Positions 1-64,000 of a stretch of DNA of 64,000 nucleotides are shown here, one piece after another. Origin of the DNA: Bacteroidia bacterium (GTDB lineage Bacteria > Bacteroidota > Bacteroidia > NS11-12g > UBA955). The notes under the pieces are model-generated. The model was not told the origin of the DNA. It made no database searches and saw only the letters and a list, made by a program, of their open reading frames with translations. Numbering within the stretch: position 1 is the first letter of the stretch; each line of letters begins with the position of its first letter. Position numbers and translations under genes: made by a program. The stretch is from assembly GCA_023653095.1 (NCBI GenBank), contig JAMNXP010000009.1:1-64000 (forward strand). The letters are read 5' to 3'.

Positions 1-210
1 AACCCCCAAAGACCAAAGACCAACCCCCAAAGACCAAAGACCAACCCCCAAAGACCAAAGACCATCTTCCAAAGACCAAAGACCAACCCCCAAAGACCAA
101 AGACCAACCCCCAAAGACCAAAGACCATCTTCCAAAGACCAAAGACCAACCCCCAAAGACCAAAGACCAACCCCCAAAGACCAAAGACCAAAGACCAATG
201 TCCAAAGACC
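1..210. repeat. 7/21-bp tandem repeat tract
   Basis: Nine tandem 21-bp units, each made of three heptamers (aaccccc or atcttcc, then aaagacc twice), followed by a degenerate tenth unit. Seven of the first nine units begin aaccccc and two (the fourth and seventh) begin atcttcc. The tract touches the left edge, so its full length is unknown. The frame used by the gene that follows is open across the whole tract but holds no start codon. There are no unique spacers, so this is not CRISPR. The heptamer TTTGGTC, its reverse complement, recurs near 28090. Confidence 0.95.
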
Positions 211-1060
211 TACAACAAAAATCTCTTATCCCTCAGCATCTGCAGGTTGTATTGTAAACGATGAATGGTGGATCATTGGCGATGACGCCCCAGAAATGCT
301 GGTTATTCATCCCAAGAGATCCGACAAAACCAAATTTGTACCGCTGCCGTTTTACGGGAAATTACACAAGGGTGAACTGCACGCACAACGACAAAAAAAG
401 AAAACCAAACACGACATTGAGGCAATAAGTTCTTACACTGACCCACAAGGAGGAATGCATGTTTTGGCTTTTGGATCAGGGTCTAAAAGTCCTCAAAGAG
501 ATAGCGGACTTTATTTCATGAATCAACAAATGCAATTGGTTGATTGGGGGCCTTTGTATGAACAACTCAGAAAGGCGTCTAAGATCAGCGAAGATGATTG
601 GAACATTGAAGGAGCTTGTCATGATGCGAATGGCAATCTGTATCTATTCAACAGAAAACCATCGGTTTTGATGGTAATTTCGGCGAAAGATTGGTTTAGA
701 TACTTAGAAATAAAAAGTGTCCCTGAAATTGAAAATATCCAGGTTAGAACTTTTGAGTTACCGGCGATTAAAGGTAAAAAATCGGGCTTTTCTGGTGCTG
801 ATTTTGATGCCACATACAAACGAATCATCTTCTGTTCATCGGTGGAGATTTCCGATGATTCCTACCGAGATGGCGAAATTCTGGGATCTTTTGTGGGCGT
901 AATCGAATGGCCGTCCCTCGAAAAAATAAAAATCACCCAAACAATTGATGGACTCAAACTGGAAAGTGTTGCGATAAATGCAAAAAATTCCAAAGAAATT
1001 TGGGGCCTAATAGACAACGATAAAGGTGGTTCGCAGTTGCTGACGTTAAAAATTGACTAA
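198..1060 (+). CDS. DUF6929-like protein, probable 1-nt frameshift near the start
   Basis: Soluble protein of unknown function. The intact downstream frame from ATG 296 gives 254 residues, but the same frame is clearly coding further upstream: from about 221 it reads ISYPSASAG..., then WWIIGDDAPEM, which matches my memory of the N-terminus of Bacteroidota DUF6929 proteins (beta-propeller-like). No start codon exists in that frame before the left edge. The only nearby ATG, at 198, is out of frame and stops at 257. Adding one A to the five-A run at 217-221 would join the two and give about 287 residues starting MSKDLQQK. I infer a one-base deletion, real or a sequencing error, in a gene whose start lies in the last heptamers of the repeat. 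The family name is from memory; no search was possible. Confidence 0.6.
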
Positions 1061-1065
1061 TTTTG
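1037..1065 (+). promoter_or_regulatory. Bacteroidota promoter for the SGNH hydrolase
   Basis: TTG at 1037-1039, 18-nt spacer, TAATTTTG at 1058-1065, matching the Bacteroidota -33/-7 consensus TTG/TAnnTTTG. It lies over the end of the preceding gene and argues that translation of the next gene starts at the ATG pair at 1074/1077, not at the TTG at 1053. Confidence 0.55.
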
Positions 1066-1073
1066 CCCTTAGA

Positions 1074-2108
1074 ATGATGAAGAAATTATTGGTTCTAGGA
1101 TTAATCATCAACGCCTGCACCTCTTTGCAAGCACAAAAAATTGAGAAGGTTTTATTTGTCGGAAACAGCTACACTGGTTTTCACAACCTCGCCAATTTGA
1201 CCCTCCAAGTGGCTAAAATACATGGCGACACCTTCGAAGCAACAGACCGGTCACCAGGTGGATTCACCTTCAAAAATCATACGCAAGCGCCTGATTTTTT
1301 CATGCAGCTGAGAGAAGGCAACTTTGATGCTGTTGTATTGCAAGAGCAAAGTCAATTACCCTCGTTCCCAATGAGTCAAGTGGAAACAGAGTGTTTTCCT
1401 TATGCAAAACAGATTTTAGACTCCATTAGAGCCATCAATCCGAAAACCAAAATTGCATTTTACATGACCTGGGGTCGACAAAACGGCGATGCCCAAAATT
1501 GTCCAAATTGGCCACCCGTTTGCACGTTTGGCGGTATGAATGGCCTTCTTAGAGAAAGATACATTTCAATGGCTCAACAAAATTCTTGCAGAGTTGCTCC
1601 CGTGGGAGTAGTGTGGAGAGATCTGAGAGATAGCACCAGCATTAATTTATACGAGCCAGACGGTAGTCATCCATCGCCTGAAGGATCATTAACTGCTGCG
1701 ATGGTAATTTATGCAACCCTGTTTGACAAGCAACTGAAAAATAACTTTTCATTGATGCCCTACAGCGCACAAACCATTGCGCAAATTGCGAATACGGCCA
1801 ATTTCATCACCCAAGACAGCGCCGCTTTATGGAATTACGAATACCAACTAAACATAGACCACATTAAACATACTTGGAAAAGCCAGGGTACTGCGCAAAA
1901 AATCACATCTATCCAAAATTTAGTGAATATTACCGCAAAACCCAATGAAATTTGGAGTATTTACACCGTGAATGGGGTGAAATTAAATGATAACATGATA
2001 GTTAATCGCGGAAACCATCTCGAAATCAATACGCAAAATTTGACGCCCAACTTATACTATTTAATTTCAAATCAAAATGGCATCAAACCCATTCTGTTCG
2101 AGAATTAA
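1074..2108 (+). CDS. Secreted SGNH-type hydrolase (DUF4886-like)
   Basis: Probably a periplasmic or secreted esterase/acetylhydrolase; the substrate cannot be told. The start MMKKLLVLGLIINAC... gives a signal peptide ending near LQAQ. The mature chain opens with KVLFVGNSYTG (block I, nucleophile Ser), followed by VVLQEQSQ and a C-terminal DGSHPSPEGS block carrying the Asp/His of the catalytic set. After about residue 290 a short beta-rich tail (WSIYTVNGVKL ... LTPNLYYLIS) resembles a degenerate T9SS sorting domain without the usual YPNP start. The upstream TTG at 1053 would put a hydrophilic stretch before the signal peptide and is rejected. The stop codon overlaps the convergent photolyase gene by 4 nt. 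Confident about the fold, not the substrate. Confidence 0.75.
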   Translation: MMKKLLVLGLIINACTSLQAQKIEKVLFVGNSYTGFHNLANLTLQVAKIHGDTFEATDRSPGGFTFKNHTQAPDFFMQLREGNFDAVVLQEQSQLPSFPMSQVETECFPYAKQILDSIRAINPKTKIAFYMTWGRQNGDAQNCPNWPPVCTFGGMNGLLRERYISMAQQNSCRVAPVGVVWRDLRDSTSINLYEPDGSHPSPEGSLTAAMVIYATLFDKQLKNNFSLMPYSAQTIAQIANTANFITQDSAALWNYEYQLNIDHIKHTWKSQGTAQKITSIQNLVNITAKPNEIWSIYTVNGVKLNDNMIVNRGNHLEINTQNLTPNLYYLISNQNGIKPILFEN

Positions 2109-3538
2109 GTGTGTATTTTCAAGATGCGCTGAGCCTCTAACCTAACCTCTTTATTGCCTTTCATTCCCCACAGTCGCTCGCGCGCTGCCTTGTGTGATGC
2201 TTTTAAATCGACAACGGGCTTAGGGTAATTTTCCGGAGGATGTTCCAATTTCCAAGGTTCAAAAATTTCAGGGGCATTCAATTCAGCCAATTCCGAAACC
2301 CACTTTTTGATGAATTTCCCTTCGGAATCGTGTTCTTCGGCTTGTTTTGTGGGATTATAAATTCTAATAGTATTGGTACCCGTAATTCCCGCCTGCATTT
2401 GAATTTGGGGAAAGTGTATGCCCGGTTCAAAGTCTAAGAATTGTTTGGATAAATGCGCTGCTGCTGCCTCCCAACTTTCGTTCAAATGATGAGTAATGAA
2501 ACTAACCAGCATGGCTCTCATTCTAAAATTCAAATACCCAGTGTAGTTTAAGGCTCTCATGCAAGCATCCACTAACGGAATACCCGTATTTCCTTCTCTC
2601 CATCGTTTGATATTTTCTTGATTTCCTTCATATTCAAGTGCTGAATACCCTCGGTTCACCGAAACAAATTCCATTTCACACTCACTTTCAAACTTTTGCA
2701 TGAAATGCTCTCTCCACCTCAATCGAGAGGCGAACTGGCTAAAGTTGCGCCTATTCTTGGCTTCTTTCGAGGCCCAATATTGCGCTTGATAAACTTGTCT
2801 TAGACTGATATTCCCCCAGGATAAATAGGGACTTATTCTTGAACAACCTGCTCTTGACTCTTCGGGCTTAGAAATGGAGCGAGCATAACTGTAAATTCTT
2901 TCATTTAAAAAACTATTTAGATATTTAAAAGCCAAAAGTGTACCCCCTTTTTGAGTGATTCCCTCAACCAAAGGCTTCTCTTTAATCTCATTTTCAATGG
3001 CCCAATCATTCCATTGGGCGTTCTCGAATCTATGTATTTTTTCTAAATCAGAATCGTGCTGTTGAGCTTCCATATAGGAATACCAATACTCGTTGAATCC
3101 CTTTCTGCTTTGCAATCCGCGCCTAATTCCCGAATACTTCATTTCTTTCCATGGGATGTTTTGAGCGTGAAACCACTCTTTCAATTGTCGATCACGTTTG
3201 TACGTAACTTCCAATCCTACTTCTTGAACACTGACTACTTCATAATTGCCTACTGCCTTTTTTAAAGCAGCAAACACATCTAGGGCCTCTGATTCCACTG
3301 CATATAAAACATGGTTCTTCAAGTATGCCATTCTTTTCATCTCTTCAATAGATTCCCATACAAATCTGTGGTGTCTCGCACTGTAATGTTCAGAATTGAA
3401 TACGGAAGGCTCAAAGATATACAACATGATTACGGGTCTACCCTGTGTGATGGCAAATTCAATCAATGGTTGATCAAACAACCTGAGATCTCTTTTAAAC
3501 CATAACACTATTGGGTGCCTAAATGTGGGGGTTTCCAT
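2105..3538 (-). CDS. Cryptochrome/photolyase family protein
   Basis: Flavoprotein of the DNA photolyase/cryptochrome superfamily; 477 residues is the usual length. The N-terminal alpha/beta antenna domain starts IVLWFKRDLRLFDQ. The C-terminal helical FAD domain contains SRISPYLSWGNISLRQV, GIPLVDACMRAL, GYLNFRMRAMLVSFI and FEPGIHFPQIQMQAG, all typical FAD/DNA-binding blocks. It would repair cyclobutane dimers with blue light or act as a photoreceptor; sequence alone does not decide. A 12-bp perfect palindrome lies 11 bp upstream of the start. Confidence 0.88.
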   Translation of the reverse strand: METPTFRHPIVLWFKRDLRLFDQPLIEFAITQGRPVIMLYIFEPSVFNSEHYSARHHRFVWESIEEMKRMAYLKNHVLYAVESEALDVFAALKKAVGNYEVVSVQEVGLEVTYKRDRQLKEWFHAQNIPWKEMKYSGIRRGLQSRKGFNEYWYSYMEAQQHDSDLEKIHRFENAQWNDWAIENEIKEKPLVEGITQKGGTLLAFKYLNSFLNERIYSYARSISKPEESRAGCSRISPYLSWGNISLRQVYQAQYWASKEAKNRRNFSQFASRLRWREHFMQKFESECEMEFVSVNRGYSALEYEGNQENIKRWREGNTGIPLVDACMRALNYTGYLNFRMRAMLVSFITHHLNESWEAAAAHLSKQFLDFEPGIHFPQIQMQAGITGTNTIRIYNPTKQAEEHDSEGKFIKKWVSELAELNAPEIFEPWKLEHPPENYPKPVVDLKASHKAARERLWGMKGNKEVRLEAQRILKIHT

Positions 3539-3548
3539 CAGACAATGT

Positions 3549-3560
3549 TAACAATTGTTA
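3549..3560. promoter_or_regulatory. 12-bp palindrome upstream of photolyase
   Basis: The perfect inverted repeat TAACAATTGTTA starts 11 nt upstream of the photolyase start codon, in the divergent gap before the beta-helix gene. A related TATTGTTAA half appears about 30 bp further on. It could be an operator for a light-response regulator, but no regulator is encoded nearby, so the role is a guess. Confidence 0.25.
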
Positions 3561-3635
3561 TAGCTATTTGGATTTTATGTTATCTATTGTTAAAAGTTCA
3601 ACAAAAAAAACAACTGAACTTTGTAGCGAGAAATT

Positions 3636-8142
<4,507 letters not shown>

Positions 8143-8190
8143 AATCTAAATAATTTTGTGGATGCACCACATCCAACTGGGTATCTGGAT

Positions 8191-8228
8191 AGGCCTTCTG
8201 CCATTGAGCAGGAGGCCTTACTTTTTTC
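8191..8228 (+). terminator. Rho-independent terminator
   Basis: 11-bp stem (8191-8201 with 8208-8218, one G-U pair), 6-nt loop, then a T-rich run at 8221-8227. Ends icd, or a small RNA started at the TAATTTTG just upstream. Confidence 0.8.
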
Positions 8229-8382
8229 AAGGGACTACATTTCCAACCTCAAATATGCGTTTTCAATACAAATTCCGACAATATATATTCGCTAATTATA
8301 TCATTTCCGACAATTTCATGAAATAAAATCCTGTTAATTGAGAATTCAGAGATAAAAGATTGATATCAATCCGCAGGACCGA

Positions 8383-8410
8383 GGCTGTCGACTGACCGCA
8401 GACGACTCAA
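8383..8410 (+). repeat. Short degenerate heptamer run
   Basis: Four consecutive 7-nt units (ggctgtc, gactgac, cgcagac, gactcaa), the same family as the larger tract at 9249-9375. Confidence 0.5.
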
Positions 8411-8498
8411 AGTCATTTTAAGGATTTACCTTAAATTTATATTTATGATTACGGAGTAGTCGTTATTTTTCAGAAAGGAATCACAATAGTTTCGATAC

Positions 8499-9242
8499 AT
8501 GAAAAAATCAATACTATTTGTGAGTTCATTTTTGCTACTTTCATTCGCAAAAACTCAAATCACCTTACATCCAACCATCGGAGGTAATCTTCACGGAATT
8601 GCAACTTATAAACCTGAAGGTTATTCGAGGTTTGATGATTATGATAAGGAATATTTTGAATCAGAAAAAGTTGCCTATAAAAAACAAAAAGGCGGATTTC
8701 AAATCGGCATATCAGCTGATATTCCGTTATCTGATAGATTTTCATTTGAACCTGGACTTAGATTTATAAAAAAAGGGTTTCTCTATGATGACAATTATTC
8801 TGATGGCGATTATTCATATCAAGAGCAAATAAGGCTCAATATTCGCTATCTCGAACTACCTCTGATGGTTAATTTCAACACAGAACTTAGCAGTGGTATA
8901 TTGACCTTCACGTTTGGCCCGAGCATCGGTATTCAAATGGGAGGTAAATTAAAATACCATTACGAAGAAACAGATCCATTTTCGGGAACATACAAGGAAA
9001 CCGAAACCATAAAGAATGGAACAGGAGACGAAGCGACCCAAGATTCATACAATTATATTTTTAAATCTGAAGATTATCTCCAACCCCAAGAAATTGGATT
9101 GTACACCGGTGTAAGATACGAAATAAATAACTTGACATTCGGATTCACCTACGGTCAAGGACTTTCACAACTTATAACTGATATTGAAAATCAAAAATCA
9201 AAAGTTCTCATGTTGAATATTGGATATAAAATTGAATTGTAA
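8499..9242 (+). CDS. Outer-membrane beta-barrel (porin-family) protein
   Basis: 247 residues with signal peptide MKKSILFVSSFLLLSFAKTQ. The mature part alternates hydrophobic and polar residues in strands (GGFQIGISADIPLSDRFSFEPGLRFIKKGF, LELPLMVNF, LTFTFGPSIGIQMGGKL, IGLYTGVRYEINNLTFGFTYGQGL), typical of the small PorT/OmpW-like barrels of Bacteroidota, and ends in the barrel signature VLMLNIGYKIEL. An 8-strand barrel is likely; function unknown. Heptamer repeats lie on both sides. Confidence 0.75.
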   Translation: MKKSILFVSSFLLLSFAKTQITLHPTIGGNLHGIATYKPEGYSRFDDYDKEYFESEKVAYKKQKGGFQIGISADIPLSDRFSFEPGLRFIKKGFLYDDNYSDGDYSYQEQIRLNIRYLELPLMVNFNTELSSGILTFTFGPSIGIQMGGKLKYHYEETDPFSGTYKETETIKNGTGDEATQDSYNYIFKSEDYLQPQEIGLYTGVRYEINNLTFGFTYGQGLSQLITDIENQKSKVLMLNIGYKIEL

Positions 9243-9248
9243 ATTAGC

Positions 9249-9375
9249 TAACGGCTGTCAGCTGACGGCTGTCGGTGTCGGCTGTCCGCTGACGGCTGTC
9301 GGCTGTCGGTGTCGGCTGTCCGCTGACGACTGACCGCTGATCACCGATCACCGATCACCGATCACCGAAAACTGA
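9249..9375 (+). repeat. Heptanucleotide repeat tract in the GH20 leader
   Basis: About 17 units of 7 nt (ggctgtc, ggctgac, cgctgac, then caccgat four times), with a longer inner block (ggctgtc-ggtgtc-ggctgtc-cgctgac) occurring twice. It fills the gap between the barrel gene and the hexosaminidase and ends about 23 nt before the GTG start. Confidence 0.9.
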
Positions 9376-9397
9376 AATCCATTCCCTAAATTGCGGC

Positions 9398-10972
9398 GTG
9401 CAGTCATATTTAAAATCCCTAGCCCTACTTACGGCTTGGTCAATCACATTAATAGCAAAAGGCCAGATCATTCCCCAACCCCAATCCATTGAGATACTCG
9501 AAGGGAAAAATGTAAGTTTCAATAACTTTAAGTTGAACGACAAATCAGTAGCTGAACATCCGTGGCTGGGTAGAGATCCCTTTTTCTTAATTCATGAGAC
9601 CTGTGAAAAGGTTCGAAATGTGGAAGTAGTGCTGATTATAAGTCCCCCGAAAGAAAAAAATGCAAAAGGAACAGATGAATATTCGTTGGTGATTGACAAA
9701 AAAATCACCATCAGTGCAACTACAGAAAATGGACTTAAATTGGGCGTAGCCAGCCTAAAGCAATGGTTCTACTTACATTACAATTATGAAGGTAGCCTTC
9801 CGAAAGTGAAAATTATTGATGCACCAAAGTTTAACTATAGAGGCGTTCATCTGGATGTGAGTCGGCATTTTTTTCCGGTGCAATTCATCAAAACTTACTT
9901 AGATATTTTGGCTTTGTACAAAATCAATCAGTTTCACTGGCACTTGACCGACGACCAAGGTTGGCGCATTCAAATCAAGAAATATCCCAAGCTTCATGCC
10001 GTTGGCTCTTGGAGAAATGAAACCATGGTGGCGAAGAATTTTCAGCCCTATGTGGGCGACAGTACACCACATGCTGGATATTACGGCCAAGATGAAATCA
10101 AAGAAATTGTTCAATATGCCGCTGATCGAGGCATCAATGTGATTCCCGAAATCGAAATGCCAGGACATGCGAGAGCCGCTTTGGCCGCTTATCCGCAGTA
10201 TTCTTGTAGACAGGTCCAGCAAAATGTTCCAGGCGTTTGGGGAGTTTTTGAGGACGTTTATTGCGTAAATGATAGTACGTTTAACTTTCTATTTGATGTA
10301 CTGGATGAAGTAATAGCTCTATTCCCATCCAAAATGATTCACATTGGAGGAGATGAGGTGCCTAAGTCTCGTTGGAAGGAATGCCCCAAATGTCAGCATG
10401 CAAAAACATCCCATAATCTGAAAGACGAACACGAACTTCAAAGCTATTTTGTGGGGAAAATCGACTCGTTTCTTACCTCTAGAGGAAGAACTTTGGTGGG
10501 CTGGGATGAAATTTTAGAAGGCGGACTATCACCCAACGCGGTGGTCATGAGTTGGAGAGGAACCGAAGGTGGAATTGCGGCTGCCAAACAAAAGCATCAA
10601 GCCATCATGACTCCCGGAAGCCATTGCTATTTTGATCATTATCAAGACACTTCCAAGACAGAACCCTTGGCTATTGGTGGATTTACATCGTTGGAAAAGG
10701 TGTATAATTATCAACCCATTCCGTCAACTTTAGACAGCGCAGAGCAAACATATATCTTGGGCGCTCAGGCCAATCTTTGGACCGAATACATGCCCACTGA
10801 AAAACAAGTCCTTTACATGCTCCTACCCCGTTTGTGCGCTCTTTCTGAAGTACTTTGGACAGACTATAAGGATTTTATCTCTTTTGAAAACAGAATAGAT
10901 CAACACGAGTATTTTATCTTCGAACGAAATTTCTGGAATTACAAAAAGTATGAACCGAAGAACGCTCATTAA
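9398..10972 (+). CDS. GH20 beta-N-acetylhexosaminidase
   Basis: Removes terminal N-acetylglucosamine/galactosamine from glycans or chitin oligomers, probably in the periplasm (signal peptide MQSYLKSLALLTAWSITLIAKGQ). A GH20b-like N-domain covers about residues 25-140. The catalytic barrel starts FNYRGVHLDVSRHFFPV and carries HWHLTDDQGWRIQIKKYP and HIGGDEVPKSRW, whose Asp-Glu pair is the catalytic pair. Later come GWDEILEGG and ANLWTEYMPT. The start is GTG at 9398, because no ATG precedes the signal peptide. The last 23 nt overlap the glycosylasparaginase gene. First gene of a three-gene operon; a heptamer tract sits directly upstream. Confidence 0.93.
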   Translation: MQSYLKSLALLTAWSITLIAKGQIIPQPQSIEILEGKNVSFNNFKLNDKSVAEHPWLGRDPFFLIHETCEKVRNVEVVLIISPPKEKNAKGTDEYSLVIDKKITISATTENGLKLGVASLKQWFYLHYNYEGSLPKVKIIDAPKFNYRGVHLDVSRHFFPVQFIKTYLDILALYKINQFHWHLTDDQGWRIQIKKYPKLHAVGSWRNETMVAKNFQPYVGDSTPHAGYYGQDEIKEIVQYAADRGINVIPEIEMPGHARAALAAYPQYSCRQVQQNVPGVWGVFEDVYCVNDSTFNFLFDVLDEVIALFPSKMIHIGGDEVPKSRWKECPKCQHAKTSHNLKDEHELQSYFVGKIDSFLTSRGRTLVGWDEILEGGLSPNAVVMSWRGTEGGIAAAKQKHQAIMTPGSHCYFDHYQDTSKTEPLAIGGFTSLEKVYNYQPIPSTLDSAEQTYILGAQANLWTEYMPTEKQVLYMLLPRLCALSEVLWTDYKDFISFENRIDQHEYFIFERNFWNYKKYEPKNAH

Positions 10973-11975
10973 AACGCTTGGCCTCGGAAGTTTGGGTGCA
11001 TTGATCTCAAAATCAAGAGGAGCAATTATTGAAAAAAATATTCGGCCGCTGGTCATCAGTACTTGGCACAACCAAGGTGTTGCCGCCAATACTGCGGCTT
11101 GGAGCATTTTAAGTACCGGTGGTTCATCTTTAGATGCAGTAGAACTGGGTGTTCAGCAAAGCGAAAACGACATATACAATTGTTGCGTGGGACTGGGTGC
11201 CAATCCAGACCGAGAAGGCATAGTCACCTTAGATGCCAGCATCATGGATCACAAAGGTCGTTGCGGTGCCGTTGCCTTTGTGGAAGGAGTCAAAAGTCCC
11301 ATTGCATTGGCTAGAAGGGTGATGGAAAAGACTCCACACGTGATGTTGGCGGGTTCAGGTGCCCAACAATTTGCCAAAGAACAAGGATTCGAAATATTAC
11401 CGAACAAACTCAGCGATCACGCACAAAAAACCTATAATAATTGGTTAATCAAAAGCGAATATAAACCCGTCATCAACATTGAGCAGTCTAACAAACCCAT
11501 TGCAGCGCCTCCTGTTAAGTTGGATAACGGTGAATTCAACCACGACACCATTGGCATGGTTGCTATTGACGCTGAAGGAAATCTGAGTGGAGCATGCACC
11601 ACCAGCGGGATGGCTTTCAAAATGAGAGGCCGCATTGGAGATTCGCCCATCATTGGCGCGGGACTTTACGTTGACAATAAGGTGGGCGCAGCAACGTCCT
11701 CCGGAAACGGGGAAGAAGTCATCAGAACATGCGGAAGCTTTTTGGTGGTAGAATTCATGAGACAAGGATTTTCACCCAATGAAGCCTGCAAAAAAGCCGT
11801 TCAACGACTTCTGGAAATCACTCCTACTGACCCCAAAACGGTTCAAATTGGGTTCATTGCCATCAACAAAGCCGGCGAGCACGGTGGATTTAGTTTGAAT
11901 CCGGGATTTGACTACACGGCGACTTCGAACGAAGAAAACCACCAAAAGCACGTATTAAATTCTCTTTTGAAGTGA
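10950..11975 (+). CDS. N4-(beta-N-acetylglucosaminyl)-L-asparaginase (glycosylasparaginase)
   Basis: Ntn-hydrolase that cuts the GlcNAc-Asn bond of N-glycopeptides. The N-terminus MNRRTLIKTLGLGSLGALISKSRG looks like a Tat-type leader (RR then a weakly hydrophobic stretch). WHNQG, GGSSLDAVE and CVGLGANPDREG are family blocks. The autocatalytic cleavage site is the Thr in NHDTIGMVAID, which becomes the nucleophile. TSGMAFKMRGRIGDSPIIGAGLYV shapes the substrate pocket. 341 residues is normal. Overlaps the GH20 gene by 23 nt and cutC by 4 nt, so translation is likely coupled. Confidence 0.92.
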   Translation: MNRRTLIKTLGLGSLGALISKSRGAIIEKNIRPLVISTWHNQGVAANTAAWSILSTGGSSLDAVELGVQQSENDIYNCCVGLGANPDREGIVTLDASIMDHKGRCGAVAFVEGVKSPIALARRVMEKTPHVMLAGSGAQQFAKEQGFEILPNKLSDHAQKTYNNWLIKSEYKPVINIEQSNKPIAAPPVKLDNGEFNHDTIGMVAIDAEGNLSGACTTSGMAFKMRGRIGDSPIIGAGLYVDNKVGAATSSGNGEEVIRTCGSFLVVEFMRQGFSPNEACKKAVQRLLEITPTDPKTVQIGFIAINKAGEHGGFSLNPGFDYTATSNEENHQKHVLNSLLK

Positions 11976-12700
11976 TCAAATTAGAGGTAGCTTGCAATCA
12001 CATTCAATCGGTTGAAACTGCAATAAATGCGGGCGCCGACAGAATTGAGCTCTTCGAAAACCTCGCTGATGGCGGTTGTACGCCCTCTTATGGAACCATT
12101 AAAATCAGTCTAGAAATCTGCAGGTCTGCGAACGTTCCTTTGTTTGTTTTGGTTAGGCCGCGTAGCGGATGTTTTTACTATACAGAAGCAGAATGGCAAG
12201 TCATTCAAACCGATTTGCAAATTCTAGAAGAATTGGGTGTAGATGGTGTTGTATGCGGATTTCTCACAGCAGATAATCAAATCGATTTTAACCGATTGGA
12301 ATGGTTAAAAAATCATTGGAGCGGTCGTGTGACTTTTCACAGAGCTTTCGACGTTTTTATACAACACCAACCTGAAATTGAATGGAAAAACGCCATAAAA
12401 AAAATTACTCGCTTTGGAGTTGAACGCATTCTCACCAGCGGAGGAAAACCAACCGCGTTTGAAGGGGTGAACACCCTAAAAAAGTTAGTTCAAATAAGCG
12501 AAAATACCCTTTCTATTCAACCTGGATCGGGCGTAAACAGTGAAAATGCGGGGTACATCATAAAAAACACAGGAGCCACTGAAATCCACGCTACAGCTAA
12601 GAAAATTACCACCTACCAACCGGTCGGTTCTTCGTCGTATTTCGAGGCTGATGCTTTTGAAATAGAGAGAATTCGAGAAAGCATTGATTTGATTCGATAA
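11972..12700 (+). CDS. cutC: CutC family protein
   Basis: TIM-barrel protein called copper homeostasis protein CutC; the copper role rests on E. coli work that has been questioned, and the enzyme activity is unknown. Typical blocks: LEVACNHIQSVETAINAGADRIELFENLADGG, PLFVLVRPRSGCFYY, DGVVCGFL, VTFHRAFDV and RILTSGG. The start GTGA overlaps the stop of the preceding gene (GTG start, TGA stop). Its place behind a hexosaminidase and a glycosylasparaginase suggests a part in glycan or amino-sugar metabolism in this organism (inference). Confidence 0.9.
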   Translation: MIKLEVACNHIQSVETAINAGADRIELFENLADGGCTPSYGTIKISLEICRSANVPLFVLVRPRSGCFYYTEAEWQVIQTDLQILEELGVDGVVCGFLTADNQIDFNRLEWLKNHWSGRVTFHRAFDVFIQHQPEIEWKNAIKKITRFGVERILTSGGKPTAFEGVNTLKKLVQISENTLSIQPGSGVNSENAGYIIKNTGATEIHATAKKITTYQPVGSSSYFEADAFEIERIRESIDLIR

Positions 12701-12728
12701 TAATGCAGACAAATTCGGGCAATTGTAA

Positions 12729-12743
12729 TAACTTTGTAATTAC
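12729..12743 (+). promoter_or_regulatory. mazEF promoter and possible operator
   Basis: -7 element TAACTTTG (12729-12736) followed by the palindrome GTAATTAC (12736-12743), 16 nt before the mazE ATG. MazE/MazEF complexes usually repress their own promoter, so the palindrome is a natural operator candidate. Confidence 0.4.
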
Positions 12744-12759
12744 GAAAAATTAGAAGACC

Positions 12760-13005
12760 ATGGAAGTTCAAGTCATTAAAATAGGCAATTCTAAAGGATT
12801 TAGAATCAATAAAGCTATACTTGAGAGATACAACATCACCGATAAGATGGAATTGATTCTTGAAAAGAACCAAATGATATTGCGTCCTATTTCTGAACCT
12901 CGCAAAGGATGGGACATCGCATTTCAAGAAATGCACAAAAACGGTGACGACCAACTGATGATTGATGATGTATTTGAGGATGATCAATTCGAAGAATGGA
13001 AATAA
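12760..13005 (+). CDS. mazE: MazE-type antitoxin (AbrB/SpoVT fold)
   Basis: 81-residue antitoxin with an N-terminal swapped-hairpin DNA-binding domain (VQVIKIGNSKGFRINKAILERYNI...MELILEKNQMILRPI) and an acidic C-terminal tail (DDVFEDDQFEEW) suited to block the basic toxin face. Overlaps mazF by 10 nt, as usual for these modules. Confidence 0.88.
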   Translation: MEVQVIKIGNSKGFRINKAILERYNITDKMELILEKNQMILRPISEPRKGWDIAFQEMHKNGDDQLMIDDVFEDDQFEEWK

Positions 13006-13319
13006 AACAGTATCAAATTGTCTTGGTTAATCTAGATCCTACTTTGGGGAGTGAGATTCAGAAAACTCGACCTTGTGTAGTCATTTCTCCCAATGAAATG
13101 AATGATCATTTGAGAACCATTGTCATCGCACCCATGACGTCTAAAAGTAAAAAGTATCCAACAAGGGTCAAAATCAATCACAACAACCAAGAAGGTTGGA
13201 TAGTAATTGACCAGTTGAGAACCATAGACAAAATAAGAATTGTTAAAACCTTTGATTCCCTACATGAAAACGAGATTAAAGAATGCAAACGGGTCATCCG
13301 TGAAACTTTTGTGGACTAA
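12996..13319 (+). CDS. mazF: MazF-type mRNA interferase toxin
   Basis: 107 residues, type II toxin that cuts mRNA at short sequence motifs. Hallmarks are IVLVNLDPTLGSEIQKTRPCVVISPNEMN, TIVIAPMTSK, and EGWIVIDQLRTIDKIRI, with the conserved Arg/Thr catalytic region. Complete and intact, paired with mazE. It ends 4 nt before the convergent mannanase stop. Confidence 0.92.
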   Translation: MEIKQYQIVLVNLDPTLGSEIQKTRPCVVISPNEMNDHLRTIVIAPMTSKSKKYPTRVKINHNNQEGWIVIDQLRTIDKIRIVKTFDSLHENEIKECKRVIRETFVD

Positions 13320-13323
13320 ATAC

Positions 13324-14583
13324 TCAATTTTTCTTTTGCGTATATCTCCGAATCATTTCCCAAGTGGAAGCATCGTTTTGAGAAACGGAATAGAGTCCTC
13401 TTTCTTCTTGAGGCGGATCAGCTAGGTATCCAGCAACCGATTCAGGCACGCCTGCAAATCCCCAGAAATGAAAACCTGAAATCTTATACTTCTCAACACA
13501 GTTTAATACAAATCTGTAATAAGCGTCTCGCTGTGAAGTAGCACTAGAAAACAACAAAGAATGCCCGTCACGTTGCATACCAAATTCTTCAATTATTAAG
13601 GGTTTATGCAGCCGCTGAGCCGCTTGAACGTGCTGAACAATATAACTTTCGGTTTTCGCCAAGGTAGTATCATTGATTGCTTCCTGGTGGTTCTGATACC
13701 AATTCCAAGTTTTTGGCCATAGGTGTAACGTACAAAAGTCAATGTCCCGAATAGCATGAATTTCCTCAAACAAACTTAGATCTTGAAGCGTACCAATGCT
13801 CCCCTCTACGCCAATGGTGACTAAATGATTGGAATCAATATGCTTGATCAACCGAGACGAACTTTGCACCCATTTTACATAATCTTCCCTTGCTGAAACA
13901 TCCATGGGCCTAGGCTCATTGGCCAACTCCCAAGCAAATATGGCTGGGTGTTGATTCAACGGCTGCCCATCCACACTGCTTTTTCGGGAAACTGTGTAAA
14001 CGACAGATTGTTGATAGAGATCCAGACTTAGTTCGTTAGAGTAAAATTTGGATATCCATTTGCAATAGCTGCTCCATTCCCATCCTGCCTCTTTGGGCAA
14101 AACTCCAGAAACGCCCGCCCATTCTAAGTATTGTCCAAATCCACCAGACCACTCCCAATTGTTTCCCAAAACCAATATGGCTTGCATGTCGCGTATCCAC
14201 AATTCATGCAACAAAATGTCCAAACCATTCATGATTTTCTCGGAAAATAACCCAGGATTAGTTTGAATTCCGGGAATCACTCGATAGGGATAACTGCTGT
14301 CTTGATTTCCTTCGAAGCTCACGAATACCCTCAGGTTTTGAATGCCCTGTTTCTTTAAAAAATCCAATTCCGACTTTAACCTTTGCTGTGAGGGCGCATC
14401 TTCTTGGGCTGCCAGTAGACTACCATACCAGTAATTACAGCCCTTGGCTAGGTAGGGTTTTCCGTTTTGAAAAAACTTTCCTTCCCGCACCTCGGTGCGA
14501 ATGAAAGGTCGAGGTTTGGGAGCTGCAAATGCAGCCAAGACATCCCCCGAAAAAAACAATAACAATAAAAATTTATTCAACAT
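13324..14583 (-). CDS. GH5 family endo-beta-mannanase-like glycosidase
   Basis: Secreted or periplasmic (hydrophobic leader MLNKFLLLLFFSGDVLAAFA). The GH5 barrel shows KGCNYWYGS near the start, FAWELANEPRP with the acid/base Glu, and PLIIEEFGMQRDG with the nucleophile Glu; the arrangement matches subfamily 7 mannanases. 419 residues is the normal size for a lone catalytic domain. No sorting domain is present, so it may stay in the periplasm or be a lipid-free export. Overlaps the LamG gene by 11 nt, last gene of a minus-strand operon. Confidence 0.87.
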   Translation of the reverse strand: MLNKFLLLLFFSGDVLAAFAAPKPRPFIRTEVREGKFFQNGKPYLAKGCNYWYGSLLAAQEDAPSQQRLKSELDFLKKQGIQNLRVFVSFEGNQDSSYPYRVIPGIQTNPGLFSEKIMNGLDILLHELWIRDMQAILVLGNNWEWSGGFGQYLEWAGVSGVLPKEAGWEWSSYCKWISKFYSNELSLDLYQQSVVYTVSRKSSVDGQPLNQHPAIFAWELANEPRPMDVSAREDYVKWVQSSSRLIKHIDSNHLVTIGVEGSIGTLQDLSLFEEIHAIRDIDFCTLHLWPKTWNWYQNHQEAINDTTLAKTESYIVQHVQAAQRLHKPLIIEEFGMQRDGHSLLFSSATSQRDAYYRFVLNCVEKYKISGFHFWGFAGVPESVAGYLADPPQEERGLYSVSQNDASTWEMIRRYTQKKN

Positions 14584-16717
14584 TGAATCTCAAAACAGAA
14601 GACTGTCCGTTTTGAGAAACGGCGATAAAGTACATTCCCGGCGCTAAATCAATCTGGATGTTGGATAGATTGGCTTGACCAGAGAGCATTTGTTGACCCA
14701 CCACATTCAAAATTTGGAAGTCGAAAGATCCTTCTATACCAGAAAAATTCAATTCATGGGAAGCTGGATTTGGATAAACACTGATATTCATGGGGTCATT
14801 TTTCAATTTGGAAGTTCCGTTTTTCTTCACTGTAATACATGCACTGGTATCTTTACAGCCATCAACGTTGGAAAGCTCAACAGCAAATCGACCGTCTCGA
14901 ATTATCTGCATGAATTTATTGGTTTCGCTGGCAATAGGAGCCCTATTTGCATCGCAGTCTAACCATTGATAATTATCTGCAGAGCCTATAGCAAAAAGGG
15001 TATCAGGACGTTGATCTACCGAATAGTCAAACTGAGTAACGGTTGCATGGATGGTTAAAATACTGTCACAACCCGCCTCGTTCATGATAGTGTCTTTGTA
15101 TGTACCTGATTTTGTTATGAAATACTTTCGAGAGGGGACTCTCCATCGTCTACAAACGTTGACATCTAAGGTCTTATAAGAATTGGGGGTAATGGTTAAA
15201 TCAACACGAATGATGCTGTCGCACAACTTTGAGTTGATGATGGTATCATAGTAAATGCCAGATTGGGTCCAAATTTTACCAGATGCGCTTGTATATGAGC
15301 CGCACTCAAAATCTTGAAAAAAGGAATAAGTTTCTTTTGACTTAAAATTGAATGCGATAATACTATCACATCCTACAGAATTTACCAGTGTATCATAGTA
15401 AGTTCCTGGAGATTTGATGATTTTTTGATTTGTGGGGATGAAAGCCCAGCGACAAAAATCGATGTTCTGAATAGAAAAGGATTTCTTACGCAATTTCACA
15501 TTAAACATTATAAGGGAATCGCATCCAATATAATTCTTGAGTGTATCGGTATGCCAGCCTTCTATTTCAATTTTTCGTTTGCTGTGTGGCATCACGAAAA
15601 AGTCACAGACATTGGTATCAAACAAGGTTGAATCGGGCCCTAATCTCAACTTAATGGTAATATTAGAATCGCAGCCCGCATAATTCTTGATAACATCTAA
15701 ATAAGTGCCTGATTGTGTAAAGGTTTTTAATCCACTAGGCGCAGTATAAGTACCGCAGGTTCTTACATTGATGGTTTTAGCGGTTGACTTTTTGATGGTT
15801 AAAACAATTTTTATGGCAGAATCACAACCTCTTTTGGTGGTAATGGTGTCATAATAAGTTCCTGAACTGGTATACACCCTCTTTCCGGAAGGAGCAGGAT
15901 ATCTGTCACATCTAACCACAGTATCAACAACGGAATAGACGTCAAATAGGAGCGATTTTCCAGCAATCCAATTGGAATAGGTTCCTAAAAGCAAGAAATT
16001 CTTCAAGGTACCGTCATTTTTATAACCAGAAAGGTCAAAAAGCTTTTTTAAAGTGCTGTTATTTTTGGAGGCTGTTCCCCAATTGAAATTATAATACGCC
16101 CTTAACGAACCATCATAACCGCATCTTCTTCTTTGGTAATTGTTGAAAATTTCTCCTGTGCTGAGTCGGCGCTTCCAAACCCTAACTTCATCTACTTTGC
16201 CGTAGAAATTCAATAAGCCACCCTCTCTCTTACCAATCATCAAAGGTGTACTTAAAGCATTGGCCATTTTAAAATTAGCATATATAGAGTCTTTCAAAAC
16301 ACCATTCATGTATACCCTCAAATACTGATCTGCACCAAAACTCGCTGCAATGTGCGTCCATTGATTGGTTTTAACTACGTTCAAAATCATCAATTCCTTT
16401 TCAACGGTATCATCAAAAACTCCGAAGTAAAGATGTCCACCATTGCCCGCATTCAGGTAAAATCCTGAATTCATGGCATTGTTATACCATGAAATGATGG
16501 CTCCCTCATCGGCCTCTTGTCCAAATCCATAGGGATAGATCCAAGCCTCGGCGGTAACAGCAGATTGAGTAAAATTCAATGAGGTATCAACACTGAACTC
16601 CACGTAATCATCAGCACCGTCAAAATCCAAACAATTCTCTTGACGGCCTTGAGCGTAAAGATTTTGGTTCAAAAACAAGATTGAAAGTCCTAAAGAAAGC
16701 TTCAAAAAACGAATCAT
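14573..16717 (-). CDS. LamG-domain surface protein with six two-cysteine repeats and T9SS sorting domain
   Basis: 714 residues, signal peptide to about residue 22 (...LFLNQNLYAQ). Residues about 25-210 form a LamG/concanavalin-like jelly roll (LDFDGADDYVEFS ... TAEAWIYPYG ... KVDEVRVWKRRLSTGEI). About residues 265-570 hold six repeats of ~50 residues, each with a first Cys, a Pro-Ser-containing turn, SGTYYDTI, and GCDSII followed by a strand. The end (SVYPNPASHELNFSGIEG ... PGMYFIAVSQNGQ) is a type A sorting domain. Probably a surface carbohydrate-binding or adhesion protein working with the mannanase that follows. Confidence 0.85.
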   Translation of the reverse strand: MIRFLKLSLGLSILFLNQNLYAQGRQENCLDFDGADDYVEFSVDTSLNFTQSAVTAEAWIYPYGFGQEADEGAIISWYNNAMNSGFYLNAGNGGHLYFGVFDDTVEKELMILNVVKTNQWTHIAASFGADQYLRVYMNGVLKDSIYANFKMANALSTPLMIGKREGGLLNFYGKVDEVRVWKRRLSTGEIFNNYQRRRCGYDGSLRAYYNFNWGTASKNNSTLKKLFDLSGYKNDGTLKNFLLLGTYSNWIAGKSLLFDVYSVVDTVVRCDRYPAPSGKRVYTSSGTYYDTITTKRGCDSAIKIVLTIKKSTAKTINVRTCGTYTAPSGLKTFTQSGTYLDVIKNYAGCDSNITIKLRLGPDSTLFDTNVCDFFVMPHSKRKIEIEGWHTDTLKNYIGCDSLIMFNVKLRKKSFSIQNIDFCRWAFIPTNQKIIKSPGTYYDTLVNSVGCDSIIAFNFKSKETYSFFQDFECGSYTSASGKIWTQSGIYYDTIINSKLCDSIIRVDLTITPNSYKTLDVNVCRRWRVPSRKYFITKSGTYKDTIMNEAGCDSILTIHATVTQFDYSVDQRPDTLFAIGSADNYQWLDCDANRAPIASETNKFMQIIRDGRFAVELSNVDGCKDTSACITVKKNGTSKLKNDPMNISVYPNPASHELNFSGIEGSFDFQILNVVGQQMLSGQANLSNIQIDLAPGMYFIAVSQNGQSSVLRFNVE

Positions 16718-16718
16718 A

Positions 16719-19406
16719 TTATTCTTTTATCAAATTAACATTTTGTATGTTACCTTTTAAATCAATCATTTGAAAATGATAAACCCCGCTTGACCACTTA
16801 ATTAAATCAAGCTCAACAACCCCTTGAATCAACTTAGAGTTCAACATGATTTTTCCATTCATATCGGTAACTATCAAAGAACCTCTTTCCGAAGCGATTT
16901 TCACTTTATCACGAGATGGATTGGGATATAGTTGAAATAATGGAGCCTCTAGTCTATTAATCCGGTTTAAAATGATGAGATACTTACGATAAGCCGTTTC
17001 AGACTCACATCCGAAATCATTGGCTACTTTCAACGAAATCTCGAACAGTCCAGCGGTATCTGAAGCAAACCAATAGGTTGAATCTGAAGATGTAGTGCCG
17101 TTCCACCAATATTGAGCGAACCCACTTTGAGCTCTCAAACGCATCGTATCGCCGGTGCGGCCTAATCCTTCGTAAAGATCAAATTGGGGAAGACTGGGTT
17201 GATCAATAATACTGAATATAGCCATCAAAGAATCATGGCAACCTGCTGTATCTTGCCCCATGAATTTAGCGATGTAGTTCCCAGCTGCGCGTCCCGTTGT
17301 AGAGAAATAAGCAAGCTCTTTAAGGGTATCTATGGTATTTTTATCTGATTCAATGTACCAAACAAACGACGACACATTCTTATTAAACGGGTAAGCAACC
17401 CGGATACTGTCGTATTCACAAACTTGTTGTTGACTTAAATTCAAAGAACCCGCTGAGGTATTTTTGAAACTAACCATAATCGAATCGTGGTATTCACAAC
17501 CTGACGAATTGGTTAAGGTCAACCAAAGTAAATCAGCACTGGGCTTAACTGATGTCAAGGTAATCTGCTTTGCAACACCCATTGAATCCTTACCCCAAGT
17601 CCACAATCTTGTTTCACCGCTATTCAATTTAAAAGTATCTAAAAACTGATAATCTTTTTTCAAGCACCACGCACCTTGATTGTCTTGAATAATTTGCGCG
17701 TCTAACTTGCGATCCACCATAACTGAATCATACCTTCTTGCACCCCATTGCCACCAGGTACCAGATGCACTGCTCATTTGTTTTAAAAACCTCACCGAAA
17801 ATAGATAAGTACCCGCACTTTTAGCAATGATTGCTTGAGTGTCAGCGGCTGCATACATGCTCTTAGAAATCAAGTTATTACCAGCCCACTCTTCCACCAA
17901 AACTGAGTCAGCCAAGTCGTTTACATATCCCCAATTGAGAATGACGTCTTCGTTGCAGTTGGAAGTTACGCTTAAATTGTGAACGTTATCTACCACCAAC
18001 ATCCTTAATGTTGGATCGCCCATTAAGGCCGTATGTACTCCCGACATCCATGCTGCTGCATTGTAAATATTCCAGGTATTGTACGTTCTTAAAACAGCGT
18101 CTGCCAGGGGGTAACCTTGAGCACATGAATGCATCATCCAATAGGGTCTTCCGCTCCAAACACTAGATAGTCCCCATCCCTTGGATGCCAACGGTGCTCT
18201 CAAGAAGTTATCGCTGTTATCCCAATCACCAAAGTAACTACCAAAAGTCATGGTGAATGGATTCAATAAACTGTCATTTACAAAATCGCTTGAACTCGCT
18301 ACACCTCCGCAACTGGTGTAGGTACCTGCACCACATCCATAACTCAACAAATAGTCCTTGCTTTTCAATTCGGTTATGTAATCTTGTGTGCTTGGTGCTT
18401 GCGCACTAAAAACCGATATGTTTCTATATCCTCCAGAAGCAAAGGCCTCACTTCCAAAATACCCAAAATTGTCGTCTATCAATCCTCTATTTTGCGCCTT
18501 TCTCTCACCCGTTCTAAAAAGCATGGCTTTGTTTAAATACCTTTTAATCAGCTGAGTATCATTTCCGAAAGATGGCATATCCGTTAAATCTACCCTGCCT
18601 ACAGGCAACTGACAATAATCAATAATGGTTTTGGTTGCAGTATTCAAACGGCTGATATCAAACTTTCCGTCATTGGGAGCGTTGTGATTCCGAGAATAAG
18701 TTGCGGCCGTATTGTTTACAGAATTATCGGTCCAATTCACATAAAAACAACCGTAATACATATCTGCGGGCCACGCTCCGAGATGGTCTAAATGCCCGTC
18801 AGGACGCATATTGCCAGAGTATGGAACCGGAATTCTTCCGAGTAAAAAAATGGATGTAAGTTGAGTGGTATCTTTTTGCCAATGATTGTAAATCCAACTT
18901 TTTACTGCCGGCGGATTCTCAGTTATTGCCACATAGTGTGTATCAACTTGATATCCTTCGTTCTGAAGCTGTAGAATATATTTTTTAATTTCGGGGGATG
19001 CGGTGGACTTGTATTTATCTTCAATAAGTAAGAGCACTCGACCTAGTGACTCGTTTGCAGGAACATCAAACCCTGCTAAAATATAACCATTGCCATCAAA
19101 TCCGGTGTAATTGGATGAGGTTCTAGCGACCCGGTATTCTTTTCGAGTTCGTATTTTATAGGCTGTATCTGTGAAAGACGAGTCTGACCCTGATAAATCT
19201 GCTAAACGATCCCAACCTGTATTGCTGGAATTTTTGGTAAAGACTTGGTATCTTGTTGAACCTGATTGTTGCAACCATTTCAGTTCTATATGCTTAGAAG
19301 AATTCAAGTTGGCTTTGATTTCAACTCCAACTTCTCTGGCTGTTTGCGCATTTAGTTGGGCAGTTAAAAAAAGTGCTCCTAAAATTAATGTAAACTTATT
19401 CTGCAT
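16719..19406 (-). CDS. Gingipain-like (C25 fold) T9SS-exported protein, active site not evident
   Basis: About 895 residues with signal peptide MQNKFTLILGALFLTAQLNAQ. Order: fibronectin-III-like domain (residues ~30-105, IELKWLQQSGSTRYQVFTK), then a C25-like domain (~110-480) recognised by GYILAGFDVP, VLLLIEDKYK, LQNEGYQVDTHYV, SIFLLGRIPVPYSG, LPVGRVD and the closing ALMGDPTLRML, then Ig-like domains and a type A sorting domain (LYPNPSRDKVKIASERG). At the places where gingipains carry His and Cys I read LSYGCGAGTYTSCGG and MTFGSYFGDWD, which lack the expected pair. It may be a structural relative rather than a protease. ATG 19406 chosen over TTG 19418. First gene of the operon. Confidence 0.75.
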   Translation of the reverse strand: MQNKFTLILGALFLTAQLNAQTAREVGVEIKANLNSSKHIELKWLQQSGSTRYQVFTKNSSNTGWDRLADLSGSDSSFTDTAYKIRTRKEYRVARTSSNYTGFDGNGYILAGFDVPANESLGRVLLLIEDKYKSTASPEIKKYILQLQNEGYQVDTHYVAITENPPAVKSWIYNHWQKDTTQLTSIFLLGRIPVPYSGNMRPDGHLDHLGAWPADMYYGCFYVNWTDNSVNNTAATYSRNHNAPNDGKFDISRLNTATKTIIDYCQLPVGRVDLTDMPSFGNDTQLIKRYLNKAMLFRTGERKAQNRGLIDDNFGYFGSEAFASGGYRNISVFSAQAPSTQDYITELKSKDYLLSYGCGAGTYTSCGGVASSSDFVNDSLLNPFTMTFGSYFGDWDNSDNFLRAPLASKGWGLSSVWSGRPYWMMHSCAQGYPLADAVLRTYNTWNIYNAAAWMSGVHTALMGDPTLRMLVVDNVHNLSVTSNCNEDVILNWGYVNDLADSVLVEEWAGNNLISKSMYAAADTQAIIAKSAGTYLFSVRFLKQMSSASGTWWQWGARRYDSVMVDRKLDAQIIQDNQGAWCLKKDYQFLDTFKLNSGETRLWTWGKDSMGVAKQITLTSVKPSADLLWLTLTNSSGCEYHDSIMVSFKNTSAGSLNLSQQQVCEYDSIRVAYPFNKNVSSFVWYIESDKNTIDTLKELAYFSTTGRAAGNYIAKFMGQDTAGCHDSLMAIFSIIDQPSLPQFDLYEGLGRTGDTMRLRAQSGFAQYWWNGTTSSDSTYWFASDTAGLFEISLKVANDFGCESETAYRKYLIILNRINRLEAPLFQLYPNPSRDKVKIASERGSLIVTDMNGKIMLNSKLIQGVVELDLIKWSSGVYHFQMIDLKGNIQNVNLIKE

Positions 19407-19473
19407 AATTCGTTGCAATTTACAATAAAATTTCGAGCCTAATCACCTCGTTTTAAATACACAATTTCATGGT

Positions 19474-19491
19474 TTATTGACCAATCAATAA
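19474..19491. promoter_or_regulatory. Inverted repeat in divergent gap
   Basis: TTATTGA-ccaa-TCAATAA, perfect 7-bp arms, between the divergent gingipain-like operon and olsF. Possible operator; nothing else supports it. Confidence 0.3.
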
Positions 19492-19528
19492 CTATTATTT
19501 AACAATTCAGCCGTATTTTAGTAAAATT

Positions 19529-21178
19529 ATGGAGCAGATTTTTGCAAAACGAATATTAGGGTGGAATAGAGCGAAAAGAATCTTTGATTCATGGACCAAT
19601 CTGCAAATTCATCAGTTTTTAACTGAGTACAAGAATCGATCAAAAGTCAAACACATCATCAACTCACGTCAAATAAAAAACATACCTCAAAGCGGGTCGT
19701 TATTGGTTCTTGCAAATCATCCCACGGGCATTGCGGACGGATTATTGATTCTAGACACTATCATGAACATCAGAACTGACGTTAAGCTGATTGTCAACTC
19801 AACTACATATCCTCTGGGAGCACTAAAAGATTATATCATTGAGGCTGAAATCCCTTTGCGCAATCCAAAAAATATCGATGAAATCGAAACCTCACCCAAA
19901 AACGCTCTTGCCATTAAGAGCGCATTAAAATGGTTGGAAGAAGAACATTGTTTGGTGTTATTCTCAAATTCGGAAGTAGATACAGAAAGGCGCATCCACC
20001 GAAAATTCTCGGAGAACTTTTGGCATCCAACTGCAAAAAAAATCTTGGTTAAGTACAATGGAACCACACTTCCTTGGGCCATCAGAGGTCGAAATAGTGC
20101 TCTATTCTATCAACTCTCCAAGATAAATCCCAGTCTAAAAGCAGCTCTTCTTCCAAGAGAGGGACTCAAACGCAGATTGAGACCGGTGAGGTCTTTTATT
20201 GGGAAACCCTTCAAGGTCACCGATGAACTTTCGGTAGCTGATCTTGAATTAAAGATACGATTGATGAGCAGGCAGACGAGATTTTTGCAATTGCCTCCTG
20301 TAATTAAACTTCCAAAGAAACCTCTAGCAAGCATAGCATCTGAGTTACCTGCAGAGTCAATCATTCACGAAATTTCATTGCTTGCTAATCCATTGACTTT
20401 CAAGGGTGGAAACCAAGTTTTCCTAACCACACAGAAACAGTCTCCAAATATAATTTTGGAAATTGGCAGACTGCGTGAAATTACTTTTAGGGCTGTAAAT
20501 GAAGGTTCTGGAAAAAGTAGAGATTTAGATGCATTCGATCAGGATTTTCATCATTTAATTTTGTGGGATTCTGAAGCTCAAAAATTAGTAGGCGCCTACA
20601 GATTGGGTATTGGTAGTTTACTTTATGAAAAAGAAAACTACCACTCCATCATTCATGATTTTTACAGAAAAAATCCATCAAATGAGGATATTTTAAGGGC
20701 GTCTATGGTTATGGGAAGAGCCTTTGTTGTGCCAGAATATCAACAGAAAGCGTTTCCTTTATTCGTTTTATGGCAAGGCATCATGGAAACGTTGAAACTA
20801 CATTCTGAAGTAAAATACTTGATTGGACAAACCAGCTTGCCCAACAGTTTCCACAAATATTCGAAACAGTTGATCACTGGCTTTCTTTGGAAACACTTTT
20901 CGGACAGAGAAATTTCGCAACACTTTGTACCAATTCACCCACTTAAACTACGAAAAAATCCTTTAGTACAAGGTTGGATATCGCAATCATCTCCAAGTGA
21001 CATTAAGCGCATGGATAGAATCATTGAATGCATTGAGCCCAACGGGAATAAAACTCCGATGTTATTCAAGCGTTACGTAGAACAAAATGCGCGTTGCATT
21101 GGCATCAATATAGACCCCGATTTCCAAAACAGCATTGATATTTTGATGTTGACCAAAGTTGAAGATATTTCTCTATAA
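19529..21178 (+). CDS. olsF: OlsF-like bifunctional aminolipid acyltransferase
   Basis: Two fused domains that together make N-acylated, then O-acylated amino-acid lipids (ornithine or glycine lipids). The N-terminal half (about 40-240) is a PlsC-like O-acyltransferase with NHPTGIAD (the H-x4-D motif) and a basic patch. The C-terminal half (about 290-540) is OlsB-like, GNAT-type: LEIGRLREITFRAVNEGSGK, FHHLILWDSEAQKLVGAYRLG, MVMGRAFVVPEYQQKAFPLFVLWQGI. 549 residues is slightly short for OlsF. Which amino acid is acylated cannot be read from the sequence. Confidence 0.85.
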   Translation: MEQIFAKRILGWNRAKRIFDSWTNLQIHQFLTEYKNRSKVKHIINSRQIKNIPQSGSLLVLANHPTGIADGLLILDTIMNIRTDVKLIVNSTTYPLGALKDYIIEAEIPLRNPKNIDEIETSPKNALAIKSALKWLEEEHCLVLFSNSEVDTERRIHRKFSENFWHPTAKKILVKYNGTTLPWAIRGRNSALFYQLSKINPSLKAALLPREGLKRRLRPVRSFIGKPFKVTDELSVADLELKIRLMSRQTRFLQLPPVIKLPKKPLASIASELPAESIIHEISLLANPLTFKGGNQVFLTTQKQSPNIILEIGRLREITFRAVNEGSGKSRDLDAFDQDFHHLILWDSEAQKLVGAYRLGIGSLLYEKENYHSIIHDFYRKNPSNEDILRASMVMGRAFVVPEYQQKAFPLFVLWQGIMETLKLHSEVKYLIGQTSLPNSFHKYSKQLITGFLWKHFSDREISQHFVPIHPLKLRKNPLVQGWISQSSPSDIKRMDRIIECIEPNGNKTPMLFKRYVEQNARCIGINIDPDFQNSIDILMLTKVEDISL

Positions 21179-21196
21179 TATGATTGACATTTTTTG

Positions 21197-21204
21197 TAAT
21201 TTTG
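21197..21204 (+). promoter_or_regulatory. -7 element of the IPT/Ig protein gene
   Basis: Perfect TAATTTTG, 15 nt before the chosen TTG start at 21220. Its position means the alternative upstream TTG at 21184 would be outside the transcript. Confidence 0.4.
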
Positions 21205-21219
21205 GATGATTTTAATTTC

Positions 21220-24200
21220 TTGAAAACTACCAGCCCTTACATATCTTTAATTGTACTACTCTTATTTTCGTTTTTTGCGAAAAGCACCAATGCACAGGCA
21301 GTTTCTGTGGCCAGCTTTTCACCAGTGTCGCAAATTGCTGGTAAAACCATAGCGGTTACTGGTAGCAATTTCGCTTCCACCGGAATGACCGTAACGGTGG
21401 GTGGTACATCTGCCTCATATTCTTTGAGTTCAAGCAGTTTAATTGTTGTGACCATTCCAACCGGCGCTCAGTCTGGAAGCATTTCGGTGAGTCGTTCAGG
21501 CTTTACCACGGGCTCAAAATCAGGGTTCATTTTTATTGAGACCATCGATAGGATGATCACTGATTATAACGGTTATTGGTCATCAACCATACAATCGAAT
21601 AATTCCACTCTTCCAGATTTATCACACAATCTTCTTGCCTTTAAATTTGGATCAACCCTTTATTCTACAGGTGTGTCAGACACTGTTTTATCCAATAGAT
21701 CGATTACTTACACTTCCGGACTTTGGAATGCTTTCCCTGTAAATACCCTCACAGGAAGCGGAACCGATGCCGTTTTGTTGTGGGCATCCAAAAATGACGG
21801 TACTCTAACCCAACAACTCAATCCTCAAAAGAAAATCAAAGATGTACTGATTGACGGTAAACGTGGACTCGACATGGGAACCGGGATTGCCAATTTTGAT
21901 GCCGAAATTGAATTTACTGTCACCAACATTGACCCCAACAAAATTTCAGACTCTGAACCTGATATACTGGTTACACAGGTAGCTTCACCAACACAAGGAA
22001 TTTATGACCGCTTTTATTTTGTTGATGCAAGCAATAATAGAGTTGGCGACGAAGTTACTGCCATTGCCTACGATATACCTATTTTGGGCGAATACTATTT
22101 AGATCTTTGGAATTTAAATTCTGCCTCAAACAGTCTCATATCAAACACTGACGCCGTCTCTAGCACCGTTTTTAATAACGGACTCAACAGCACCCGTGAG
22201 ATGAGGTTATTTGCCTACAAACTGAGCGACTTTGGTCTAACATCTTCAAATTACTCATCTGCGGTTAAATTGGTATTCAAACCGGGCGGTGTTGCTGATT
22301 ATTCTTTTGTAGCTTACAATGCAAACACATTTGTGATTCCTACGGCTGATATTTCTCAACAACCGGTGAGCGATATTGAATGTTACAATTCTGGAAATAC
22401 CGTCACATTTAGTGTGAGCGCTACAAACCCTACCTCTGTGGGAGCAAATGGTGGAACCATCACCTACCAATGGAAGAAAAACGGAACCAACATTTCGGGG
22501 GCTACATCAAGTACCTACTCCATTTCAAATCCTGTTGCTTCTGACAACGGAGCATACACTTGTGAAGTAACCAACAATTACGGATCCATCCTCACCGATC
22601 CTGCATATCTAAACATTTATATTATAGCGCATCCGCAAGCTACGAGTACGTGTATCAATAGTGCCGCCACGCTTTCCACAAGCGCCGGTGGAAATTACCC
22701 CACATATCAATGGTATAGCAATACAACAGCATCTAACTCTGGTGGAACGGCCATCTCGGGAGCAACTTCAAGTACCTATTCTCCGCCAGTTTCAACCGCT
22801 GGCACTTATTATTACTACTGCAAAGTGGCTGCACCTTCTTCAGGATTGGGATGTACCATTGATGTAACCTCAGACGTGGCCACCTTTATTGTTTCACCTA
22901 CTACCGTTGCAGGAAGCCTATCAGGAACAACTACCGTTTGTTATGGAACCAATTCAACTACTTTAACTTTAACCGGACAAACCGGTGATGTGGTTAACTG
23001 GGAATCATCAGCTTCGAGTAATTTCTCTTCAAAAACCACCATCGCAAATACTACCAACACATTAACTGCTCAGAACTTAACTTCTTCTACTTATTACAGA
23101 CCTGTGGTAAAGAGTGGCGCTTGTGCAGCATTATCTCCCACATCTTCACTAATCACCGTCAACACTACCTACACTTGGGAAGGCGATGTTAGTACTAGCT
23201 TTGGGAATGCATCCAACTGGGTGCAAGGCTGTGTGCCGCACTCCGGTGCCGATATTTCCTTCAGAACCACCTCTGCTCCTGACCGAATCTGTGAACTTGA
23301 TCAAGCGCGTACCCTGCGCAACATCACCATCGCCGGAAGTTCTGCCACCCACATCTTTGACCTTAACAATCAAACCCTCTCTCTGAGCGGCTCTTTGACT
23401 TTATCTAGCGCGAACATCGATGCCCGCGATGCCTCTTCCACCCTCAGATTCAGCGGATCAACTGCCCAAACATTACCATCAGGCTCTCTCGTCAACAACG
23501 AAATTGCCCGACTCACCATCAACAACAGCGCCGGCGTTTCTTTGGGAGGGACAACCAATCTTACTCGTTTATTGACCTTGGTCACAGGAACCTTAACCAC
23601 CAGCGGCCGACTTACCTTCAAGAGTACTGCCGATTATACCGCTCAATTAGCAACCGTTCCTGCGTCTGGAACCAGTATTTCTGGCAATGTCACCGTCGAG
23701 AAATACGTCCCCGCGAAGCGGGCATTTAGGCTCTTAAGTCCAACGGTAACCACAACCACCTCCATCAACGCCAATTGGCAAGAAGGCGGCTCTACCTATT
23801 TAGACAACCCCAATCCCGGATACGGAACCCACATCACGGGGTCTCTAACTGGCGCTAACGGATTGGATGCAACCCTGACTGGAAATCCGTCGCTTTACAC
23901 CTTCAACAACGCCACCCAAAGTTGGTCATCGGTGCTCAATACCACCACTCCTACGTTGGCTGCAGGCACTCCTTACCGATTGATGATTCGCGGTGGAAGA
24001 ACCGTAGACATTTACCAATCTGACAACAATCCAACACCTACAAACACCACCCTTAGAGCAACAGGTAGCATTCTTACGGGTTCATATGCTGTCAATAATT
24101 TGAGCAGCACTCCCGGAGCAGACAATTTCATTGGAAATCCCTACCAATGCGCCGTTGATTTGAGCCAAATCATCACTTCATCGGTGGCTAATTTGAACAG

Positions 24201-25146
24201 TACCTATGTATACATGTGGGATCCTTTCTTGAACACTCGAGGCGCTTATGCTACAATAGATTTGGGAAATTCCAGCACTTCGCCTTCGGCATCTACAGCT
24301 ACAAAATACTTGCAACCCGGACAAGCTTTCTTCGTGAAAACATCGGCGAGTGCCACCGGAACTCCATCGTTCTCTTTCACCGAAGCCAGCAAATACACCG
24401 GAGGAACCTTCAGCACCACCAATCTTTGGGAAATACCAAATCGTGTATTTGACATGATTGATATCACCTTGATCAATAGAGACAGTCAAGTAATTGCTGA
24501 TGGAACCCAAATTAGGTTTAGTCCTGGCTTCTCCGATGAAGTCTCAGATTTAGACTCTCGCAAGGTCATGAACCTAGATGAAAACCTGAGCATTTACAAC
24601 GACGGAAACCTACTTTCTATTGATTCGCGTTCTGCGGCCAAGAATTCAGATTACATCCAATTGTTTTTAGATCGCTACCGCGCTAAAAACTACACCCTCC
24701 GAATCAAAGCTTCTGAATTACCTGGATTTGAATTGCAGTTGAGAGACAAATACACCAACACTTTAACCGTCTTGACTAAGAATCAAGAAACGGAATATTC
24801 CTTCTCGATCTCTTCAGATTTAGAATCAAAAAGAATTGACCGTTTTGCTTTGGAAATGAATTTCCCAAATGAAGTGAAATTAAACACTCAAGAAATCAGT
24901 GTGGATGAGATTACGGTATTCCCAAATCCCCTGAAAGGAAATTCACTTCAAATCATAGGTTTATCATTAAATTCCGAAATCGACCTTGAACTGTATGACC
25001 TGCAGGGAAGACTGATAGAAGAACCAAATTTAAATTCTGCAGAAAATCACATCACTATAGGGTCACATCTTCCAGACGGCATTTACGTTTTAACCATTCA
25101 CACTGATAGTGGAAGTAAATCCATCCTCATTAAAAAAGAAGATTAA
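21220..25146 (+). CDS. Large secreted IPT/Ig-domain protein with T9SS type A sorting domain
   Basis: About 1308 residues. I take TTG at 21220 as the start because it begins a proper signal peptide (KTTSPYISLIVLLLFSFFAKSTNAQ) and lies just after a perfect -7 element. Order: IPT/TIG domain (~28-105, SVASFSPVSQIAGKTIAVTGSNF), an unrecognised ~270-residue domain, an Ig-like domain (YQWKKNGTNISGATSSTYSISN ... GAYTCEVTNNYG), a second Ig-like repeat with the same STYS motif, Ser/Thr-rich linkers, an autotransporter-like strand region (FNLNNQTLSLSGSL) and a type A sorting domain (VFPNPLKGNSLQIIGL). Likely a cell-surface adhesin; ligand unknown. The part at 23200-24400 looks more GC-rich than the flanks. 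Confidence 0.78.
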   Translation: MKTTSPYISLIVLLLFSFFAKSTNAQAVSVASFSPVSQIAGKTIAVTGSNFASTGMTVTVGGTSASYSLSSSSLIVVTIPTGAQSGSISVSRSGFTTGSKSGFIFIETIDRMITDYNGYWSSTIQSNNSTLPDLSHNLLAFKFGSTLYSTGVSDTVLSNRSITYTSGLWNAFPVNTLTGSGTDAVLLWASKNDGTLTQQLNPQKKIKDVLIDGKRGLDMGTGIANFDAEIEFTVTNIDPNKISDSEPDILVTQVASPTQGIYDRFYFVDASNNRVGDEVTAIAYDIPILGEYYLDLWNLNSASNSLISNTDAVSSTVFNNGLNSTREMRLFAYKLSDFGLTSSNYSSAVKLVFKPGGVADYSFVAYNANTFVIPTADISQQPVSDIECYNSGNTVTFSVSATNPTSVGANGGTITYQWKKNGTNISGATSSTYSISNPVASDNGAYTCEVTNNYGSILTDPAYLNIYIIAHPQATSTCINSAATLSTSAGGNYPTYQWYSNTTASNSGGTAISGATSSTYSPPVSTAGTYYYYCKVAAPSSGLGCTIDVTSDVATFIVSPTTVAGSLSGTTTVCYGTNSTTLTLTGQTGDVVNWESSASSNFSSKTTIANTTNTLTAQNLTSSTYYRPVVKSGACAALSPTSSLITVNTTYTWEGDVSTSFGNASNWVQGCVPHSGADISFRTTSAPDRICELDQARTLRNITIAGSSATHIFDLNNQTLSLSGSLTLSSANIDARDASSTLRFSGSTAQTLPSGSLVNNEIARLTINNSAGVSLGGTTNLTRLLTLVTGTLTTSGRLTFKSTADYTAQLATVPASGTSISGNVTVEKYVPAKRAFRLLSPTVTTTTSINANWQEGGSTYLDNPNPGYGTHITGSLTGANGLDATLTGNPSLYTFNNATQSWSSVLNTTTPTLAAGTPYRLMIRGGRTVDIYQSDNNPTPTNTTLRATGSILTGSYAVNNLSSTPGADNFIGNPYQCAVDLSQIITSSVANLNSTYVYMWDPFLNTRGAYATIDLGNSSTSPSASTATKYLQPGQAFFVKTSASATGTPSFSFTEASKYTGGTFSTTNLWEIPNRVFDMIDITLINRDSQVIADGTQIRFSPGFSDEVSDLDSRKVMNLDENLSIYNDGNLLSIDSRSAAKNSDYIQLFLDRYRAKNYTLRIKASELPGFELQLRDKYTNTLTVLTKNQETEYSFSISSDLESKRIDRFALEMNFPNEVKLNTQEISVDEITVFPNPLKGNSLQIIGLSLNSEIDLELYDLQGRLIEEPNLNSAENHITIGSHLPDGIYVLTIHTDSGSKSILIKKED

Positions 25147-25161
25147 CCATATCACATAATT

Positions 25162-25177
25162 TGTGACAAAGGTTACT
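25162..25177. promoter_or_regulatory. Crp/Fnr-type site upstream of rhodanese
   Basis: TGTGA-caaagg-TTACT, 50 nt before the rhodanese ATG. Same layout as the sites at 30067 and 31932, all beside sulfur genes. Confidence 0.5.
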
Positions 25178-25226
25178 TCGGAATCAAAAAAATTGAAGGA
25201 ACTTTGCAGCATTAAAAATCAGAATT

Positions 25227-25505
25227 ATGACTATAAGAGAATTAGTAAACGAACAGAACGCGACCGTAATTGATGTACGTTCTAGCTGGGAATTCGAAGA
25301 CGGACACGTAAATGGTGCATTGAATATTCCATTGGATGAAATTCCTAGTCGCTTAGACGAGATCAAGGAATTGCCAGGCCCATATTTATTGTATTGCCGC
25401 AGCGGAAACCGAAGTGGAATGGCAGCTGGAATGCTTCAGCAATTTGGCTTATCTCCTGTATACAACGGGGGTGGATTAGCAGACATGCAAATTGCATTGA
25501 TGTAA
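25227..25505 (+). CDS. Single-domain rhodanese (sulfurtransferase)
   Basis: 92-residue sulfur carrier/transferase, probably cytoplasmic since no signal peptide is present. TVIDVRSSWEFEDGHVNGALNIP is the CH2A-like entry and LLYCRSGNRSG the active-site loop with the persulfide-forming Cys. Converges on the YeeE genes across a shared terminator. With the sulfur cluster it probably accepts sulfane sulfur from imported thiosulfate or persulfides. Confidence 0.93.
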   Translation: MTIRELVNEQNATVIDVRSSWEFEDGHVNGALNIPLDEIPSRLDEIKELPGPYLLYCRSGNRSGMAAGMLQQFGLSPVYNGGGLADMQIALM

Positions 25506-25529
25506 CCCACAAATTATACTCCATAAAAA

Positions 25530-25554
25530 AAGGCCGCTAAAAGCGGCCTTTTTT
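25530..25554. terminator. Bidirectional terminator
   Basis: Stem AAGGCCGCT/AGCGGCCTT with a 3-nt loop, A-run before and T-run after, so it works for both the rhodanese and the convergent YeeE operon. Confidence 0.92.
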
Positions 25555-25571
25555 ATTTATAACATTGGATT

Positions 25572-26063
25572 TTAGTGAGGTAATTTATCTCTTAAATAAC
25601 CATATACCCACACACCGAAGGTTGCAGATGAAAATGTTACAAAAATCACACTGAATCCAGCACCGATTTGTGCAAACAATGGACCTGGACAAGCGCCGGT
25701 AATGGCCCATCCCAAACCAAAAATCAGTCCACCATAAATCTGACCTTTGTTGAAAGTTTTGTCAGCAATGGTAATAGGTTCGCCTTGAATGGTTTTGATT
25801 TTGAATCGTTTGATGATTTGAATGGATAACATACCAATCACAACACCGGTTCCAATTACCCCATACATGTGAAATGAAGTAAGTCTGAACATTTCTTGAA
25901 TTCTAAACCAACTAACAATTTCAGCTTTTACGAAAGTAATCCCGAAGATTACTCCCACTATCAAGTATTTTAAATTGCTGAAAAATGAATTATTGATTTT
26001 TGATTCATTCACGCACATAGCGTTATCTGAAAATTCTGTTTTTTCTACTGTTTCTTTAGTCAT
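25572..26063 (-). CDS. YeeE/YedE family transporter half (DUF6691-like)
   Basis: 163-residue membrane protein with four or so helices (LIVGVIFGITFVKAEI, YGVIGTGVVIGMLSI, GLIFGLGWAITGACPGPLFAQIGAG). GACPGP is the Cys-bearing pore motif of the family whose TsuA/YeeE members import thiosulfate. Pairs with the adjacent half at 26075, giving a two-protein version of the ~350-residue single-chain transporters. The first ~30 residues are a polar extension. Last gene of the minus-strand sulfur operon. Confidence 0.85.
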   Translation of the reverse strand: MTKETVEKTEFSDNAMCVNESKINNSFFSNLKYLIVGVIFGITFVKAEIVSWFRIQEMFRLTSFHMYGVIGTGVVIGMLSIQIIKRFKIKTIQGEPITIADKTFNKGQIYGGLIFGLGWAITGACPGPLFAQIGAGFSVIFVTFSSATFGVWVYGYLRDKLPH

Positions 26064-26074
26064 AACATTTCAAA

Positions 26075-26638
26075 TTACAAACCCAACAAAAATGGCAAAA
26101 TCACCCAAGTCATGAAGAAACCACCTACCATAAAGGAAATGGTTGCTACCAAGGAAGGCCACTGCAAATTACTCAATCCCATGATGGCATGTCCACTGGT
26201 ACATCCTCCGGCCCAACGAGTACCGAAACCTACCATAAATCCGCCAATCACCATAAAAATGAATCCGCGAAGCGTCAATAAACTCTCCCAAGAGAAGATG
26301 TCAGCTGGCAACAATTCACCAAAGCTGCTAACTCCTTGTTCACGAAGCTCTTGTTGGGTTTCAGCAGCAATCTTCACAGGCTCGTCATTCCCCAAGAATT
26401 GAACGGCTACAAATCCTCCAATCGCTACACCCACAATAAAGAAGATGTTCCAAATTTCTTTCTTCCAATCGTAATTGAAAAAAGGCAATTTTGCAGGGAA
26501 ACACATGGCACACAAGTGTCTCATGGATGAGGAAATACCAAAACTCTTATTTCCTAAAATGAGCAAGGTAGGAACCGTCAAACCAATAATGATTCCAGCA
26601 GCCCACCAAGACCAAGGTTGTTTTAATAATTCTAACAT
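26075..26638 (-). CDS. YeeE/YedE family thiosulfate transporter half
   Basis: 187 residues from ATG 26638 (the TTG at 26644 would add two residues). Membrane helices WWAAGIIIGLTVPTLLIL, IFFIVGVAIGGFVAVQFL, FIFMVIGGFMVGFGTRWAGGCTSGHAIMGL, SLVATISFMVGGFF. GGCTSGH is the signature Cys of the family, and a further CAMCFP pair lies in the first loop. Together with the next gene it should import thiosulfate or a related sulfur compound. 11 nt from its partner, 11 nt from the MBL gene. Confidence 0.88.
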   Translation of the reverse strand: MLELLKQPWSWWAAGIIIGLTVPTLLILGNKSFGISSSMRHLCAMCFPAKLPFFNYDWKKEIWNIFFIVGVAIGGFVAVQFLGNDEPVKIAAETQQELREQGVSSFGELLPADIFSWESLLTLRGFIFMVIGGFMVGFGTRWAGGCTSGHAIMGLSNLQWPSLVATISFMVGGFFMTWVILPFLLGL

Positions 26639-26649
26639 AATCAACGAAT

Positions 26650-28065
26650 TTATGCTTTTTGAAGTTTAGATTGACAAACAAAATCCGTTTTAGCAACGCC
26701 CGCTTCAGCGATGGCCTTAAATCCGCCTTCCACTTCTTTGAAGTTATGGATTCCTTTGGACTTCAATACCGATGCGGCAATCATACTGCGGTAACCACCT
26801 GCGCAATGTACATAAAATTCACCTTCATGCGAAGTCAAGTCCACAAACCACTCTCCAATAAAATCCAAAGGTTTGTTGTACGCCTCATCTACGTGTTCAG
26901 CACGGTATTCAGACTCCTTACGTACATCTAAAATAAACGACTCACCGATGGTGATCTCAGACTTGAACTGTTCAGCAGTGATGCGATTCACAGAATCAAC
27001 TTCCTTACCCGCAGCTTTCCAAGCATCCATTCCACCTTTCAAATATCCATAAACCACATCAAATCCAACGCGGCTCAAACGAATCAAGGTTTCTTCTTCC
27101 TTTCCTTCGTCGGTAACCAATAACAATGGCTGCTTTACATCCACCACCATTGCACCAACCCAAGGTGCGAATTGGCCGTCTAGTCCAATATTGATTGAAC
27201 GTGGAACAAATGCATCTTTAAATACAGCTGCACTTCTAGTATCCAAAATCAAAGCTCCAGTAGTTTCAGCTGCTGTTTCGAATTCTTCTGGTGTCAACCC
27301 TTTCAAACCTTGGTCCATCACTGAATCAAACGACTCATAACCCTTCTTATTCATGGCCACGTTCATGGGGAAATAAGCAGGTGGAGGCAATAAACCATCG
27401 GTTACCGCTTCAATAAACGCTTCTTTGCTAGGCTGATTCAAAGCGTAGTTCATTTCCTTTTGGTGACCCAATGTGTCCATGGTTTCTTTCATCATGTTCT
27501 TACCACATGCTGAACCCGCACCGTGTGCAGGATAAACCATCACCTCATTAGGCAAGGGCATAATCTTGTTCATCAAGCTTTCATATAGCATACCAGCCAA
27601 CTGCTCTTGAGTCATATCGGCTGCTTTTTGTGCTAGATCAGGACGTCCCACATCACCCAAGAAAAGCGTATCTCCACTAAACAGGCTCGTTGGAACACCA
27701 TTTTCTAACAACAAGAAACAAGTACTCTCCATCGTATGTCCAGGTGTGTGCAACACACGAATCACTGCATCGCCCAAAAGAAACTCTTGTCCGTCTTCGG
27801 CAATTATACACTCAAACTCTGGGTTTGCTTTTGGACCATAAATGATGGGAGCACCAGACTTCTTACTCAAGTCTAAATGTCCACTCACAAAATCAGCGTG
27901 GAAATGCGTTTCAAAAATGTACTTAATCTTAGCACCGTCTTTTTCAGCACGATCAAGATAAGGTTGTACCTCACGCAGCGGATCAATGATCGCAACTTCG
28001 CCGTTGTTCTCAAGGTAATAAGCTCCCTGAGCAAGGCATCCTGTGTAAATCTGTTCTACTTTCAT
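26650..28065 (-). CDS. MBL-fold hydrolase with two rhodanese domains
   Basis: 471 residues. The N-terminal metallo-beta-lactamase fold (1-240) has THFHADFVSGH, HTPGHTMES and YPAHGAG, as in persulfide dioxygenase (ETHE1-like) and the staphylococcal CstB class, which oxidise per/polysulfides to sulfite or thiosulfate. Rhodanese 1 (~260-355, LILDTRSAAVFKDAF) has no Cys in its loop (LLLVTDEGKEEE). Rhodanese 2 (~370-460) has the active Cys in FYVHCAGGYRSM. Cytoplasmic. Its start lies 20 nt from a heptamer repeat tract that separates it from tsdA, so its transcription or leader may be affected by that tract. Confidence 0.92.
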   Translation of the reverse strand: MKVEQIYTGCLAQGAYYLENNGEVAIIDPLREVQPYLDRAEKDGAKIKYIFETHFHADFVSGHLDLSKKSGAPIIYGPKANPEFECIIAEDGQEFLLGDAVIRVLHTPGHTMESTCFLLLENGVPTSLFSGDTLFLGDVGRPDLAQKAADMTQEQLAGMLYESLMNKIMPLPNEVMVYPAHGAGSACGKNMMKETMDTLGHQKEMNYALNQPSKEAFIEAVTDGLLPPPAYFPMNVAMNKKGYESFDSVMDQGLKGLTPEEFETAAETTGALILDTRSAAVFKDAFVPRSINIGLDGQFAPWVGAMVVDVKQPLLLVTDEGKEEETLIRLSRVGFDVVYGYLKGGMDAWKAAGKEVDSVNRITAEQFKSEITIGESFILDVRKESEYRAEHVDEAYNKPLDFIGEWFVDLTSHEGEFYVHCAGGYRSMIAASVLKSKGIHNFKEVEGGFKAIAEAGVAKTDFVCQSKLQKA

Positions 28066-28084
28066 ATTTATATTTTTATAGTTT

Positions 28085-28213
28085 TTAGTCTTTGGTCCTT
28101 GGTCCTTGGCTAGCAGCCATCGGCGTTCAGCTGTTAACTAGAGGCTGTCGGCTGTCGGCTGACGGCTGTCGGCTGACGGCTGACGGCTGACGGCTGATCG
28201 CTGTTTGCTGATC
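28085..28213 (-). repeat. Heptanucleotide repeat tract inside the sulfur operon
   Basis: About 18 consecutive 7-nt units: TTTGGTC-like units at 28090-28108, degenerate ones to 28140, then near-perfect ggctgtc/ggctgac units from 28143 to about 28198. It fills the gap between the tsdA-like stop (28215) and the MBL start (28065). Shares its unit families with the tracts at 1 and 9249. Confidence 0.9.
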
Positions 28214-28214
28214 A

Positions 28215-29234
28215 TCAATCTTTCAATGCCTCGTAGTAAGCCTTGATCTCGGCGTAAGGACCAAATTTGTGCTGCTTCTCCGGAAATTTGTCAGCGTATG
28301 GTCCAAACGGGTGATCAAAGGGTTTCTTTGAAATATCTGGCCAGTCTTTCGACAAGTCCATTTTGGGGCGTTCCTGCGTATTTACATAGGCAGCAACATC
28401 CCAAGCTTCTTCGTCTGTTAATTGCGGATTGTTGTGCGTGGCACCCAACGGCATGTTTGCTTTTACATAGCCCGCAAAGTTTGACATCCTGAAAAGTCCT
28501 GCGCCTTCATTGTAACTCAATTTACCCCACAACGGCGGATAAGTATAAGCATTGCCCTTATCGTTCAAAACACCTTGTCCGTCAGCTTGATGGCAAACCG
28601 CGCACTTAGCATCATAAACCAATTTTCCACCTACAGGATCAATTGGTCGTTTCAAAAAGGCCACTTTCATAATGCCTGAACCTGGGGCTTTTTCCTTTTT
28701 GGGGACATTTTTACCCAACCAATTGATGTATTTCATCATGGCTTGCATCTCACGAGAAGTACTATCAGGTGCCTTTCCGTTTAATGAACGCTCGAAGCAA
28801 TCAGATACGCGTTTGTAAATATTTTCTATTTGACCACTTCTTCCACGAAACTTTGGATAAGTACTGGCCACTGAGCCGTAGTTGTTTCCCCATGGTTGGG
28901 TACCTGCGTTGAGGTGACAATTTTGGCAATTTAAACCATTGGTAAAATGTGCAACTGAACCGTTCGGACCGAAATATTCAGCGGTATGAGCCACCAATTC
29001 ACGTCCGTATTTGATCAATTCTCCGTCTTCACCAGCGGGTAATTCCGAATCAGACGGTGCAGCCCATAATTTTTCCTGGGGAATAGAATCATTGACAGAA
29101 ACTGACCCATTGTTATCTGAAAACCATTGATTTGAGGCGAGATCCCATCCCAAGAAAAGAACCACCACAATAAACAGACCACCTACCAATTTGTGGTCGT
29201 TCTTGTTGAAAAACTTTGTGATCCAGGCTTCCAT
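28215..29234 (-). CDS. tsdA: TsdA-like thiosulfate dehydrogenase, dihaem cytochrome c
   Basis: About 339 residues from ATG 29234. An N-terminal membrane anchor (HKLVGGLFIVVVLFLGWDLAS) fixes it to the inner membrane, facing the periplasm. Two haem sites: CQNCH near residue 105 and CAVCH near 215. Family blocks NCHLNAGTQPWGNNYGS, YPKFRGRSGQIENIYKRVSDCFERSLNG and MQAMMKYINWLGKNVP match TsdA; the Cys in SDCFERS may be the unusual haem ligand of that family (from memory). It would oxidise two thiosulfates to tetrathionate or do the reverse. An upstream start at 29300 lies inside tauE and gives no sensible leader. 5 nt after tauE. Confidence 0.87.
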   Translation of the reverse strand: MEAWITKFFNKNDHKLVGGLFIVVVLFLGWDLASNQWFSDNNGSVSVNDSIPQEKLWAAPSDSELPAGEDGELIKYGRELVAHTAEYFGPNGSVAHFTNGLNCQNCHLNAGTQPWGNNYGSVASTYPKFRGRSGQIENIYKRVSDCFERSLNGKAPDSTSREMQAMMKYINWLGKNVPKKEKAPGSGIMKVAFLKRPIDPVGGKLVYDAKCAVCHQADGQGVLNDKGNAYTYPPLWGKLSYNEGAGLFRMSNFAGYVKANMPLGATHNNPQLTDEEAWDVAAYVNTQERPKMDLSKDWPDISKKPFDHPFGPYADKFPEKQHKFGPYAEIKAYYEALKD

Positions 29235-29239
29235 AGTGA

Positions 29240-30031
29240 TTATTTCATTGACATCAAGGAGTTCACAATGATGTAAATTCCCATGATTAAAACAAACCAA
29301 CCAAATGCAGGTTTTAATTTATCTCCGCTGATCTTTTTACTCAATGCGGCTCCGCTGAAAATACCTACAACGGCAATCGCGCTGAAAGTCAACATGAAAA
29401 TCCAGTCAATTTCGGCACCGCGTCCCAAATCACCTAAAAAACCTAACAATGATTTTGACGCAATGATGATCAAAGAAGTACCTACGGCTTGTTTCATGGG
29501 CAATTTGGCCAGTAATACCAATGCGGGAATGATTAAAAATCCACCGCCAGCACCAACTAAACCAGTTACCATTCCAACTATCAGTCCTTCAGCAAGGATC
29601 ATAGGATAATTGAAACTAACTTCGGTTTCATCTGCCGCCTTTGGTTTACCCTTGCGAATCATGCTGTAAGATGCCGCAACCATGATGATGGCAAAAAAGA
29701 TTAAGATGGCTAAATCTTTGCTCAGTCCCCCGAAAACAGGATTCGGGATGGCGGGCACCACAAAATGACGGGTCAAATACACACTGATGATGGAAGGAAT
29801 TCCAAAAACAATGGCCGTGCGCCAATGTATATTGCCCATTCTCATGTGCGAAAACGACCCAAAAAGGCTGGTTAATCCCACAATAAACAAAGAATAAGCC
29901 GTTGAAAGCTCGGCGTTTACGCCAAATAAATATACCAAAATGGGCACCGTTAAAATAGAACCTCCCCCGCCAATAAGTCCGAGTGAAATTCCCATCAAAA
30001 CTGCTCCTAGGTAACCAAATATTTCTAACAT
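29240..30031 (-). CDS. TauE/SafE family sulfite/sulfur-anion exporter
   Basis: 263 residues from ATG 30031, about eight membrane helices in two homologous halves, with the family's glycine-rich entries GISLGLIGGGGSILTVPILVYLFG and GLIVGMVTGLVGAGGGFLIIPALVL. Members export sulfite, sulfoacetate or import/export sulfur anions. Here the likely job is removal of sulfite made by the MBL-rhodanese or SoxB-like protein (inference). TTG at 30040 is an alternative start adding three residues. Packed tightly against tsdA; a Crp/Fnr-type site lies 36 nt upstream. Confidence 0.87.
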   Translation of the reverse strand: MLEIFGYLGAVLMGISLGLIGGGGSILTVPILVYLFGVNAELSTAYSLFIVGLTSLFGSFSHMRMGNIHWRTAIVFGIPSIISVYLTRHFVVPAIPNPVFGGLSKDLAILIFFAIIMVAASYSMIRKGKPKAADETEVSFNYPMILAEGLIVGMVTGLVGAGGGFLIIPALVLLAKLPMKQAVGTSLIIIASKSLLGFLGDLGRGAEIDWIFMLTFSAIAVVGIFSGAALSKKISGDKLKPAFGWFVLIMGIYIIVNSLMSMK

Positions 30032-30066
30032 AGCTAGCAAATTAATAGTCTAATTTAAATAATTTG

Positions 30067-30082
30067 TGTGATAAAAGTTACT
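30067..30082. promoter_or_regulatory. Crp/Fnr-type site between soxB-like and tauE
   Basis: TGTGA-taaaag-TTACT, starting 36 nt upstream of the tauE ATG and ending 4 nt after the soxB-like stop. Nearly the same as the site at 25162, including the flanking TAATTTGTG. Confidence 0.5.
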
Positions 30083-30085
30083 GTC

Positions 30086-31840
30086 TTATCTGAATGTGTA
30101 CTCGTAACCCTCTAGTTGACTCAACAAATTGATGGGCTGATCTGTGCATTCCACACGACCTTCCACTTTGGGTTCAATAGGCGAATGCGACGTCAAATAT
30201 TCGCGAATGATTTCGTGAAGAGAAATTCCCTCATCGTGGGGACTATCAACGTCTAACATTCGACATATGGCGTCTTCGGGGTCGCCATCGCGTTCGCAAG
30301 CCACAATTTTGTACATTTTCTTTTTATCAATGTCTTCGCCGCCAATTTTGATCCAGTTCACGCGCTTGCCCATCTCATTTTTCGAAGTAAAATTCACCTT
30401 CATTCCCGAAAATCTTACTACCCAACCGCCAAATCGCTTGGCAGGGTCTTTCGCGAACACATTTTCCAATTCTTTCTCCATCCACTTCCAAATTTTCTCA
30501 CCGCTGACCATTCCAGAACGTGCTTGAGAATCTACCGGCAGCATGCTCCACAAGAAATCGTTGGTAATTTCCGACGGTTTTTCGGGGGACGCTACCAGCG
30601 GTGGACAAAATCTAAATCCGTTAGACAGAGCCACATCGGGCTTGAATTTATCAAAAACAGCATCGGTGATGAAGTTATCCATGGGATTCTCCAACACATA
30701 ATATCTCACCAAGGTAGATTTGGTTTTCCCAATGACTTTTCCAAGTTCTGGTTTGTAGGGTTCAAAGGTCTTTTCTACTAGCTGCTGCATTTCAGCATCG
30801 GGCTTATATTTGGATGGATCTACATCCATCAATTCATAAAAATGTTCTTTGATCTTGCCATCTTCAACCACAATATCCAACTTACCCAAGAACGAACCAA
30901 ATGCACCTGGCTCAGTCACCTTTGTATACTTGGTTTCTATGGGTTGACGAACTCTTTCATGGGTATCTGCACCCAAGATATAATCTACACCTTCTACAAA
31001 TGGCTTGTTTCCAAGGTCAATCTGCTGAGTAAGTCCCATATGGGTCACTAAAAAGACCATGGCACAATTCTCATACTCTCTCAAATACTTTACGTATCTA
31101 GCGGTGTTCAACTCAGGATCGGTGAATTCAATTCCGTTTGAATACGCCGGTGATTGGCGTTTCGGGGTCAACGGATCGTTGTAGCCTATGAATCCCAACT
31201 TCAATCCCGCCACCGTTTTAGTCCAATACGGAGGGAAAATCAATTCTTTACCAATGGCTGGATTGTCTGAATGAAACATATTGGCGCACACTTTAGCGGC
31301 CTGATATCCACCCAAATCCTTGATCATATTCTCTTTACCATAAACCACTTCCCAGTTTCCGGGAAGCATTAAGTCGTATCCTATATTATTGATGATGGGA
31401 ATCAACGCTCTACCTTCGGTGAGAGCCGCTACCCCACTTCCTTGGAAACAATCTCCGCCATCAACAACGATGGTATTTGCAGGATTCTCATTTCTGATGG
31501 TGTTGATCATGGTTTTCAAGGTGGCCATACCGCCTCTGCGCTTGAAAACCGCCTTTCCATTCTCCCAGAAAAACTCATCGTGTTCCAACAATTGACCGTG
31601 AATGTCTGCGGTTTGCAAAATGGTAAATCGTTGAGCTTTTCCGCTTTTTAGGGCGTTCATTTTATCAACCGATTTTGCATCGGAACTACAAGAGCTTAAT
31701 GAACCACCTGTGATTGATCCAAAGGCCAAGCCCAAACCCGTCACGGTTCCTGCTTTCTTTAAAAAATCACGGCGGTTGCTGCCTTTGTCGCCGTCGTTGC
31801 AACCACAGTTACAACCAGAAGTATGGTAGATTTTTGTCAT
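30086..31840 (-). CDS. soxB: SoxB-like thiosulfohydrolase / 5'-nucleotidase superfamily protein
   Basis: About 584 residues from ATG 31840. A Cys-rich start (SGCNCGCNDG) precedes a Tat motif (NRRDFLKKAG) and a hydrophobic stretch ending GSLSSC, a possible lipobox, so a folded, perhaps lipid-anchored periplasmic enzyme. The metallophosphatase core has ADIHGQ, DGGDCFQGSG, PGNWEVVYG, VTHMGLTQQ and GADTHERV. The Trp-Glu in GNWE (His-Glu in nucleotidases) and ENVFAKDP...RFGGWVVRFSGMKV resemble SoxB, the di-Mn enzyme that frees sulfate from sulfur-loaded SoxYZ. No soxYZ is seen in the window. It could instead act on another sulfur carrier or on nucleotides. Confidence 0.75.
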   Translation of the reverse strand: MTKIYHTSGCNCGCNDGDKGSNRRDFLKKAGTVTGLGLAFGSITGGSLSSCSSDAKSVDKMNALKSGKAQRFTILQTADIHGQLLEHDEFFWENGKAVFKRRGGMATLKTMINTIRNENPANTIVVDGGDCFQGSGVAALTEGRALIPIINNIGYDLMLPGNWEVVYGKENMIKDLGGYQAAKVCANMFHSDNPAIGKELIFPPYWTKTVAGLKLGFIGYNDPLTPKRQSPAYSNGIEFTDPELNTARYVKYLREYENCAMVFLVTHMGLTQQIDLGNKPFVEGVDYILGADTHERVRQPIETKYTKVTEPGAFGSFLGKLDIVVEDGKIKEHFYELMDVDPSKYKPDAEMQQLVEKTFEPYKPELGKVIGKTKSTLVRYYVLENPMDNFITDAVFDKFKPDVALSNGFRFCPPLVASPEKPSEITNDFLWSMLPVDSQARSGMVSGEKIWKWMEKELENVFAKDPAKRFGGWVVRFSGMKVNFTSKNEMGKRVNWIKIGGEDIDKKKMYKIVACERDGDPEDAICRMLDVDSPHDEGISLHEIIREYLTSHSPIEPKVEGRVECTDQPINLLSQLEGYEYTFR

Positions 31841-31931
31841 ATATTCATTTTTAAATTTCAATTTTAAAGACTCATTTCTTGAATCTGAAAAATCACGAAA
31901 TTCAAAGATGACTAAAAGAAATTGAAAACTT

Positions 31932-31947
31932 TGTGATAATTATCACA
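31932..31947. promoter_or_regulatory. Perfect palindromic Crp/Fnr-type site upstream of soxB-like gene
   Basis: TGTGA-taatta-TCACA, a 16-nt perfect palindrome about 90 nt upstream of the soxB-like start and touching the tatD stop. Strongest of three such sites in the sulfur cluster. Confidence 0.6.
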
Positions 31948-32710
31948 CACCAAAAAGCTGCACTGCATTTCTGGACGTCACCTCTGCCACTTGCAACAGA
32001 CTTTCTCCCGTAATATCAGCCACTTTCTCAGCCACATATCTAGTGTACGAGGGTTCATTGCGCTTACCTCTATAAGGCACAGGCGCCAAATAAGGACTGT
32101 CAGTTTCCAGTACCAACTTCTCTAGGCCTAGCTCACTCACCACTTGAGCTATCCCCGCATTTTTGAAGGTCACTACTCCGCCAATTCCCAAATAAAAACC
32201 CAACTTGATGATTTCATCGGCCAACTCCTTACTCTCAGAAAAGCAATGAAACACCCCTTGTACCTTTCCTTTATAAGGTTTTAGTACTTTTATCACTTCC
32301 TGGGTTGCGTTCCGAGTATGTAAAGACATGGCCAGGCCTTTTTCAATGGCCCATTCTATTTGGATATTCAAAGATTCCTCTTGCCAAGCTTGCGTAGATT
32401 TATCCCAATACAAATCCATGCCCGTTTCCCCAACTCCCACATATTTCCGCTTATCGAACCATGCATGCATGATTTCTAAGTCTTTCTTAAAATCTTCTTT
32501 TACATAGCACGGATGAAGTCCCATCATCGAAAAACAATTTTCAGGATGCTGATCTTCCAAGTCATGCATCACCCCTATACTGTCCATATCAATGTTGGGA
32601 AGTAAAATTCTATTCACCCCATTTTCGATGCTTTTCGCTACCGCGGATGCTCTATCTTCATTGAACTCTTCACTGTACAAATGACAATGAGTGTCTACCA
32701 ATTTCACCAC
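31943..32710 (-). CDS. tatD: TatD family metal-dependent hydrolase
   Basis: 255-residue TIM-barrel nuclease/hydrolase. Metal ligands: DTHCHLYSEEF (HxH), VGVGETGMDLYW (Glu), SLHTRNA and VFHCFSES (His), LETDSPYLAPVPYRGKRNEPS (Asp). Acts on DNA or D-aminoacyl compounds in the family. Overlaps the enoyl-CoA hydratase gene by 7 nt, so it belongs to the comEC-ech-tatD unit rather than the sulfur cluster. Confidence 0.93.
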   Translation of the reverse strand: MVKLVDTHCHLYSEEFNEDRASAVAKSIENGVNRILLPNIDMDSIGVMHDLEDQHPENCFSMMGLHPCYVKEDFKKDLEIMHAWFDKRKYVGVGETGMDLYWDKSTQAWQEESLNIQIEWAIEKGLAMSLHTRNATQEVIKVLKPYKGKVQGVFHCFSESKELADEIIKLGFYLGIGGVVTFKNAGIAQVVSELGLEKLVLETDSPYLAPVPYRGKRNEPSYTRYVAEKVADITGESLLQVAEVTSRNAVQLFGV

Positions 32711-33474
32711 GAAATTTTCTCCTTATTTAAAAATGCCGATACCCCTTTTTGACAATCATCGGTTTTACGAGCCAAAGCATTTTGCTCGGCTGCATAACTT
32801 AATGATTCATTCCAATCTGTGGGCATATTTCTCATCATATTTTTGATTCTCGAAGTCGATTCAGAGCTCACCGTCTTCAACAACTGTGCAGCAAAATCAT
32901 GCACTTTTGCACCCACATTTTCCTCTACTGCATACACCAATCCATCTTTTAGGGCTTTATCTGCCGAGAAAATTTGAGCCGTCAACAACCATTCGTTCAT
33001 CTGGTTTTGGTTTAACTTTTCTTTCAAATACACCATAACTAAGGCCGGAATAAAACCAATCCGAGCCTCCGTATATCCAAAAGTAGAATCTGGGGTTGCA
33101 AAACAAAAATCTGCCAAAAATGCGAGTCCACATCCTCCGGCAAGAGCCGGGCCCTCCACCTGAGATACCGTGATCTTTGGCGAATGGTAAATGAGTTCAA
33201 ACAAGTTCTTCAATCGGGTGGAATCTTCAATATTTTCTTGATGCGTGAACTGACTCAGAGAATTCAAGTAAGACAAATCTGCACCCGCACAAAAAGCACC
33301 TTCCTTCGACTTGAGGACAATCAAACGCACGGAATTGTCTTCATTCAACTCACTGAATGCGGCAGTCAATTCCATGACTAAATCGGGATTCAAGGCATTC
33401 CTTTTTTCAGGTCTGTTCATAATGACCTCCGCGATTGGGCCACTACGTTCCACTATTACCCATTGATTGCTCAT
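32704..33474 (-). CDS. Enoyl-CoA hydratase/isomerase family protein (methylglutaconyl-CoA hydratase type)
   Basis: 256 residues from ATG 33474 (the upstream start at 33486 overlaps comEC). Crotonase fold: MNRPEKRNALNPDL, GAFCAGADLSYL (oxyanion hole), GPALAGGCGLAFLADFCFA and FGYTEARIGFIPALV with a catalytic Glu. The pattern, especially SKEGAFCAGADLSYL and GFIPALV, recalls the leucine-degradation methylglutaconyl-CoA hydratase of Bacteroidota, but substrate is not proven. 2 nt after comEC. Confidence 0.88.
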   Translation of the reverse strand: MSNQWVIVERSGPIAEVIMNRPEKRNALNPDLVMELTAAFSELNEDNSVRLIVLKSKEGAFCAGADLSYLNSLSQFTHQENIEDSTRLKNLFELIYHSPKITVSQVEGPALAGGCGLAFLADFCFATPDSTFGYTEARIGFIPALVMVYLKEKLNQNQMNEWLLTAQIFSADKALKDGLVYAVEENVGAKVHDFAAQLLKTVSSESTSRIKNMMRNMPTDWNESLSYAAEQNALARKTDDCQKGVSAFLNKEKISW

Positions 33475-33476
33475 AA

Positions 33477-34973
33477 TTAACTGCAAATATACAATGCAAT
33501 GCTGTACTCAACGCTCAACAGAAAGAGAGCAAGTAGGCAAAGATGTTTCCAAAAAGCTATTTTCTCTTCGCGATAAAACGTCCAAAAAACAACCACTAAA
33601 AGAAGCAACAAAAATTCCGTCCATCCCCATTGAGGACTGTAAAGATTGAAACTGGGAAGGTGCGAAAACCGAAGCATCAACGCATCCATCAAATCAATAA
33701 ATGCATTAACGCAGCAGGCAAAATACTGTAGTAAAAAGTCACTAAATCCCAAGATAAAAAAGATGACATAACCGTAGATTAGCCAATTAAAAAAAGGCAT
33801 GAGCAAGAGATTCCCTACCAAAAACCACAACGACAACTGCTCAAACTCCTTGAATATAACAGGAATAGTGGTCAGGGTGCAGATGATTGACACCACCACC
33901 GTATTGCAAAACCACTGTACCAAGGAATGAGATTCCTCAAACCGCCTCAAATAATCGGGCACCAAGAAGACTATGCCCCACATGGCCATGAGTGAAAGTT
34001 GAAATCCAAGATCAAAAAGCACCAGTGGATCCCCCAAAAGGTAAATGAACAATACCGAAAAATACACATCTGCGCCTCTCACTCTTCGAGAAAAGACTGA
34101 TTTTGCCAACACCATCAACGTCAGCGATATTGCCGCTCTAACTACAGGCGGAGACATGGGTGTCAAGTAAGTATAAACCCACACCAAGGGTAAAAGGAGC
34201 CAGCGATACTTGGCGACTTTTCGGTTGCGCTTTTCAAAAAAAGTAAAAGGCCAACTCAACAAATTAAAAACCAAAGCCAAATGCATTCCGGAAACAGAAA
34301 TCACATGAGCCAAACCCAATTTTTGAAAGGCCAATTTGTCTGATTTCTCGAGCTCTGAACGCTCCCCCCAAATCAAAGCTAAGTACCAAGCATGGGCCTT
34401 AGGTTTTAAATATTTCTTACTAAGGCCAAAAATCCTGCTCAAAATTTGGAGCTTGAGAGAGTTTAGAGGGGAGAGTGAAGAGTTGAGAGTGTAGGGTGGA
34501 GAGTGGAGAGTGTAAAGGGGAGAGTTGAGAGTTGAGTGGGGAGAGTTTAGAGTTGAGAGGTATTTCTGGGGATGAATTAAAAAAGTCTGATTTGAGCTGA
34601 AGCATTCGTCATATTTTACAGCAAGATCCCCCTCGCATTTCACCCATTTATGATCTTCAAAAATCACCCATTTTACCTCAACCATTTTCGGATTCCCGAT
34701 GGCTTGAACCATCAAGGCACGAGCGTTTGCCAGTTTTAAATAGAACAACTGCTCACGTTGATTTTTCAAAAGTAACAGTCCAAATCCAACAGAAAAAAAT
34801 CCCAAGAAAATAGCTACAATCCTACATTTGACCAACCAAAGCACCACCACCGCGGGTGGCAACAACCAAAAGAAAGTTGTCAATGCGGGTTGAATTACTC
34901 GTGCTGCAACAATGCCCAAAATGAGCATGAGCGCGGGAACGGCTAAAGGATATTTTAAATCGAACCTCAACAT
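33477..34973 (-). CDS. comEC: ComEC/Rec2 family competence protein carrying an in-frame heptamer repeat
   Basis: Inner-membrane channel for DNA uptake in natural transformation. 498 residues: N-terminal helices (YPLAVPALMLILGIVAARVI, TTFFWLLPPAVVVLWLV), a DUF4131-like soluble part, then the competence domain beginning GLAHVISVSGMHLALVFNLLSWPF with many helices. The C-terminal metallo-beta-lactamase nuclease domain of longer homologues is missing. Residues ~138-172 are five 7-residue repeats of the form TLNSPLS, encoded by 15 DNA heptamers; they sit between the soluble part and KLQILSRIFGLSKKYL and look foreign to the fold. Loss or gain of units not divisible by three would break the frame. 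Confidence 0.88.
   Translation of the reverse strand: MLRFDLKYPLAVPALMLILGIVAARVIQPALTTFFWLLPPAVVVLWLVKCRIVAIFLGFFSVGFGLLLLKNQREQLFYLKLANARALMVQAIGNPKMVEVKWVIFEDHKWVKCEGDLAVKYDECFSSNQTFLIHPQKYLSTLNSPHSTLNSPLYTLHSPPYTLNSSLSPLNSLKLQILSRIFGLSKKYLKPKAHAWYLALIWGERSELEKSDKLAFQKLGLAHVISVSGMHLALVFNLLSWPFTFFEKRNRKVAKYRWLLLPLVWVYTYLTPMSPPVVRAAISLTLMVLAKSVFSRRVRGADVYFSVLFIYLLGDPLVLFDLGFQLSLMAMWGIVFLVPDYLRRFEESHSLVQWFCNTVVVSIICTLTTIPVIFKEFEQLSLWFLVGNLLLMPFFNWLIYGYVIFFILGFSDFLLQYFACCVNAFIDLMDALMLRFSHLPSFNLYSPQWGWTEFLLLLLVVVFWTFYREEKIAFWKHLCLLALFLLSVEYSIALYICS
34457..34561 (-). repeat. 15 heptamers inside comEC
   Basis: Fifteen 7-nt units (plus strand gagagtt, gagagtg, tagaggg, aagagtt and near variants), 105 nt, an exact multiple of 21, so the comEC frame is kept. 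On the minus strand they read five repeats of TLNSPxS. Confidence 0.95.
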
Positions 34974-35031
34974 GTCTCTTTCACAAATGCAGATTTCACT
35001 GCGAAACGGAAAGAGCCTTGTTTGCAGGTGC

Positions 35032-35796
35032 TTACATCATCTTGCGCAAGTTGCGTTTCAAGTCGCTGGCTGATTCATCGCGGCGCTTCCAATCAAAGCG
35101 TTGATACCAAGAATCAAACACGTCTTCTCTTTCATCTCCTGGCTGAGCCAGAATCATTTCACAGATAAAGGTGGTAAATTTCTGCATATCTCCGCCAAAA
35201 AGGAAATTGGCAAATTCAAACCTTCTGGAGAGAGAGAACATAGAAAGTACTTCGTTGGCTTTCTTGATGGCATCTGGAGTGATTTCTTTGGATGCCGGAG
35301 CAATAGAATCAGCATCACTTTGATTTTCAATTGATTCAGAGTCCTGTTTCTTGATAACCAATTCAATTCCGCTGGATTTTTGCTCTTCAAAAACAGGAAT
35401 TTCTTCCTCTTCAATCACCAATTCATCTTCCATTTCGGGCTCAAATCCAAACAAACTCGGTTGCGAATTATGCAAATCTTCCTGCACTTTTTCTTCAACG
35501 GGTTCTTCAACCGGCTCTTCAACCACCTCTTTAACAGGAGCTTCAACCCAGGTATCCACATAAGACTCAACAATTACCTCAGGCTCCACAGCAGCTTCCA
35601 AATTCACAGGAGGCTCAACAACCGCTTCATGCACCGCTTCGCGGCCCACCGCTATCAGCTCCATGTCGGTTTCTAAATAAAGCTGTGCAGAAAAAAGTTT
35701 TATCTTGCCCAAAACTTCGCCACTTCCTTGATTGTGTTGGAGTTCCTCGTTCAACAATTGCAAGGTGCCGATGATTTCGTGGATTCGCGGATTCAT
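35032..35796 (-). CDS. Hypothetical acidic protein with conserved C-terminal helical domain
   Basis: 254 residues, no signal peptide. The N-terminal ~60 residues (MNPRIHEIIGTLQLLNEELQH) look helical; residues ~60-150 are Glu/Val/Pro-rich and repetitive (VEEPVEEPVEEK); the C-terminal ~80 residues (DAIKKANEVLSMFSLSRRFEFANFLFGGDMQKFTTFICEMI ... WYQRFDWKRRDESASDLKRNLRKMM) form a compact basic helical domain I associate with conserved Bacteroidota hypotheticals. Divergent from thymidine kinase. Function unknown. Confidence 0.8.
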   Translation of the reverse strand: MNPRIHEIIGTLQLLNEELQHNQGSGEVLGKIKLFSAQLYLETDMELIAVGREAVHEAVVEPPVNLEAAVEPEVIVESYVDTWVEAPVKEVVEEPVEEPVEEKVQEDLHNSQPSLFGFEPEMEDELVIEEEEIPVFEEQKSSGIELVIKKQDSESIENQSDADSIAPASKEITPDAIKKANEVLSMFSLSRRFEFANFLFGGDMQKFTTFICEMILAQPGDEREDVFDSWYQRFDWKRRDESASDLKRNLRKMM

Positions 35797-35854
35797 GTTA
35801 TTAGGATATTATGAAAAATTTTCGGGAAATTTACGCCTCAATTCAATACCATTC

Positions 35855-36430
35855 ATGAGAGATTTTACACTAATTTTTGGGTGTATGTTTGCGGGGAAAA
35901 CCACGCATTTAATAGGGTTCTACAACGATAGTCCCCTAGATATCAACGAAAAATTAGTCGTTAAACCCCTCATCGACAACCGCTATTCCGAAGGAAAAGT
36001 GAGTTCGCATACCGGACTTCAAATGACCGGACACCGAATTTCAAAGGCCGAAGAGATTTTTCCACTCATCACGCCACAAATTAAAGAGGTATATATTGAT
36101 GAAGTTCAATTCCTAGGGCCCTACATCATTGAAGTCATTGGCGAAATGATGATGAACGGGGTGAGAGTGGTTGCTGCTGGACTAGATAAAGACTATTTGA
36201 ATCGCGACTTCGGTCCCATGAAATCCCTCAAAAAACTGGCCACCGAAAAAATTGAATTGAGCGCCAAATGCCACGTTTGCCAAAAAAGTGCCCACTTCAC
36301 CTACCGCACCAGCCTCACCGATGAGTTGGTTGTTGTTGGACACAACAATTCATACGAAGCCCGTTGCAAAGATCATTGGGTACAAGGCATGCTTGAAACC
36401 CAACGAATTACCAAAGAAGAATTGATTTAA
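35855..36430 (+). CDS. tdk: Thymidine kinase
   Basis: Salvage enzyme making dTMP from thymidine, type II family. 191 residues from ATG 35855; the longer frame back to 35732 is antisense to the neighbour and has no start signals. Walker A FGCMFAGKTTHL, Walker B-like YIDEVQFLG (Asp-Glu), a lasso loop, and zinc ligands CHVC plus a later Cys in ARCKDHW. Converges on the nfu gene with a 1-nt gap. Confidence 0.93.
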   Translation: MRDFTLIFGCMFAGKTTHLIGFYNDSPLDINEKLVVKPLIDNRYSEGKVSSHTGLQMTGHRISKAEEIFPLITPQIKEVYIDEVQFLGPYIIEVIGEMMMNGVRVVAAGLDKDYLNRDFGPMKSLKKLATEKIELSAKCHVCQKSAHFTYRTSLTDELVVVGHNNSYEARCKDHWVQGMLETQRITKEELI

Positions 36431-36431
36431 T

Positions 36432-36671
36432 TCATTGACCTTCCTTTAGGGCCGTAATTTTGCCCAAATCAGGAATGGATCTGCGAAGAGATTCTTCGAC
36501 GCCTGCGGTCATGGTCATTTCGCTCATGGAACAACTGCTACAAGCACCCGTCAATCTCAATACAACATCTCTATTTTCTTGTATTTCAACCAATTCAACA
36601 TCTCCACCATCAGCCTGTAAATAGGGTCTTATGGTTTCGAGAACGGCTTCAATTTGTTGAGATAATTGCAT
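36432..36671 (-). CDS. NifU-type Fe-S scaffold (Nfu)
   Basis: 79 residues: VLETIRPYLQADGGDVELVEI and LTGACSSCSMSEMTMTAGVE, with the CxxC that holds a 4Fe-4S cluster between two subunits. Delivers clusters to apo-enzymes. Directly downstream (1 nt) of the Mrp gene, another cluster carrier, so they act together. Confidence 0.93.
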   Translation of the reverse strand: MQLSQQIEAVLETIRPYLQADGGDVELVEIQENRDVVLRLTGACSSCSMSEMTMTAGVEESLRRSIPDLGKITALKEGQ

Positions 36672-36672
36672 A

Positions 36673-37728
36673 TCACAAAGATACGGATTTTAAACTAATT
36701 TGTCTTGCAACCTCTCCCGCCAAAGCCAAATACGGCTTCATGATTTCCAAGTCAAAATCCCAATTCCCTTGATCTGCAGCCAATCCTATTCCGGTTCTCA
36801 ATGGCAACTCTCCTAAAAAGGGAATCCCAAATTCAGATGCCAATTTCTGTCCCCCGCCTTCACCAAAAATATGGTATTTTTTAGTGGGCTCATCGTCTGG
36901 AACGAAGTACGACATATTCTCAACCACTCCCAAAATGGGCTTAGCAATGCTGTCAAGTTGGAACATATCGATGGCACGTCGGGCATCGGTCAAAGCCATT
37001 TCTTGAGGGGTAGTCACTACTACAATTCCCGACAAAGGTGCCTGCTGCGCCAGTGTGATTTGAACGTCGCCGGTTCCCGGAGGAAGATCAATCACCAAAT
37101 AGTCTAGCTCACCCCAATCAACATCATTCAGGAATTGTCTGAACGCCGAAGAGATCATGGGTCCACGCCAAACCACCGCCTGTCCTGGGGCCGTCATAAA
37201 ACCTATGCTCAACAATTTCAACCCGTGAGATTCGATGGGCTTCATCACGTTTTTACCGTTGATTTCTACCATTTCAGGGGCTTGATGAACTTTAAATAGC
37301 GTAGGAATGCTCGGTCCGTAAATGTCTGCATCAAGAAGTCCAACTTTAGCTCCCAATTTTGAAAGTGCCAATGCCAAGGTAGCAGATACGGTACTCTTGC
37401 CCACGCCTCCTTTGCCAGATGCCACTGCAATGACCTGCTTCACACCGCTCAGCGTATCAGAAGTGCGTTCATTTTGAACCACCCTGCTGGTAGCATTTAC
37501 GTGCACCTCTGCATTTTGATCTACCATATAAACCACCGCGTTTTTGCAGGCCGACACCATGGCGTCTTTCATGGGGCACGCCGGAGTGGTTAATACCAAA
37601 TCAAACGCAACGGTTAACCCATCGATGTTTAAATTTTCAATCATGCCCAAGGTCACCACATCTTTGTGAAGATCTGGGTCATCAACGTGCGACAATGCTT
37701 TTAAAACGGCTTCTTGTGTAATACTCAT
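36673..37728 (-). CDS. apbC: Mrp/ApbC-type Fe-S cluster carrier ATPase
   Basis: 351 residues. An N-terminal DUF59/MIP18 domain (VLKALSHVDDPDLHKDVVTLGMI ... PACPMKDAMVSAC) is followed by a P-loop NTPase with VASGKGGVGKSTVSATLALAL, DADIYGPSIPTLF, WRGPMISSAFRQF and LVIDLPPGTGDVQITLAQ. Carries Fe-S clusters in the cytoplasm. The usual C-terminal CxxC of the cluster site is not seen. Overlaps the small membrane gene upstream by 4 nt. Confidence 0.93.
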   Translation of the reverse strand: MSITQEAVLKALSHVDDPDLHKDVVTLGMIENLNIDGLTVAFDLVLTTPACPMKDAMVSACKNAVVYMVDQNAEVHVNATSRVVQNERTSDTLSGVKQVIAVASGKGGVGKSTVSATLALALSKLGAKVGLLDADIYGPSIPTLFKVHQAPEMVEINGKNVMKPIESHGLKLLSIGFMTAPGQAVVWRGPMISSAFRQFLNDVDWGELDYLVIDLPPGTGDVQITLAQQAPLSGIVVVTTPQEMALTDARRAIDMFQLDSIAKPILGVVENMSYFVPDDEPTKKYHIFGEGGGQKLASEFGIPFLGELPLRTGIGLAADQGNWDFDLEIMKPYLALAGEVARQISLKSVSL

Positions 37729-38015
37729 GATTGTTTTCTCCTAAAAATTCGGCGGAAAAATCGCTTTTCGAACTCCCAAAAATACTTTCCCTGTCCAAAA
37801 ATGAAACCATAAATGAGCAGAATCAAGTTGTAAATGGGCAAGATGGCTACATAATATACCAAATCAAACCACCAATGGTCGCCCATCATGGGCTGAATGA
37901 ACTTCTTGATGTATACCACCGTTGAACCGGTCAGCGCAAACACCACCAAGATTAAAACCACCTGCAGCGTTGAATCTACCTTCCAGCGTTCTTGTAATTT
38001 TTTGAGGAATCCCAC
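37725..38015 (-). CDS. Small membrane protein (DUF6787-like)
   Basis: 96 residues with two membrane helices (STLQVVLILVVFALTGSTVVYI and FDLVYYVAILPIYNLILLIYGFIFG) and a basic tail ending FFRRIFRRKQ. The shape and the GFIFGQGKYFWEFEKRFF tail match a conserved small Bacteroidota family I recall as DUF6787. First gene of the unit with mrp and nfu. Function unknown. Confidence 0.8.
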   Translation of the reverse strand: MGFLKKLQERWKVDSTLQVVLILVVFALTGSTVVYIKKFIQPMMGDHWWFDLVYYVAILPIYNLILLIYGFIFGQGKYFWEFEKRFFRRIFRRKQS

Positions 38016-38125
38016 AGCGCAAATTTACCTTCTTTTGGGGGACTTTTGGGGGACGAATCTCGCCGCATGACACAATCATGAAATTTTCAACGCGAGAACT
38101 CGACAAAATATCGACTTTTGCAGAT

Positions 38126-38854
38126 ATGAATCCATCTGAAAATCCATCGAAACTAAATCGACAGCTCATTTTATTTCCGCTTCCCATTGGCGACCTTAGT
38201 TTGGACGGATATTTCACCAACATCCACGGCGAAGCCGTAAAAAATACCAAAGTGTGGGTAGCTGAAAATGCGCGAACACTCAGAAGGTTCATCAGCAACT
38301 TGAAATTGGGCGTCATCATTGATGAATTGGTCATCTTTGAATTGGAACGCGGTTACGCCCTCCAAGACTTGGAAGACTTCCTCAATAAACACAAAAACGA
38401 ACCTCAAATTGGAGTGGTATCTGAAGCAGGAATTCCATGTATTGCCGATCCTGGAAACAGAATCGTGTCTTGGGCACACAGAACCCACCGGGTGGTTGTT
38501 CCTTTGGTGGGACCCAACAGCATCATCATGGCCATTCAGTCGAGTGGATTGAACGGACAACAATTCATTTTTCACGGGTATTTGCCGGTGAAGACCGAAG
38601 AATTCATTCCTTTTGTCAAATCTTTGTCAAACCCCGTTTGGAAAAAATACGCCCACACCTTCATTGAAACTCCTTACCGAAGCGATAAAACGGCTCAAGC
38701 CTTGATCAAATGGCTGCCGGTAGAGGCCAAATTAGCCATAGCTTTTGACCTCCACGGTGAAAATCAACAGATTTTGAGCCAAACCATTGGACAGTGGAAA
38801 AAAACGGGCATAGAAATAGGCAAATTGCCGTCGGTGTTTGTTGTAGGATTCTGA
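38126..38854 (+). CDS. RsmI-like SAM-dependent methyltransferase (tetrapyrrole-methylase fold)
   Basis: 242 residues from ATG 38126. Blocks: LFPLPIGDLSLDGYF (as PIGNLxD in RsmI), VWVAENARTLRRF, GVVSEAGIPCIADPGNRIV and VPLVGPNSIIMAIQSSGLNGQQFIFHGYLPVK. RsmI 2'-O-methylates C1402 of 16S rRNA. This protein is shorter than RsmI and has diverged motifs (EAGIP for DAGTP), a variant common in Bacteroidota, so rRNA methylation is likely but not certain. An upstream ATG at 38078 is less likely. Confidence 0.85.
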   Translation: MNPSENPSKLNRQLILFPLPIGDLSLDGYFTNIHGEAVKNTKVWVAENARTLRRFISNLKLGVIIDELVIFELERGYALQDLEDFLNKHKNEPQIGVVSEAGIPCIADPGNRIVSWAHRTHRVVVPLVGPNSIIMAIQSSGLNGQQFIFHGYLPVKTEEFIPFVKSLSNPVWKKYAHTFIETPYRSDKTAQALIKWLPVEAKLAIAFDLHGENQQILSQTIGQWKKTGIEIGKLPSVFVVGF

Positions 38855-38870
38855 AACTGGCTTAATTTTG
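38841..38870 (+). promoter_or_regulatory. Promoter of the SPT/CapA-like gene
   Basis: TTG (38841-38843), 19-nt spacer, TAATTTTG (38863-38870): a perfect Bacteroidota promoter, 19 nt before the ATG. Confidence 0.65.
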
Positions 38871-38889
38871 TAATAACATTAAAACTCGC

Positions 38890-40137
38890 ATGAAAGACAT
38901 CTTTGAAAAACTCTACGACAAAATGGGCCCTCTGGGCATGCACGCTGACGATGCTCATGGATATTTCACTTTCCCTAAGTTGGAAGGTCCAATTGGACCG
39001 AGAATGAAATTTCGCGGTGTAGAGAAGTTGAATTGGTCATTGAACAACTATTTAGGACTAGCCAATCACCCCGATGTCATGAAAGCCGATGCCGATGCCG
39101 CGGCGCAATTTGGTATGGCCTACCCCATGGGTGCTCGCATGATGAGCGGAAATAGCGATTATCACGAACAATTGGAAAAAGATTTGGCCGACTTCATCAA
39201 GAAGCCCGATGTGATTTTATTGAACTACGGGTATCAAGGTGTGTTGAGTGCTATCGATGCTCTAGTAGATAGACACGACGTGATTGTGTATGATGCTGAA
39301 TCTCATGCTTGCATCATTGATGGACTTAGACTTCACGTAGGAAAGCGCTTTGTTTTCCAACACAATGATATTGAGAGCTGCGAAAAACAGCTGGTTCGCG
39401 CCACTAAATTGGCTGAACAAACCGGCGGTGGTGTGATGGTTATTACCGAAGGTGTTTTTGGGATGAGCGGATCTCAAGGAAAATTGAAAGAAATTGTTGC
39501 TCTCAAGGAAAAATACAACTTCCGCCTATTTGTTGACGATGCTCACGGATTTGGAACCATGGGTGAAACAGGTGCAGGTACCGGCGAAGAGCAGCGTTGC
39601 ATGGATGGAATAGACATTTATTTCTCCACCTTCGCAAAATCCATGGCTGGAATTGGAGCATTCATTGGCTCTGAACCCCATGTGATCAAATTCTTGCGCT
39701 ACAACATGCGCTCTCAGATATACGCAAAAGCCCTTCCCATGCCCATGGTGGTAGGTTCTATCAAGCGTCTTGAAATGATTCGCACCCAACCTGAACACAA
39801 AGAAAAACTTTGGACCATCGTCAGAGCCTTGCAGTCTGGATTGAAAGAAGCCGGCTTCAACATTGGTGTAACCACCACTCCTGTGACTCCCGTACTTCTG
39901 AACGGAACCATTCCCGAAGCAACCCACTTGACCTTCGACTTAAGAGAGAACTACAACATCTTCTGCAGTATTGTGGTTTACCCTGTGGTGCCCAAAGGTG
40001 TAATTATGTTGCGCTTAATTCCCACCGCAGTGCATACCCTCGAAGACGTGGAAACCACAATTAACGCGTTTAAATCCATTAAAAACAAATTGGACATTGG
40101 CGAATATCGCAAAGACCAATTGGCTACTGCTCACTAA
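38890..40137 (+). CDS. Alpha-oxoamine synthase: serine palmitoyltransferase- or CapA-like
   Basis: 415-residue PLP enzyme joining an acyl-CoA to an amino acid. SLNNYLGLANHPDV, YPMGARMMSGNSDYHEQLE, DAESHACIIDGLRLH, VDDAHGFGTMGETGAG and the PLP-lysine in YFSTFAKSMAGIGAF are all present. With serine it starts sphingolipid synthesis; with cysteate (as Chryseobacterium CapA) it starts sulfonolipid (capnine) synthesis. Both classes share these motifs and I cannot choose. Its own promoter lies directly upstream. Together with olsF it suggests a membrane rich in non-phosphate lipids. Confidence 0.88.
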   Translation: MKDIFEKLYDKMGPLGMHADDAHGYFTFPKLEGPIGPRMKFRGVEKLNWSLNNYLGLANHPDVMKADADAAAQFGMAYPMGARMMSGNSDYHEQLEKDLADFIKKPDVILLNYGYQGVLSAIDALVDRHDVIVYDAESHACIIDGLRLHVGKRFVFQHNDIESCEKQLVRATKLAEQTGGGVMVITEGVFGMSGSQGKLKEIVALKEKYNFRLFVDDAHGFGTMGETGAGTGEEQRCMDGIDIYFSTFAKSMAGIGAFIGSEPHVIKFLRYNMRSQIYAKALPMPMVVGSIKRLEMIRTQPEHKEKLWTIVRALQSGLKEAGFNIGVTTTPVTPVLLNGTIPEATHLTFDLRENYNIFCSIVVYPVVPKGVIMLRLIPTAVHTLEDVETTINAFKSIKNKLDIGEYRKDQLATAH

Positions 40138-40146
40138 CATTGCGGG

Positions 40147-40824
40147 GTGAAACCCCGATTAAAATACCTTCAAACCGCCGGAACATGGATTGTTGTTCTG
40201 GCGGTTTTTTTTGCCTTGAGGATGGCTTTTCTCTTCCACGAAAAACACCAAATTCAACGAGTGTTGCATCAAACCTTTAAAGATTCAAATCAAATAAAGG
40301 TTCCACCAGAACCTTCTGCATTGCAAGAACTCAAATCCTTAGCTAAAGCGCCCCTTACCTATTTCGATACCCTTTTCACCACCGCTCACGTGCCCATTTC
40401 AGATGCACCACCCAAATGGATCAACAACCATCAAGTGAATCTGAATACTTGTGACTCCGCAGAATTGGAGGCACTTCCAAAAATTGGGTCAAAAATGGCC
40501 TCGAGAATCATCAGATACCGCGACAGACTGGGTGGATTTTTCTCCATTAAACAGTTGCTTGAAGTCAAATACATTGATTCCCAAATCTTGGAACAACCCA
40601 ACATCGTTTTTTCGGTTGACACCGCTCAAGTCAAAAAACTAGATTTAGCCATTTGCACACCCAGCGACCTTTACCGTCATCCGTACGTGGGACCGTCAGC
40701 GGCAAAAATCTTGTTGGCTTACCGAAAAGCACATCCCCAGATAAATAATCCTTGGAAAGACGGCAGCCAAGTTCACGGCATCCCGCTGGAACACGCGCAA
40801 AGAATTTCTCCGTACTTCCGCTAG
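40147..40824 (+). CDS. Membrane-anchored helix-hairpin-helix protein (ComEA-like)
   Basis: 225 residues, GTG start at 40147 and an N-terminal helix (WIVVLAVFFALRMAFLF). Two HhH units: NLNTCDSAELEALPKIGSKMASRIIRYRDRLGGF and the weaker ICTPSDLYRHPYVGPSAAKILLAYRKAH. Binds DNA non-specifically; the anchored layout resembles ComEA, the periplasmic DNA receptor that hands DNA to ComEC (encoded at 33477). 9 nt after the SPT/CapA-like gene. Confidence 0.85.
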   Translation: MKPRLKYLQTAGTWIVVLAVFFALRMAFLFHEKHQIQRVLHQTFKDSNQIKVPPEPSALQELKSLAKAPLTYFDTLFTTAHVPISDAPPKWINNHQVNLNTCDSAELEALPKIGSKMASRIIRYRDRLGGFFSIKQLLEVKYIDSQILEQPNIVFSVDTAQVKKLDLAICTPSDLYRHPYVGPSAAKILLAYRKAHPQINNPWKDGSQVHGIPLEHAQRISPYFR

Positions 40825-40834
40825 AGCCCAGGGT

Positions 40835-40881
40835 AATTCCGCTGAAAGGGTGGGAAATTCCGCTAAAAATGACAATCCGCT
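40835..40881 (+). repeat. Three short direct repeats AATTCCGCT
   Basis: AATTCCGCT at 40835 and 40856, and AATCCGCT at 40874, with a further TTCCGCT at the end of the preceding gene. Spacing is about two helix turns. Possibly regulatory for the acyl-CoA dehydrogenase. Confidence 0.3.
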
Positions 40882-40916
40882 CATCAAATCTTCGTCTAGG
40901 TGTCAACAATAATCAA

Positions 40917-40924
40917 TAATTTTG
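40917..40924 (+). promoter_or_regulatory. -7 element, very short leader
   Basis: TAATTTTG ends 4 nt before the acyl-CoA dehydrogenase ATG, so the mRNA would begin at or near the start codon. No TTG at the expected -33 position. Confidence 0.4.
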
Positions 40925-40928
40925 TTCC

Positions 40929-42071
40929 ATGCATTTTCAAGAAAGCGAAAGCGTGAGCATGGTACGCCAAACAGTGCGTGACTTTGCAGAAAAAAATATC
41001 CGTCCGCAAATGATGGAATGGGATGAAAGTCAAACCTTCCCTGTGCACGTTTTTAAAGGCCTCGGTGAACTAGGTTTGATGGGCGTTTTGGTGCCTGAAA
41101 ATTACGGTGGATCGGGCTTGGGCTACTACGAATATGCTGCTGCCATTGAAGAATTGGCAAAAGTGTGCGGAAGCGTGGGGCTTTCTATGGCTGCCCACAA
41201 CAGCTTGTGCACCGGTCACATCATGCAATTTGGCAACGAAGAGCAAAAGAAAAGATGGCTTCCGAAGTTGGCTACTGCAGAGTGGATTGGCGCTTGGGGA
41301 CTAACCGAAGCGAACACCGGTTCTGATGCCCTTAGAATGAAGTGCGTAGCCCGCAAAGAGGGCAACGAATGGGTGTTGAATGGCGCAAAAAACTGGATTA
41401 CCCACGGAATTACCGGCGACATTGCTGTGGTTCTTGCTAGAACCGGCGATCTTTTAGATTCACACGGCATCACGGCGTTTGTGGTTGAAAGAGGCACTCC
41501 CGGGTTTTCTGGAGGAAAAAAAGAAAATAAATTGGGAATGAGAGCTTCCGAAACGGCGGAAATGATCTTTGAAGATTGCCGCATTCCCGAAGAAAACGTT
41601 TTGGGCAACATTGGCGATGGATTCATTCAGGCCATGAAAGTTCTTGACGGCGGACGCATATCTATTGCTGCATTGAGTTTGGGGATTGCCAAGGGCGCTT
41701 ACGATGCGGCTTTGAAATACTCGAAAGAGCGTGAGCAGTTTGGACAACCCATCTCTAACTTCCAAGCCATTGCTTTCAAATTGGCAGACATGGCCACTAA
41801 AATTGAAGCAGCAGAATTGCTGATTCAAGAGAGTTGCCACTTGAAAAACAACAAATTGAACGTCAATAAGGTGAGCGCCATGGCCAAATATTACGCCAGC
41901 GAAGTGAGTGTGTATTGCGCTAATGAAGCGGTTCAGATTTTCGGGGGATATGGATACACGAAAGATTTTCCGGTGGAGAAATTTTACAGAGACTGTAAGC
42001 TTTGCACCATTGGAGAGGGAACCAGTGAAATCCAGAAATTGGTTATTTCAAGGGCCATTTTAAAAGATTAA
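40929..42071 (+). CDS. Acyl-CoA dehydrogenase
   Basis: 380-residue FAD enzyme, alpha-beta dehydrogenation of short/medium acyl-CoA in beta-oxidation or branched-chain amino acid breakdown. Blocks: LMGVLVPENYGGSGLGYYEY, WGLTEANTGSDALRMK, GRISIAALSLGIAKGAYDAALKYSKEREQFGQPI, FGGYGYTKDFPVEKFYRDCKL and IGEGTSEIQ with the catalytic Glu in the short-chain position. Electrons go to ETF. Substrate not defined. Confidence 0.95.
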   Translation: MHFQESESVSMVRQTVRDFAEKNIRPQMMEWDESQTFPVHVFKGLGELGLMGVLVPENYGGSGLGYYEYAAAIEELAKVCGSVGLSMAAHNSLCTGHIMQFGNEEQKKRWLPKLATAEWIGAWGLTEANTGSDALRMKCVARKEGNEWVLNGAKNWITHGITGDIAVVLARTGDLLDSHGITAFVVERGTPGFSGGKKENKLGMRASETAEMIFEDCRIPEENVLGNIGDGFIQAMKVLDGGRISIAALSLGIAKGAYDAALKYSKEREQFGQPISNFQAIAFKLADMATKIEAAELLIQESCHLKNNKLNVNKVSAMAKYYASEVSVYCANEAVQIFGGYGYTKDFPVEKFYRDCKLCTIGEGTSEIQKLVISRAILKD

Positions 42072-42101
42072 TAGACATTCTTCGATTATCTTGGTAAAAA
42101 T

Positions 42102-42131
42102 TTGAAATTCAATCAAAAATTGGTATATTTG
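42102..42131 (+). promoter_or_regulatory. rpsU promoter
   Basis: TTG (42102-42104), 19-nt spacer, TATATTTG (42124-42131), then an A-rich leader with AAAAAAAGTAAAAAAGG before the ATG at 42162. Confidence 0.65.
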
Positions 42132-42161
42132 CATCCCTAAAAAAAGTAAAAAAGGTATAAC

Positions 42162-42359
42162 ATGCTTATTATAAATGTAAAAGAAAGCGAGTCTCTTGAC
42201 AAAGCATTGAAAAAGTTCAAGAAGAAATTTGAAAAAACAGGTGTAGTAAAAGAGATGCGTTCTCGTCAGGCTTTCGAAAAGCCATGCATTACCAAAAGAA
42301 TGCAGAGACTGCGTGCGGCTTACAAGCAGCAGTTGCAAACCAACGAAATGCAAGGGTAA
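42162..42359 (+). CDS. rpsU: 30S ribosomal protein S21
   Basis: 65 residues, basic: MLIINVKESESLDKALKKFKKKFEKTGVVKEMRSRQAFEKP is the family signature. In Bacteroidota S21 sits near the anti-Shine-Dalgarno end of 16S rRNA, and these species seldom use SD pairing. Single-gene unit with its own promoter and terminator. Confidence 0.97.
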   Translation: MLIINVKESESLDKALKKFKKKFEKTGVVKEMRSRQAFEKPCITKRMQRLRAAYKQQLQTNEMQG

Positions 42360-42385
42360 TTCACCCTCCACATATAAAGACTGTC

Positions 42386-42413
42386 AAAGGGAGCTCATTT
42401 GGGTTCCCTTTTT
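42386..42413 (+). terminator. rpsU terminator
   Basis: 11-bp stem (AAAGGGAGCTC with GGGTTCCCTTT, two G-U pairs), loop attt, T-run. Confidence 0.88.
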
Positions 42414-42435
42414 CTTTTAGTATCTGCCCTCTCAT

Positions 42436-42458
42436 CGCAACAAAGTTACCGTGCTGCT
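42436..42458. repeat. 23-nt copy of a T9SS gene end
   Basis: Matches 43188-43210 with one mismatch. On the minus strand it reads SSTVTLLR then stop, the last residues of the T9SS type B gene at 43184. The two copies flank the parDE module. Confidence 0.75.
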
Positions 42459-42556
42459 TATCCATCAATAATATCATCTTTAGATTATCTACGTTCGTTT
42501 GGTGTAATTTGGAAGAATTACCAATTTTTGGTACTTTTGGGTAATTATTTTGAATT

Positions 42557-42808
42557 ATGAGCAAGAACACCTCCATATCACTCGGAAATTATTTTGACCA
42601 ATTTGTAAATAACCAAGTTTCTGCCGGACGATATAAAAATGTAAGTGAAGTAATCAGAGCTGGACTTCGACTTTTAGAAAACGAAGAAAGTAAAGTTATT
42701 GCTCTAAAAAATGCGATTCAAGAAGGAATTGACAGTGGAATTGCACACAATTTTGACCCAGAAAAGCATCTTCAGGAATTAAAAGCTAGACATAAAAAGA
42801 ATGGCTAA
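42557..42808 (+). CDS. parD: ParD-type antitoxin
   Basis: 83 residues: NTSISLGNYFDQFVNNQVSAGRYKNVSEVIRAGLRLLENEESK is the ribbon-helix-helix DNA-binding part of the CopG/ParD family; the tail (LKARHKKNG) would wrap the toxin. Represses its own operon in the family. Overlaps parE by 8 nt. Confidence 0.92.
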   Translation: MSKNTSISLGNYFDQFVNNQVSAGRYKNVSEVIRAGLRLLENEESKVIALKNAIQEGIDSGIAHNFDPEKHLQELKARHKKNG

Positions 42809-43100
42809 ATATCAACTGACTAACAAAGCCGTTGAAGATTTAACTGGAATTTGGGAATACACGATTGAAAAGTGGTCTGAACACCAAGCTGACATATATT
42901 ATAACTTGCTGATAGATAGTTGCCAAGAAATTGCGAATAATCCGGATTTAGGAAAACATTATGAGGGAATAACCAATGACTTATTCGGACTTAAAATAAG
43001 CCGACATATCATATCTTATCGAAAACGATTGAACCTACCAATTGAAATTACGAGAATTTTACACGGACAAATGGATTTAAAAAATAGAATAACGGAATGA
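42801..43100 (+). CDS. parE: ParE/RelE superfamily toxin
   Basis: 99 residues: YQLTNKAVEDLTGIWEYTIEKWSEHQADIYYNLLIDSC, GKHYEGITNDLFGLKISRHIISYRKR and IEITRILHGQMDLKNRI are classic ParE blocks. ParE toxins poison DNA gyrase. Intact. The cassette appears to have been placed at the 3' end of the neighbouring T9SS gene. Confidence 0.92.
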   Translation: MAKYQLTNKAVEDLTGIWEYTIEKWSEHQADIYYNLLIDSCQEIANNPDLGKHYEGITNDLFGLKISRHIISYRKRLNLPIEITRILHGQMDLKNRITE

Positions 43101-43144
43101 AAAAACTAAGGACAAACAAAAGTATAGTAAAGCATATAAACACT

Positions 43145-43178
43145 ACTATTTTTAGTATTATTTGATACTATAAATAGT
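43145..43178. terminator. AT-rich hairpin between convergent genes
   Basis: 14-nt arms ACTATTTTTAGTAT / ATACTATAAATAGT with one mismatch and a 6-nt loop, between parE and the convergent T9SS gene. No clear T-run, so its role as terminator is uncertain. Confidence 0.5.
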
Positions 43179-43183
43179 ATTCA

Positions 43184-46100
43184 TCACCGCAACAAAGTTA
43201 CCGTACTGCTAAATTCGTATTCTTGGTTGTTTCGATAAGCCTTTATTGTGTAAAGGTAAACGCCCTGCGGAACGCTCTCTGTGGGAGCCCAAATTCCCTC
43301 CGTGTTGTTCTGCTCGTAAATCTTCTGCCCCCATGAGTTGTAAATACTCAAGGTGAAACGATCAAATCCGTAGTTGAACACCTCAAACACATCGTTCATC
43401 CCATCGCCGTTGGGCGTAAAGGCATTAGGTGCAAACAGCGTTGCCTGATATTTCAAGCACGATACATTGCTCTTCGACTCATACCTGCCCTGCGCACTTC
43501 GCGCTTTGACATAATAACATTTCTCGTAATTCTTGGGCTTGATAAAATCATTGTCGTTGACCGTTGTATCTTGGTTTTTACTCAACCGCTCCCAACTCTC
43601 CGACTCCACACGGTAATTGCCATAACTCTCGTACTCACCCACCCCTCCATCGGCCGCCCAATCTTCGTAGGGAGACCAGGTGAGAAGTGCTGTTGCGAAC
43701 TCTGATTTACTCGCCGGTTCAATTTCCTTTACCCCGAGAAATATGGTCTTACCCACATTGCTTTTGTTGGCGACCCTGCGATCGCAACTGTCCATCGCCT
43801 GAACTTCATACGTGTAAGGTTGATCTATTTCAGTTGATAAATTATCAAAGAATTGGGTGTCGTTCACCACCGCATGAGGCAGGCTATTGCGGTAAAGTTG
43901 GTATTTTGAGGCGTGCGGAACCGATTTCCATTCGGTCAAAACAGATTCATTGGTCACCACTGTGCTGCGTTTGAGCTCCGGCTTGTAGTCCACCGACACT
44001 CCCTGTCGCACCAAAATCTCAACGGAATCTTGGGTGACACACCCCGACGGGCCATATAATTTTTGATACAATGTAAACTTCCCAGCATCTAGCATTGTGG
44101 CCTTGTTTTGGGCTTGGGTGAATGTATTCTGGGGACGTAAAATCGGTTTAAAATTATAAATTGTAGAATCGGTTGGGTCTGTGTAGGCTCTTCCAAATTC
44201 AACCTCTAACGGGGTGCAACCTTCGGTAATATCGATGACAATTCCCGGTCTTGGAGCTGGCAATATTTCAATGTTTTGAGTGGTGCTGAAGGTATCGGTA
44301 CAACGTCCGTCGCTGACTCTTAATTGAACTTTAAACTGCCCCGATGTGATATAGGTGTGTTTGATGCTCCTGTTCGTAGGCATTATGCTACTGTTAGAGC
44401 TCAGCAGGGTATCGCTACCATCTCCAAAGTCCCAAGACCATGTATGAGCTTTATTTTCAAGAATGGAAGAATCGGCAAATTCAACGGCTATCCACTGACA
44501 GCCCACCGTGTTCTCTGTATGGTACTTGGCAATGGGTTCTGGAAGAATTTCTACTGAATCTGAATACCAGACCCAACCGCCTGCGGCGGTGATAGACTTC
44601 AACAATACCCTATATTTACCCGGTTTTTTGTATTGATGTCGTATTACAGTTTGCGATTTATGGCTCGCGCTAGAGTCACCATCTCCCCAATACCACATGA
44701 AGTGATCAAACCAATTGGTATCGGTCTCATTGGTAAACTCATAAGTCAAATCATTGCACAAACTCTTATTGGTAAAATTGATGTAGTGATACGGAATGGG
44801 GGTAGCTGGGAAGTAGATTTTGTCGAAATTACTAAATGGATATGAACGAAAATAATCCATGTTGATTCCCTCTAACACCAATAATGGTGAATTCATCAAA
44901 TAATCAGTACCATTTTTAATAAATTCAGCAATTTCAAATTGTACAAACAGCAAACTATCAACATCCGCAGATTTTTTTAAAATATACTTACTAATAAAGG
45001 AATAATTTTTACCATTTGGAGCTAACATTAAATCAGAAATTGGGTCAAATGCATAATTGAAAATACTGCCTGTATATACGGAGTCTAATTTAATATTATA
45101 ATATTGTTTTTCATTATAATTTTCATGAATTTTAACTTCAAGGATTTTAACAATATCTCTGTAAGAAGTGCTTCCAATTTGTGGATTCAATTCTATTTGA
45201 CGGACTAAACATATTGAATCATTCTTCGTGAATACAGCATTTTTCCAATATGTAATTTTATCCGTATTATTATTTCCTGAATCATTTACTATTTCATTAA
45301 ATTTCAAATTATTTTCATTGTCAATTATTAATACTTTTGAATTTGAATACTTATAGGTATTATTAACAAAATGTGAATAATACCAATTAAACACAGTCCA
45401 ACGTCCCGATGGCGAAACTACTAATTCACAAGGAGTAGACATTCCTCCTTGATAATCAAACCAAATAAAATAGTTTCTATCTATGGCGTTATTGAAAAGT
45501 ACTTGTTTGATATTAATGCTATAATCGTTAGAAATATTTACTTCATATAAGAATTTGTCCCAAACAAATTGAACCTTTCTTTCATTGAATTTTGTATTAA
45601 AAAAAACAACATTACTCTGCAAATTTGTATATTTCCCTAAACTTTTAAATCCCTTGATTCTGTTCTTTGAAATCAACTTACTTCCACAATATTTTGATTC
45701 CATTAAAAAAAATGAATCTACAGGATATGGAGGATAAGGTTGGTTAATTGATTTATACAATTGTCTTTCAAAACTAGTTGCATTGTAATCTTTTTTCCCT
45801 CTAATAAAATACAATGTAAAAGTATCTGAAACTCCTACATATGAAGCTACCCCCCTTCTTCCTCCGTATTGTGGAATGTAATCAATTGAGTCCCCGTTTT
45901 TACTATAAAGTATATTGTTAAACACAAATCCAAGTAATTCTCCTTTAGCATTTGAAATGCTTTGATAACCAGATGAAATTTTTATACGCGAAGCTGTTGG
46001 TGGATTCCCGTAATAATTATACTTAATACTAGGACATTTGATTGTATTAATTTCAATTTCATAATTATTAAAATCAATATCATAGTAAACAGTCTTATTT

Positions 46101-46231
46101 CTAGCTTCTATAAACGGTACAGTAATATTATTAATTTGTTCATCAAAACCCTGCACCACCAAATGATTTCCTTGCTGGGCATTGGTAACACCCAGCAAGG
46201 AGAGCAACAATATGAATACAATTGGTTTCAA
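43184..46231 (-). CDS. Large secreted PKD-domain protein with T9SS type B (gliding-associated) sorting domain
   Basis: About 1015 residues from TTG 46231, which begins a proper signal peptide (KPIVFILLLSLLGVTNAQQ); the longer frame to 46315 overlaps the upstream gene fragment. The N-terminal ~480 residues are an unrecognised AT-rich region, possibly a beta-propeller. Then two PKD domains (FDHFMWYWGDGDSSASHKSQTV and WSWDFGDGSDTLL), an FN3-like part, and the CHU_C sorting domain (APNAFTPNGDGMNDVFEVFNYGF ... YNSWGQKIYEQ ... VPQGVYLYTIKAY). Surface protein; ligand unknown. The base composition changes near 44850, the first half being much more AT-rich. Confidence 0.82.
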   Translation of the reverse strand: MKPIVFILLLSLLGVTNAQQGNHLVVQGFDEQINNITVPFIEARNKTVYYDIDFNNYEIEINTIKCPSIKYNYYGNPPTASRIKISSGYQSISNAKGELLGFVFNNILYSKNGDSIDYIPQYGGRRGVASYVGVSDTFTLYFIRGKKDYNATSFERQLYKSINQPYPPYPVDSFFLMESKYCGSKLISKNRIKGFKSLGKYTNLQSNVVFFNTKFNERKVQFVWDKFLYEVNISNDYSINIKQVLFNNAIDRNYFIWFDYQGGMSTPCELVVSPSGRWTVFNWYYSHFVNNTYKYSNSKVLIIDNENNLKFNEIVNDSGNNNTDKITYWKNAVFTKNDSICLVRQIELNPQIGSTSYRDIVKILEVKIHENYNEKQYYNIKLDSVYTGSIFNYAFDPISDLMLAPNGKNYSFISKYILKKSADVDSLLFVQFEIAEFIKNGTDYLMNSPLLVLEGINMDYFRSYPFSNFDKIYFPATPIPYHYINFTNKSLCNDLTYEFTNETDTNWFDHFMWYWGDGDSSASHKSQTVIRHQYKKPGKYRVLLKSITAAGGWVWYSDSVEILPEPIAKYHTENTVGCQWIAVEFADSSILENKAHTWSWDFGDGSDTLLSSNSSIMPTNRSIKHTYITSGQFKVQLRVSDGRCTDTFSTTQNIEILPAPRPGIVIDITEGCTPLEVEFGRAYTDPTDSTIYNFKPILRPQNTFTQAQNKATMLDAGKFTLYQKLYGPSGCVTQDSVEILVRQGVSVDYKPELKRSTVVTNESVLTEWKSVPHASKYQLYRNSLPHAVVNDTQFFDNLSTEIDQPYTYEVQAMDSCDRRVANKSNVGKTIFLGVKEIEPASKSEFATALLTWSPYEDWAADGGVGEYESYGNYRVESESWERLSKNQDTTVNDNDFIKPKNYEKCYYVKARSAQGRYESKSNVSCLKYQATLFAPNAFTPNGDGMNDVFEVFNYGFDRFTLSIYNSWGQKIYEQNNTEGIWAPTESVPQGVYLYTIKAYRNNQEYEFSSTVTLLR
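43188..43210. repeat. Second copy of the 23-nt gene-end repeat
   Basis: Genuine 3' end of the T9SS gene; partner of 42436-42458. Confidence 0.75.
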
Positions 46232-46235
46232 TTTT

Positions 46236-46628
46236 CTATTTTGCAATAATAAATTTAATACTAAACGTTTGATTATTGCTAAATATTCTTGCCACATAAA
46301 TTCCTTCTGAAACATTTTTAAGCTCGACGGAATGTTCGTCGACTTGCTTAAATTCTAATTCTTGACCACCCATATTATAAATCTTGAGCCCATCTAATGG
46401 CAGAGAAATATTCGTAAAACTCAACATTGGAAATTCCGTAGATATTGGATTCGGATATAATTTGACTTCTGCATTGTATTTGGCTTCTGAATTTCTTTTC
46501 TTAATTTCAGGGTTTAATGTAGTGCCCGGATTACTATCAATCAAAGGAAATCCATAAATCACTCTGTTATATTCATCATTGAAATTTCTTTCATTATAAC
46601 TCGGGTTAGTTGGTGTGTACGTCGTCAA
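46236..46628 (-). pseudogene. Headless T9SS type A sorting-domain fragment
   Basis: 130 residues with no signal peptide. It reads VKLYPNPISTEFPMLSFTNISLPLDGLKIYNMGGQELEFK ... GIYVARIFSNNQTFSIKFIIAK, a complete type A sorting domain preceded by ~55 residues of passenger (GFPLIDSNPGTTLNPEIKK). The frame starts at TTG 46628, 2 nt from the presumed IS target duplication. I infer that the 5' part was lost with or after the IS3 insertion; the sequence beyond the element does not continue the frame (TAG). Confidence 0.75.
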
Positions 46629-46689
46629 GTTTATTAGGACAAGTGTTAAACAAAACTAAGTGATTGATTTTGAATTTGCAATAAGTGAT

Positions 46690-47637
46690 TTATTCGTCTT
46701 TGTAAAATGGTTTTTGCTTGATTTCTTCTCTTTGTTTAAGGATTTTTGCACCCCTATTGAAGTATACATCGGCAGGGGCTAGATTGTTTAAGGACTCATG
46801 TAGGCGGTTATTGTTGTAAAAATCAATAAACTCACCCAATGTCCTTTCTAATTCTTCTGGTGAATAATAGTGTTCAAGTAAGATTCTATTCTTCATGGTC
46901 CTGTGATAACGCTCAATTTTACCCTGGGTTTGTGGGTGCATCGGCTTACCACGAGTGTGTTCTACGCCTCTTTTGGACAAATAGGATTTTAACTCCCCCG
47001 ATAAATAACATGATCCATTATCCGACAGTAATCTTGGCCATGCATTTACCTTGATCTTCGCTTTTTGCAACGCTTGATCCACCGTCCTAACGGCATCTTC
47101 GGCATTCATTGTTGAACACAGCTCCCAATGCACAATGTATCTGCTGTAATCATCTAAAATGGTCGACAAATAGCACCAACCCCAACCTTTGATTTTGAAG
47201 TAAGTAAAATCCGTTTGCCACATCTCATTCACCCGAAGGGTTTTGTCTTTGAATTCATCTGCCGCACTCAATACCACATAGTTGGGAGCAGTTAGTAATC
47301 CTCGCTTCTTTAGCAGCCGGTATACCGTTGATTCGGATACAAAGTACTTACTGGATTCGGCTTATCGTAAGGCCAACTCACGGGCAGACAATTCAGGTTT
47401 TTCCAAAGCAAAATCTATAATCTGCGATTCTATCTCATAGGGTATTTTATTCCAAACACAATGCTGTTTTGTTGTAGCGATTTCTAATCCAGACGCGCCA
47501 AATTTCACGTACCGATCATACCATGTATAAAACGTACTTCTGTGAATACCGAGTTGTTCCAAGGTGGCCTTAACACCAATAGGCGATTGTTCTACCATTT
47601 TGATGATCTCCATTTTGTCTGCCGCTGTCATTCTCAT
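46690..47637 (-). pseudogene. IS3-family orfB transposase, one internal stop
   Basis: Reads MRMTAADKMEIIKMVEQSP, a helix-turn-helix (ATLEQLGIHRSTFYTWYDRY), then stops at TAA 47362-47364; the same frame continues with KYFVSESTVYRLLKKRGLL and the rve integrase core: WQTDFTYFKIKGWGWCYLSTILDDYSRY, LLSDNGSCYLS, PQTQGKIERYHRTMK. The DDE residues are all present, so a single nonsense change disabled it. Confidence 0.88.
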
Positions 47638-48005
47638 ATACTTCTGGAATTTGATTCGAGACCATTCATGCTTATTTTTAACGTCCGATTCTTAAGCATC
47701 AACTCGGCCACTAGGTTTTTGAGTTCTGCATTCTCGTTTCTGATCAGATTCACTTCATCCGTATTTGCCTCACGCAAGGTGCCTCCATTTAATCTCCGTT
47801 TGCCGGCCTCAATGAAGTCTTTGCTCCATCGATAATACAACGCTGGTGCGATGCCTTCTTTTCTGCAAATGGTGTTAATGGATTAATCACCACGCAATCC
47901 TGAAATAACAATTCAGATTTTTTCCTCAGAACTAAATTTACGCTTGGTTCGTCGGCGAATATCCTTGATAACTGCCTCCGCATATTTTGGTCCTTTTTCT
48001 TTCAT
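47634..48005 (-). pseudogene. IS3-family orfA, two internal stops
   Basis: From ATG 48005: MKEKGPKYAEAVIKDIRRR...FSSEEKI, then TGA where the family has an Arg codon, IVISGLRGD, then TAA, then SINTICRKEGIAPALYYRWSKDFIEAGKRRL and a leucine-zipper-like tail (NENAELKNLVAELMLKNRTLK). A helix-turn-helix DNA-binding protein in the intact element. Confidence 0.85.
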
Positions 48006-48112
48006 TGTAAGCAATTTATGGTTTTTAAGTATAACTTTGTTTAGTCACACTTATGTCCACTTTATGCTAACAATCTACACTATGGACAATATCAAAGATT
48101 CGCGGAAACTAT

Positions 48113-49930
48113 ATGTGCATTAACAATAACATAAATATTAGCAAAACAACATGCCTAGTATTCTTACTGTGCTTGTTTTTGTTCATTGATAGACCTGTTT
48201 TTGGCCAACAATTTATCAATGGCAAATTAAGGTATAAGCCTATTGCCGGAGGATATTTTAGTAACCCTTACGCAATCGAAATGTACATTGTAAAAATGGG
48301 GGAAGATTACAAAAGATATTACGCTTTACAGACCAGTACAACTTTGCAAAATTGCTGGTTTTCTTGGCCTTCTGATCAAGTGAAATACATTTACAATGAA
48401 GTCCCTGGCTTGGACACGTTAGATGTGTATGGTGGTAATTTTGCTTATCGTACTGAAATAAGGAGAATGTTAAAAGAACCCTCATATATTTCAGCTGGAG
48501 GAATTTGGTATCCTAATCACCGTAATGATTCAATATGCGAAATATCTCTAGGGTATAATTCGGATACAATGAGCAGACAGGGATGGAGTTTGGAACTCAA
48601 TACCCCATTAATCAAAGACAGTGCATATACCTTGCAATTTTCAATCAGAAGTGCACGAACTTCTGTAGAATATTCTGAGAAATTTCATATTCGGAATTTA
48701 AATCCAAGAGCCAAATTCCGGATAGTGGTTACACAGTCCAATGACAGAAATGAGCCCGGAGAGGAGTTGTGCAGGCTTGATAGGTTCGATATTGTAGGAA
48801 AAGATACTTTTCCTTTTGGGGATTTAGCTCGAGATAGTTTAGATGTTTACTATAAAATAAGAAAAAACATTGTAGGTAAAAATAATGGAAAGTTTATAAC
48901 TTTAAGAATTTACCATAACATAAAAGAAGATACATTTTTTCGCTCGTATATTAATTTTTTGGAGCCAAATTGTTATAATTATAGTAATAATCAAACAAAA
49001 GTATTTGCAACAAGCTTCATATTAGAAAGCCCGGTGAAAATATTGGGAGACACTGCATTGTGCAATACATCATCTGGCAATATACTTACGGCAAGTTCAA
49101 ATCACAGTACCGACAAATACCTATGGTCAACAGGTGAAACTACCTCAAGTATAAGGGTTACAATGCCAGGTATATATTGGCTTAAAAAAGATAGAAACGG
49201 TAGCTTAGGCTATGATACAATAGAAATTAAATTAGCACCATCCTACCAAGCAATAAACATAGATACAAGTTTTTGTAGTAGAAATTTGGTAACATTAGGC
49301 GATTCGGTATCTGGGGCAAGTGAGTATTTTTGGAATTCTGGCCAATCTACGAATAGTATTAAGCCTACAAGATCAGGGAAATATTTACGAACATTATCAA
49401 TGGGAGGTTGTTTATTCACCGATACGTTTAACGTAGAAGTCAAACCCTCTCATTTAGCCATTTCTTCAAGCGTATTCAACATTTGCAAGGATAGTTCAAT
49501 TACTTTAAAAAGTTTAATCTCACCTGCGAGCTGGTATGTTGATGGCATCTTGAAAAGTAGCAGCTCAGAGTATGATATTATTAGCAGTGAAGCTCAAGAT
49601 ATTGTATTATTTACCAAAAAAGATTGTGAGCAATTTGACACAGTAAGAATCATACCCATGTACTGTGGCCTAACTTCAACAATATATATCCCAAATGCTT
49701 TTACCCCAAATAACATGGGCTTAAATGATACATTTTATTATGTGGGTGAGGGTTGGGAACTTCAAAGTATGAAAATATATAATCGATGGGGACAAAAAAT
49801 ATTTGATTCTCCCGTAGCATGGAATGGTGAAGAATCCCCTGAGGGCGTCTACGTATACGTAATGCAATTCAAACATGTTCAAACAAATAATAACCGTTTC
49901 ATTAAGGGAGTGTTACACTTGTTGCGGTAA
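48113..49930 (+). CDS. Secreted protein with T9SS type B (gliding-associated) sorting domain
   Basis: 605 residues, strongly AT-rich. Signal peptide near TTCLVFLLCLFLFIDRPVFGQQF (residues 12-34). Passenger not recognised to ~310; then two Ig-like/adhesin repeats (TDKYLWSTGETTSSIRVTMPGIYWLKK and SEYFWNSGQSTNSIKPTRSGKYL) and a CHU_C domain (IPNAFTPNNMGLNDTFYYVG ... MKIYNRWGQKIFDSPVAWNGEESPEGVYVYVMQF) ending LLR. Starts about 50 nt beyond the IS end. Probable surface protein. Confidence 0.82.
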   Translation: MCINNNINISKTTCLVFLLCLFLFIDRPVFGQQFINGKLRYKPIAGGYFSNPYAIEMYIVKMGEDYKRYYALQTSTTLQNCWFSWPSDQVKYIYNEVPGLDTLDVYGGNFAYRTEIRRMLKEPSYISAGGIWYPNHRNDSICEISLGYNSDTMSRQGWSLELNTPLIKDSAYTLQFSIRSARTSVEYSEKFHIRNLNPRAKFRIVVTQSNDRNEPGEELCRLDRFDIVGKDTFPFGDLARDSLDVYYKIRKNIVGKNNGKFITLRIYHNIKEDTFFRSYINFLEPNCYNYSNNQTKVFATSFILESPVKILGDTALCNTSSGNILTASSNHSTDKYLWSTGETTSSIRVTMPGIYWLKKDRNGSLGYDTIEIKLAPSYQAINIDTSFCSRNLVTLGDSVSGASEYFWNSGQSTNSIKPTRSGKYLRTLSMGGCLFTDTFNVEVKPSHLAISSSVFNICKDSSITLKSLISPASWYVDGILKSSSSEYDIISSEAQDIVLFTKKDCEQFDTVRIIPMYCGLTSTIYIPNAFTPNNMGLNDTFYYVGEGWELQSMKIYNRWGQKIFDSPVAWNGEESPEGVYVYVMQFKHVQTNNNRFIKGVLHLLR

Positions 49931-50026
49931 AAGATGATGGAATTTTACTCGTTAACTTACTTCTTATTGACTTTGACGTGATAGCGCAAAATTTGGTGAA
50001 CAGAGAAAATTAACTAAATTGTAGTT

Positions 50027-50728
50027 ATGAAAATGAAATATTTTGTATTTGTAATTATTAGTTTGGTCATAGATTCGATTTTCGCTCAGTCAGATAGTTT
50101 GAAAAACAACAGCATTTCATTAGGTATAGAAATAGGTGCAATAAAATCTATTTTTTTGAATAATTATCCTCAAAATAATAATTTTACACCCGGATTATTC
50201 CAGCCTTTCACCGAATATATTCCGCCGCATACAATTGGTGTTAAAATTTTGAATGGGTCAAAATATGTAATTGGGTTTAACTATATCTATTTTGGCAAAA
50301 GTAATTCTTCTAATCACAGAATTCAAGGTGATGTAATAAATAGATCTTATCATGCTATTTCGGCAGAATTGGGCAAATGTATAGAATATAATAATTTCAC
50401 ATTAAGCCCAAACTTTAATATTAATTATAAATTATCGGGAATTGAAGCAGTTCTGGTGGGTTATATTCCAGGCAGTTGGGGAGAGCCCGTTATACAAACT
50501 TTTCAATATAATAGCTTTGGTATAGGTTTTGGTAGTACGATCAAATACTATGTTTTACCTAATTTTTACATTTCAACAGATTTGAGATATTCGCATAATT
50601 TTGAAAAAAATAAACCTTTAGGAAAGCCACTAGGTGGATTTGAAGAATTTTATAAAAACTATCGTGTAAATCGAGATGCAATAACATTGTCTTTGAATTT
50701 TGGTTATCAAATAAAAATCAGGAATTAG
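50027..50728 (+). CDS. Probable outer-membrane beta-barrel protein
   Basis: 233 residues, signal peptide MKMKYFVFVIISLVIDSIFAQ. Strand-like alternation (ISLGIEIGAIKSIFLNN, YVIGFNYIYFGKS, FTLSPNFNINYKLSG, SFGIGFGSTIKYYVLPNFYISTDLRYS) and a closing AITLSLNFGYQIKIRN fit a small barrel. AT-rich and without a recognised family; function unknown. Confidence 0.65.
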   Translation: MKMKYFVFVIISLVIDSIFAQSDSLKNNSISLGIEIGAIKSIFLNNYPQNNNFTPGLFQPFTEYIPPHTIGVKILNGSKYVIGFNYIYFGKSNSSNHRIQGDVINRSYHAISAELGKCIEYNNFTLSPNFNINYKLSGIEAVLVGYIPGSWGEPVIQTFQYNSFGIGFGSTIKYYVLPNFYISTDLRYSHNFEKNKPLGKPLGGFEEFYKNYRVNRDAITLSLNFGYQIKIRN

Positions 50729-50875
50729 CCCATTTAGGATGAATGTATATTATATAACACATTCTGATGTTAAATTCAAACGGGGGAGCTTAAACACAAA
50801 TTACGGTGCAAAATTAATATTACAAATAGTCTCAAAATGTAGTATTTATGATAAAATTCACTTTTTAAGAAAATT

Positions 50876-50883
50876 TAACTTTG
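50876..50883 (+). promoter_or_regulatory. -7 element of the orphan Cys-rich gene
   Basis: TAACTTTG, 22 nt before the ATG at 50906. No good -33 TTG. Confidence 0.35.
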
Positions 50884-50905
50884 TACCAAGTTAAATAGTT
50901 CAAAC

Positions 50906-51556
50906 ATGAGACGAATTTTATTTGTATTTCTAAATTGGTTATTTACACAAAATTTATTGGGCTCCAATTCATCAGTGAGATTGGATACATGTAAACCGCA
51001 CTTTGACAACTTCATTGATTGTCAGTACAATTTATATAAAGTAGGTTTCTGGGTGGACACAATAGGTTCTACCGTACCGGGCAAAATGCATATACATAGT
51101 TGGCTTAGAAATCAAATATTAATGTATGGCTGTTGGTATGAAGACACCTTTCATTATTCACAAAACATCGAACCTACCTTTTTGTGTGGGGTATGTGAAT
51201 ACAATGATTCTGCTATACTCTCAGAATATAATTTACCTTCAAACTCAAAAACATATAAGTTCTACTCCATCGATGATAACACCCTAAATGGCCATACATT
51301 ATTCGATTATATAGATAGAGCCCATTATGAAAATCTCTTCAACATCCTTTCATTAGATATTCCTTATTGTTGCGATAAAACAGTACCACCTGGAGCCTGC
51401 TCGCCTTGTAATTGTGCAATTGGTCAAATTGAATGGTCAATAAATAATTTTGCAGCAAAGCCTGCTCGAGGAATATTTTGGAAAAACAATTGCACACGGG
51501 CATGGTATACCGAGAAAAAATATTGGTTGACAGCACCGAGTAGATTGGCGACATAA
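50906..51556 (+). CDS. Orphan cysteine-rich secreted protein
   Basis: 216 residues; not recognised. N-terminal hydrophobic leader (RRILFVFLNWLFTQNLLGS). At least twelve Cys, several clustered (CGVC, CCDK, CSPCNC), which suggests disulfides or metal binding outside the cytoplasm. Trp/Tyr-rich. No sorting domain. Its own -7 element precedes it; it ends 3 nt before the convergent xer gene. The AT-rich composition matches the accessory block it closes. Confidence 0.65.
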   Translation: MRRILFVFLNWLFTQNLLGSNSSVRLDTCKPHFDNFIDCQYNLYKVGFWVDTIGSTVPGKMHIHSWLRNQILMYGCWYEDTFHYSQNIEPTFLCGVCEYNDSAILSEYNLPSNSKTYKFYSIDDNTLNGHTLFDYIDRAHYENLFNILSLDIPYCCDKTVPPGACSPCNCAIGQIEWSINNFAAKPARGIFWKNNCTRAWYTEKKYWLTAPSRLAT

Positions 51557-51559
51557 CCA

Positions 51560-52435
51560 CTATTTCCTAGGATGCAAATTGTGAATCTTCTTGAGTTTTT
51601 CAAAAGAATTCTTTGTATACACCTGCGTGGCGGCCAAATTAGCATGTCCCAGCAAATCTTTGATGGCCATAAGATTGGCCCCGTTATTGAGCATGTGAGT
51701 AGCAAACGAATGACGTAAGACATGCGGACTGGTCTTTGATGCGTGCGAAAAAAGTCGCAAATAATGGTTCACCAATCTATAAACCAACACGGGGTAAAAT
51801 GGCTCACCGCTTTCTCGTTCGAAAACGCTATAACGTCCCCCGGAACAAGAATGATACAACTTCAATAAATCAGACAATTCCGGGTGCAACGGAAGTATCC
51901 TCACCTTGTTGCGTTTACCCAAGACCCGAAGGGAGTTTCGCGCAAAATCAACGTCTGTCCACTTCAAACCAATGAGCTCCGACAAACGCATGCCGGTGGT
52001 GTACAACAACAAAAGCAACAATCTATCGCGCTCGCCGTGCTCCACTTCGCCCCAAGGAAATCGCTCAAACAAATCGTGAAGGTCTCTGGCAGGAATGTCT
52101 TTAACCAAATGTTTGGGCATTTTGGGCGCCACCACTTTGGCCATGGGATTTTGATCTAGATAACTGCGCTCGCGTAAATACTTGAAGTACGCGCGCAACG
52201 AAGACAGTTTCCGGTTGATGGAACGAGCCTTGATATCGTTCGACATCAAATCAGCCATCCAACTGCGGATATGCAGTGATTTCAACTGAGCCAAACTCGG
52301 ATTTCCCAATGATTGCAAATAGGCATTAAATTGATCTAAATCAATTTGGTAGGCCTTGACCGTGTGAGGACTCATTCTCTTGTTCTTGGCTAAATAATCC
52401 AAAAACGCGGAAATATGCTCCTCAAAATTGGGCAT
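51560..52435 (-). CDS. xerC: XerC/D-type tyrosine recombinase
   Basis: 291 residues, the normal length for Xer. N-terminal SAM-like domain (FLDYLAKNKRMSPHTVKAYQIDLDQF). Catalytic set: Arg in TTGMRLSELIGLKW, HVLRHSFATHML (His-x-x-Arg), LGHANLAATQVYT (His and nucleophile Tyr). Resolves chromosome dimers at dif. Next to core genes, so probably the housekeeping enzyme rather than an integrase, despite bordering the accessory block. Confidence 0.9.
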   Translation of the reverse strand: MPNFEEHISAFLDYLAKNKRMSPHTVKAYQIDLDQFNAYLQSLGNPSLAQLKSLHIRSWMADLMSNDIKARSINRKLSSLRAYFKYLRERSYLDQNPMAKVVAPKMPKHLVKDIPARDLHDLFERFPWGEVEHGERDRLLLLLLYTTGMRLSELIGLKWTDVDFARNSLRVLGKRNKVRILPLHPELSDLLKLYHSCSGGRYSVFERESGEPFYPVLVYRLVNHYLRLFSHASKTSPHVLRHSFATHMLNNGANLMAIKDLLGHANLAATQVYTKNSFEKLKKIHNLHPRK

Positions 52436-52441
52436 GAGATT

Positions 52442-52858
52442 TTAATCTATGGTAGCAATCACCTTAAGCTCAATGGCTATGGGTGTAGGCAAGCAATTGA
52501 TTTCGAGGGTGGTTCTGCAAGGAGGATTTTCACCGAAATATTCGGCCCAAAGGCGGTTGTAGGTTTTGAAATCGTCTTTCATATTGGTAAGAAAAACGGT
52601 CACATCCACAATTTTATCCCAAGAAGATCCAGCATCTTCCAAAATCCACCGCACATTCTGAAACACCGATCTGCATTGGGTTTCGATATCGTAACTTTCA
52701 ATTTCACCGGCTTCGTTGAGTTCAACTCCGGGAATTTTCTTGGTGCCTTTTTCTCTAGGACCCACTCCACTTAAAAACAACAAATTCCCCACTCTACGCG
52801 CGTGAGGATATAAACCTACAGGCTCTGGAGCCTTATTGCTATTCAATGCTTCACTCAT
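52442..52858 (-). CDS. RidA family deaminase (2-aminomuconate deaminase-like)
   Basis: 138 residues. SGVGPREKGTKKIPGVELNEAGEIESYDIETQCRSVFQNV and DVTVFLTNMKDDFKTYNRLWAEYF, then CRTTLEINCLPTPIAIELKVIATI. RidA proteins hydrolyse reactive enamines/imines; this longer form recalls the 2-aminomuconate deaminase of kynurenine degradation in Bacteroidota (from memory). No other kynurenine gene is nearby. Confidence 0.88.
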   Translation of the reverse strand: MSEALNSNKAPEPVGLYPHARRVGNLLFLSGVGPREKGTKKIPGVELNEAGEIESYDIETQCRSVFQNVRWILEDAGSSWDKIVDVTVFLTNMKDDFKTYNRLWAEYFGENPPCRTTLEINCLPTPIAIELKVIATID

Positions 52859-52868
52859 AAATTAGACT

Positions 52869-53945
52869 TTATTTTTTTGATGCTGCTGGCTTCACTTTCG
52901 CGGGAGCTGTTGCTGGCTTAGCGGGCTTTGCGCCTTTTGCGGCAGCTGGCTTCTTCACAAAAACGGTATACGGGGTTTTATATAAGGCAACGCCGTAAAA
53001 CGGCCCTTTTTGGTGTGATGCCACAGCCAAAGCGGTCATATCAGGCAACCATTGTGCCTGGCGGGCATTGCTACCCATGGGAGGAATGTTTGATACTTCC
53101 AGACCCGTTTGAACCGACCAAACCTTCACTTCTCCGTTGTTGCATGTACTCAACAAGTAACGATCGTCTGATGAAAACTCAACCGATGTCACCTTCCAAC
53201 CGTGTCCTTCCAAAGTGAAAAGCACTTGCTTGGTAGCAATATTGAAAATGCGGATGGTTTTATCATCGCTTCCCGTTGCAATGAGCTTGCGATTGTGTGA
53301 AATGTCGATGCAATTTACTCTGCCAGAATGTCCCATAAAAATGGAATTCACTTTACCTCTAGCGCTCAACTCCACTACCTGTGTGCTGTTGGTTGCCAAG
53401 ATAAAATGTCCCTTTCTAGGGGAAAGAACAAACCCATTGATGGCTTCTTTGTGATTGACCGTGAAGGGAGCCGACTTGGCCTTGAGGACGTCGGTAATTT
53501 TGAAAATCTTGATAGATTTATCGGTGCTGGAGGTTAAAATGAAACTGTCTTGGGGATCAAACTGAACTTGAGTGACGGGCTGGGCGTGATCACGTGAACT
53601 AAACTTCAACGCTCCGCTTTTGGTTTCATACACTCTGAAAGTATAATCTTTAGAAGCGGTAACTAAATATTGGCCGTTGTTGGAAATTGCGATAGACGTG
53701 ATTCCGCCGTGATGCCCGGTGAACAACCGCTCAAATTCAAAGGGAGATGCACTGTCTTTTCTTGAATAAAGTCGAACGTTGTTATCAAACCCACCGCTGG
53801 CAAGCATGAGTCCGCTGTTCGATATTTCAACTACTTCTACAGCAGCGGTATGGCCGTCTAAGTAACGCTGAAAATTAATGGTATCTTGAGCCCAAGCCGA
53901 AGCCATAGACCAAAAACCAAAAGCAAGTGTAAGTAAGTTTTTCAT
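52869..53945 (-). CDS. Exported WD40-repeat protein
   Basis: 358 residues with a signal peptide (KNLLTLAFGFWSMASAWAQ). Seven WD40-like blades: GHTAAVEVVEISNSGLMLASGGFDNNVRLYS, GHHGGITSIAISNNGQYLVTASKDYTFRVYE and so on, to NNGEVKVWSVQTG. The end is a Lys/Ala/Pro-rich tail (about 25 residues). A periplasmic scaffold is likely; partner unknown. Confidence 0.88.
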   Translation of the reverse strand: MKNLLTLAFGFWSMASAWAQDTINFQRYLDGHTAAVEVVEISNSGLMLASGGFDNNVRLYSRKDSASPFEFERLFTGHHGGITSIAISNNGQYLVTASKDYTFRVYETKSGALKFSSRDHAQPVTQVQFDPQDSFILTSSTDKSIKIFKITDVLKAKSAPFTVNHKEAINGFVLSPRKGHFILATNSTQVVELSARGKVNSIFMGHSGRVNCIDISHNRKLIATGSDDKTIRIFNIATKQVLFTLEGHGWKVTSVEFSSDDRYLLSTCNNGEVKVWSVQTGLEVSNIPPMGSNARQAQWLPDMTALAVASHQKGPFYGVALYKTPYTVFVKKPAAAKGAKPAKPATAPAKVKPAASKK

Positions 53946-53957
53946 CCCCTCACAAAA

Positions 53958-55304
53958 TTACGCATTATGCTCGGGGGAGAGGTGGGATTGTGGAAAATTT
54001 CGATGAACAAACTCCAATCCTTGGTCTTTCAACCTATCTAAGAGCACATCGCCCCAAGGCTTAAACACGGGAATCAGCACTCCAAATTCATCTATCTCAT
54101 TATTTATCAACAACTCAACACCCAAAGCCAATGGCAAGCCAACGGTTTTAGCCATGGCCGACCTCCCACTGCCCTCACCGGTTACTTTCAGCATACTCTC
54201 CAAACACCAAACTTCTCCATCCTGCTCATATTCAGTCAAATGCACCATCACCACTTCGTCTTTATCACCTGAATTCAATTTCCATCTATCCGAAATCACC
54301 CTAAGAAGTACATCTGCGGGTGTTTCATCGGTTGGTAAAATATCAAATTGATCTAGTTTCAAATAATCTATTTTATCCTTTATAGCCTCATTTTCAAAAT
54401 GATACAATTCCCGGCTCTCCATTTCAGCCAACCCTTCGAGCCAATTCAGGAACGTCTCCCCTGCTTGTGGCACTAACCCTAATTCATGAAAGCTTTGACT
54501 CTGTGTTGCTTTGGCATCTACCAACCACTGCCAAGCTTGGCAATATCCGCGACGGCGCAAGGTACCCCTGATCAAAATTTCTATTCCCTCCAAACCATAT
54601 ACGCCTTCGTAATTCAAAGAATCTCGGTTTGGATACGCGTCAAACTCCTCACCCGTTTCAGTGGTGAACGATTGAGCTTCTCTAAACAATCCCTCAGGCT
54701 GAACCTGTCTTTCGCGCCCGTTTTCACGCCACCTGGATATGCCCCCTTGTCCGGCTTTCACCACGTTCATGGGATTCCAAGTTATTTTGTATTTCCAAGG
54801 ATTTTCACCTTCCGAATCTTTGTCAATCAATCCTCCGCAATAACTCTTGAAGGATATAATCTTAGCGCCCCTATTTTTTAGTTCTTGAATAAACTTAGAT
54901 GCCGATAAATGATCAATTCCTGGATCTAAGCCCAACTCATTCATAAAAACCAACCCTTTTTCTTTAGCCAACAAGTGAAGTTCTTTCATTTCCTCAGAGA
55001 CATAAGATGCAGTAAACAAATGGGCCGATTTCTCCAAGCACAACCTAGCTACTTTGGGGTGAAAAACAGGCGGCATCATGCTCACCACAATGTCTGATTC
55101 CGATGTAATTCGTTCCAAATTCAGCTCATCGCCCAAATTCATGACCGTGTAATTGACATGGTCAGACTTCGGAAAATCCGTCCAAAGCAAATCAAACGAT
55201 AGATCGTAAACGCTCAGTGAGGTAATTTTCTCACCCACCAAACCGGTCAAATATTCAATTAAGTAACCCGCGCTGCGGCCAGCACCCAAAATGGAAACCC
55301 TCAT
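53958..55304 (-). CDS. Saccharopine dehydrogenase-like oxidoreductase
   Basis: 448 residues. Rossmann start MRVSILGAGRSAGYLIEYL, then VVSMMPPVFHPKVARLCLEK and LTASYVSEEMKELH-type blocks, FMNELGLDPGIDHLSASKFI and SFKSYCGGLIDKDSEGENPWKYKITWNPMNVV, as in Lys9-type (glutamate-forming) saccharopine dehydrogenase. Probably lysine breakdown; the lysine-ketoglutarate reductase partner is not in the window. Confidence 0.9.
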   Translation of the reverse strand: MRVSILGAGRSAGYLIEYLTGLVGEKITSLSVYDLSFDLLWTDFPKSDHVNYTVMNLGDELNLERITSESDIVVSMMPPVFHPKVARLCLEKSAHLFTASYVSEEMKELHLLAKEKGLVFMNELGLDPGIDHLSASKFIQELKNRGAKIISFKSYCGGLIDKDSEGENPWKYKITWNPMNVVKAGQGGISRWRENGRERQVQPEGLFREAQSFTTETGEEFDAYPNRDSLNYEGVYGLEGIEILIRGTLRRRGYCQAWQWLVDAKATQSQSFHELGLVPQAGETFLNWLEGLAEMESRELYHFENEAIKDKIDYLKLDQFDILPTDETPADVLLRVISDRWKLNSGDKDEVVMVHLTEYEQDGEVWCLESMLKVTGEGSGRSAMAKTVGLPLALGVELLINNEIDEFGVLIPVFKPWGDVLLDRLKDQGLEFVHRNFPQSHLSPEHNA

Positions 55305-55323
55305 AAATCAAAGGTAAGTTTTG

Positions 55324-56139
55324 TTATTGAAACTGTCGTTGTCTGATGGCCTCATACATCAAAACCGCCGACGCCACCGATACATTCAAACTATCAATCA
55401 CACCCAACATGGGCAAATTGATGTTCTGACCTACACCCCTCCACTGATCAGAAACTCCTTCGTGTTCGGTTCCAACCACCAGCGCTGTTCCTTTAGTGAA
55501 ATCAGCTTGATAGGCCGGAATGGACCCGTCCATGAAAGTGGTAAATATGGTTATTTCTTGCTTTTTCAGCGCCTCAATGGCTTCAACAGATGCACATTCA
55601 ATCACCGGCACTCGAAAAGAACATCCCAACGAATTGCGAATCACCACCGGGTGAAACGCGTCAATTCTCGAATCACAAATCAACACTCCATCTAAGTTTA
55701 CGGCTTCAGCGGTTCTCAAGATGGCGCCCAAATTACCCGGTTTTTCAACGCCTTCAACCACCAAATAAAGTCCATCTTTCTTCAGCTGGCTCAAATCAAA
55801 CATCGGTTTGTGTGCTGAAAATTTAAACAATGCCATGGCGTTCTCCACGTCTTCCCTCACCGTCAACGACTTCCACAGTGGCTCAGTCACCTCATTGATG
55901 GGCACCGATTGAAACGCTTGTTCGCCAAAAGTCTCTTTGAGTTTTTCGGGGGATATAAAATCGGCACAATACACCCATTCCGTCAACTCGAACGACGAAG
56001 CCAAAGCCAACTCAATTTCTTTGAGTCCCTCAACGATAATAATTCCTTCTTTCTTCCGATTCCTATTTTTTTCAATCAGCGATCGAAGCCACTTAAACCA
56101 AGTATTTTGGCTGCTGCTGATGAATTTCTCATTACTCAT
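55324..56139 (-). CDS. TrmH/SpoU family RNA 2'-O-methyltransferase
   Basis: 271 residues from ATG 56139 (the frame further up overlaps the DUF4199 gene). N-terminal substrate-binding domain (FKWLRSLIEKNRNRKKEGIIIVEGLKEIELAL), then the SPOUT knot: VVEGVEKPGNLGAILRTAEAVNLDGVLI, FHPVVIRNSLGCSFRVPV, ALVVGTEHEGVSDQW, INLPMLGVIDSLNVSVASAVLMYEAIRQR. Methylates rRNA or tRNA ribose; target not known. Confidence 0.93.
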   Translation of the reverse strand: MSNEKFISSSQNTWFKWLRSLIEKNRNRKKEGIIIVEGLKEIELALASSFELTEWVYCADFISPEKLKETFGEQAFQSVPINEVTEPLWKSLTVREDVENAMALFKFSAHKPMFDLSQLKKDGLYLVVEGVEKPGNLGAILRTAEAVNLDGVLICDSRIDAFHPVVIRNSLGCSFRVPVIECASVEAIEALKKQEITIFTTFMDGSIPAYQADFTKGTALVVGTEHEGVSDQWRGVGQNINLPMLGVIDSLNVSVASAVLMYEAIRQRQFQ

Positions 56140-56692
56140 TGAGCCACTGATTCTTGGGCTGTCTAACACGCGTAAAAAGCGCAATGATCAAGGCTAAAAA
56201 TCCGTTTACAAACGTCTTGCTGAATACATTTCCAAAGAACGTCAACCACGACTCAGGCACCGACTTTCTAAGCTCTTCCACCATCGAATCTTTGGTAGCT
56301 TCACTGATGAATGTATTGTTCTTCAGTGTTTCGATGTATACCTCCATTTGAATGGCTTTGGTTTGATCAGCCAAGGAACCATCTATGAGCAAATAAAGCA
56401 TTTGGTCTGCCAATCCCGAAACAAAAACGGCCACAAAAATCACGCCCATAGCCGTAGCGAGTGCATGTTTGTACTGATAGGTTTCACGCATTTGTCGCTC
56501 TGCCAGTGAGGCCATAATAATTCCACCCAGCATCAATAAGAACGTAAAAAACGGAAACGATGGATTAAAGGCATATTCCCAATGTTGGGTCAAGTAAAAC
56601 ACAAACTTCGATGCCAAGATGATGAGACCTGACAGCAATCCATGAAAGTATCGAGGTTTATTGAAGAAATTCTTAATTTTATCCATTCCCAT
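56132..56692 (-). CDS. DUF4199 membrane protein
   Basis: 186 residues, four membrane helices (LLSGLIILASKFVFYL, FTFLLMLGGIIMASLA, ATAMGVIFVAVFVSGLADQMLYLLI, FVNGFLALIIALFT) with the family block YKHALATAMGVI and a cytoplasmic or periplasmic loop rich in Lys/Glu. Conserved next to dihydroorotase-like and BatA genes in Bacteroidota as I recall. Function unknown. Confidence 0.88.
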   Translation of the reverse strand: MGMDKIKNFFNKPRYFHGLLSGLIILASKFVFYLTQHWEYAFNPSFPFFTFLLMLGGIIMASLAERQMRETYQYKHALATAMGVIFVAVFVSGLADQMLYLLIDGSLADQTKAIQMEVYIETLKNNTFISEATKDSMVEELRKSVPESWLTFFGNVFSKTFVNGFLALIIALFTRVRQPKNQWLNE

Positions 56693-56711
56693 TATTTAAT
56701 TTCAATTCCCA

Positions 56712-57962
56712 CTATTTATCCAAAAGAGTTTCTATAATTCTGTAATCCAAGGTTTGACCTTTGAGAATCACGTTATAAGCTTTGCTTTGGGGTTGGTCTA
56801 ATTCAAAGTTTCCTTTTTGAAATACCGTCAAATTAACCTTCTCTCCCGCTTCTATTTTGGGGACATTCAACCCGTATAATTTTCTGTTACCGTAGGTCAA
56901 TGAATGCAAAATTGCAGACATTTCCTGCTCTGTTTTTCCGCTCAGTAATATGTGCGAAAGGGCATCGTAAGTGGCGGCTCCAAAACGTGCGTAATTGAAC
57001 TCCAATTTCTTATTTTCAACGTCTTCGGGGGTATGATTGGCACAAATTCCGTCAATCACACCATCCACCAATCCTTGAACCAATGCTTTCCTATCTTCCT
57101 CAGTTCTCAAGGGCGGAAGCACTTTGAAATTTGAATCAAATTCACCTACCAACTGGTCTGTGCCATACAAATTCAACGCTGGAACCACAGCAGATATCCT
57201 TAACCCCGCGGCCTTAGCATTTTTAATGATCTCCACCGATTCTTTGGAACTCACTCCTAAAACAATCAAGGGAACATCCAACCATTTAGCTATCTCAATA
57301 CTCGCTAATACCTCAACCGTTTCGCTGGCCGTAGGAATTCCTTTCAATCCCAAATTCACACTCAATTCACCTTCATGAACTTCAGCGTTGGTAACCAATT
57401 TGGGATTATACGCCATCTGCAAGTAGGGGATATTCAACGATTGACAGTATTGCATCAAACGGCTTCTTAAACTTAAGGTGGCCCCACCCATCATTCCATC
57501 GGTGACCCCAATGCTTCCTGCTTGAGACAGTTCATAAACTTCGGCCATCTCCTTGCCTTCTGCATGCTCCGACGCCAATCCCAGAGGATATAATTTCACT
57601 TTTTGAGACTGTGACTTGTGAATTAACGACTCAATCACAGCGGGTTTCTCTGGCAAAGGATCTGTACCACACAATGCCGCAACCTCGGTAAATCCACCAG
57701 CCGCAGCTGCTAGACAAAAAGTTTCAACCGTTTCCTTCCAAGGTTCACCTGGATCTGGCAAAAAAGAGTAGGCGTCAAACCATCCCCCGGAAACAAAAAG
57801 ATCATTTCCTTTAATGACTTTCACATTTTCGGGAGCGCTGATTGGGGATGTCGAAACCTGGGAAATAACTCCATTTTCAACCAAAATATTCACTCTCTGA
57901 CCGTTCAGGGGGTGATTAATATCGTGCAATAAAGCACTTTGAATGAGCACTGAAGAATTCAT
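56712..57962 (-). CDS. Dihydroorotase-like protein lacking metal ligands (PyrX-type)
   Basis: 416 residues, amidohydrolase barrel of the dihydroorotase family: LFVSGGWFDAYSFLPDPGEPWKETVETFCLAAAAGGFTEV, GSIGVTDG, ICANHTPEDVENKKLEF, FGAATYDAL. Active enzymes have DMHVHLREPG here; this one reads DAYSFLPDPG, so the HxH is gone. The later His sites (QMAYNPKLV, VLGVSS) and the catalytic Asp (ANHTPED for TDHAPH) are also changed. Known inactive dihydroorotases (PyrX/pDHO) support aspartate carbamoyltransferase; that role is inferred. Start overlaps the BatA stop (ATGA). Confidence 0.85.
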   Translation of the reverse strand: MNSSVLIQSALLHDINHPLNGQRVNILVENGVISQVSTSPISAPENVKVIKGNDLFVSGGWFDAYSFLPDPGEPWKETVETFCLAAAAGGFTEVAALCGTDPLPEKPAVIESLIHKSQSQKVKLYPLGLASEHAEGKEMAEVYELSQAGSIGVTDGMMGGATLSLRSRLMQYCQSLNIPYLQMAYNPKLVTNAEVHEGELSVNLGLKGIPTASETVEVLASIEIAKWLDVPLIVLGVSSKESVEIIKNAKAAGLRISAVVPALNLYGTDQLVGEFDSNFKVLPPLRTEEDRKALVQGLVDGVIDGICANHTPEDVENKKLEFNYARFGAATYDALSHILLSGKTEQEMSAILHSLTYGNRKLYGLNVPKIEAGEKVNLTVFQKGNFELDQPQSKAYNVILKGQTLDYRIIETLLDK

Positions 57963-59923
57963 GCTTGTTTCTGCGAATTTACAATTTTTGTTCGGAACGT
58001 GTTATATAGCACCCAAGACTCTAGCAAAATCAAACCTAGTGCAACATACAAGAGCCATTGCGTCCAGTTAAATAGGTTTTCACTTGATGCATTGTCAATC
58101 AAATCCAACTCTGTTTCAATCATTTTTACTCCTTGATCTCTATAATATTTCAAATCTCCAAGAGGCCCATTTTTAAACTCTCTGTTTTGCACGTTGATTG
58201 CAAAAATTTGTTCAAAGCCTGCACCTTTTAATTGATAAAATCCAGAACGTTGAATCTCTTCCCCCATTTGCACCCCCAATCCACGCTCCACGTTTTGGAT
58301 GTTGGCCAACCAAGAAACAGAAGAATCGCCTAAAGATGATATAGACAACGATTTTTCTAAAGACAAATTGAGTTTTGCATCTAAATCCAAAACTCCATTT
58401 TGCTGCACATACAATTCATCTGAGCTCGGTGAACTTCCATAAATCAACTGCGAAAAAAGCGGCAAAAACCACATCGAGTTCCGCACCTTCTGCAAGCCGT
58501 CTTTCCAAGATGCCGCCCATATGAAATCGATCCTATCTGCTTGGTCATTTCTAAAAAGAACAGATTGCTTGTTTTCCGTTTGAATCACCGCATCAAAGTC
58601 CTTTGCAAGTCTATCGCTCCACGGTTCATTTACCGCTACCTCCGGAAGTGGTGTCTTATCGTCTAGTGCTGTTTTTAAAAATCCTTCAAAAACCGGCAAA
58701 TCCAAAAAATTAGATTCTAACCGTGAAAATGAACTTGTAGCAGTCAATTTAGTGCTTTCTCCGTTCAAAAAAATCATTCTCCGCGCATTGCCTTGATAAC
58801 TTTTCAAGTCATTTAAATTTCTCTTTTGAATGAGCCAATCTGCCTCTTGTTCATTTTTTACCCATTCAAAACGTTCGGGTTGGATGGTAAAAATCTTCTC
58901 AAACTCATTATATCCTTCAAATTGCGGCTCTACAAAGATTTTCTGGCGCCTACTGGTGGAGAAAACACAAAACAATTGATTATCAGCTAAAAATTGATCA
59001 CCGGAAATAGCCACTCTGAAAGAATCCAATTTTAATCCGTTCAAATTAAATTCCACCTCTTTCACCGAGGTGGTGGTTTCTTGTTCATTGAATTGGATGC
59101 TCTTTTGTGCTTTAATGACACCATTTGCCCATAAACTCACGTTTGTTAAAACTTGAGTTGCTTGAAGAGAATGTAATGAAACCTGAACCTTCAATCCTGA
59201 TTTATCCTTGTTAAAATAAACCGTATCCAAAGCAAGATTAAACTCATCTTTATCCGTGTTCTGCCGTCCTACTTTCAAAAAACTGCAAGAATTCAATAAA
59301 TCAGTGGAAACTACGGTTGGGTTGTACCCACTCAAAAAGTCTGATTGAAAATCACTCACTATCAAAACCTTGGGCGAAAATCCGTCTTCTTTCGCTCTAT
59401 TAACCCAATTTTGAGCCCGCCCCATCATTTCCCTCAAATTTCTCGGTCTTGAATTCTCAGCAATCACTCCCAATGAACTTCGAAGTTGGCCCGCATCAAT
59501 CCACCCTTGAGAATTTTCACTGGTAACCAGAGCAAAACTCTGTTGAGTTGGCCCTGATTTCAACCATTCTTGCAACAATTCTTGCGCTTGTTGATGCGCA
59601 CTTTCACCCTCCGTGTTGGGCAAAAACATACTTGGCGAATGATCATAAATAACTATCCACCGAACTTGATTGGTTTTTAAATTTCGGGGGACATAGGGCT
59701 GCGCAAAGCCAATAACTAGAAATGAAATAAACAATGACCTCAAAGTCAACAACAACCAAAAACGGATGTTCCTTTGTTTTTGACTAACTTGTAATGCCTT
59801 AAACAATCGTGAAACTCCGGGAAAAAGAATTTTCTTTCTCTTTCTAAACTGCAACAGGTGAACCGCAATTGGGATCAGCAGTAGTAAAAATCCCCAGAGA
59901 AATTCAGGATGTTTAAATGCCAT
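57959..59923 (-). CDS. BatA-domain membrane protein
   Basis: 654 residues. N-terminal BatA region (FKHPEFLWGFLLLLIPIAVHLLQFRKRKKILFPGVSRLFKAL) with two helices, a second anchor (IRFWLLLTLRSLFISFLVIGFAQ), then a vWA-like domain (WIVIYDHSPSMFLPN..., VLIVSDFQSDFLSG) in which the metal-site DxSxS becomes DHSPS. A long periplasmic beta-rich part follows, and a C-terminal helix (WLLYVALGLILLESWVLY). Cell-envelope protein of unknown job. Coupled to the dihydroorotase-like gene. Confidence 0.88.
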   Translation of the reverse strand: MAFKHPEFLWGFLLLLIPIAVHLLQFRKRKKILFPGVSRLFKALQVSQKQRNIRFWLLLTLRSLFISFLVIGFAQPYVPRNLKTNQVRWIVIYDHSPSMFLPNTEGESAHQQAQELLQEWLKSGPTQQSFALVTSENSQGWIDAGQLRSSLGVIAENSRPRNLREMMGRAQNWVNRAKEDGFSPKVLIVSDFQSDFLSGYNPTVVSTDLLNSCSFLKVGRQNTDKDEFNLALDTVYFNKDKSGLKVQVSLHSLQATQVLTNVSLWANGVIKAQKSIQFNEQETTTSVKEVEFNLNGLKLDSFRVAISGDQFLADNQLFCVFSTSRRQKIFVEPQFEGYNEFEKIFTIQPERFEWVKNEQEADWLIQKRNLNDLKSYQGNARRMIFLNGESTKLTATSSFSRLESNFLDLPVFEGFLKTALDDKTPLPEVAVNEPWSDRLAKDFDAVIQTENKQSVLFRNDQADRIDFIWAASWKDGLQKVRNSMWFLPLFSQLIYGSSPSSDELYVQQNGVLDLDAKLNLSLEKSLSISSLGDSSVSWLANIQNVERGLGVQMGEEIQRSGFYQLKGAGFEQIFAINVQNREFKNGPLGDLKYYRDQGVKMIETELDLIDNASSENLFNWTQWLLYVALGLILLESWVLYNTFRTKIVNSQKQA

Positions 59924-59928
59924 TTACA

Positions 59929-60549
59929 TTAGAACAATCCATTGATTGTACTTTCAACTTGATTGATGATTTTCGCTAAATCTTCTGGATTGTCTTGAAA
60001 ATTCATGTCATCAACATTAAAAATCAACAATGGCCCCAATTTGTAATCTGAAATCCAAGCTTCGTATCTTTCATTAAGTCGTTTCAAATAATCCAAACGA
60101 ATAGCATCTTCGTAATCACGGCCACGCATTTGAATTTGATCAACCAATTTAGGAATTCCTGCTCTCAAGTAGATTAATAAATCAGGGGCTTGAATTTGCT
60201 CTTTTATATTTTCATACAAGCGGCTATAATTCTCAAAATCCCGGGTACTCATGAGTCCCATAGAATGCAAGTTAGGAGCAAAAATATTGGCATCTTCATA
60301 GATGGTTCTATCTTGTATCACGGTTTTTTTACCGTTCCTAATTTCTTGAATTCTCTGCCAGCGAGTATTTAAGAAATACACCTGAAGATTGAAACTCCAG
60401 CGCTGCATATCTTCATAAAAATCAGATATATACGGATTATCATCCATATCTTCAAGATGAACCTCCCAATCGTAATGTTTGGCTAAAAGATTTGTAAGGG
60501 TTGTCTTCCCTGCTCCTATATTTCCTGCAATAGCAATATGTCTTGCCAT
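59929..60549 (-). CDS. Deoxynucleoside kinase
   Basis: 206 residues: P-loop IAIAGNIGAGKTTLTNLLA, VIQDRTIYEDANIFA (the ERS/DRS motif), LIYLRAGIPKLVDQIQMRGRDYED (LID arginines). Phosphorylates deoxyadenosine/deoxyguanosine or related nucleosides for dNTP salvage, complementing tdk at 35855. 5 nt from the BatA gene. Confidence 0.92.
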   Translation of the reverse strand: MARHIAIAGNIGAGKTTLTNLLAKHYDWEVHLEDMDDNPYISDFYEDMQRWSFNLQVYFLNTRWQRIQEIRNGKKTVIQDRTIYEDANIFAPNLHSMGLMSTRDFENYSRLYENIKEQIQAPDLLIYLRAGIPKLVDQIQMRGRDYEDAIRLDYLKRLNERYEAWISDYKLGPLLIFNVDDMNFQDNPEDLAKIINQVESTINGLF

Positions 60550-60664
60550 AGTGCAATATTAAACCATGAAAACGAGGGTTTTGGCATTTTTAAGGAATAA
60601 AAGTTTTACACAAAATCACGGTTACACTATACAAATCCGACCTTTGCAACTTCTTTCGTCAACA

Positions 60665-62419
60665 ATGGCAAATAAAAAAAACACCAACAACTGGCAGCTA
60701 TTCTTAAGGCTACTTAAAATCGCCGATTTCCAACGTTCAGCCATTCTATTTGCTGCATTTCTCACGGTGGTTCAAAGCTTGTTAACCGCATTACAACCCA
60801 ATTTATACCAATACATCATAGATCACGTAATTATGGTACGCCACTTCAATCAATTGGAATTGTGGGCCCTGATTCTTTTGATTTGGCTTATAGCACAAAC
60901 CGTCATTGCCTTTTTCAATTCTTACCTCTCCGAAAAAATTGCGCAATCCATCATCTTAAAACTACGCCAATACATCTATGACCACTTAACCCATTTGAAA
61001 CTGTCATTTTTTGATAAAACCCCTGTCGGCACAGCAGTAACTCGCTCCATCACCGACGTTCAAACCATCACAGACCTTTTCTCTTCCGGCATTATCACCA
61101 TTTTAGGTGACATGGTTCAAATAGTTGCCATCTTGGTTTGCATGTTTTTAATCAATTGGAAATTGACCCTACTTACCCTTACCGTAATTCCGCTTTTGAT
61201 TTGGGCTGGAAACTACTTCCGAAAAGGAACCCGCGATACGTTTCAAGAGGTCAGAAACCAAGTAGCTGCACTGAATGCCTTTCTGCAAGAAAGAATCACT
61301 GGCATGGGAGTCATTCAATTGTTCAATCAACAAAAATCAGAATATTCCAAATTCAAACACATCAACAGCAAACACAGAGATGCCAACTTCAAAAGCATCT
61401 TTTATTATTCTGTCTTTTTCCCCATGGTAGAAGTCTTAGTAGCACTTTCATTTGCCATCATCATCTCCTACGGAAGCATCCAAATCTTCGAGAAAAACCT
61501 TCAGCTCGGCGAGGTAACAGCATTCATCATGTTCATAAACCTTTTCTTCCGTCCGGTAAGAGCCATTGCTGACCGATTCAATAACATTCAAATGGGAATC
61601 GTTGCAGCTGAGCGAATTTTCAACCTACTCGATGCCACAGAAAATCAAGAAAACTATGGAGATTTAAAGCCTGAAAAACTGCACGGTAAAATTGAATTCA
61701 AAGACGTTTGGTTTAGATACAATCAATCAGAAGATCATTGGACGCTCAAAGATGTTTCCTTTCAATTAGAACCCGGAAAATCACTGGCCATCATTGGTTC
61801 TACCGGCTCTGGTAAGACCTCCACAGCCAATTTGATTACCTATAATTACCAACATGAGAAAGGTCAAATACTCATTGATGACCAAGAAGTACAAAATTAT
61901 CACCTTCCCTCTTTGAGAAAACGAATTGCCTTTGTACTTCAAGATGTTTTCTTGTTCAGTGGCTCTATAGAATCTAATTTGAATTTGAAACAGGAAAATT
62001 TGCAACAACAAAAATTCCAATCCATCGCCGAAGAAATTGGAGCCTGGGACTTTATCAAAAACTTGCCTGGAGCCTTAGAATTTAACGTAATGGAAAGAGG
62101 ACTTTCTCTCTCTCAAGGACAGCGGCAACTAATTTCCTTTTTGAGAGCTTTGGCTGTTGATCCAGACATCATTATTTTGGATGAAGCCACCAGTTCCATT
62201 GATTCACAATCTGAATCGTTGATTCAAAAAGCCATTGAATTGTTATTAAAGAATAGAACTGCTGTTGTCATTGCTCACAGATTGAGCACCATAAAACACT
62301 GCAATCAAATCATGGTGGTAGAAGCTGGATCTATTGTAGAAAAAGGCACGCCCAAAGAACTATTGGCTAAAGATGGCCATTACAAGCAACTCTACGAAAC
62401 ACAAATTTCGCACAAATAG
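60665..62419 (+). CDS. ABC exporter, fused permease and ATPase (MsbA-like)
   Basis: 584 residues from ATG 60665 (MANKKNTNNWQ); the longer frame to 60566 adds a poor leader. Six helices, starting SAILFAAFLTVVQSLLTAL; coupling helix around YIYDHLTHLKLSFFDKTPVGTAVTRSI. ATPase: Walker A IGSTGSGKTST, Q-loop VLQDVFLFSG, signature LSLSQGQRQL, Walker B IIILDEATSSID, H-loop IAHRLST. Half-size exporter of lipids or drugs; substrate not readable. Confidence 0.93.
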   Translation: MANKKNTNNWQLFLRLLKIADFQRSAILFAAFLTVVQSLLTALQPNLYQYIIDHVIMVRHFNQLELWALILLIWLIAQTVIAFFNSYLSEKIAQSIILKLRQYIYDHLTHLKLSFFDKTPVGTAVTRSITDVQTITDLFSSGIITILGDMVQIVAILVCMFLINWKLTLLTLTVIPLLIWAGNYFRKGTRDTFQEVRNQVAALNAFLQERITGMGVIQLFNQQKSEYSKFKHINSKHRDANFKSIFYYSVFFPMVEVLVALSFAIIISYGSIQIFEKNLQLGEVTAFIMFINLFFRPVRAIADRFNNIQMGIVAAERIFNLLDATENQENYGDLKPEKLHGKIEFKDVWFRYNQSEDHWTLKDVSFQLEPGKSLAIIGSTGSGKTSTANLITYNYQHEKGQILIDDQEVQNYHLPSLRKRIAFVLQDVFLFSGSIESNLNLKQENLQQQKFQSIAEEIGAWDFIKNLPGALEFNVMERGLSLSQGQRQLISFLRALAVDPDIIILDEATSSIDSQSESLIQKAIELLLKNRTAVVIAHRLSTIKHCNQIMVVEAGSIVEKGTPKELLAKDGHYKQLYETQISHK

Positions 62420-62420
62420 A

Positions 62421-62449
62421 AAAGGCCACCCTTTCGAGGTGGCCTTTTT
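62421..62449. terminator. Bidirectional terminator between ABC exporter and rpoC
   Basis: Stem AAGGCCACC/GGTGGCCTT, 7-nt loop, A-run before and T-run after. Confidence 0.92.
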
Positions 62450-62466
62450 ATAAATAGTTAAGAATA

Positions 62467-64000
62467 TTAATCTTCGTCTTCAACAGCCATCTTAGAGGCC
62501 ATTAAACGATCGTATTCGTCACGAGATCCAGTTACAACGTTTTGTATAGCTCTCATACCAGTACCTGCAGGAATTAAATGTCCAACGATTACGTTTTCTT
62601 TCAGACCTTTCAATTCATCTACCTTACCAGAGATTGCAGCTTCATTCAACACCTTGGTGGTTTCCTGGAACGACGCTGCACTCATAAAGCTTTGTGTTCC
62701 CAAAGAAGCTTTGGTAATACCTTGCAATATTGGAGTAGCTGTAGCAGGAACTGCATCACGGAATTCAACTATGCGCTTATCTTGACGGCGCAATGCACTG
62801 TTTTCTTGACGTAGTTCTTTCAAACTTACTATCTGTCCAGCATGCATTACATCACTTTCACCAGCATCAGTCACGAATTTCTTGTCGTAAATCCAGTCAT
62901 TTTCTTTTTGCAAAGTCCATTTATCAACGGCTTCTGCTTCCAAGAAACGTGTATCACCTGGATCAACAACTTCCATTTTCTGCATCATCTGACGAACGAT
63001 TACCTCAATATGTTTATCGTTGATTTTTACACCCTGAAGGTTGTAAACTTCTTGAATACCATTTAAGACATAACGTTGTACCGCAGCAGGACCTTCAACG
63101 CGAAGAATATCTTGAGGAGTGATGGCCCCATCAGACAATGGCTGACCTGCACGTACATAATCACCATCGTGAACCAAGATATGTTTTGACAATGAAACTT
63201 GGAAGTGCTTAACTTCACCGTCTTTAGAGGTAATGATGATCTCTTGGTTACCGCGTTTAGAAACACCATATGTTACCACACCGTCTGTCTCAGCAACTAC
63301 TGCTGGATTGGATGGGTTACGTGCTTCAAACAACTCAGTTACACGAGGAAGACCACCGGTAATGTCTCGAGTACGAGTTGCAGAACGTGGCATCTTCGCT
63401 AAGATATCACCCGCTTTAACGGTTTGACCATTCTTTGCAACCAAAATAGATTTCACAGGTAAGTTAAAGGTTTTGATGTTGCCTTCACCATCTTCAACAC
63501 GGAATACTGGAACCTTAGTTTTATCTTTAGATTCAGTAATAACCATTTCAGAAAGACCGGTTTGCTCATCACCTTCTTCACGCATGTTAATACCTTCAAT
63601 GATATTATCAAACTCCACTTTACCAGTGATATCAGAGATAATCAAGGTATTGAAAGGATCCCATGTACACAACAAGTCGCCCTTCTTTACTTTTTGATTT
63701 TCTTTCACCATCAACTCCGCTCCATATGGAATGTTGTAGGTAGTGATTACTGTTTTCAATTTTGGATCCAAAATTCTAATTTCCCCTGAACGACCCAATA
63801 CCACAACGGCAGTTTTATTTTCACCTGTGTTGTTGTCAATGGTTTCTTTTTCAACGGTACGCATACCATCAAAACTTACCACCCCTTCGTATTTGGTATC
63901 CATGGTATTTTCAGCAGCAATATTCAATGCCGCACCACCCGTGTGGAACGTTCTCAATGTCAACTGAGTACCTGGCTCACCGATTGACTGTGCTGCAATA
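62467..64000 (-). CDS. rpoC: RNA polymerase beta' subunit, C-terminal part (cut by window edge)
   Basis: The open frame runs off the right edge: AAQSIGEPGTQLTLRTFHTGGAA is the universal beta' motif G region, so the start lies outside. After it come the lineage-specific barrel-sandwich-hybrid inserts typical of Bacteroidota (EKETIDNNTGENKTAVVVLGRSGEIRI, and IIEGINMREEGDEQTGLSEMVITESK), PVFRVEDGEGNIKTF, KMPRSATRTRDITGGLPRVTELFEAR, ITPQDILRVEGPAAVQRYVLNGIQEVYNLQGVKINDKHIEVIVRQMMQKM and a final SFMSAASFQETTKVLNEAAISGKVDELKGLKENVIVGHLIPAGTG. ~511 residues visible. Confidence 0.98.
   Translation of the reverse strand, partial: IAAQSIGEPGTQLTLRTFHTGGAALNIAAENTMDTKYEGVVSFDGMRTVEKETIDNNTGENKTAVVVLGRSGEIRILDPKLKTVITTYNIPYGAELMVKENQKVKKGDLLCTWDPFNTLIISDITGKVEFDNIIEGINMREEGDEQTGLSEMVITESKDKTKVPVFRVEDGEGNIKTFNLPVKSILVAKNGQTVKAGDILAKMPRSATRTRDITGGLPRVTELFEARNPSNPAVVAETDGVVTYGVSKRGNQEIIITSKDGEVKHFQVSLSKHILVHDGDYVRAGQPLSDGAITPQDILRVEGPAAVQRYVLNGIQEVYNLQGVKINDKHIEVIVRQMMQKMEVVDPGDTRFLEAEAVDKWTLQKENDWIYDKKFVTDAGESDVMHAGQIVSLKELRQENSALRRQDKRIVEFRDAVPATATPILQGITKASLGTQSFMSAASFQETTKVLNEAAISGKVDELKGLKENVIVGHLIPAGTGMRAIQNVVTGSRDEYDRLMASKMAVEDED

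What the first reader, a model, noticed from the sequence alone, without database searches (positions are those of the whole stretch)
1..34561. Heptanucleotide tandem repeats of different sequence but one period at five loci
Tracts at 1-210, 8383-8410, 9249-9375, 28085-28213 and 34457-34561 all have a 7-nt period, with different units (aaagacc, ggctgtc/ggctgac, caccgat, gagagtt). Three lie just upstream of, or at, gene starts and one lies inside a gene. The shared period with unlike sequences points to one generating process (slippage or a templated mechanism) rather than copies of one element. Cyanobacterial STRR repeats are heptameric as well; I know of no description for this group, but cannot check.
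Basis: partly seen in the sequence, partly recalled or inferred. Interest (0 to 1): 0.75.

Follow-up and report, generated by a model that had tools for sequence, protein, structure and literature searches.

The report
Seven-base tandem repeats replaced between species
This bacterium's genome is dotted with short repeat tracts whose unit is nearly always seven bases long; its closest sampled relative has tracts at some of the same places but spelled differently, which points to a repeat-making process that is known in outline and still unexplained.

Summary
The tracts are real and period 7 is nearly exclusive: 58 segments in 415,670 b of this genome, two at period 6, none at 2-5 or 8-11, none in a shuffle. 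Four of the five listed tracts hold; 8383-8410 is weak.

The units are not unrelated. 309 of 696 pairs of arrays from different stretches share a unit, against 1 of 780 pairs between this genome and its nearest relative, G066. Unit blocks mostly keep one order. G066 has heptad arrays at several of the same gene junctions; ten other congeners sampled show no period-7 segment in 332,383 b.

Two-unit arrays are polar: G/T-rich heptads first, A/C-rich heptads of another sequence second (40 of 62, opposite in 3; four genomes). Between two cyanobacterial congeners, four of six alignable arrays differ by whole-heptad indels, other changes besides.

Heptamer excess in bacteria is published, as are convergent G-rich heptamer pairs in Xanthomonas. 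Species-wise replacement of units and polarity between unlike units were not found in my literature searches. Most likely: gain and loss of whole heptads plus copying between loci.

The parts
1..210 (.). Heptad array, AAAGACC with interspersed AACCCCC and ATCTTCC (21-base higher-order unit), at the edge of contig C12, before gene 296-1060
   Evidence: a 119-base exact match to the end of contig C5
8383..8410 (.). Weak tract of about four degenerate heptads before gene 8499-9242
   Evidence: read; not reported or 21
9249..9375 (.). Heptad array: CGGCTGT/CCGCTGA block, then TCACCGA (GATCACC) block, between genes 8499-9242 and 9398-10972
28075..28109 (.). Heptad block TTGGTCC, first part of the array in the junction 28066-28214
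28143..28213 (.). Heptad block GGCTGAC/GGCTGTC, second part of the same array, ending next to the stop codon of gene 28215-29300
   Evidence: array with other units at the same junction in G066, no repeat in G062 and G059
34457..34559 (.). Heptad array GAGAGTG/GAGAGTT inside the open frame of the ComEC-like gene 33477-34973 (minus strand)
   Evidence: no array at that place in G066

Best explanation
These are heptanucleotide tandem arrays of a known general class, in an extreme form. Shown: period 7 is nearly exclusive; arrays here lie mostly outside called genes and often next to stop codons; a few unit classes recur at many loci, mostly in one block order; the nearest relative has arrays at several of the same junctions with other units; in a pair of cyanobacterial congeners four of six alignable arrays carry indels of whole heptads. 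Inferred: arrays gain and lose heptads by strand slippage or unequal exchange, and segments are copied between loci by recombination or conversion, so that a species' set of units is homogenised and replaced over time. Gene ends and in-frame linkers are where growth is tolerated. Why exactly seven bases, and why G/T-rich heptads come first and A/C-rich ones second, stays open; the polarity suggests something symmetric about the array centre, which plain slippage does not predict.
For: Period spectrum. Arrays sharing a unit: 309 of 696 pairs within G000, 44 of 180 within G066, 1 of 780 between them. Block order: A before C 14:0, B before C 14:0, D before C 7:0, A before B 18:4. Irregular shared exact stretches up to 48 b between different stretches. 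Orthologous junction with other units in G066 and no repeat in G062 and G059. Barrel gene 8499-9242 inverted in G066 with an array at its 3' side in both, which fits recombination between arrays. Whole-heptad indels: 7 and 42 b, 7 b, 7 b, and 21 b in four arrays of a cyanobacterial pair.
Against: Exchange between loci was never seen directly; shared exact stretches are short and could reflect convergent growth of the same units. No strain pair of this species was available, so growth by heptads in G000 itself is inferred. In the cyanobacterial pair other changes also occur: a 13-b gap, a 95-b gap, gaps of 3-5 b and substitutions. In the order test the strand was chosen by majority of blocks, and B against D (4:2) and A against the 17-mer (2:1) are not fixed. 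Polarity is not explained by this account.
Confidence: 0.6

Rival explanations
1. Independent local slippage at each locus with no exchange between loci (the simplest form of the first reader's view).
For: Near-exclusive period 7, degenerate units, whole-heptad indels in the cyanobacterial pair, arrays inside genes at places unique to one species.
Against: Units shared among loci of one genome (309 of 696 pairs) but hardly between sister species (1 of 780); block order.
Confidence: 0.15
2. Copies of one composite mobile or dispersed element (heptad blocks plus the 17-base GCTTCGC repeat), since decayed and expanded.
For: Block order and shared composite stretches; the 17-base repeat lies next to or within heptad arrays at several loci.
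Against: Longest irregular match between different stretches is 48 b, leaving out the two contig edges; no Y1 transposase in G000 or G066; arrays inside genes. Terminal repeats and target duplications were not searched for.
Confidence: 0.1
3. End extension: both 3' ends of a break are lengthened with G/T-rich heptads, then joined, giving two facing arms.
For: Polarity with unlike units: 40 of 62 two-unit arrays G/T-first and A/C-second, 3 opposite; GT skew 18:3, 16:3 and 6:1 in stretches taken at fixed positions.
Against: No RVT_1 hit in G066; polarity by GC skew is weaker (17:3, 11:7, 5:2; G066 8:6) and not significant in unselected arrays of other phyla (16:10); spacers persist while arms change. 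No enzyme is known for it.
Confidence: 0.08
4. Selected 3'-end function: terminator or mRNA-end hairpin, or a binding site for a protein with 7-base pitch.
For: Nearness to stop codons; excess between convergent and deficit between divergent genes in G000 (counts; Fisher p 0.0014 and 0.0005); folding z against dinucleotide shuffles -3.8 (21 arrays) and -2.2 (7 arrays); central hairpins in Sphaerospermopsis (mean z -1.7, 11 arrays).
Against: Left and right units pair no better than permuted pairs; no central hairpin signal in G000 or G066; sense-strand C>G is 14:5 in G000, 0:6 in G066, 33:24 elsewhere; the convergent excess and divergent deficit are not seen in the other-phyla loci (13 convergent and 14 divergent of 86 intergenic arrays against 53 and 55 of 282 junctions).
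Confidence: 0.07

Closest known systems
Heptanucleotide long simple sequence repeats (Mrazek 2007; seen only as summarised in PMC4679880 and PMC4692102)
   Same: Tandem 7-base units, commonest class among longer units
   Different: Here nearly the only period; units shared across the genome, ordered and polar
GGGAATC arrays of Xanthomonas and GGGGA(C/T)T arrays of Nostoc (Rehm 2015, PMC4692102, passages and two sections read)
   Same: Dispersed, mostly intergenic heptamers, nearer to the 5' neighbouring ORF; in Xanthomonas 70 and 75 convergent pairs of G-rich sites
   Different: One unit family per organism there, the same unit on both sides; here unlike units on the two sides and several families
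TAACTGA repeats of Beggiatoaceae, cyanobacteria and five Bacteroidetes (MacGregor 2015, PMC4679880, abstract, passages and two sections read)
   Same: Intergenic heptamer arrays; repeat-free junctions in close relatives
   Different: One heptamer, mostly upstream of start codons in Beggiatoaceae
STRR repeats of cyanobacteria (recalled; papers not seen)
   Same: Heptameric, dispersed
   Different: Not compared in detail
REP/BIME elements (recalled)
   Same: Dispersed between genes, favouring gene 3' ends
   Different: Palindromic units with a Y1 transposase; none found in G000 or G066
Omega/parS heptads of plasmid pSM19035 (recalled; PMC9499535 seen only in a search listing)
   Same: Unspaced 7-base units; GATCACC shares ATCAC with the recalled WATCACW
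   Different: One consensus on a plasmid; here many unlike units over a chromosome

Membership tests
Heptanucleotide simple sequence repeats | Tandem units of 7 bases over-represented against other periods | tested here: met
   58 segments at period 7 against 2 at 6 and 0 at 8-11
Heptanucleotide simple sequence repeats | Unit number changes by whole heptads between close relatives | tested here: inconclusive
   Met in four of six alignable arrays of a cyanobacterial pair; no strain pair of this species available
TAACTGA repeats | Unit TAACTGA | tested here: not met
   TAACTGA is not among the 32 tandem unit classes of G000 arrays (the 30 commonest are printed); whole-genome search for it was not run on G000
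Xanthomonas-type convergent G-rich pairs | G-rich heptads facing each other in close proximity | tested here: met
   By G/T content: 13 of 18 two-unit arrays in G000, 1 opposite
Xanthomonas-type convergent G-rich pairs | Same unit on both sides | tested here: not met
   X and Y pair no better than permuted pairs
REP/BIME | Associated Y1 (RAYT) transposase | tested here: not met
   PF01797 in 1 of 14 congeners, G063 only; G000 is about 75% complete
Mobile element (MITE type) | Terminal inverted repeats and target duplications | not tested
   No search made
Omega/parS heptads | Cognate ribbon-helix-helix protein | not tested
   No search made

The most novel reading that the evidence does not exclude
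A dedicated, centre-symmetric process in several bacterial phyla builds G/T-rich heptads onto both 3' ends of breaks or stalled sites (a bacterial analogue of telomere-type end extension); the unit it writes is set genome-wide and changes between species, so heptad arrays record past breaks.
Probability: 0.08. Interest if true: 0.9.

Novelty: new variant of a known kind. Interest (0 to 1): 0.55.

Why it matters
That bacterial repeats often prefer seven bases was reported in 2007 (cited second-hand here) and has only a conjectural explanation. This case adds constraints for any mechanism: near-exclusive period 7, a unit set shared across one genome yet replaced in its nearest sampled relative at some of the same junctions, a mostly fixed block order, and facing G/T-rich arms of unlike sequence. 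G000 and G066 against congeners without period-7 arrays in the samples give a comparison in which a responsible gene or loss could be sought. If units are exchanged between loci, this would be satellite-like concerted evolution in a bacterial genome.

Tried and rejected
Reverse-transcriptase templating: PF00078 found in 1 of 14 congeners, G000, not in G066; a very divergent enzyme could be missed. REP/RAYT: Y1 transposase only in G063. Loss of mismatch repair: MutS family in 14 of 14. Hairpin as the reason for two arms: arrays fold better than dinucleotide shuffles, but left and right units pair no better than permuted pairs, and central hairpins show only in Sphaerospermopsis. Against letter-shuffled right units the pairing is higher in G000, G066 and G070, not for Watson-Crick pairs in G071. 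Rho-type sense-strand bias: present in G000, reversed in G066. Assembly artefact: rejected as a general account. Searches gave no description of this arrangement; Mrazek 2007 is not held.

Flawed steps and how they were handled. One search compared windows that overlapped, so its longest matches (176 and 135 b) are one sequence met twice; one search repeats it without flanks and its numbers are used. In one search, rows of loci matched on the minus strand were printed in the wrong orientation and not used; the rows used are G066, G060, G059, G067, G065, G058. In one search the rows of G062 and G063 took a wrong frame; only the G000-G066 pair was used. Searches use different drop-off settings and amounts of sequence (58 and 56 segments). 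Gene calls are longest-ORF calls. Tract 1-210 counts as inside a gene only because the frame is open to the contig edge. The Fisher tests use junction counts from simple gene calls and are approximate. Samples of G058 and G061 are only 5.1 and 3.5 kb; congeners G057 and G068 were not sampled.
Full report
Observation. The window is contig C12:1-64000 of a 2.04 Mb assembly in 14 contigs, about 75% complete. Repeat finding confirms period 7 at 1-210 (21-base higher-order unit), 9252-9368, 28088-28109 with 28143-28197, and 34457-34559. The tract at 8383-8410 is in neither scan and is weak. The genes beside the 28.1-kb junction encode a cytochrome c and a metallo-beta-lactamase/rhodanese protein; 34457-34559 lies in a ComEC-like gene.

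Is period 7 special? I took 18 further stretches at fixed positions (two of the 20 asked for did not exist) and scored self-matches at each period. In 415,670 b there were 58 segments at period 7, 2 at 6, 0 at 2-5 and 8-11, 2 at 12, 1 each at 15 and 16, 5 at 17, 2 at 22; 58 and 41 at the harmonics 14 and 21; and none at period 7 in one Markov shuffle. With more of the genome (469,875 b) the counts are 56 at 7, 2 at 6, 1 at 8; at a lower threshold 73 at 7, 5 at 6, 7 at 8, 3 at 9.

Units. The 44 merged arrays show degenerate heptads in blocks. In 36 arrays with a tandem unit, AAAGACC occurs in 18 and ACCGATC in 16. With all G000 stretches, 309 of 696 pairs of arrays from different stretches share a unit class. 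On the strand set by the majority of blocks, A (TTTGGTC), B (GCTGAC), D (AGAGCTG/AGAGTTT) and C (ACCGATC) stand in order: A before C 14:0, B before C 14:0, D before C 7:0, A before B 18:4. B before D is only 4:2, and the 17-base GCTTCGC repeat is before B 6:1 but after A only 2:1. Irregular exact stretches of 18 b or more are shared by 53 of 666 array pairs in G000 and 8 of 231 in G066; between different stretches the longest is 48 b in G000, apart from the contig-edge pair.

Relatives. AAAGACC x3 occurs in 2 of 70 genomes of the family: this one (112 hits) and G066 (7). GATCACC x3 occurs in 1 of 108 genomes of the order: this one (121 hits; none in G066). G066 is the closest of the 13 congeners by protein identity in three searches and is syntenic with much of the window. 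It has 31 period-7 segments in 393,225 b, with 1 at period 3 and 3 at 24 besides harmonics; ten other congeners have none at 7 in 332,383 b (one at 14, two at 6). Sixteen stretches of other family genomes gave none at 7 in 280,686 b, with four at 8. Pairs of arrays sharing a unit: 44 of 180 within G066, 1 of 780 between G000 and G066.

Same place, other words. The junction 28066-28214 holds TTGGTCC and GGCTGAC heptads here, GTATCGG and ACCAATT heptads in G066 (192 b), and 24 b and 9 b with no array in G062 and G059; in G060 the gap is 681 b, without array. Arrays also stand near the start of the orthologue of gene 296-1060 in G066. The barrel gene 8499-9242 is inverted in G066 relative to its neighbours and has an array at its 3' side in both. 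The ComEC array has no counterpart in G066, and an array in an open frame of G066 (C5:113686-113830) has none here. The contig edge at base 1 is itself an array: the end of contig C5 shares a 119-base exact match with it, and the nearest conserved genes of C5 and C12 lie within about 2 kb of each other in G066.

Placement. Of 37 arrays in G000, 19 lie between tandem genes, 11 between convergent, 1 between divergent, 5 in open frames, 1 at an edge; 23 of 41 stop-codon distances are within -21 to +4. With more sequence and a 40-base cut-off, convergent junctions are over- and divergent ones under-represented (Fisher p 0.0014 and 0.0005). The loci from other phyla show no such bias (13 convergent, 14 divergent of 86 intergenic arrays; 53 and 55 of 282 junctions).

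Polarity. In arrays with two clear units the first is G/T-rich and the second A/C-rich in 13 of 18 (G000), 11 of 17 (G066), 12 of 16 (Sphaerospermopsis kisseleviana NIES-73) and 4 of 11 (cyanobacterium ESFC-1), the opposite in 1, 2, 0 and 0; in all 40 of 62 against 3, the other 19 being neither (binomial p 3e-9 for 40:3). By GT skew in stretches taken at fixed positions: 18:3 and 16:3 in the cyanobacteria, 6:1 in new G066 stretches; by GC skew weaker, 17:3, 11:7, 5:2, and 8:6 for G066. The two sides pair no better than permuted pairs. A planctomycete and Dyella sampled in the same way (100 kb each) had no arrays.

How arrays change. S. kisseleviana and a congener (93-96% identical pieces) were compared over one 20-kb region. 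Of six arrays that could be aligned, four carry whole-heptad indels (7 and 42 b; 7 b; 7 b; 21 b). Other changes: a 13-b gap in the first, a 95-b gap in one array, gaps of 3-5 b with substitutions in another; small gaps at the ends of the compared stretches are ignored. A seventh site is partly masked. Spacers between the arms are largely kept.

Interpretation. Gain and loss of whole heptads is shown in the cyanobacterial pair and inferred here. Local slippage alone does not give genome-wide agreement of units with their replacement in the sister species; copying between loci is the simplest addition, though never seen directly. The facing G/T-rich arms suggest a process symmetric about the centre; end extension at breaks is the boldest reading, and its RT version lacks an enzyme hit in G066. 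A selected 3'-end function is possible but tests split.

Prior work. MacGregor 2015 (PMC4679880): abstract, passages, two sections. Rehm 2015 (PMC4692102): passages and two sections. PMC6749651 and PMC4060949: passages. Mrazek 2007 was not seen; STRR and REP/BIME are recalled. Rehm already reports intergenic placement near the 5' neighbouring ORF and 70 and 75 convergent pairs for one unit in Xanthomonas, few in Nostoc. I found no account of polarity between unlike units or species-wise replacement of units in searches, which cover open-licence papers only.

Noticed in passing
L014:8193-8269, L014:11928-11969, L021:10823-10848, L023:6120-6144, L025:2691-2831: A dispersed 17-base repeat around GCTTCGC (ACGCTTCGCTAGGACTC-like) lies 4 to 40 b from heptad arrays in G000.
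   Followed up: partly
8499-9242: An outer-membrane barrel gene is inverted relative to its neighbours between this genome and G066, with heptad tracts beside it.
   Followed up: partly
1-210: Contigs C5 and C12 break inside what looks like one array: 119-base match and neighbouring genes in G066.
   Followed up: yes
L110 (G000:C11:326-886): The only reverse transcriptase family hit (PF00078) among 14 congeners.
   Followed up: no
35491-35535: A coding 12-base repeat (TTCTTCAACCGG) in the gene whose G066 counterpart region carries a heptad array.
   Followed up: no
L247:6049-6159: In Sphaerospermopsis an array of CTGACTC heptads is 95 b longer than in the congener and is split by unique sequence.
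   Followed up: no
L235, L236, L237: Three Y1 transposase hits in congener G063 only.
   Followed up: no
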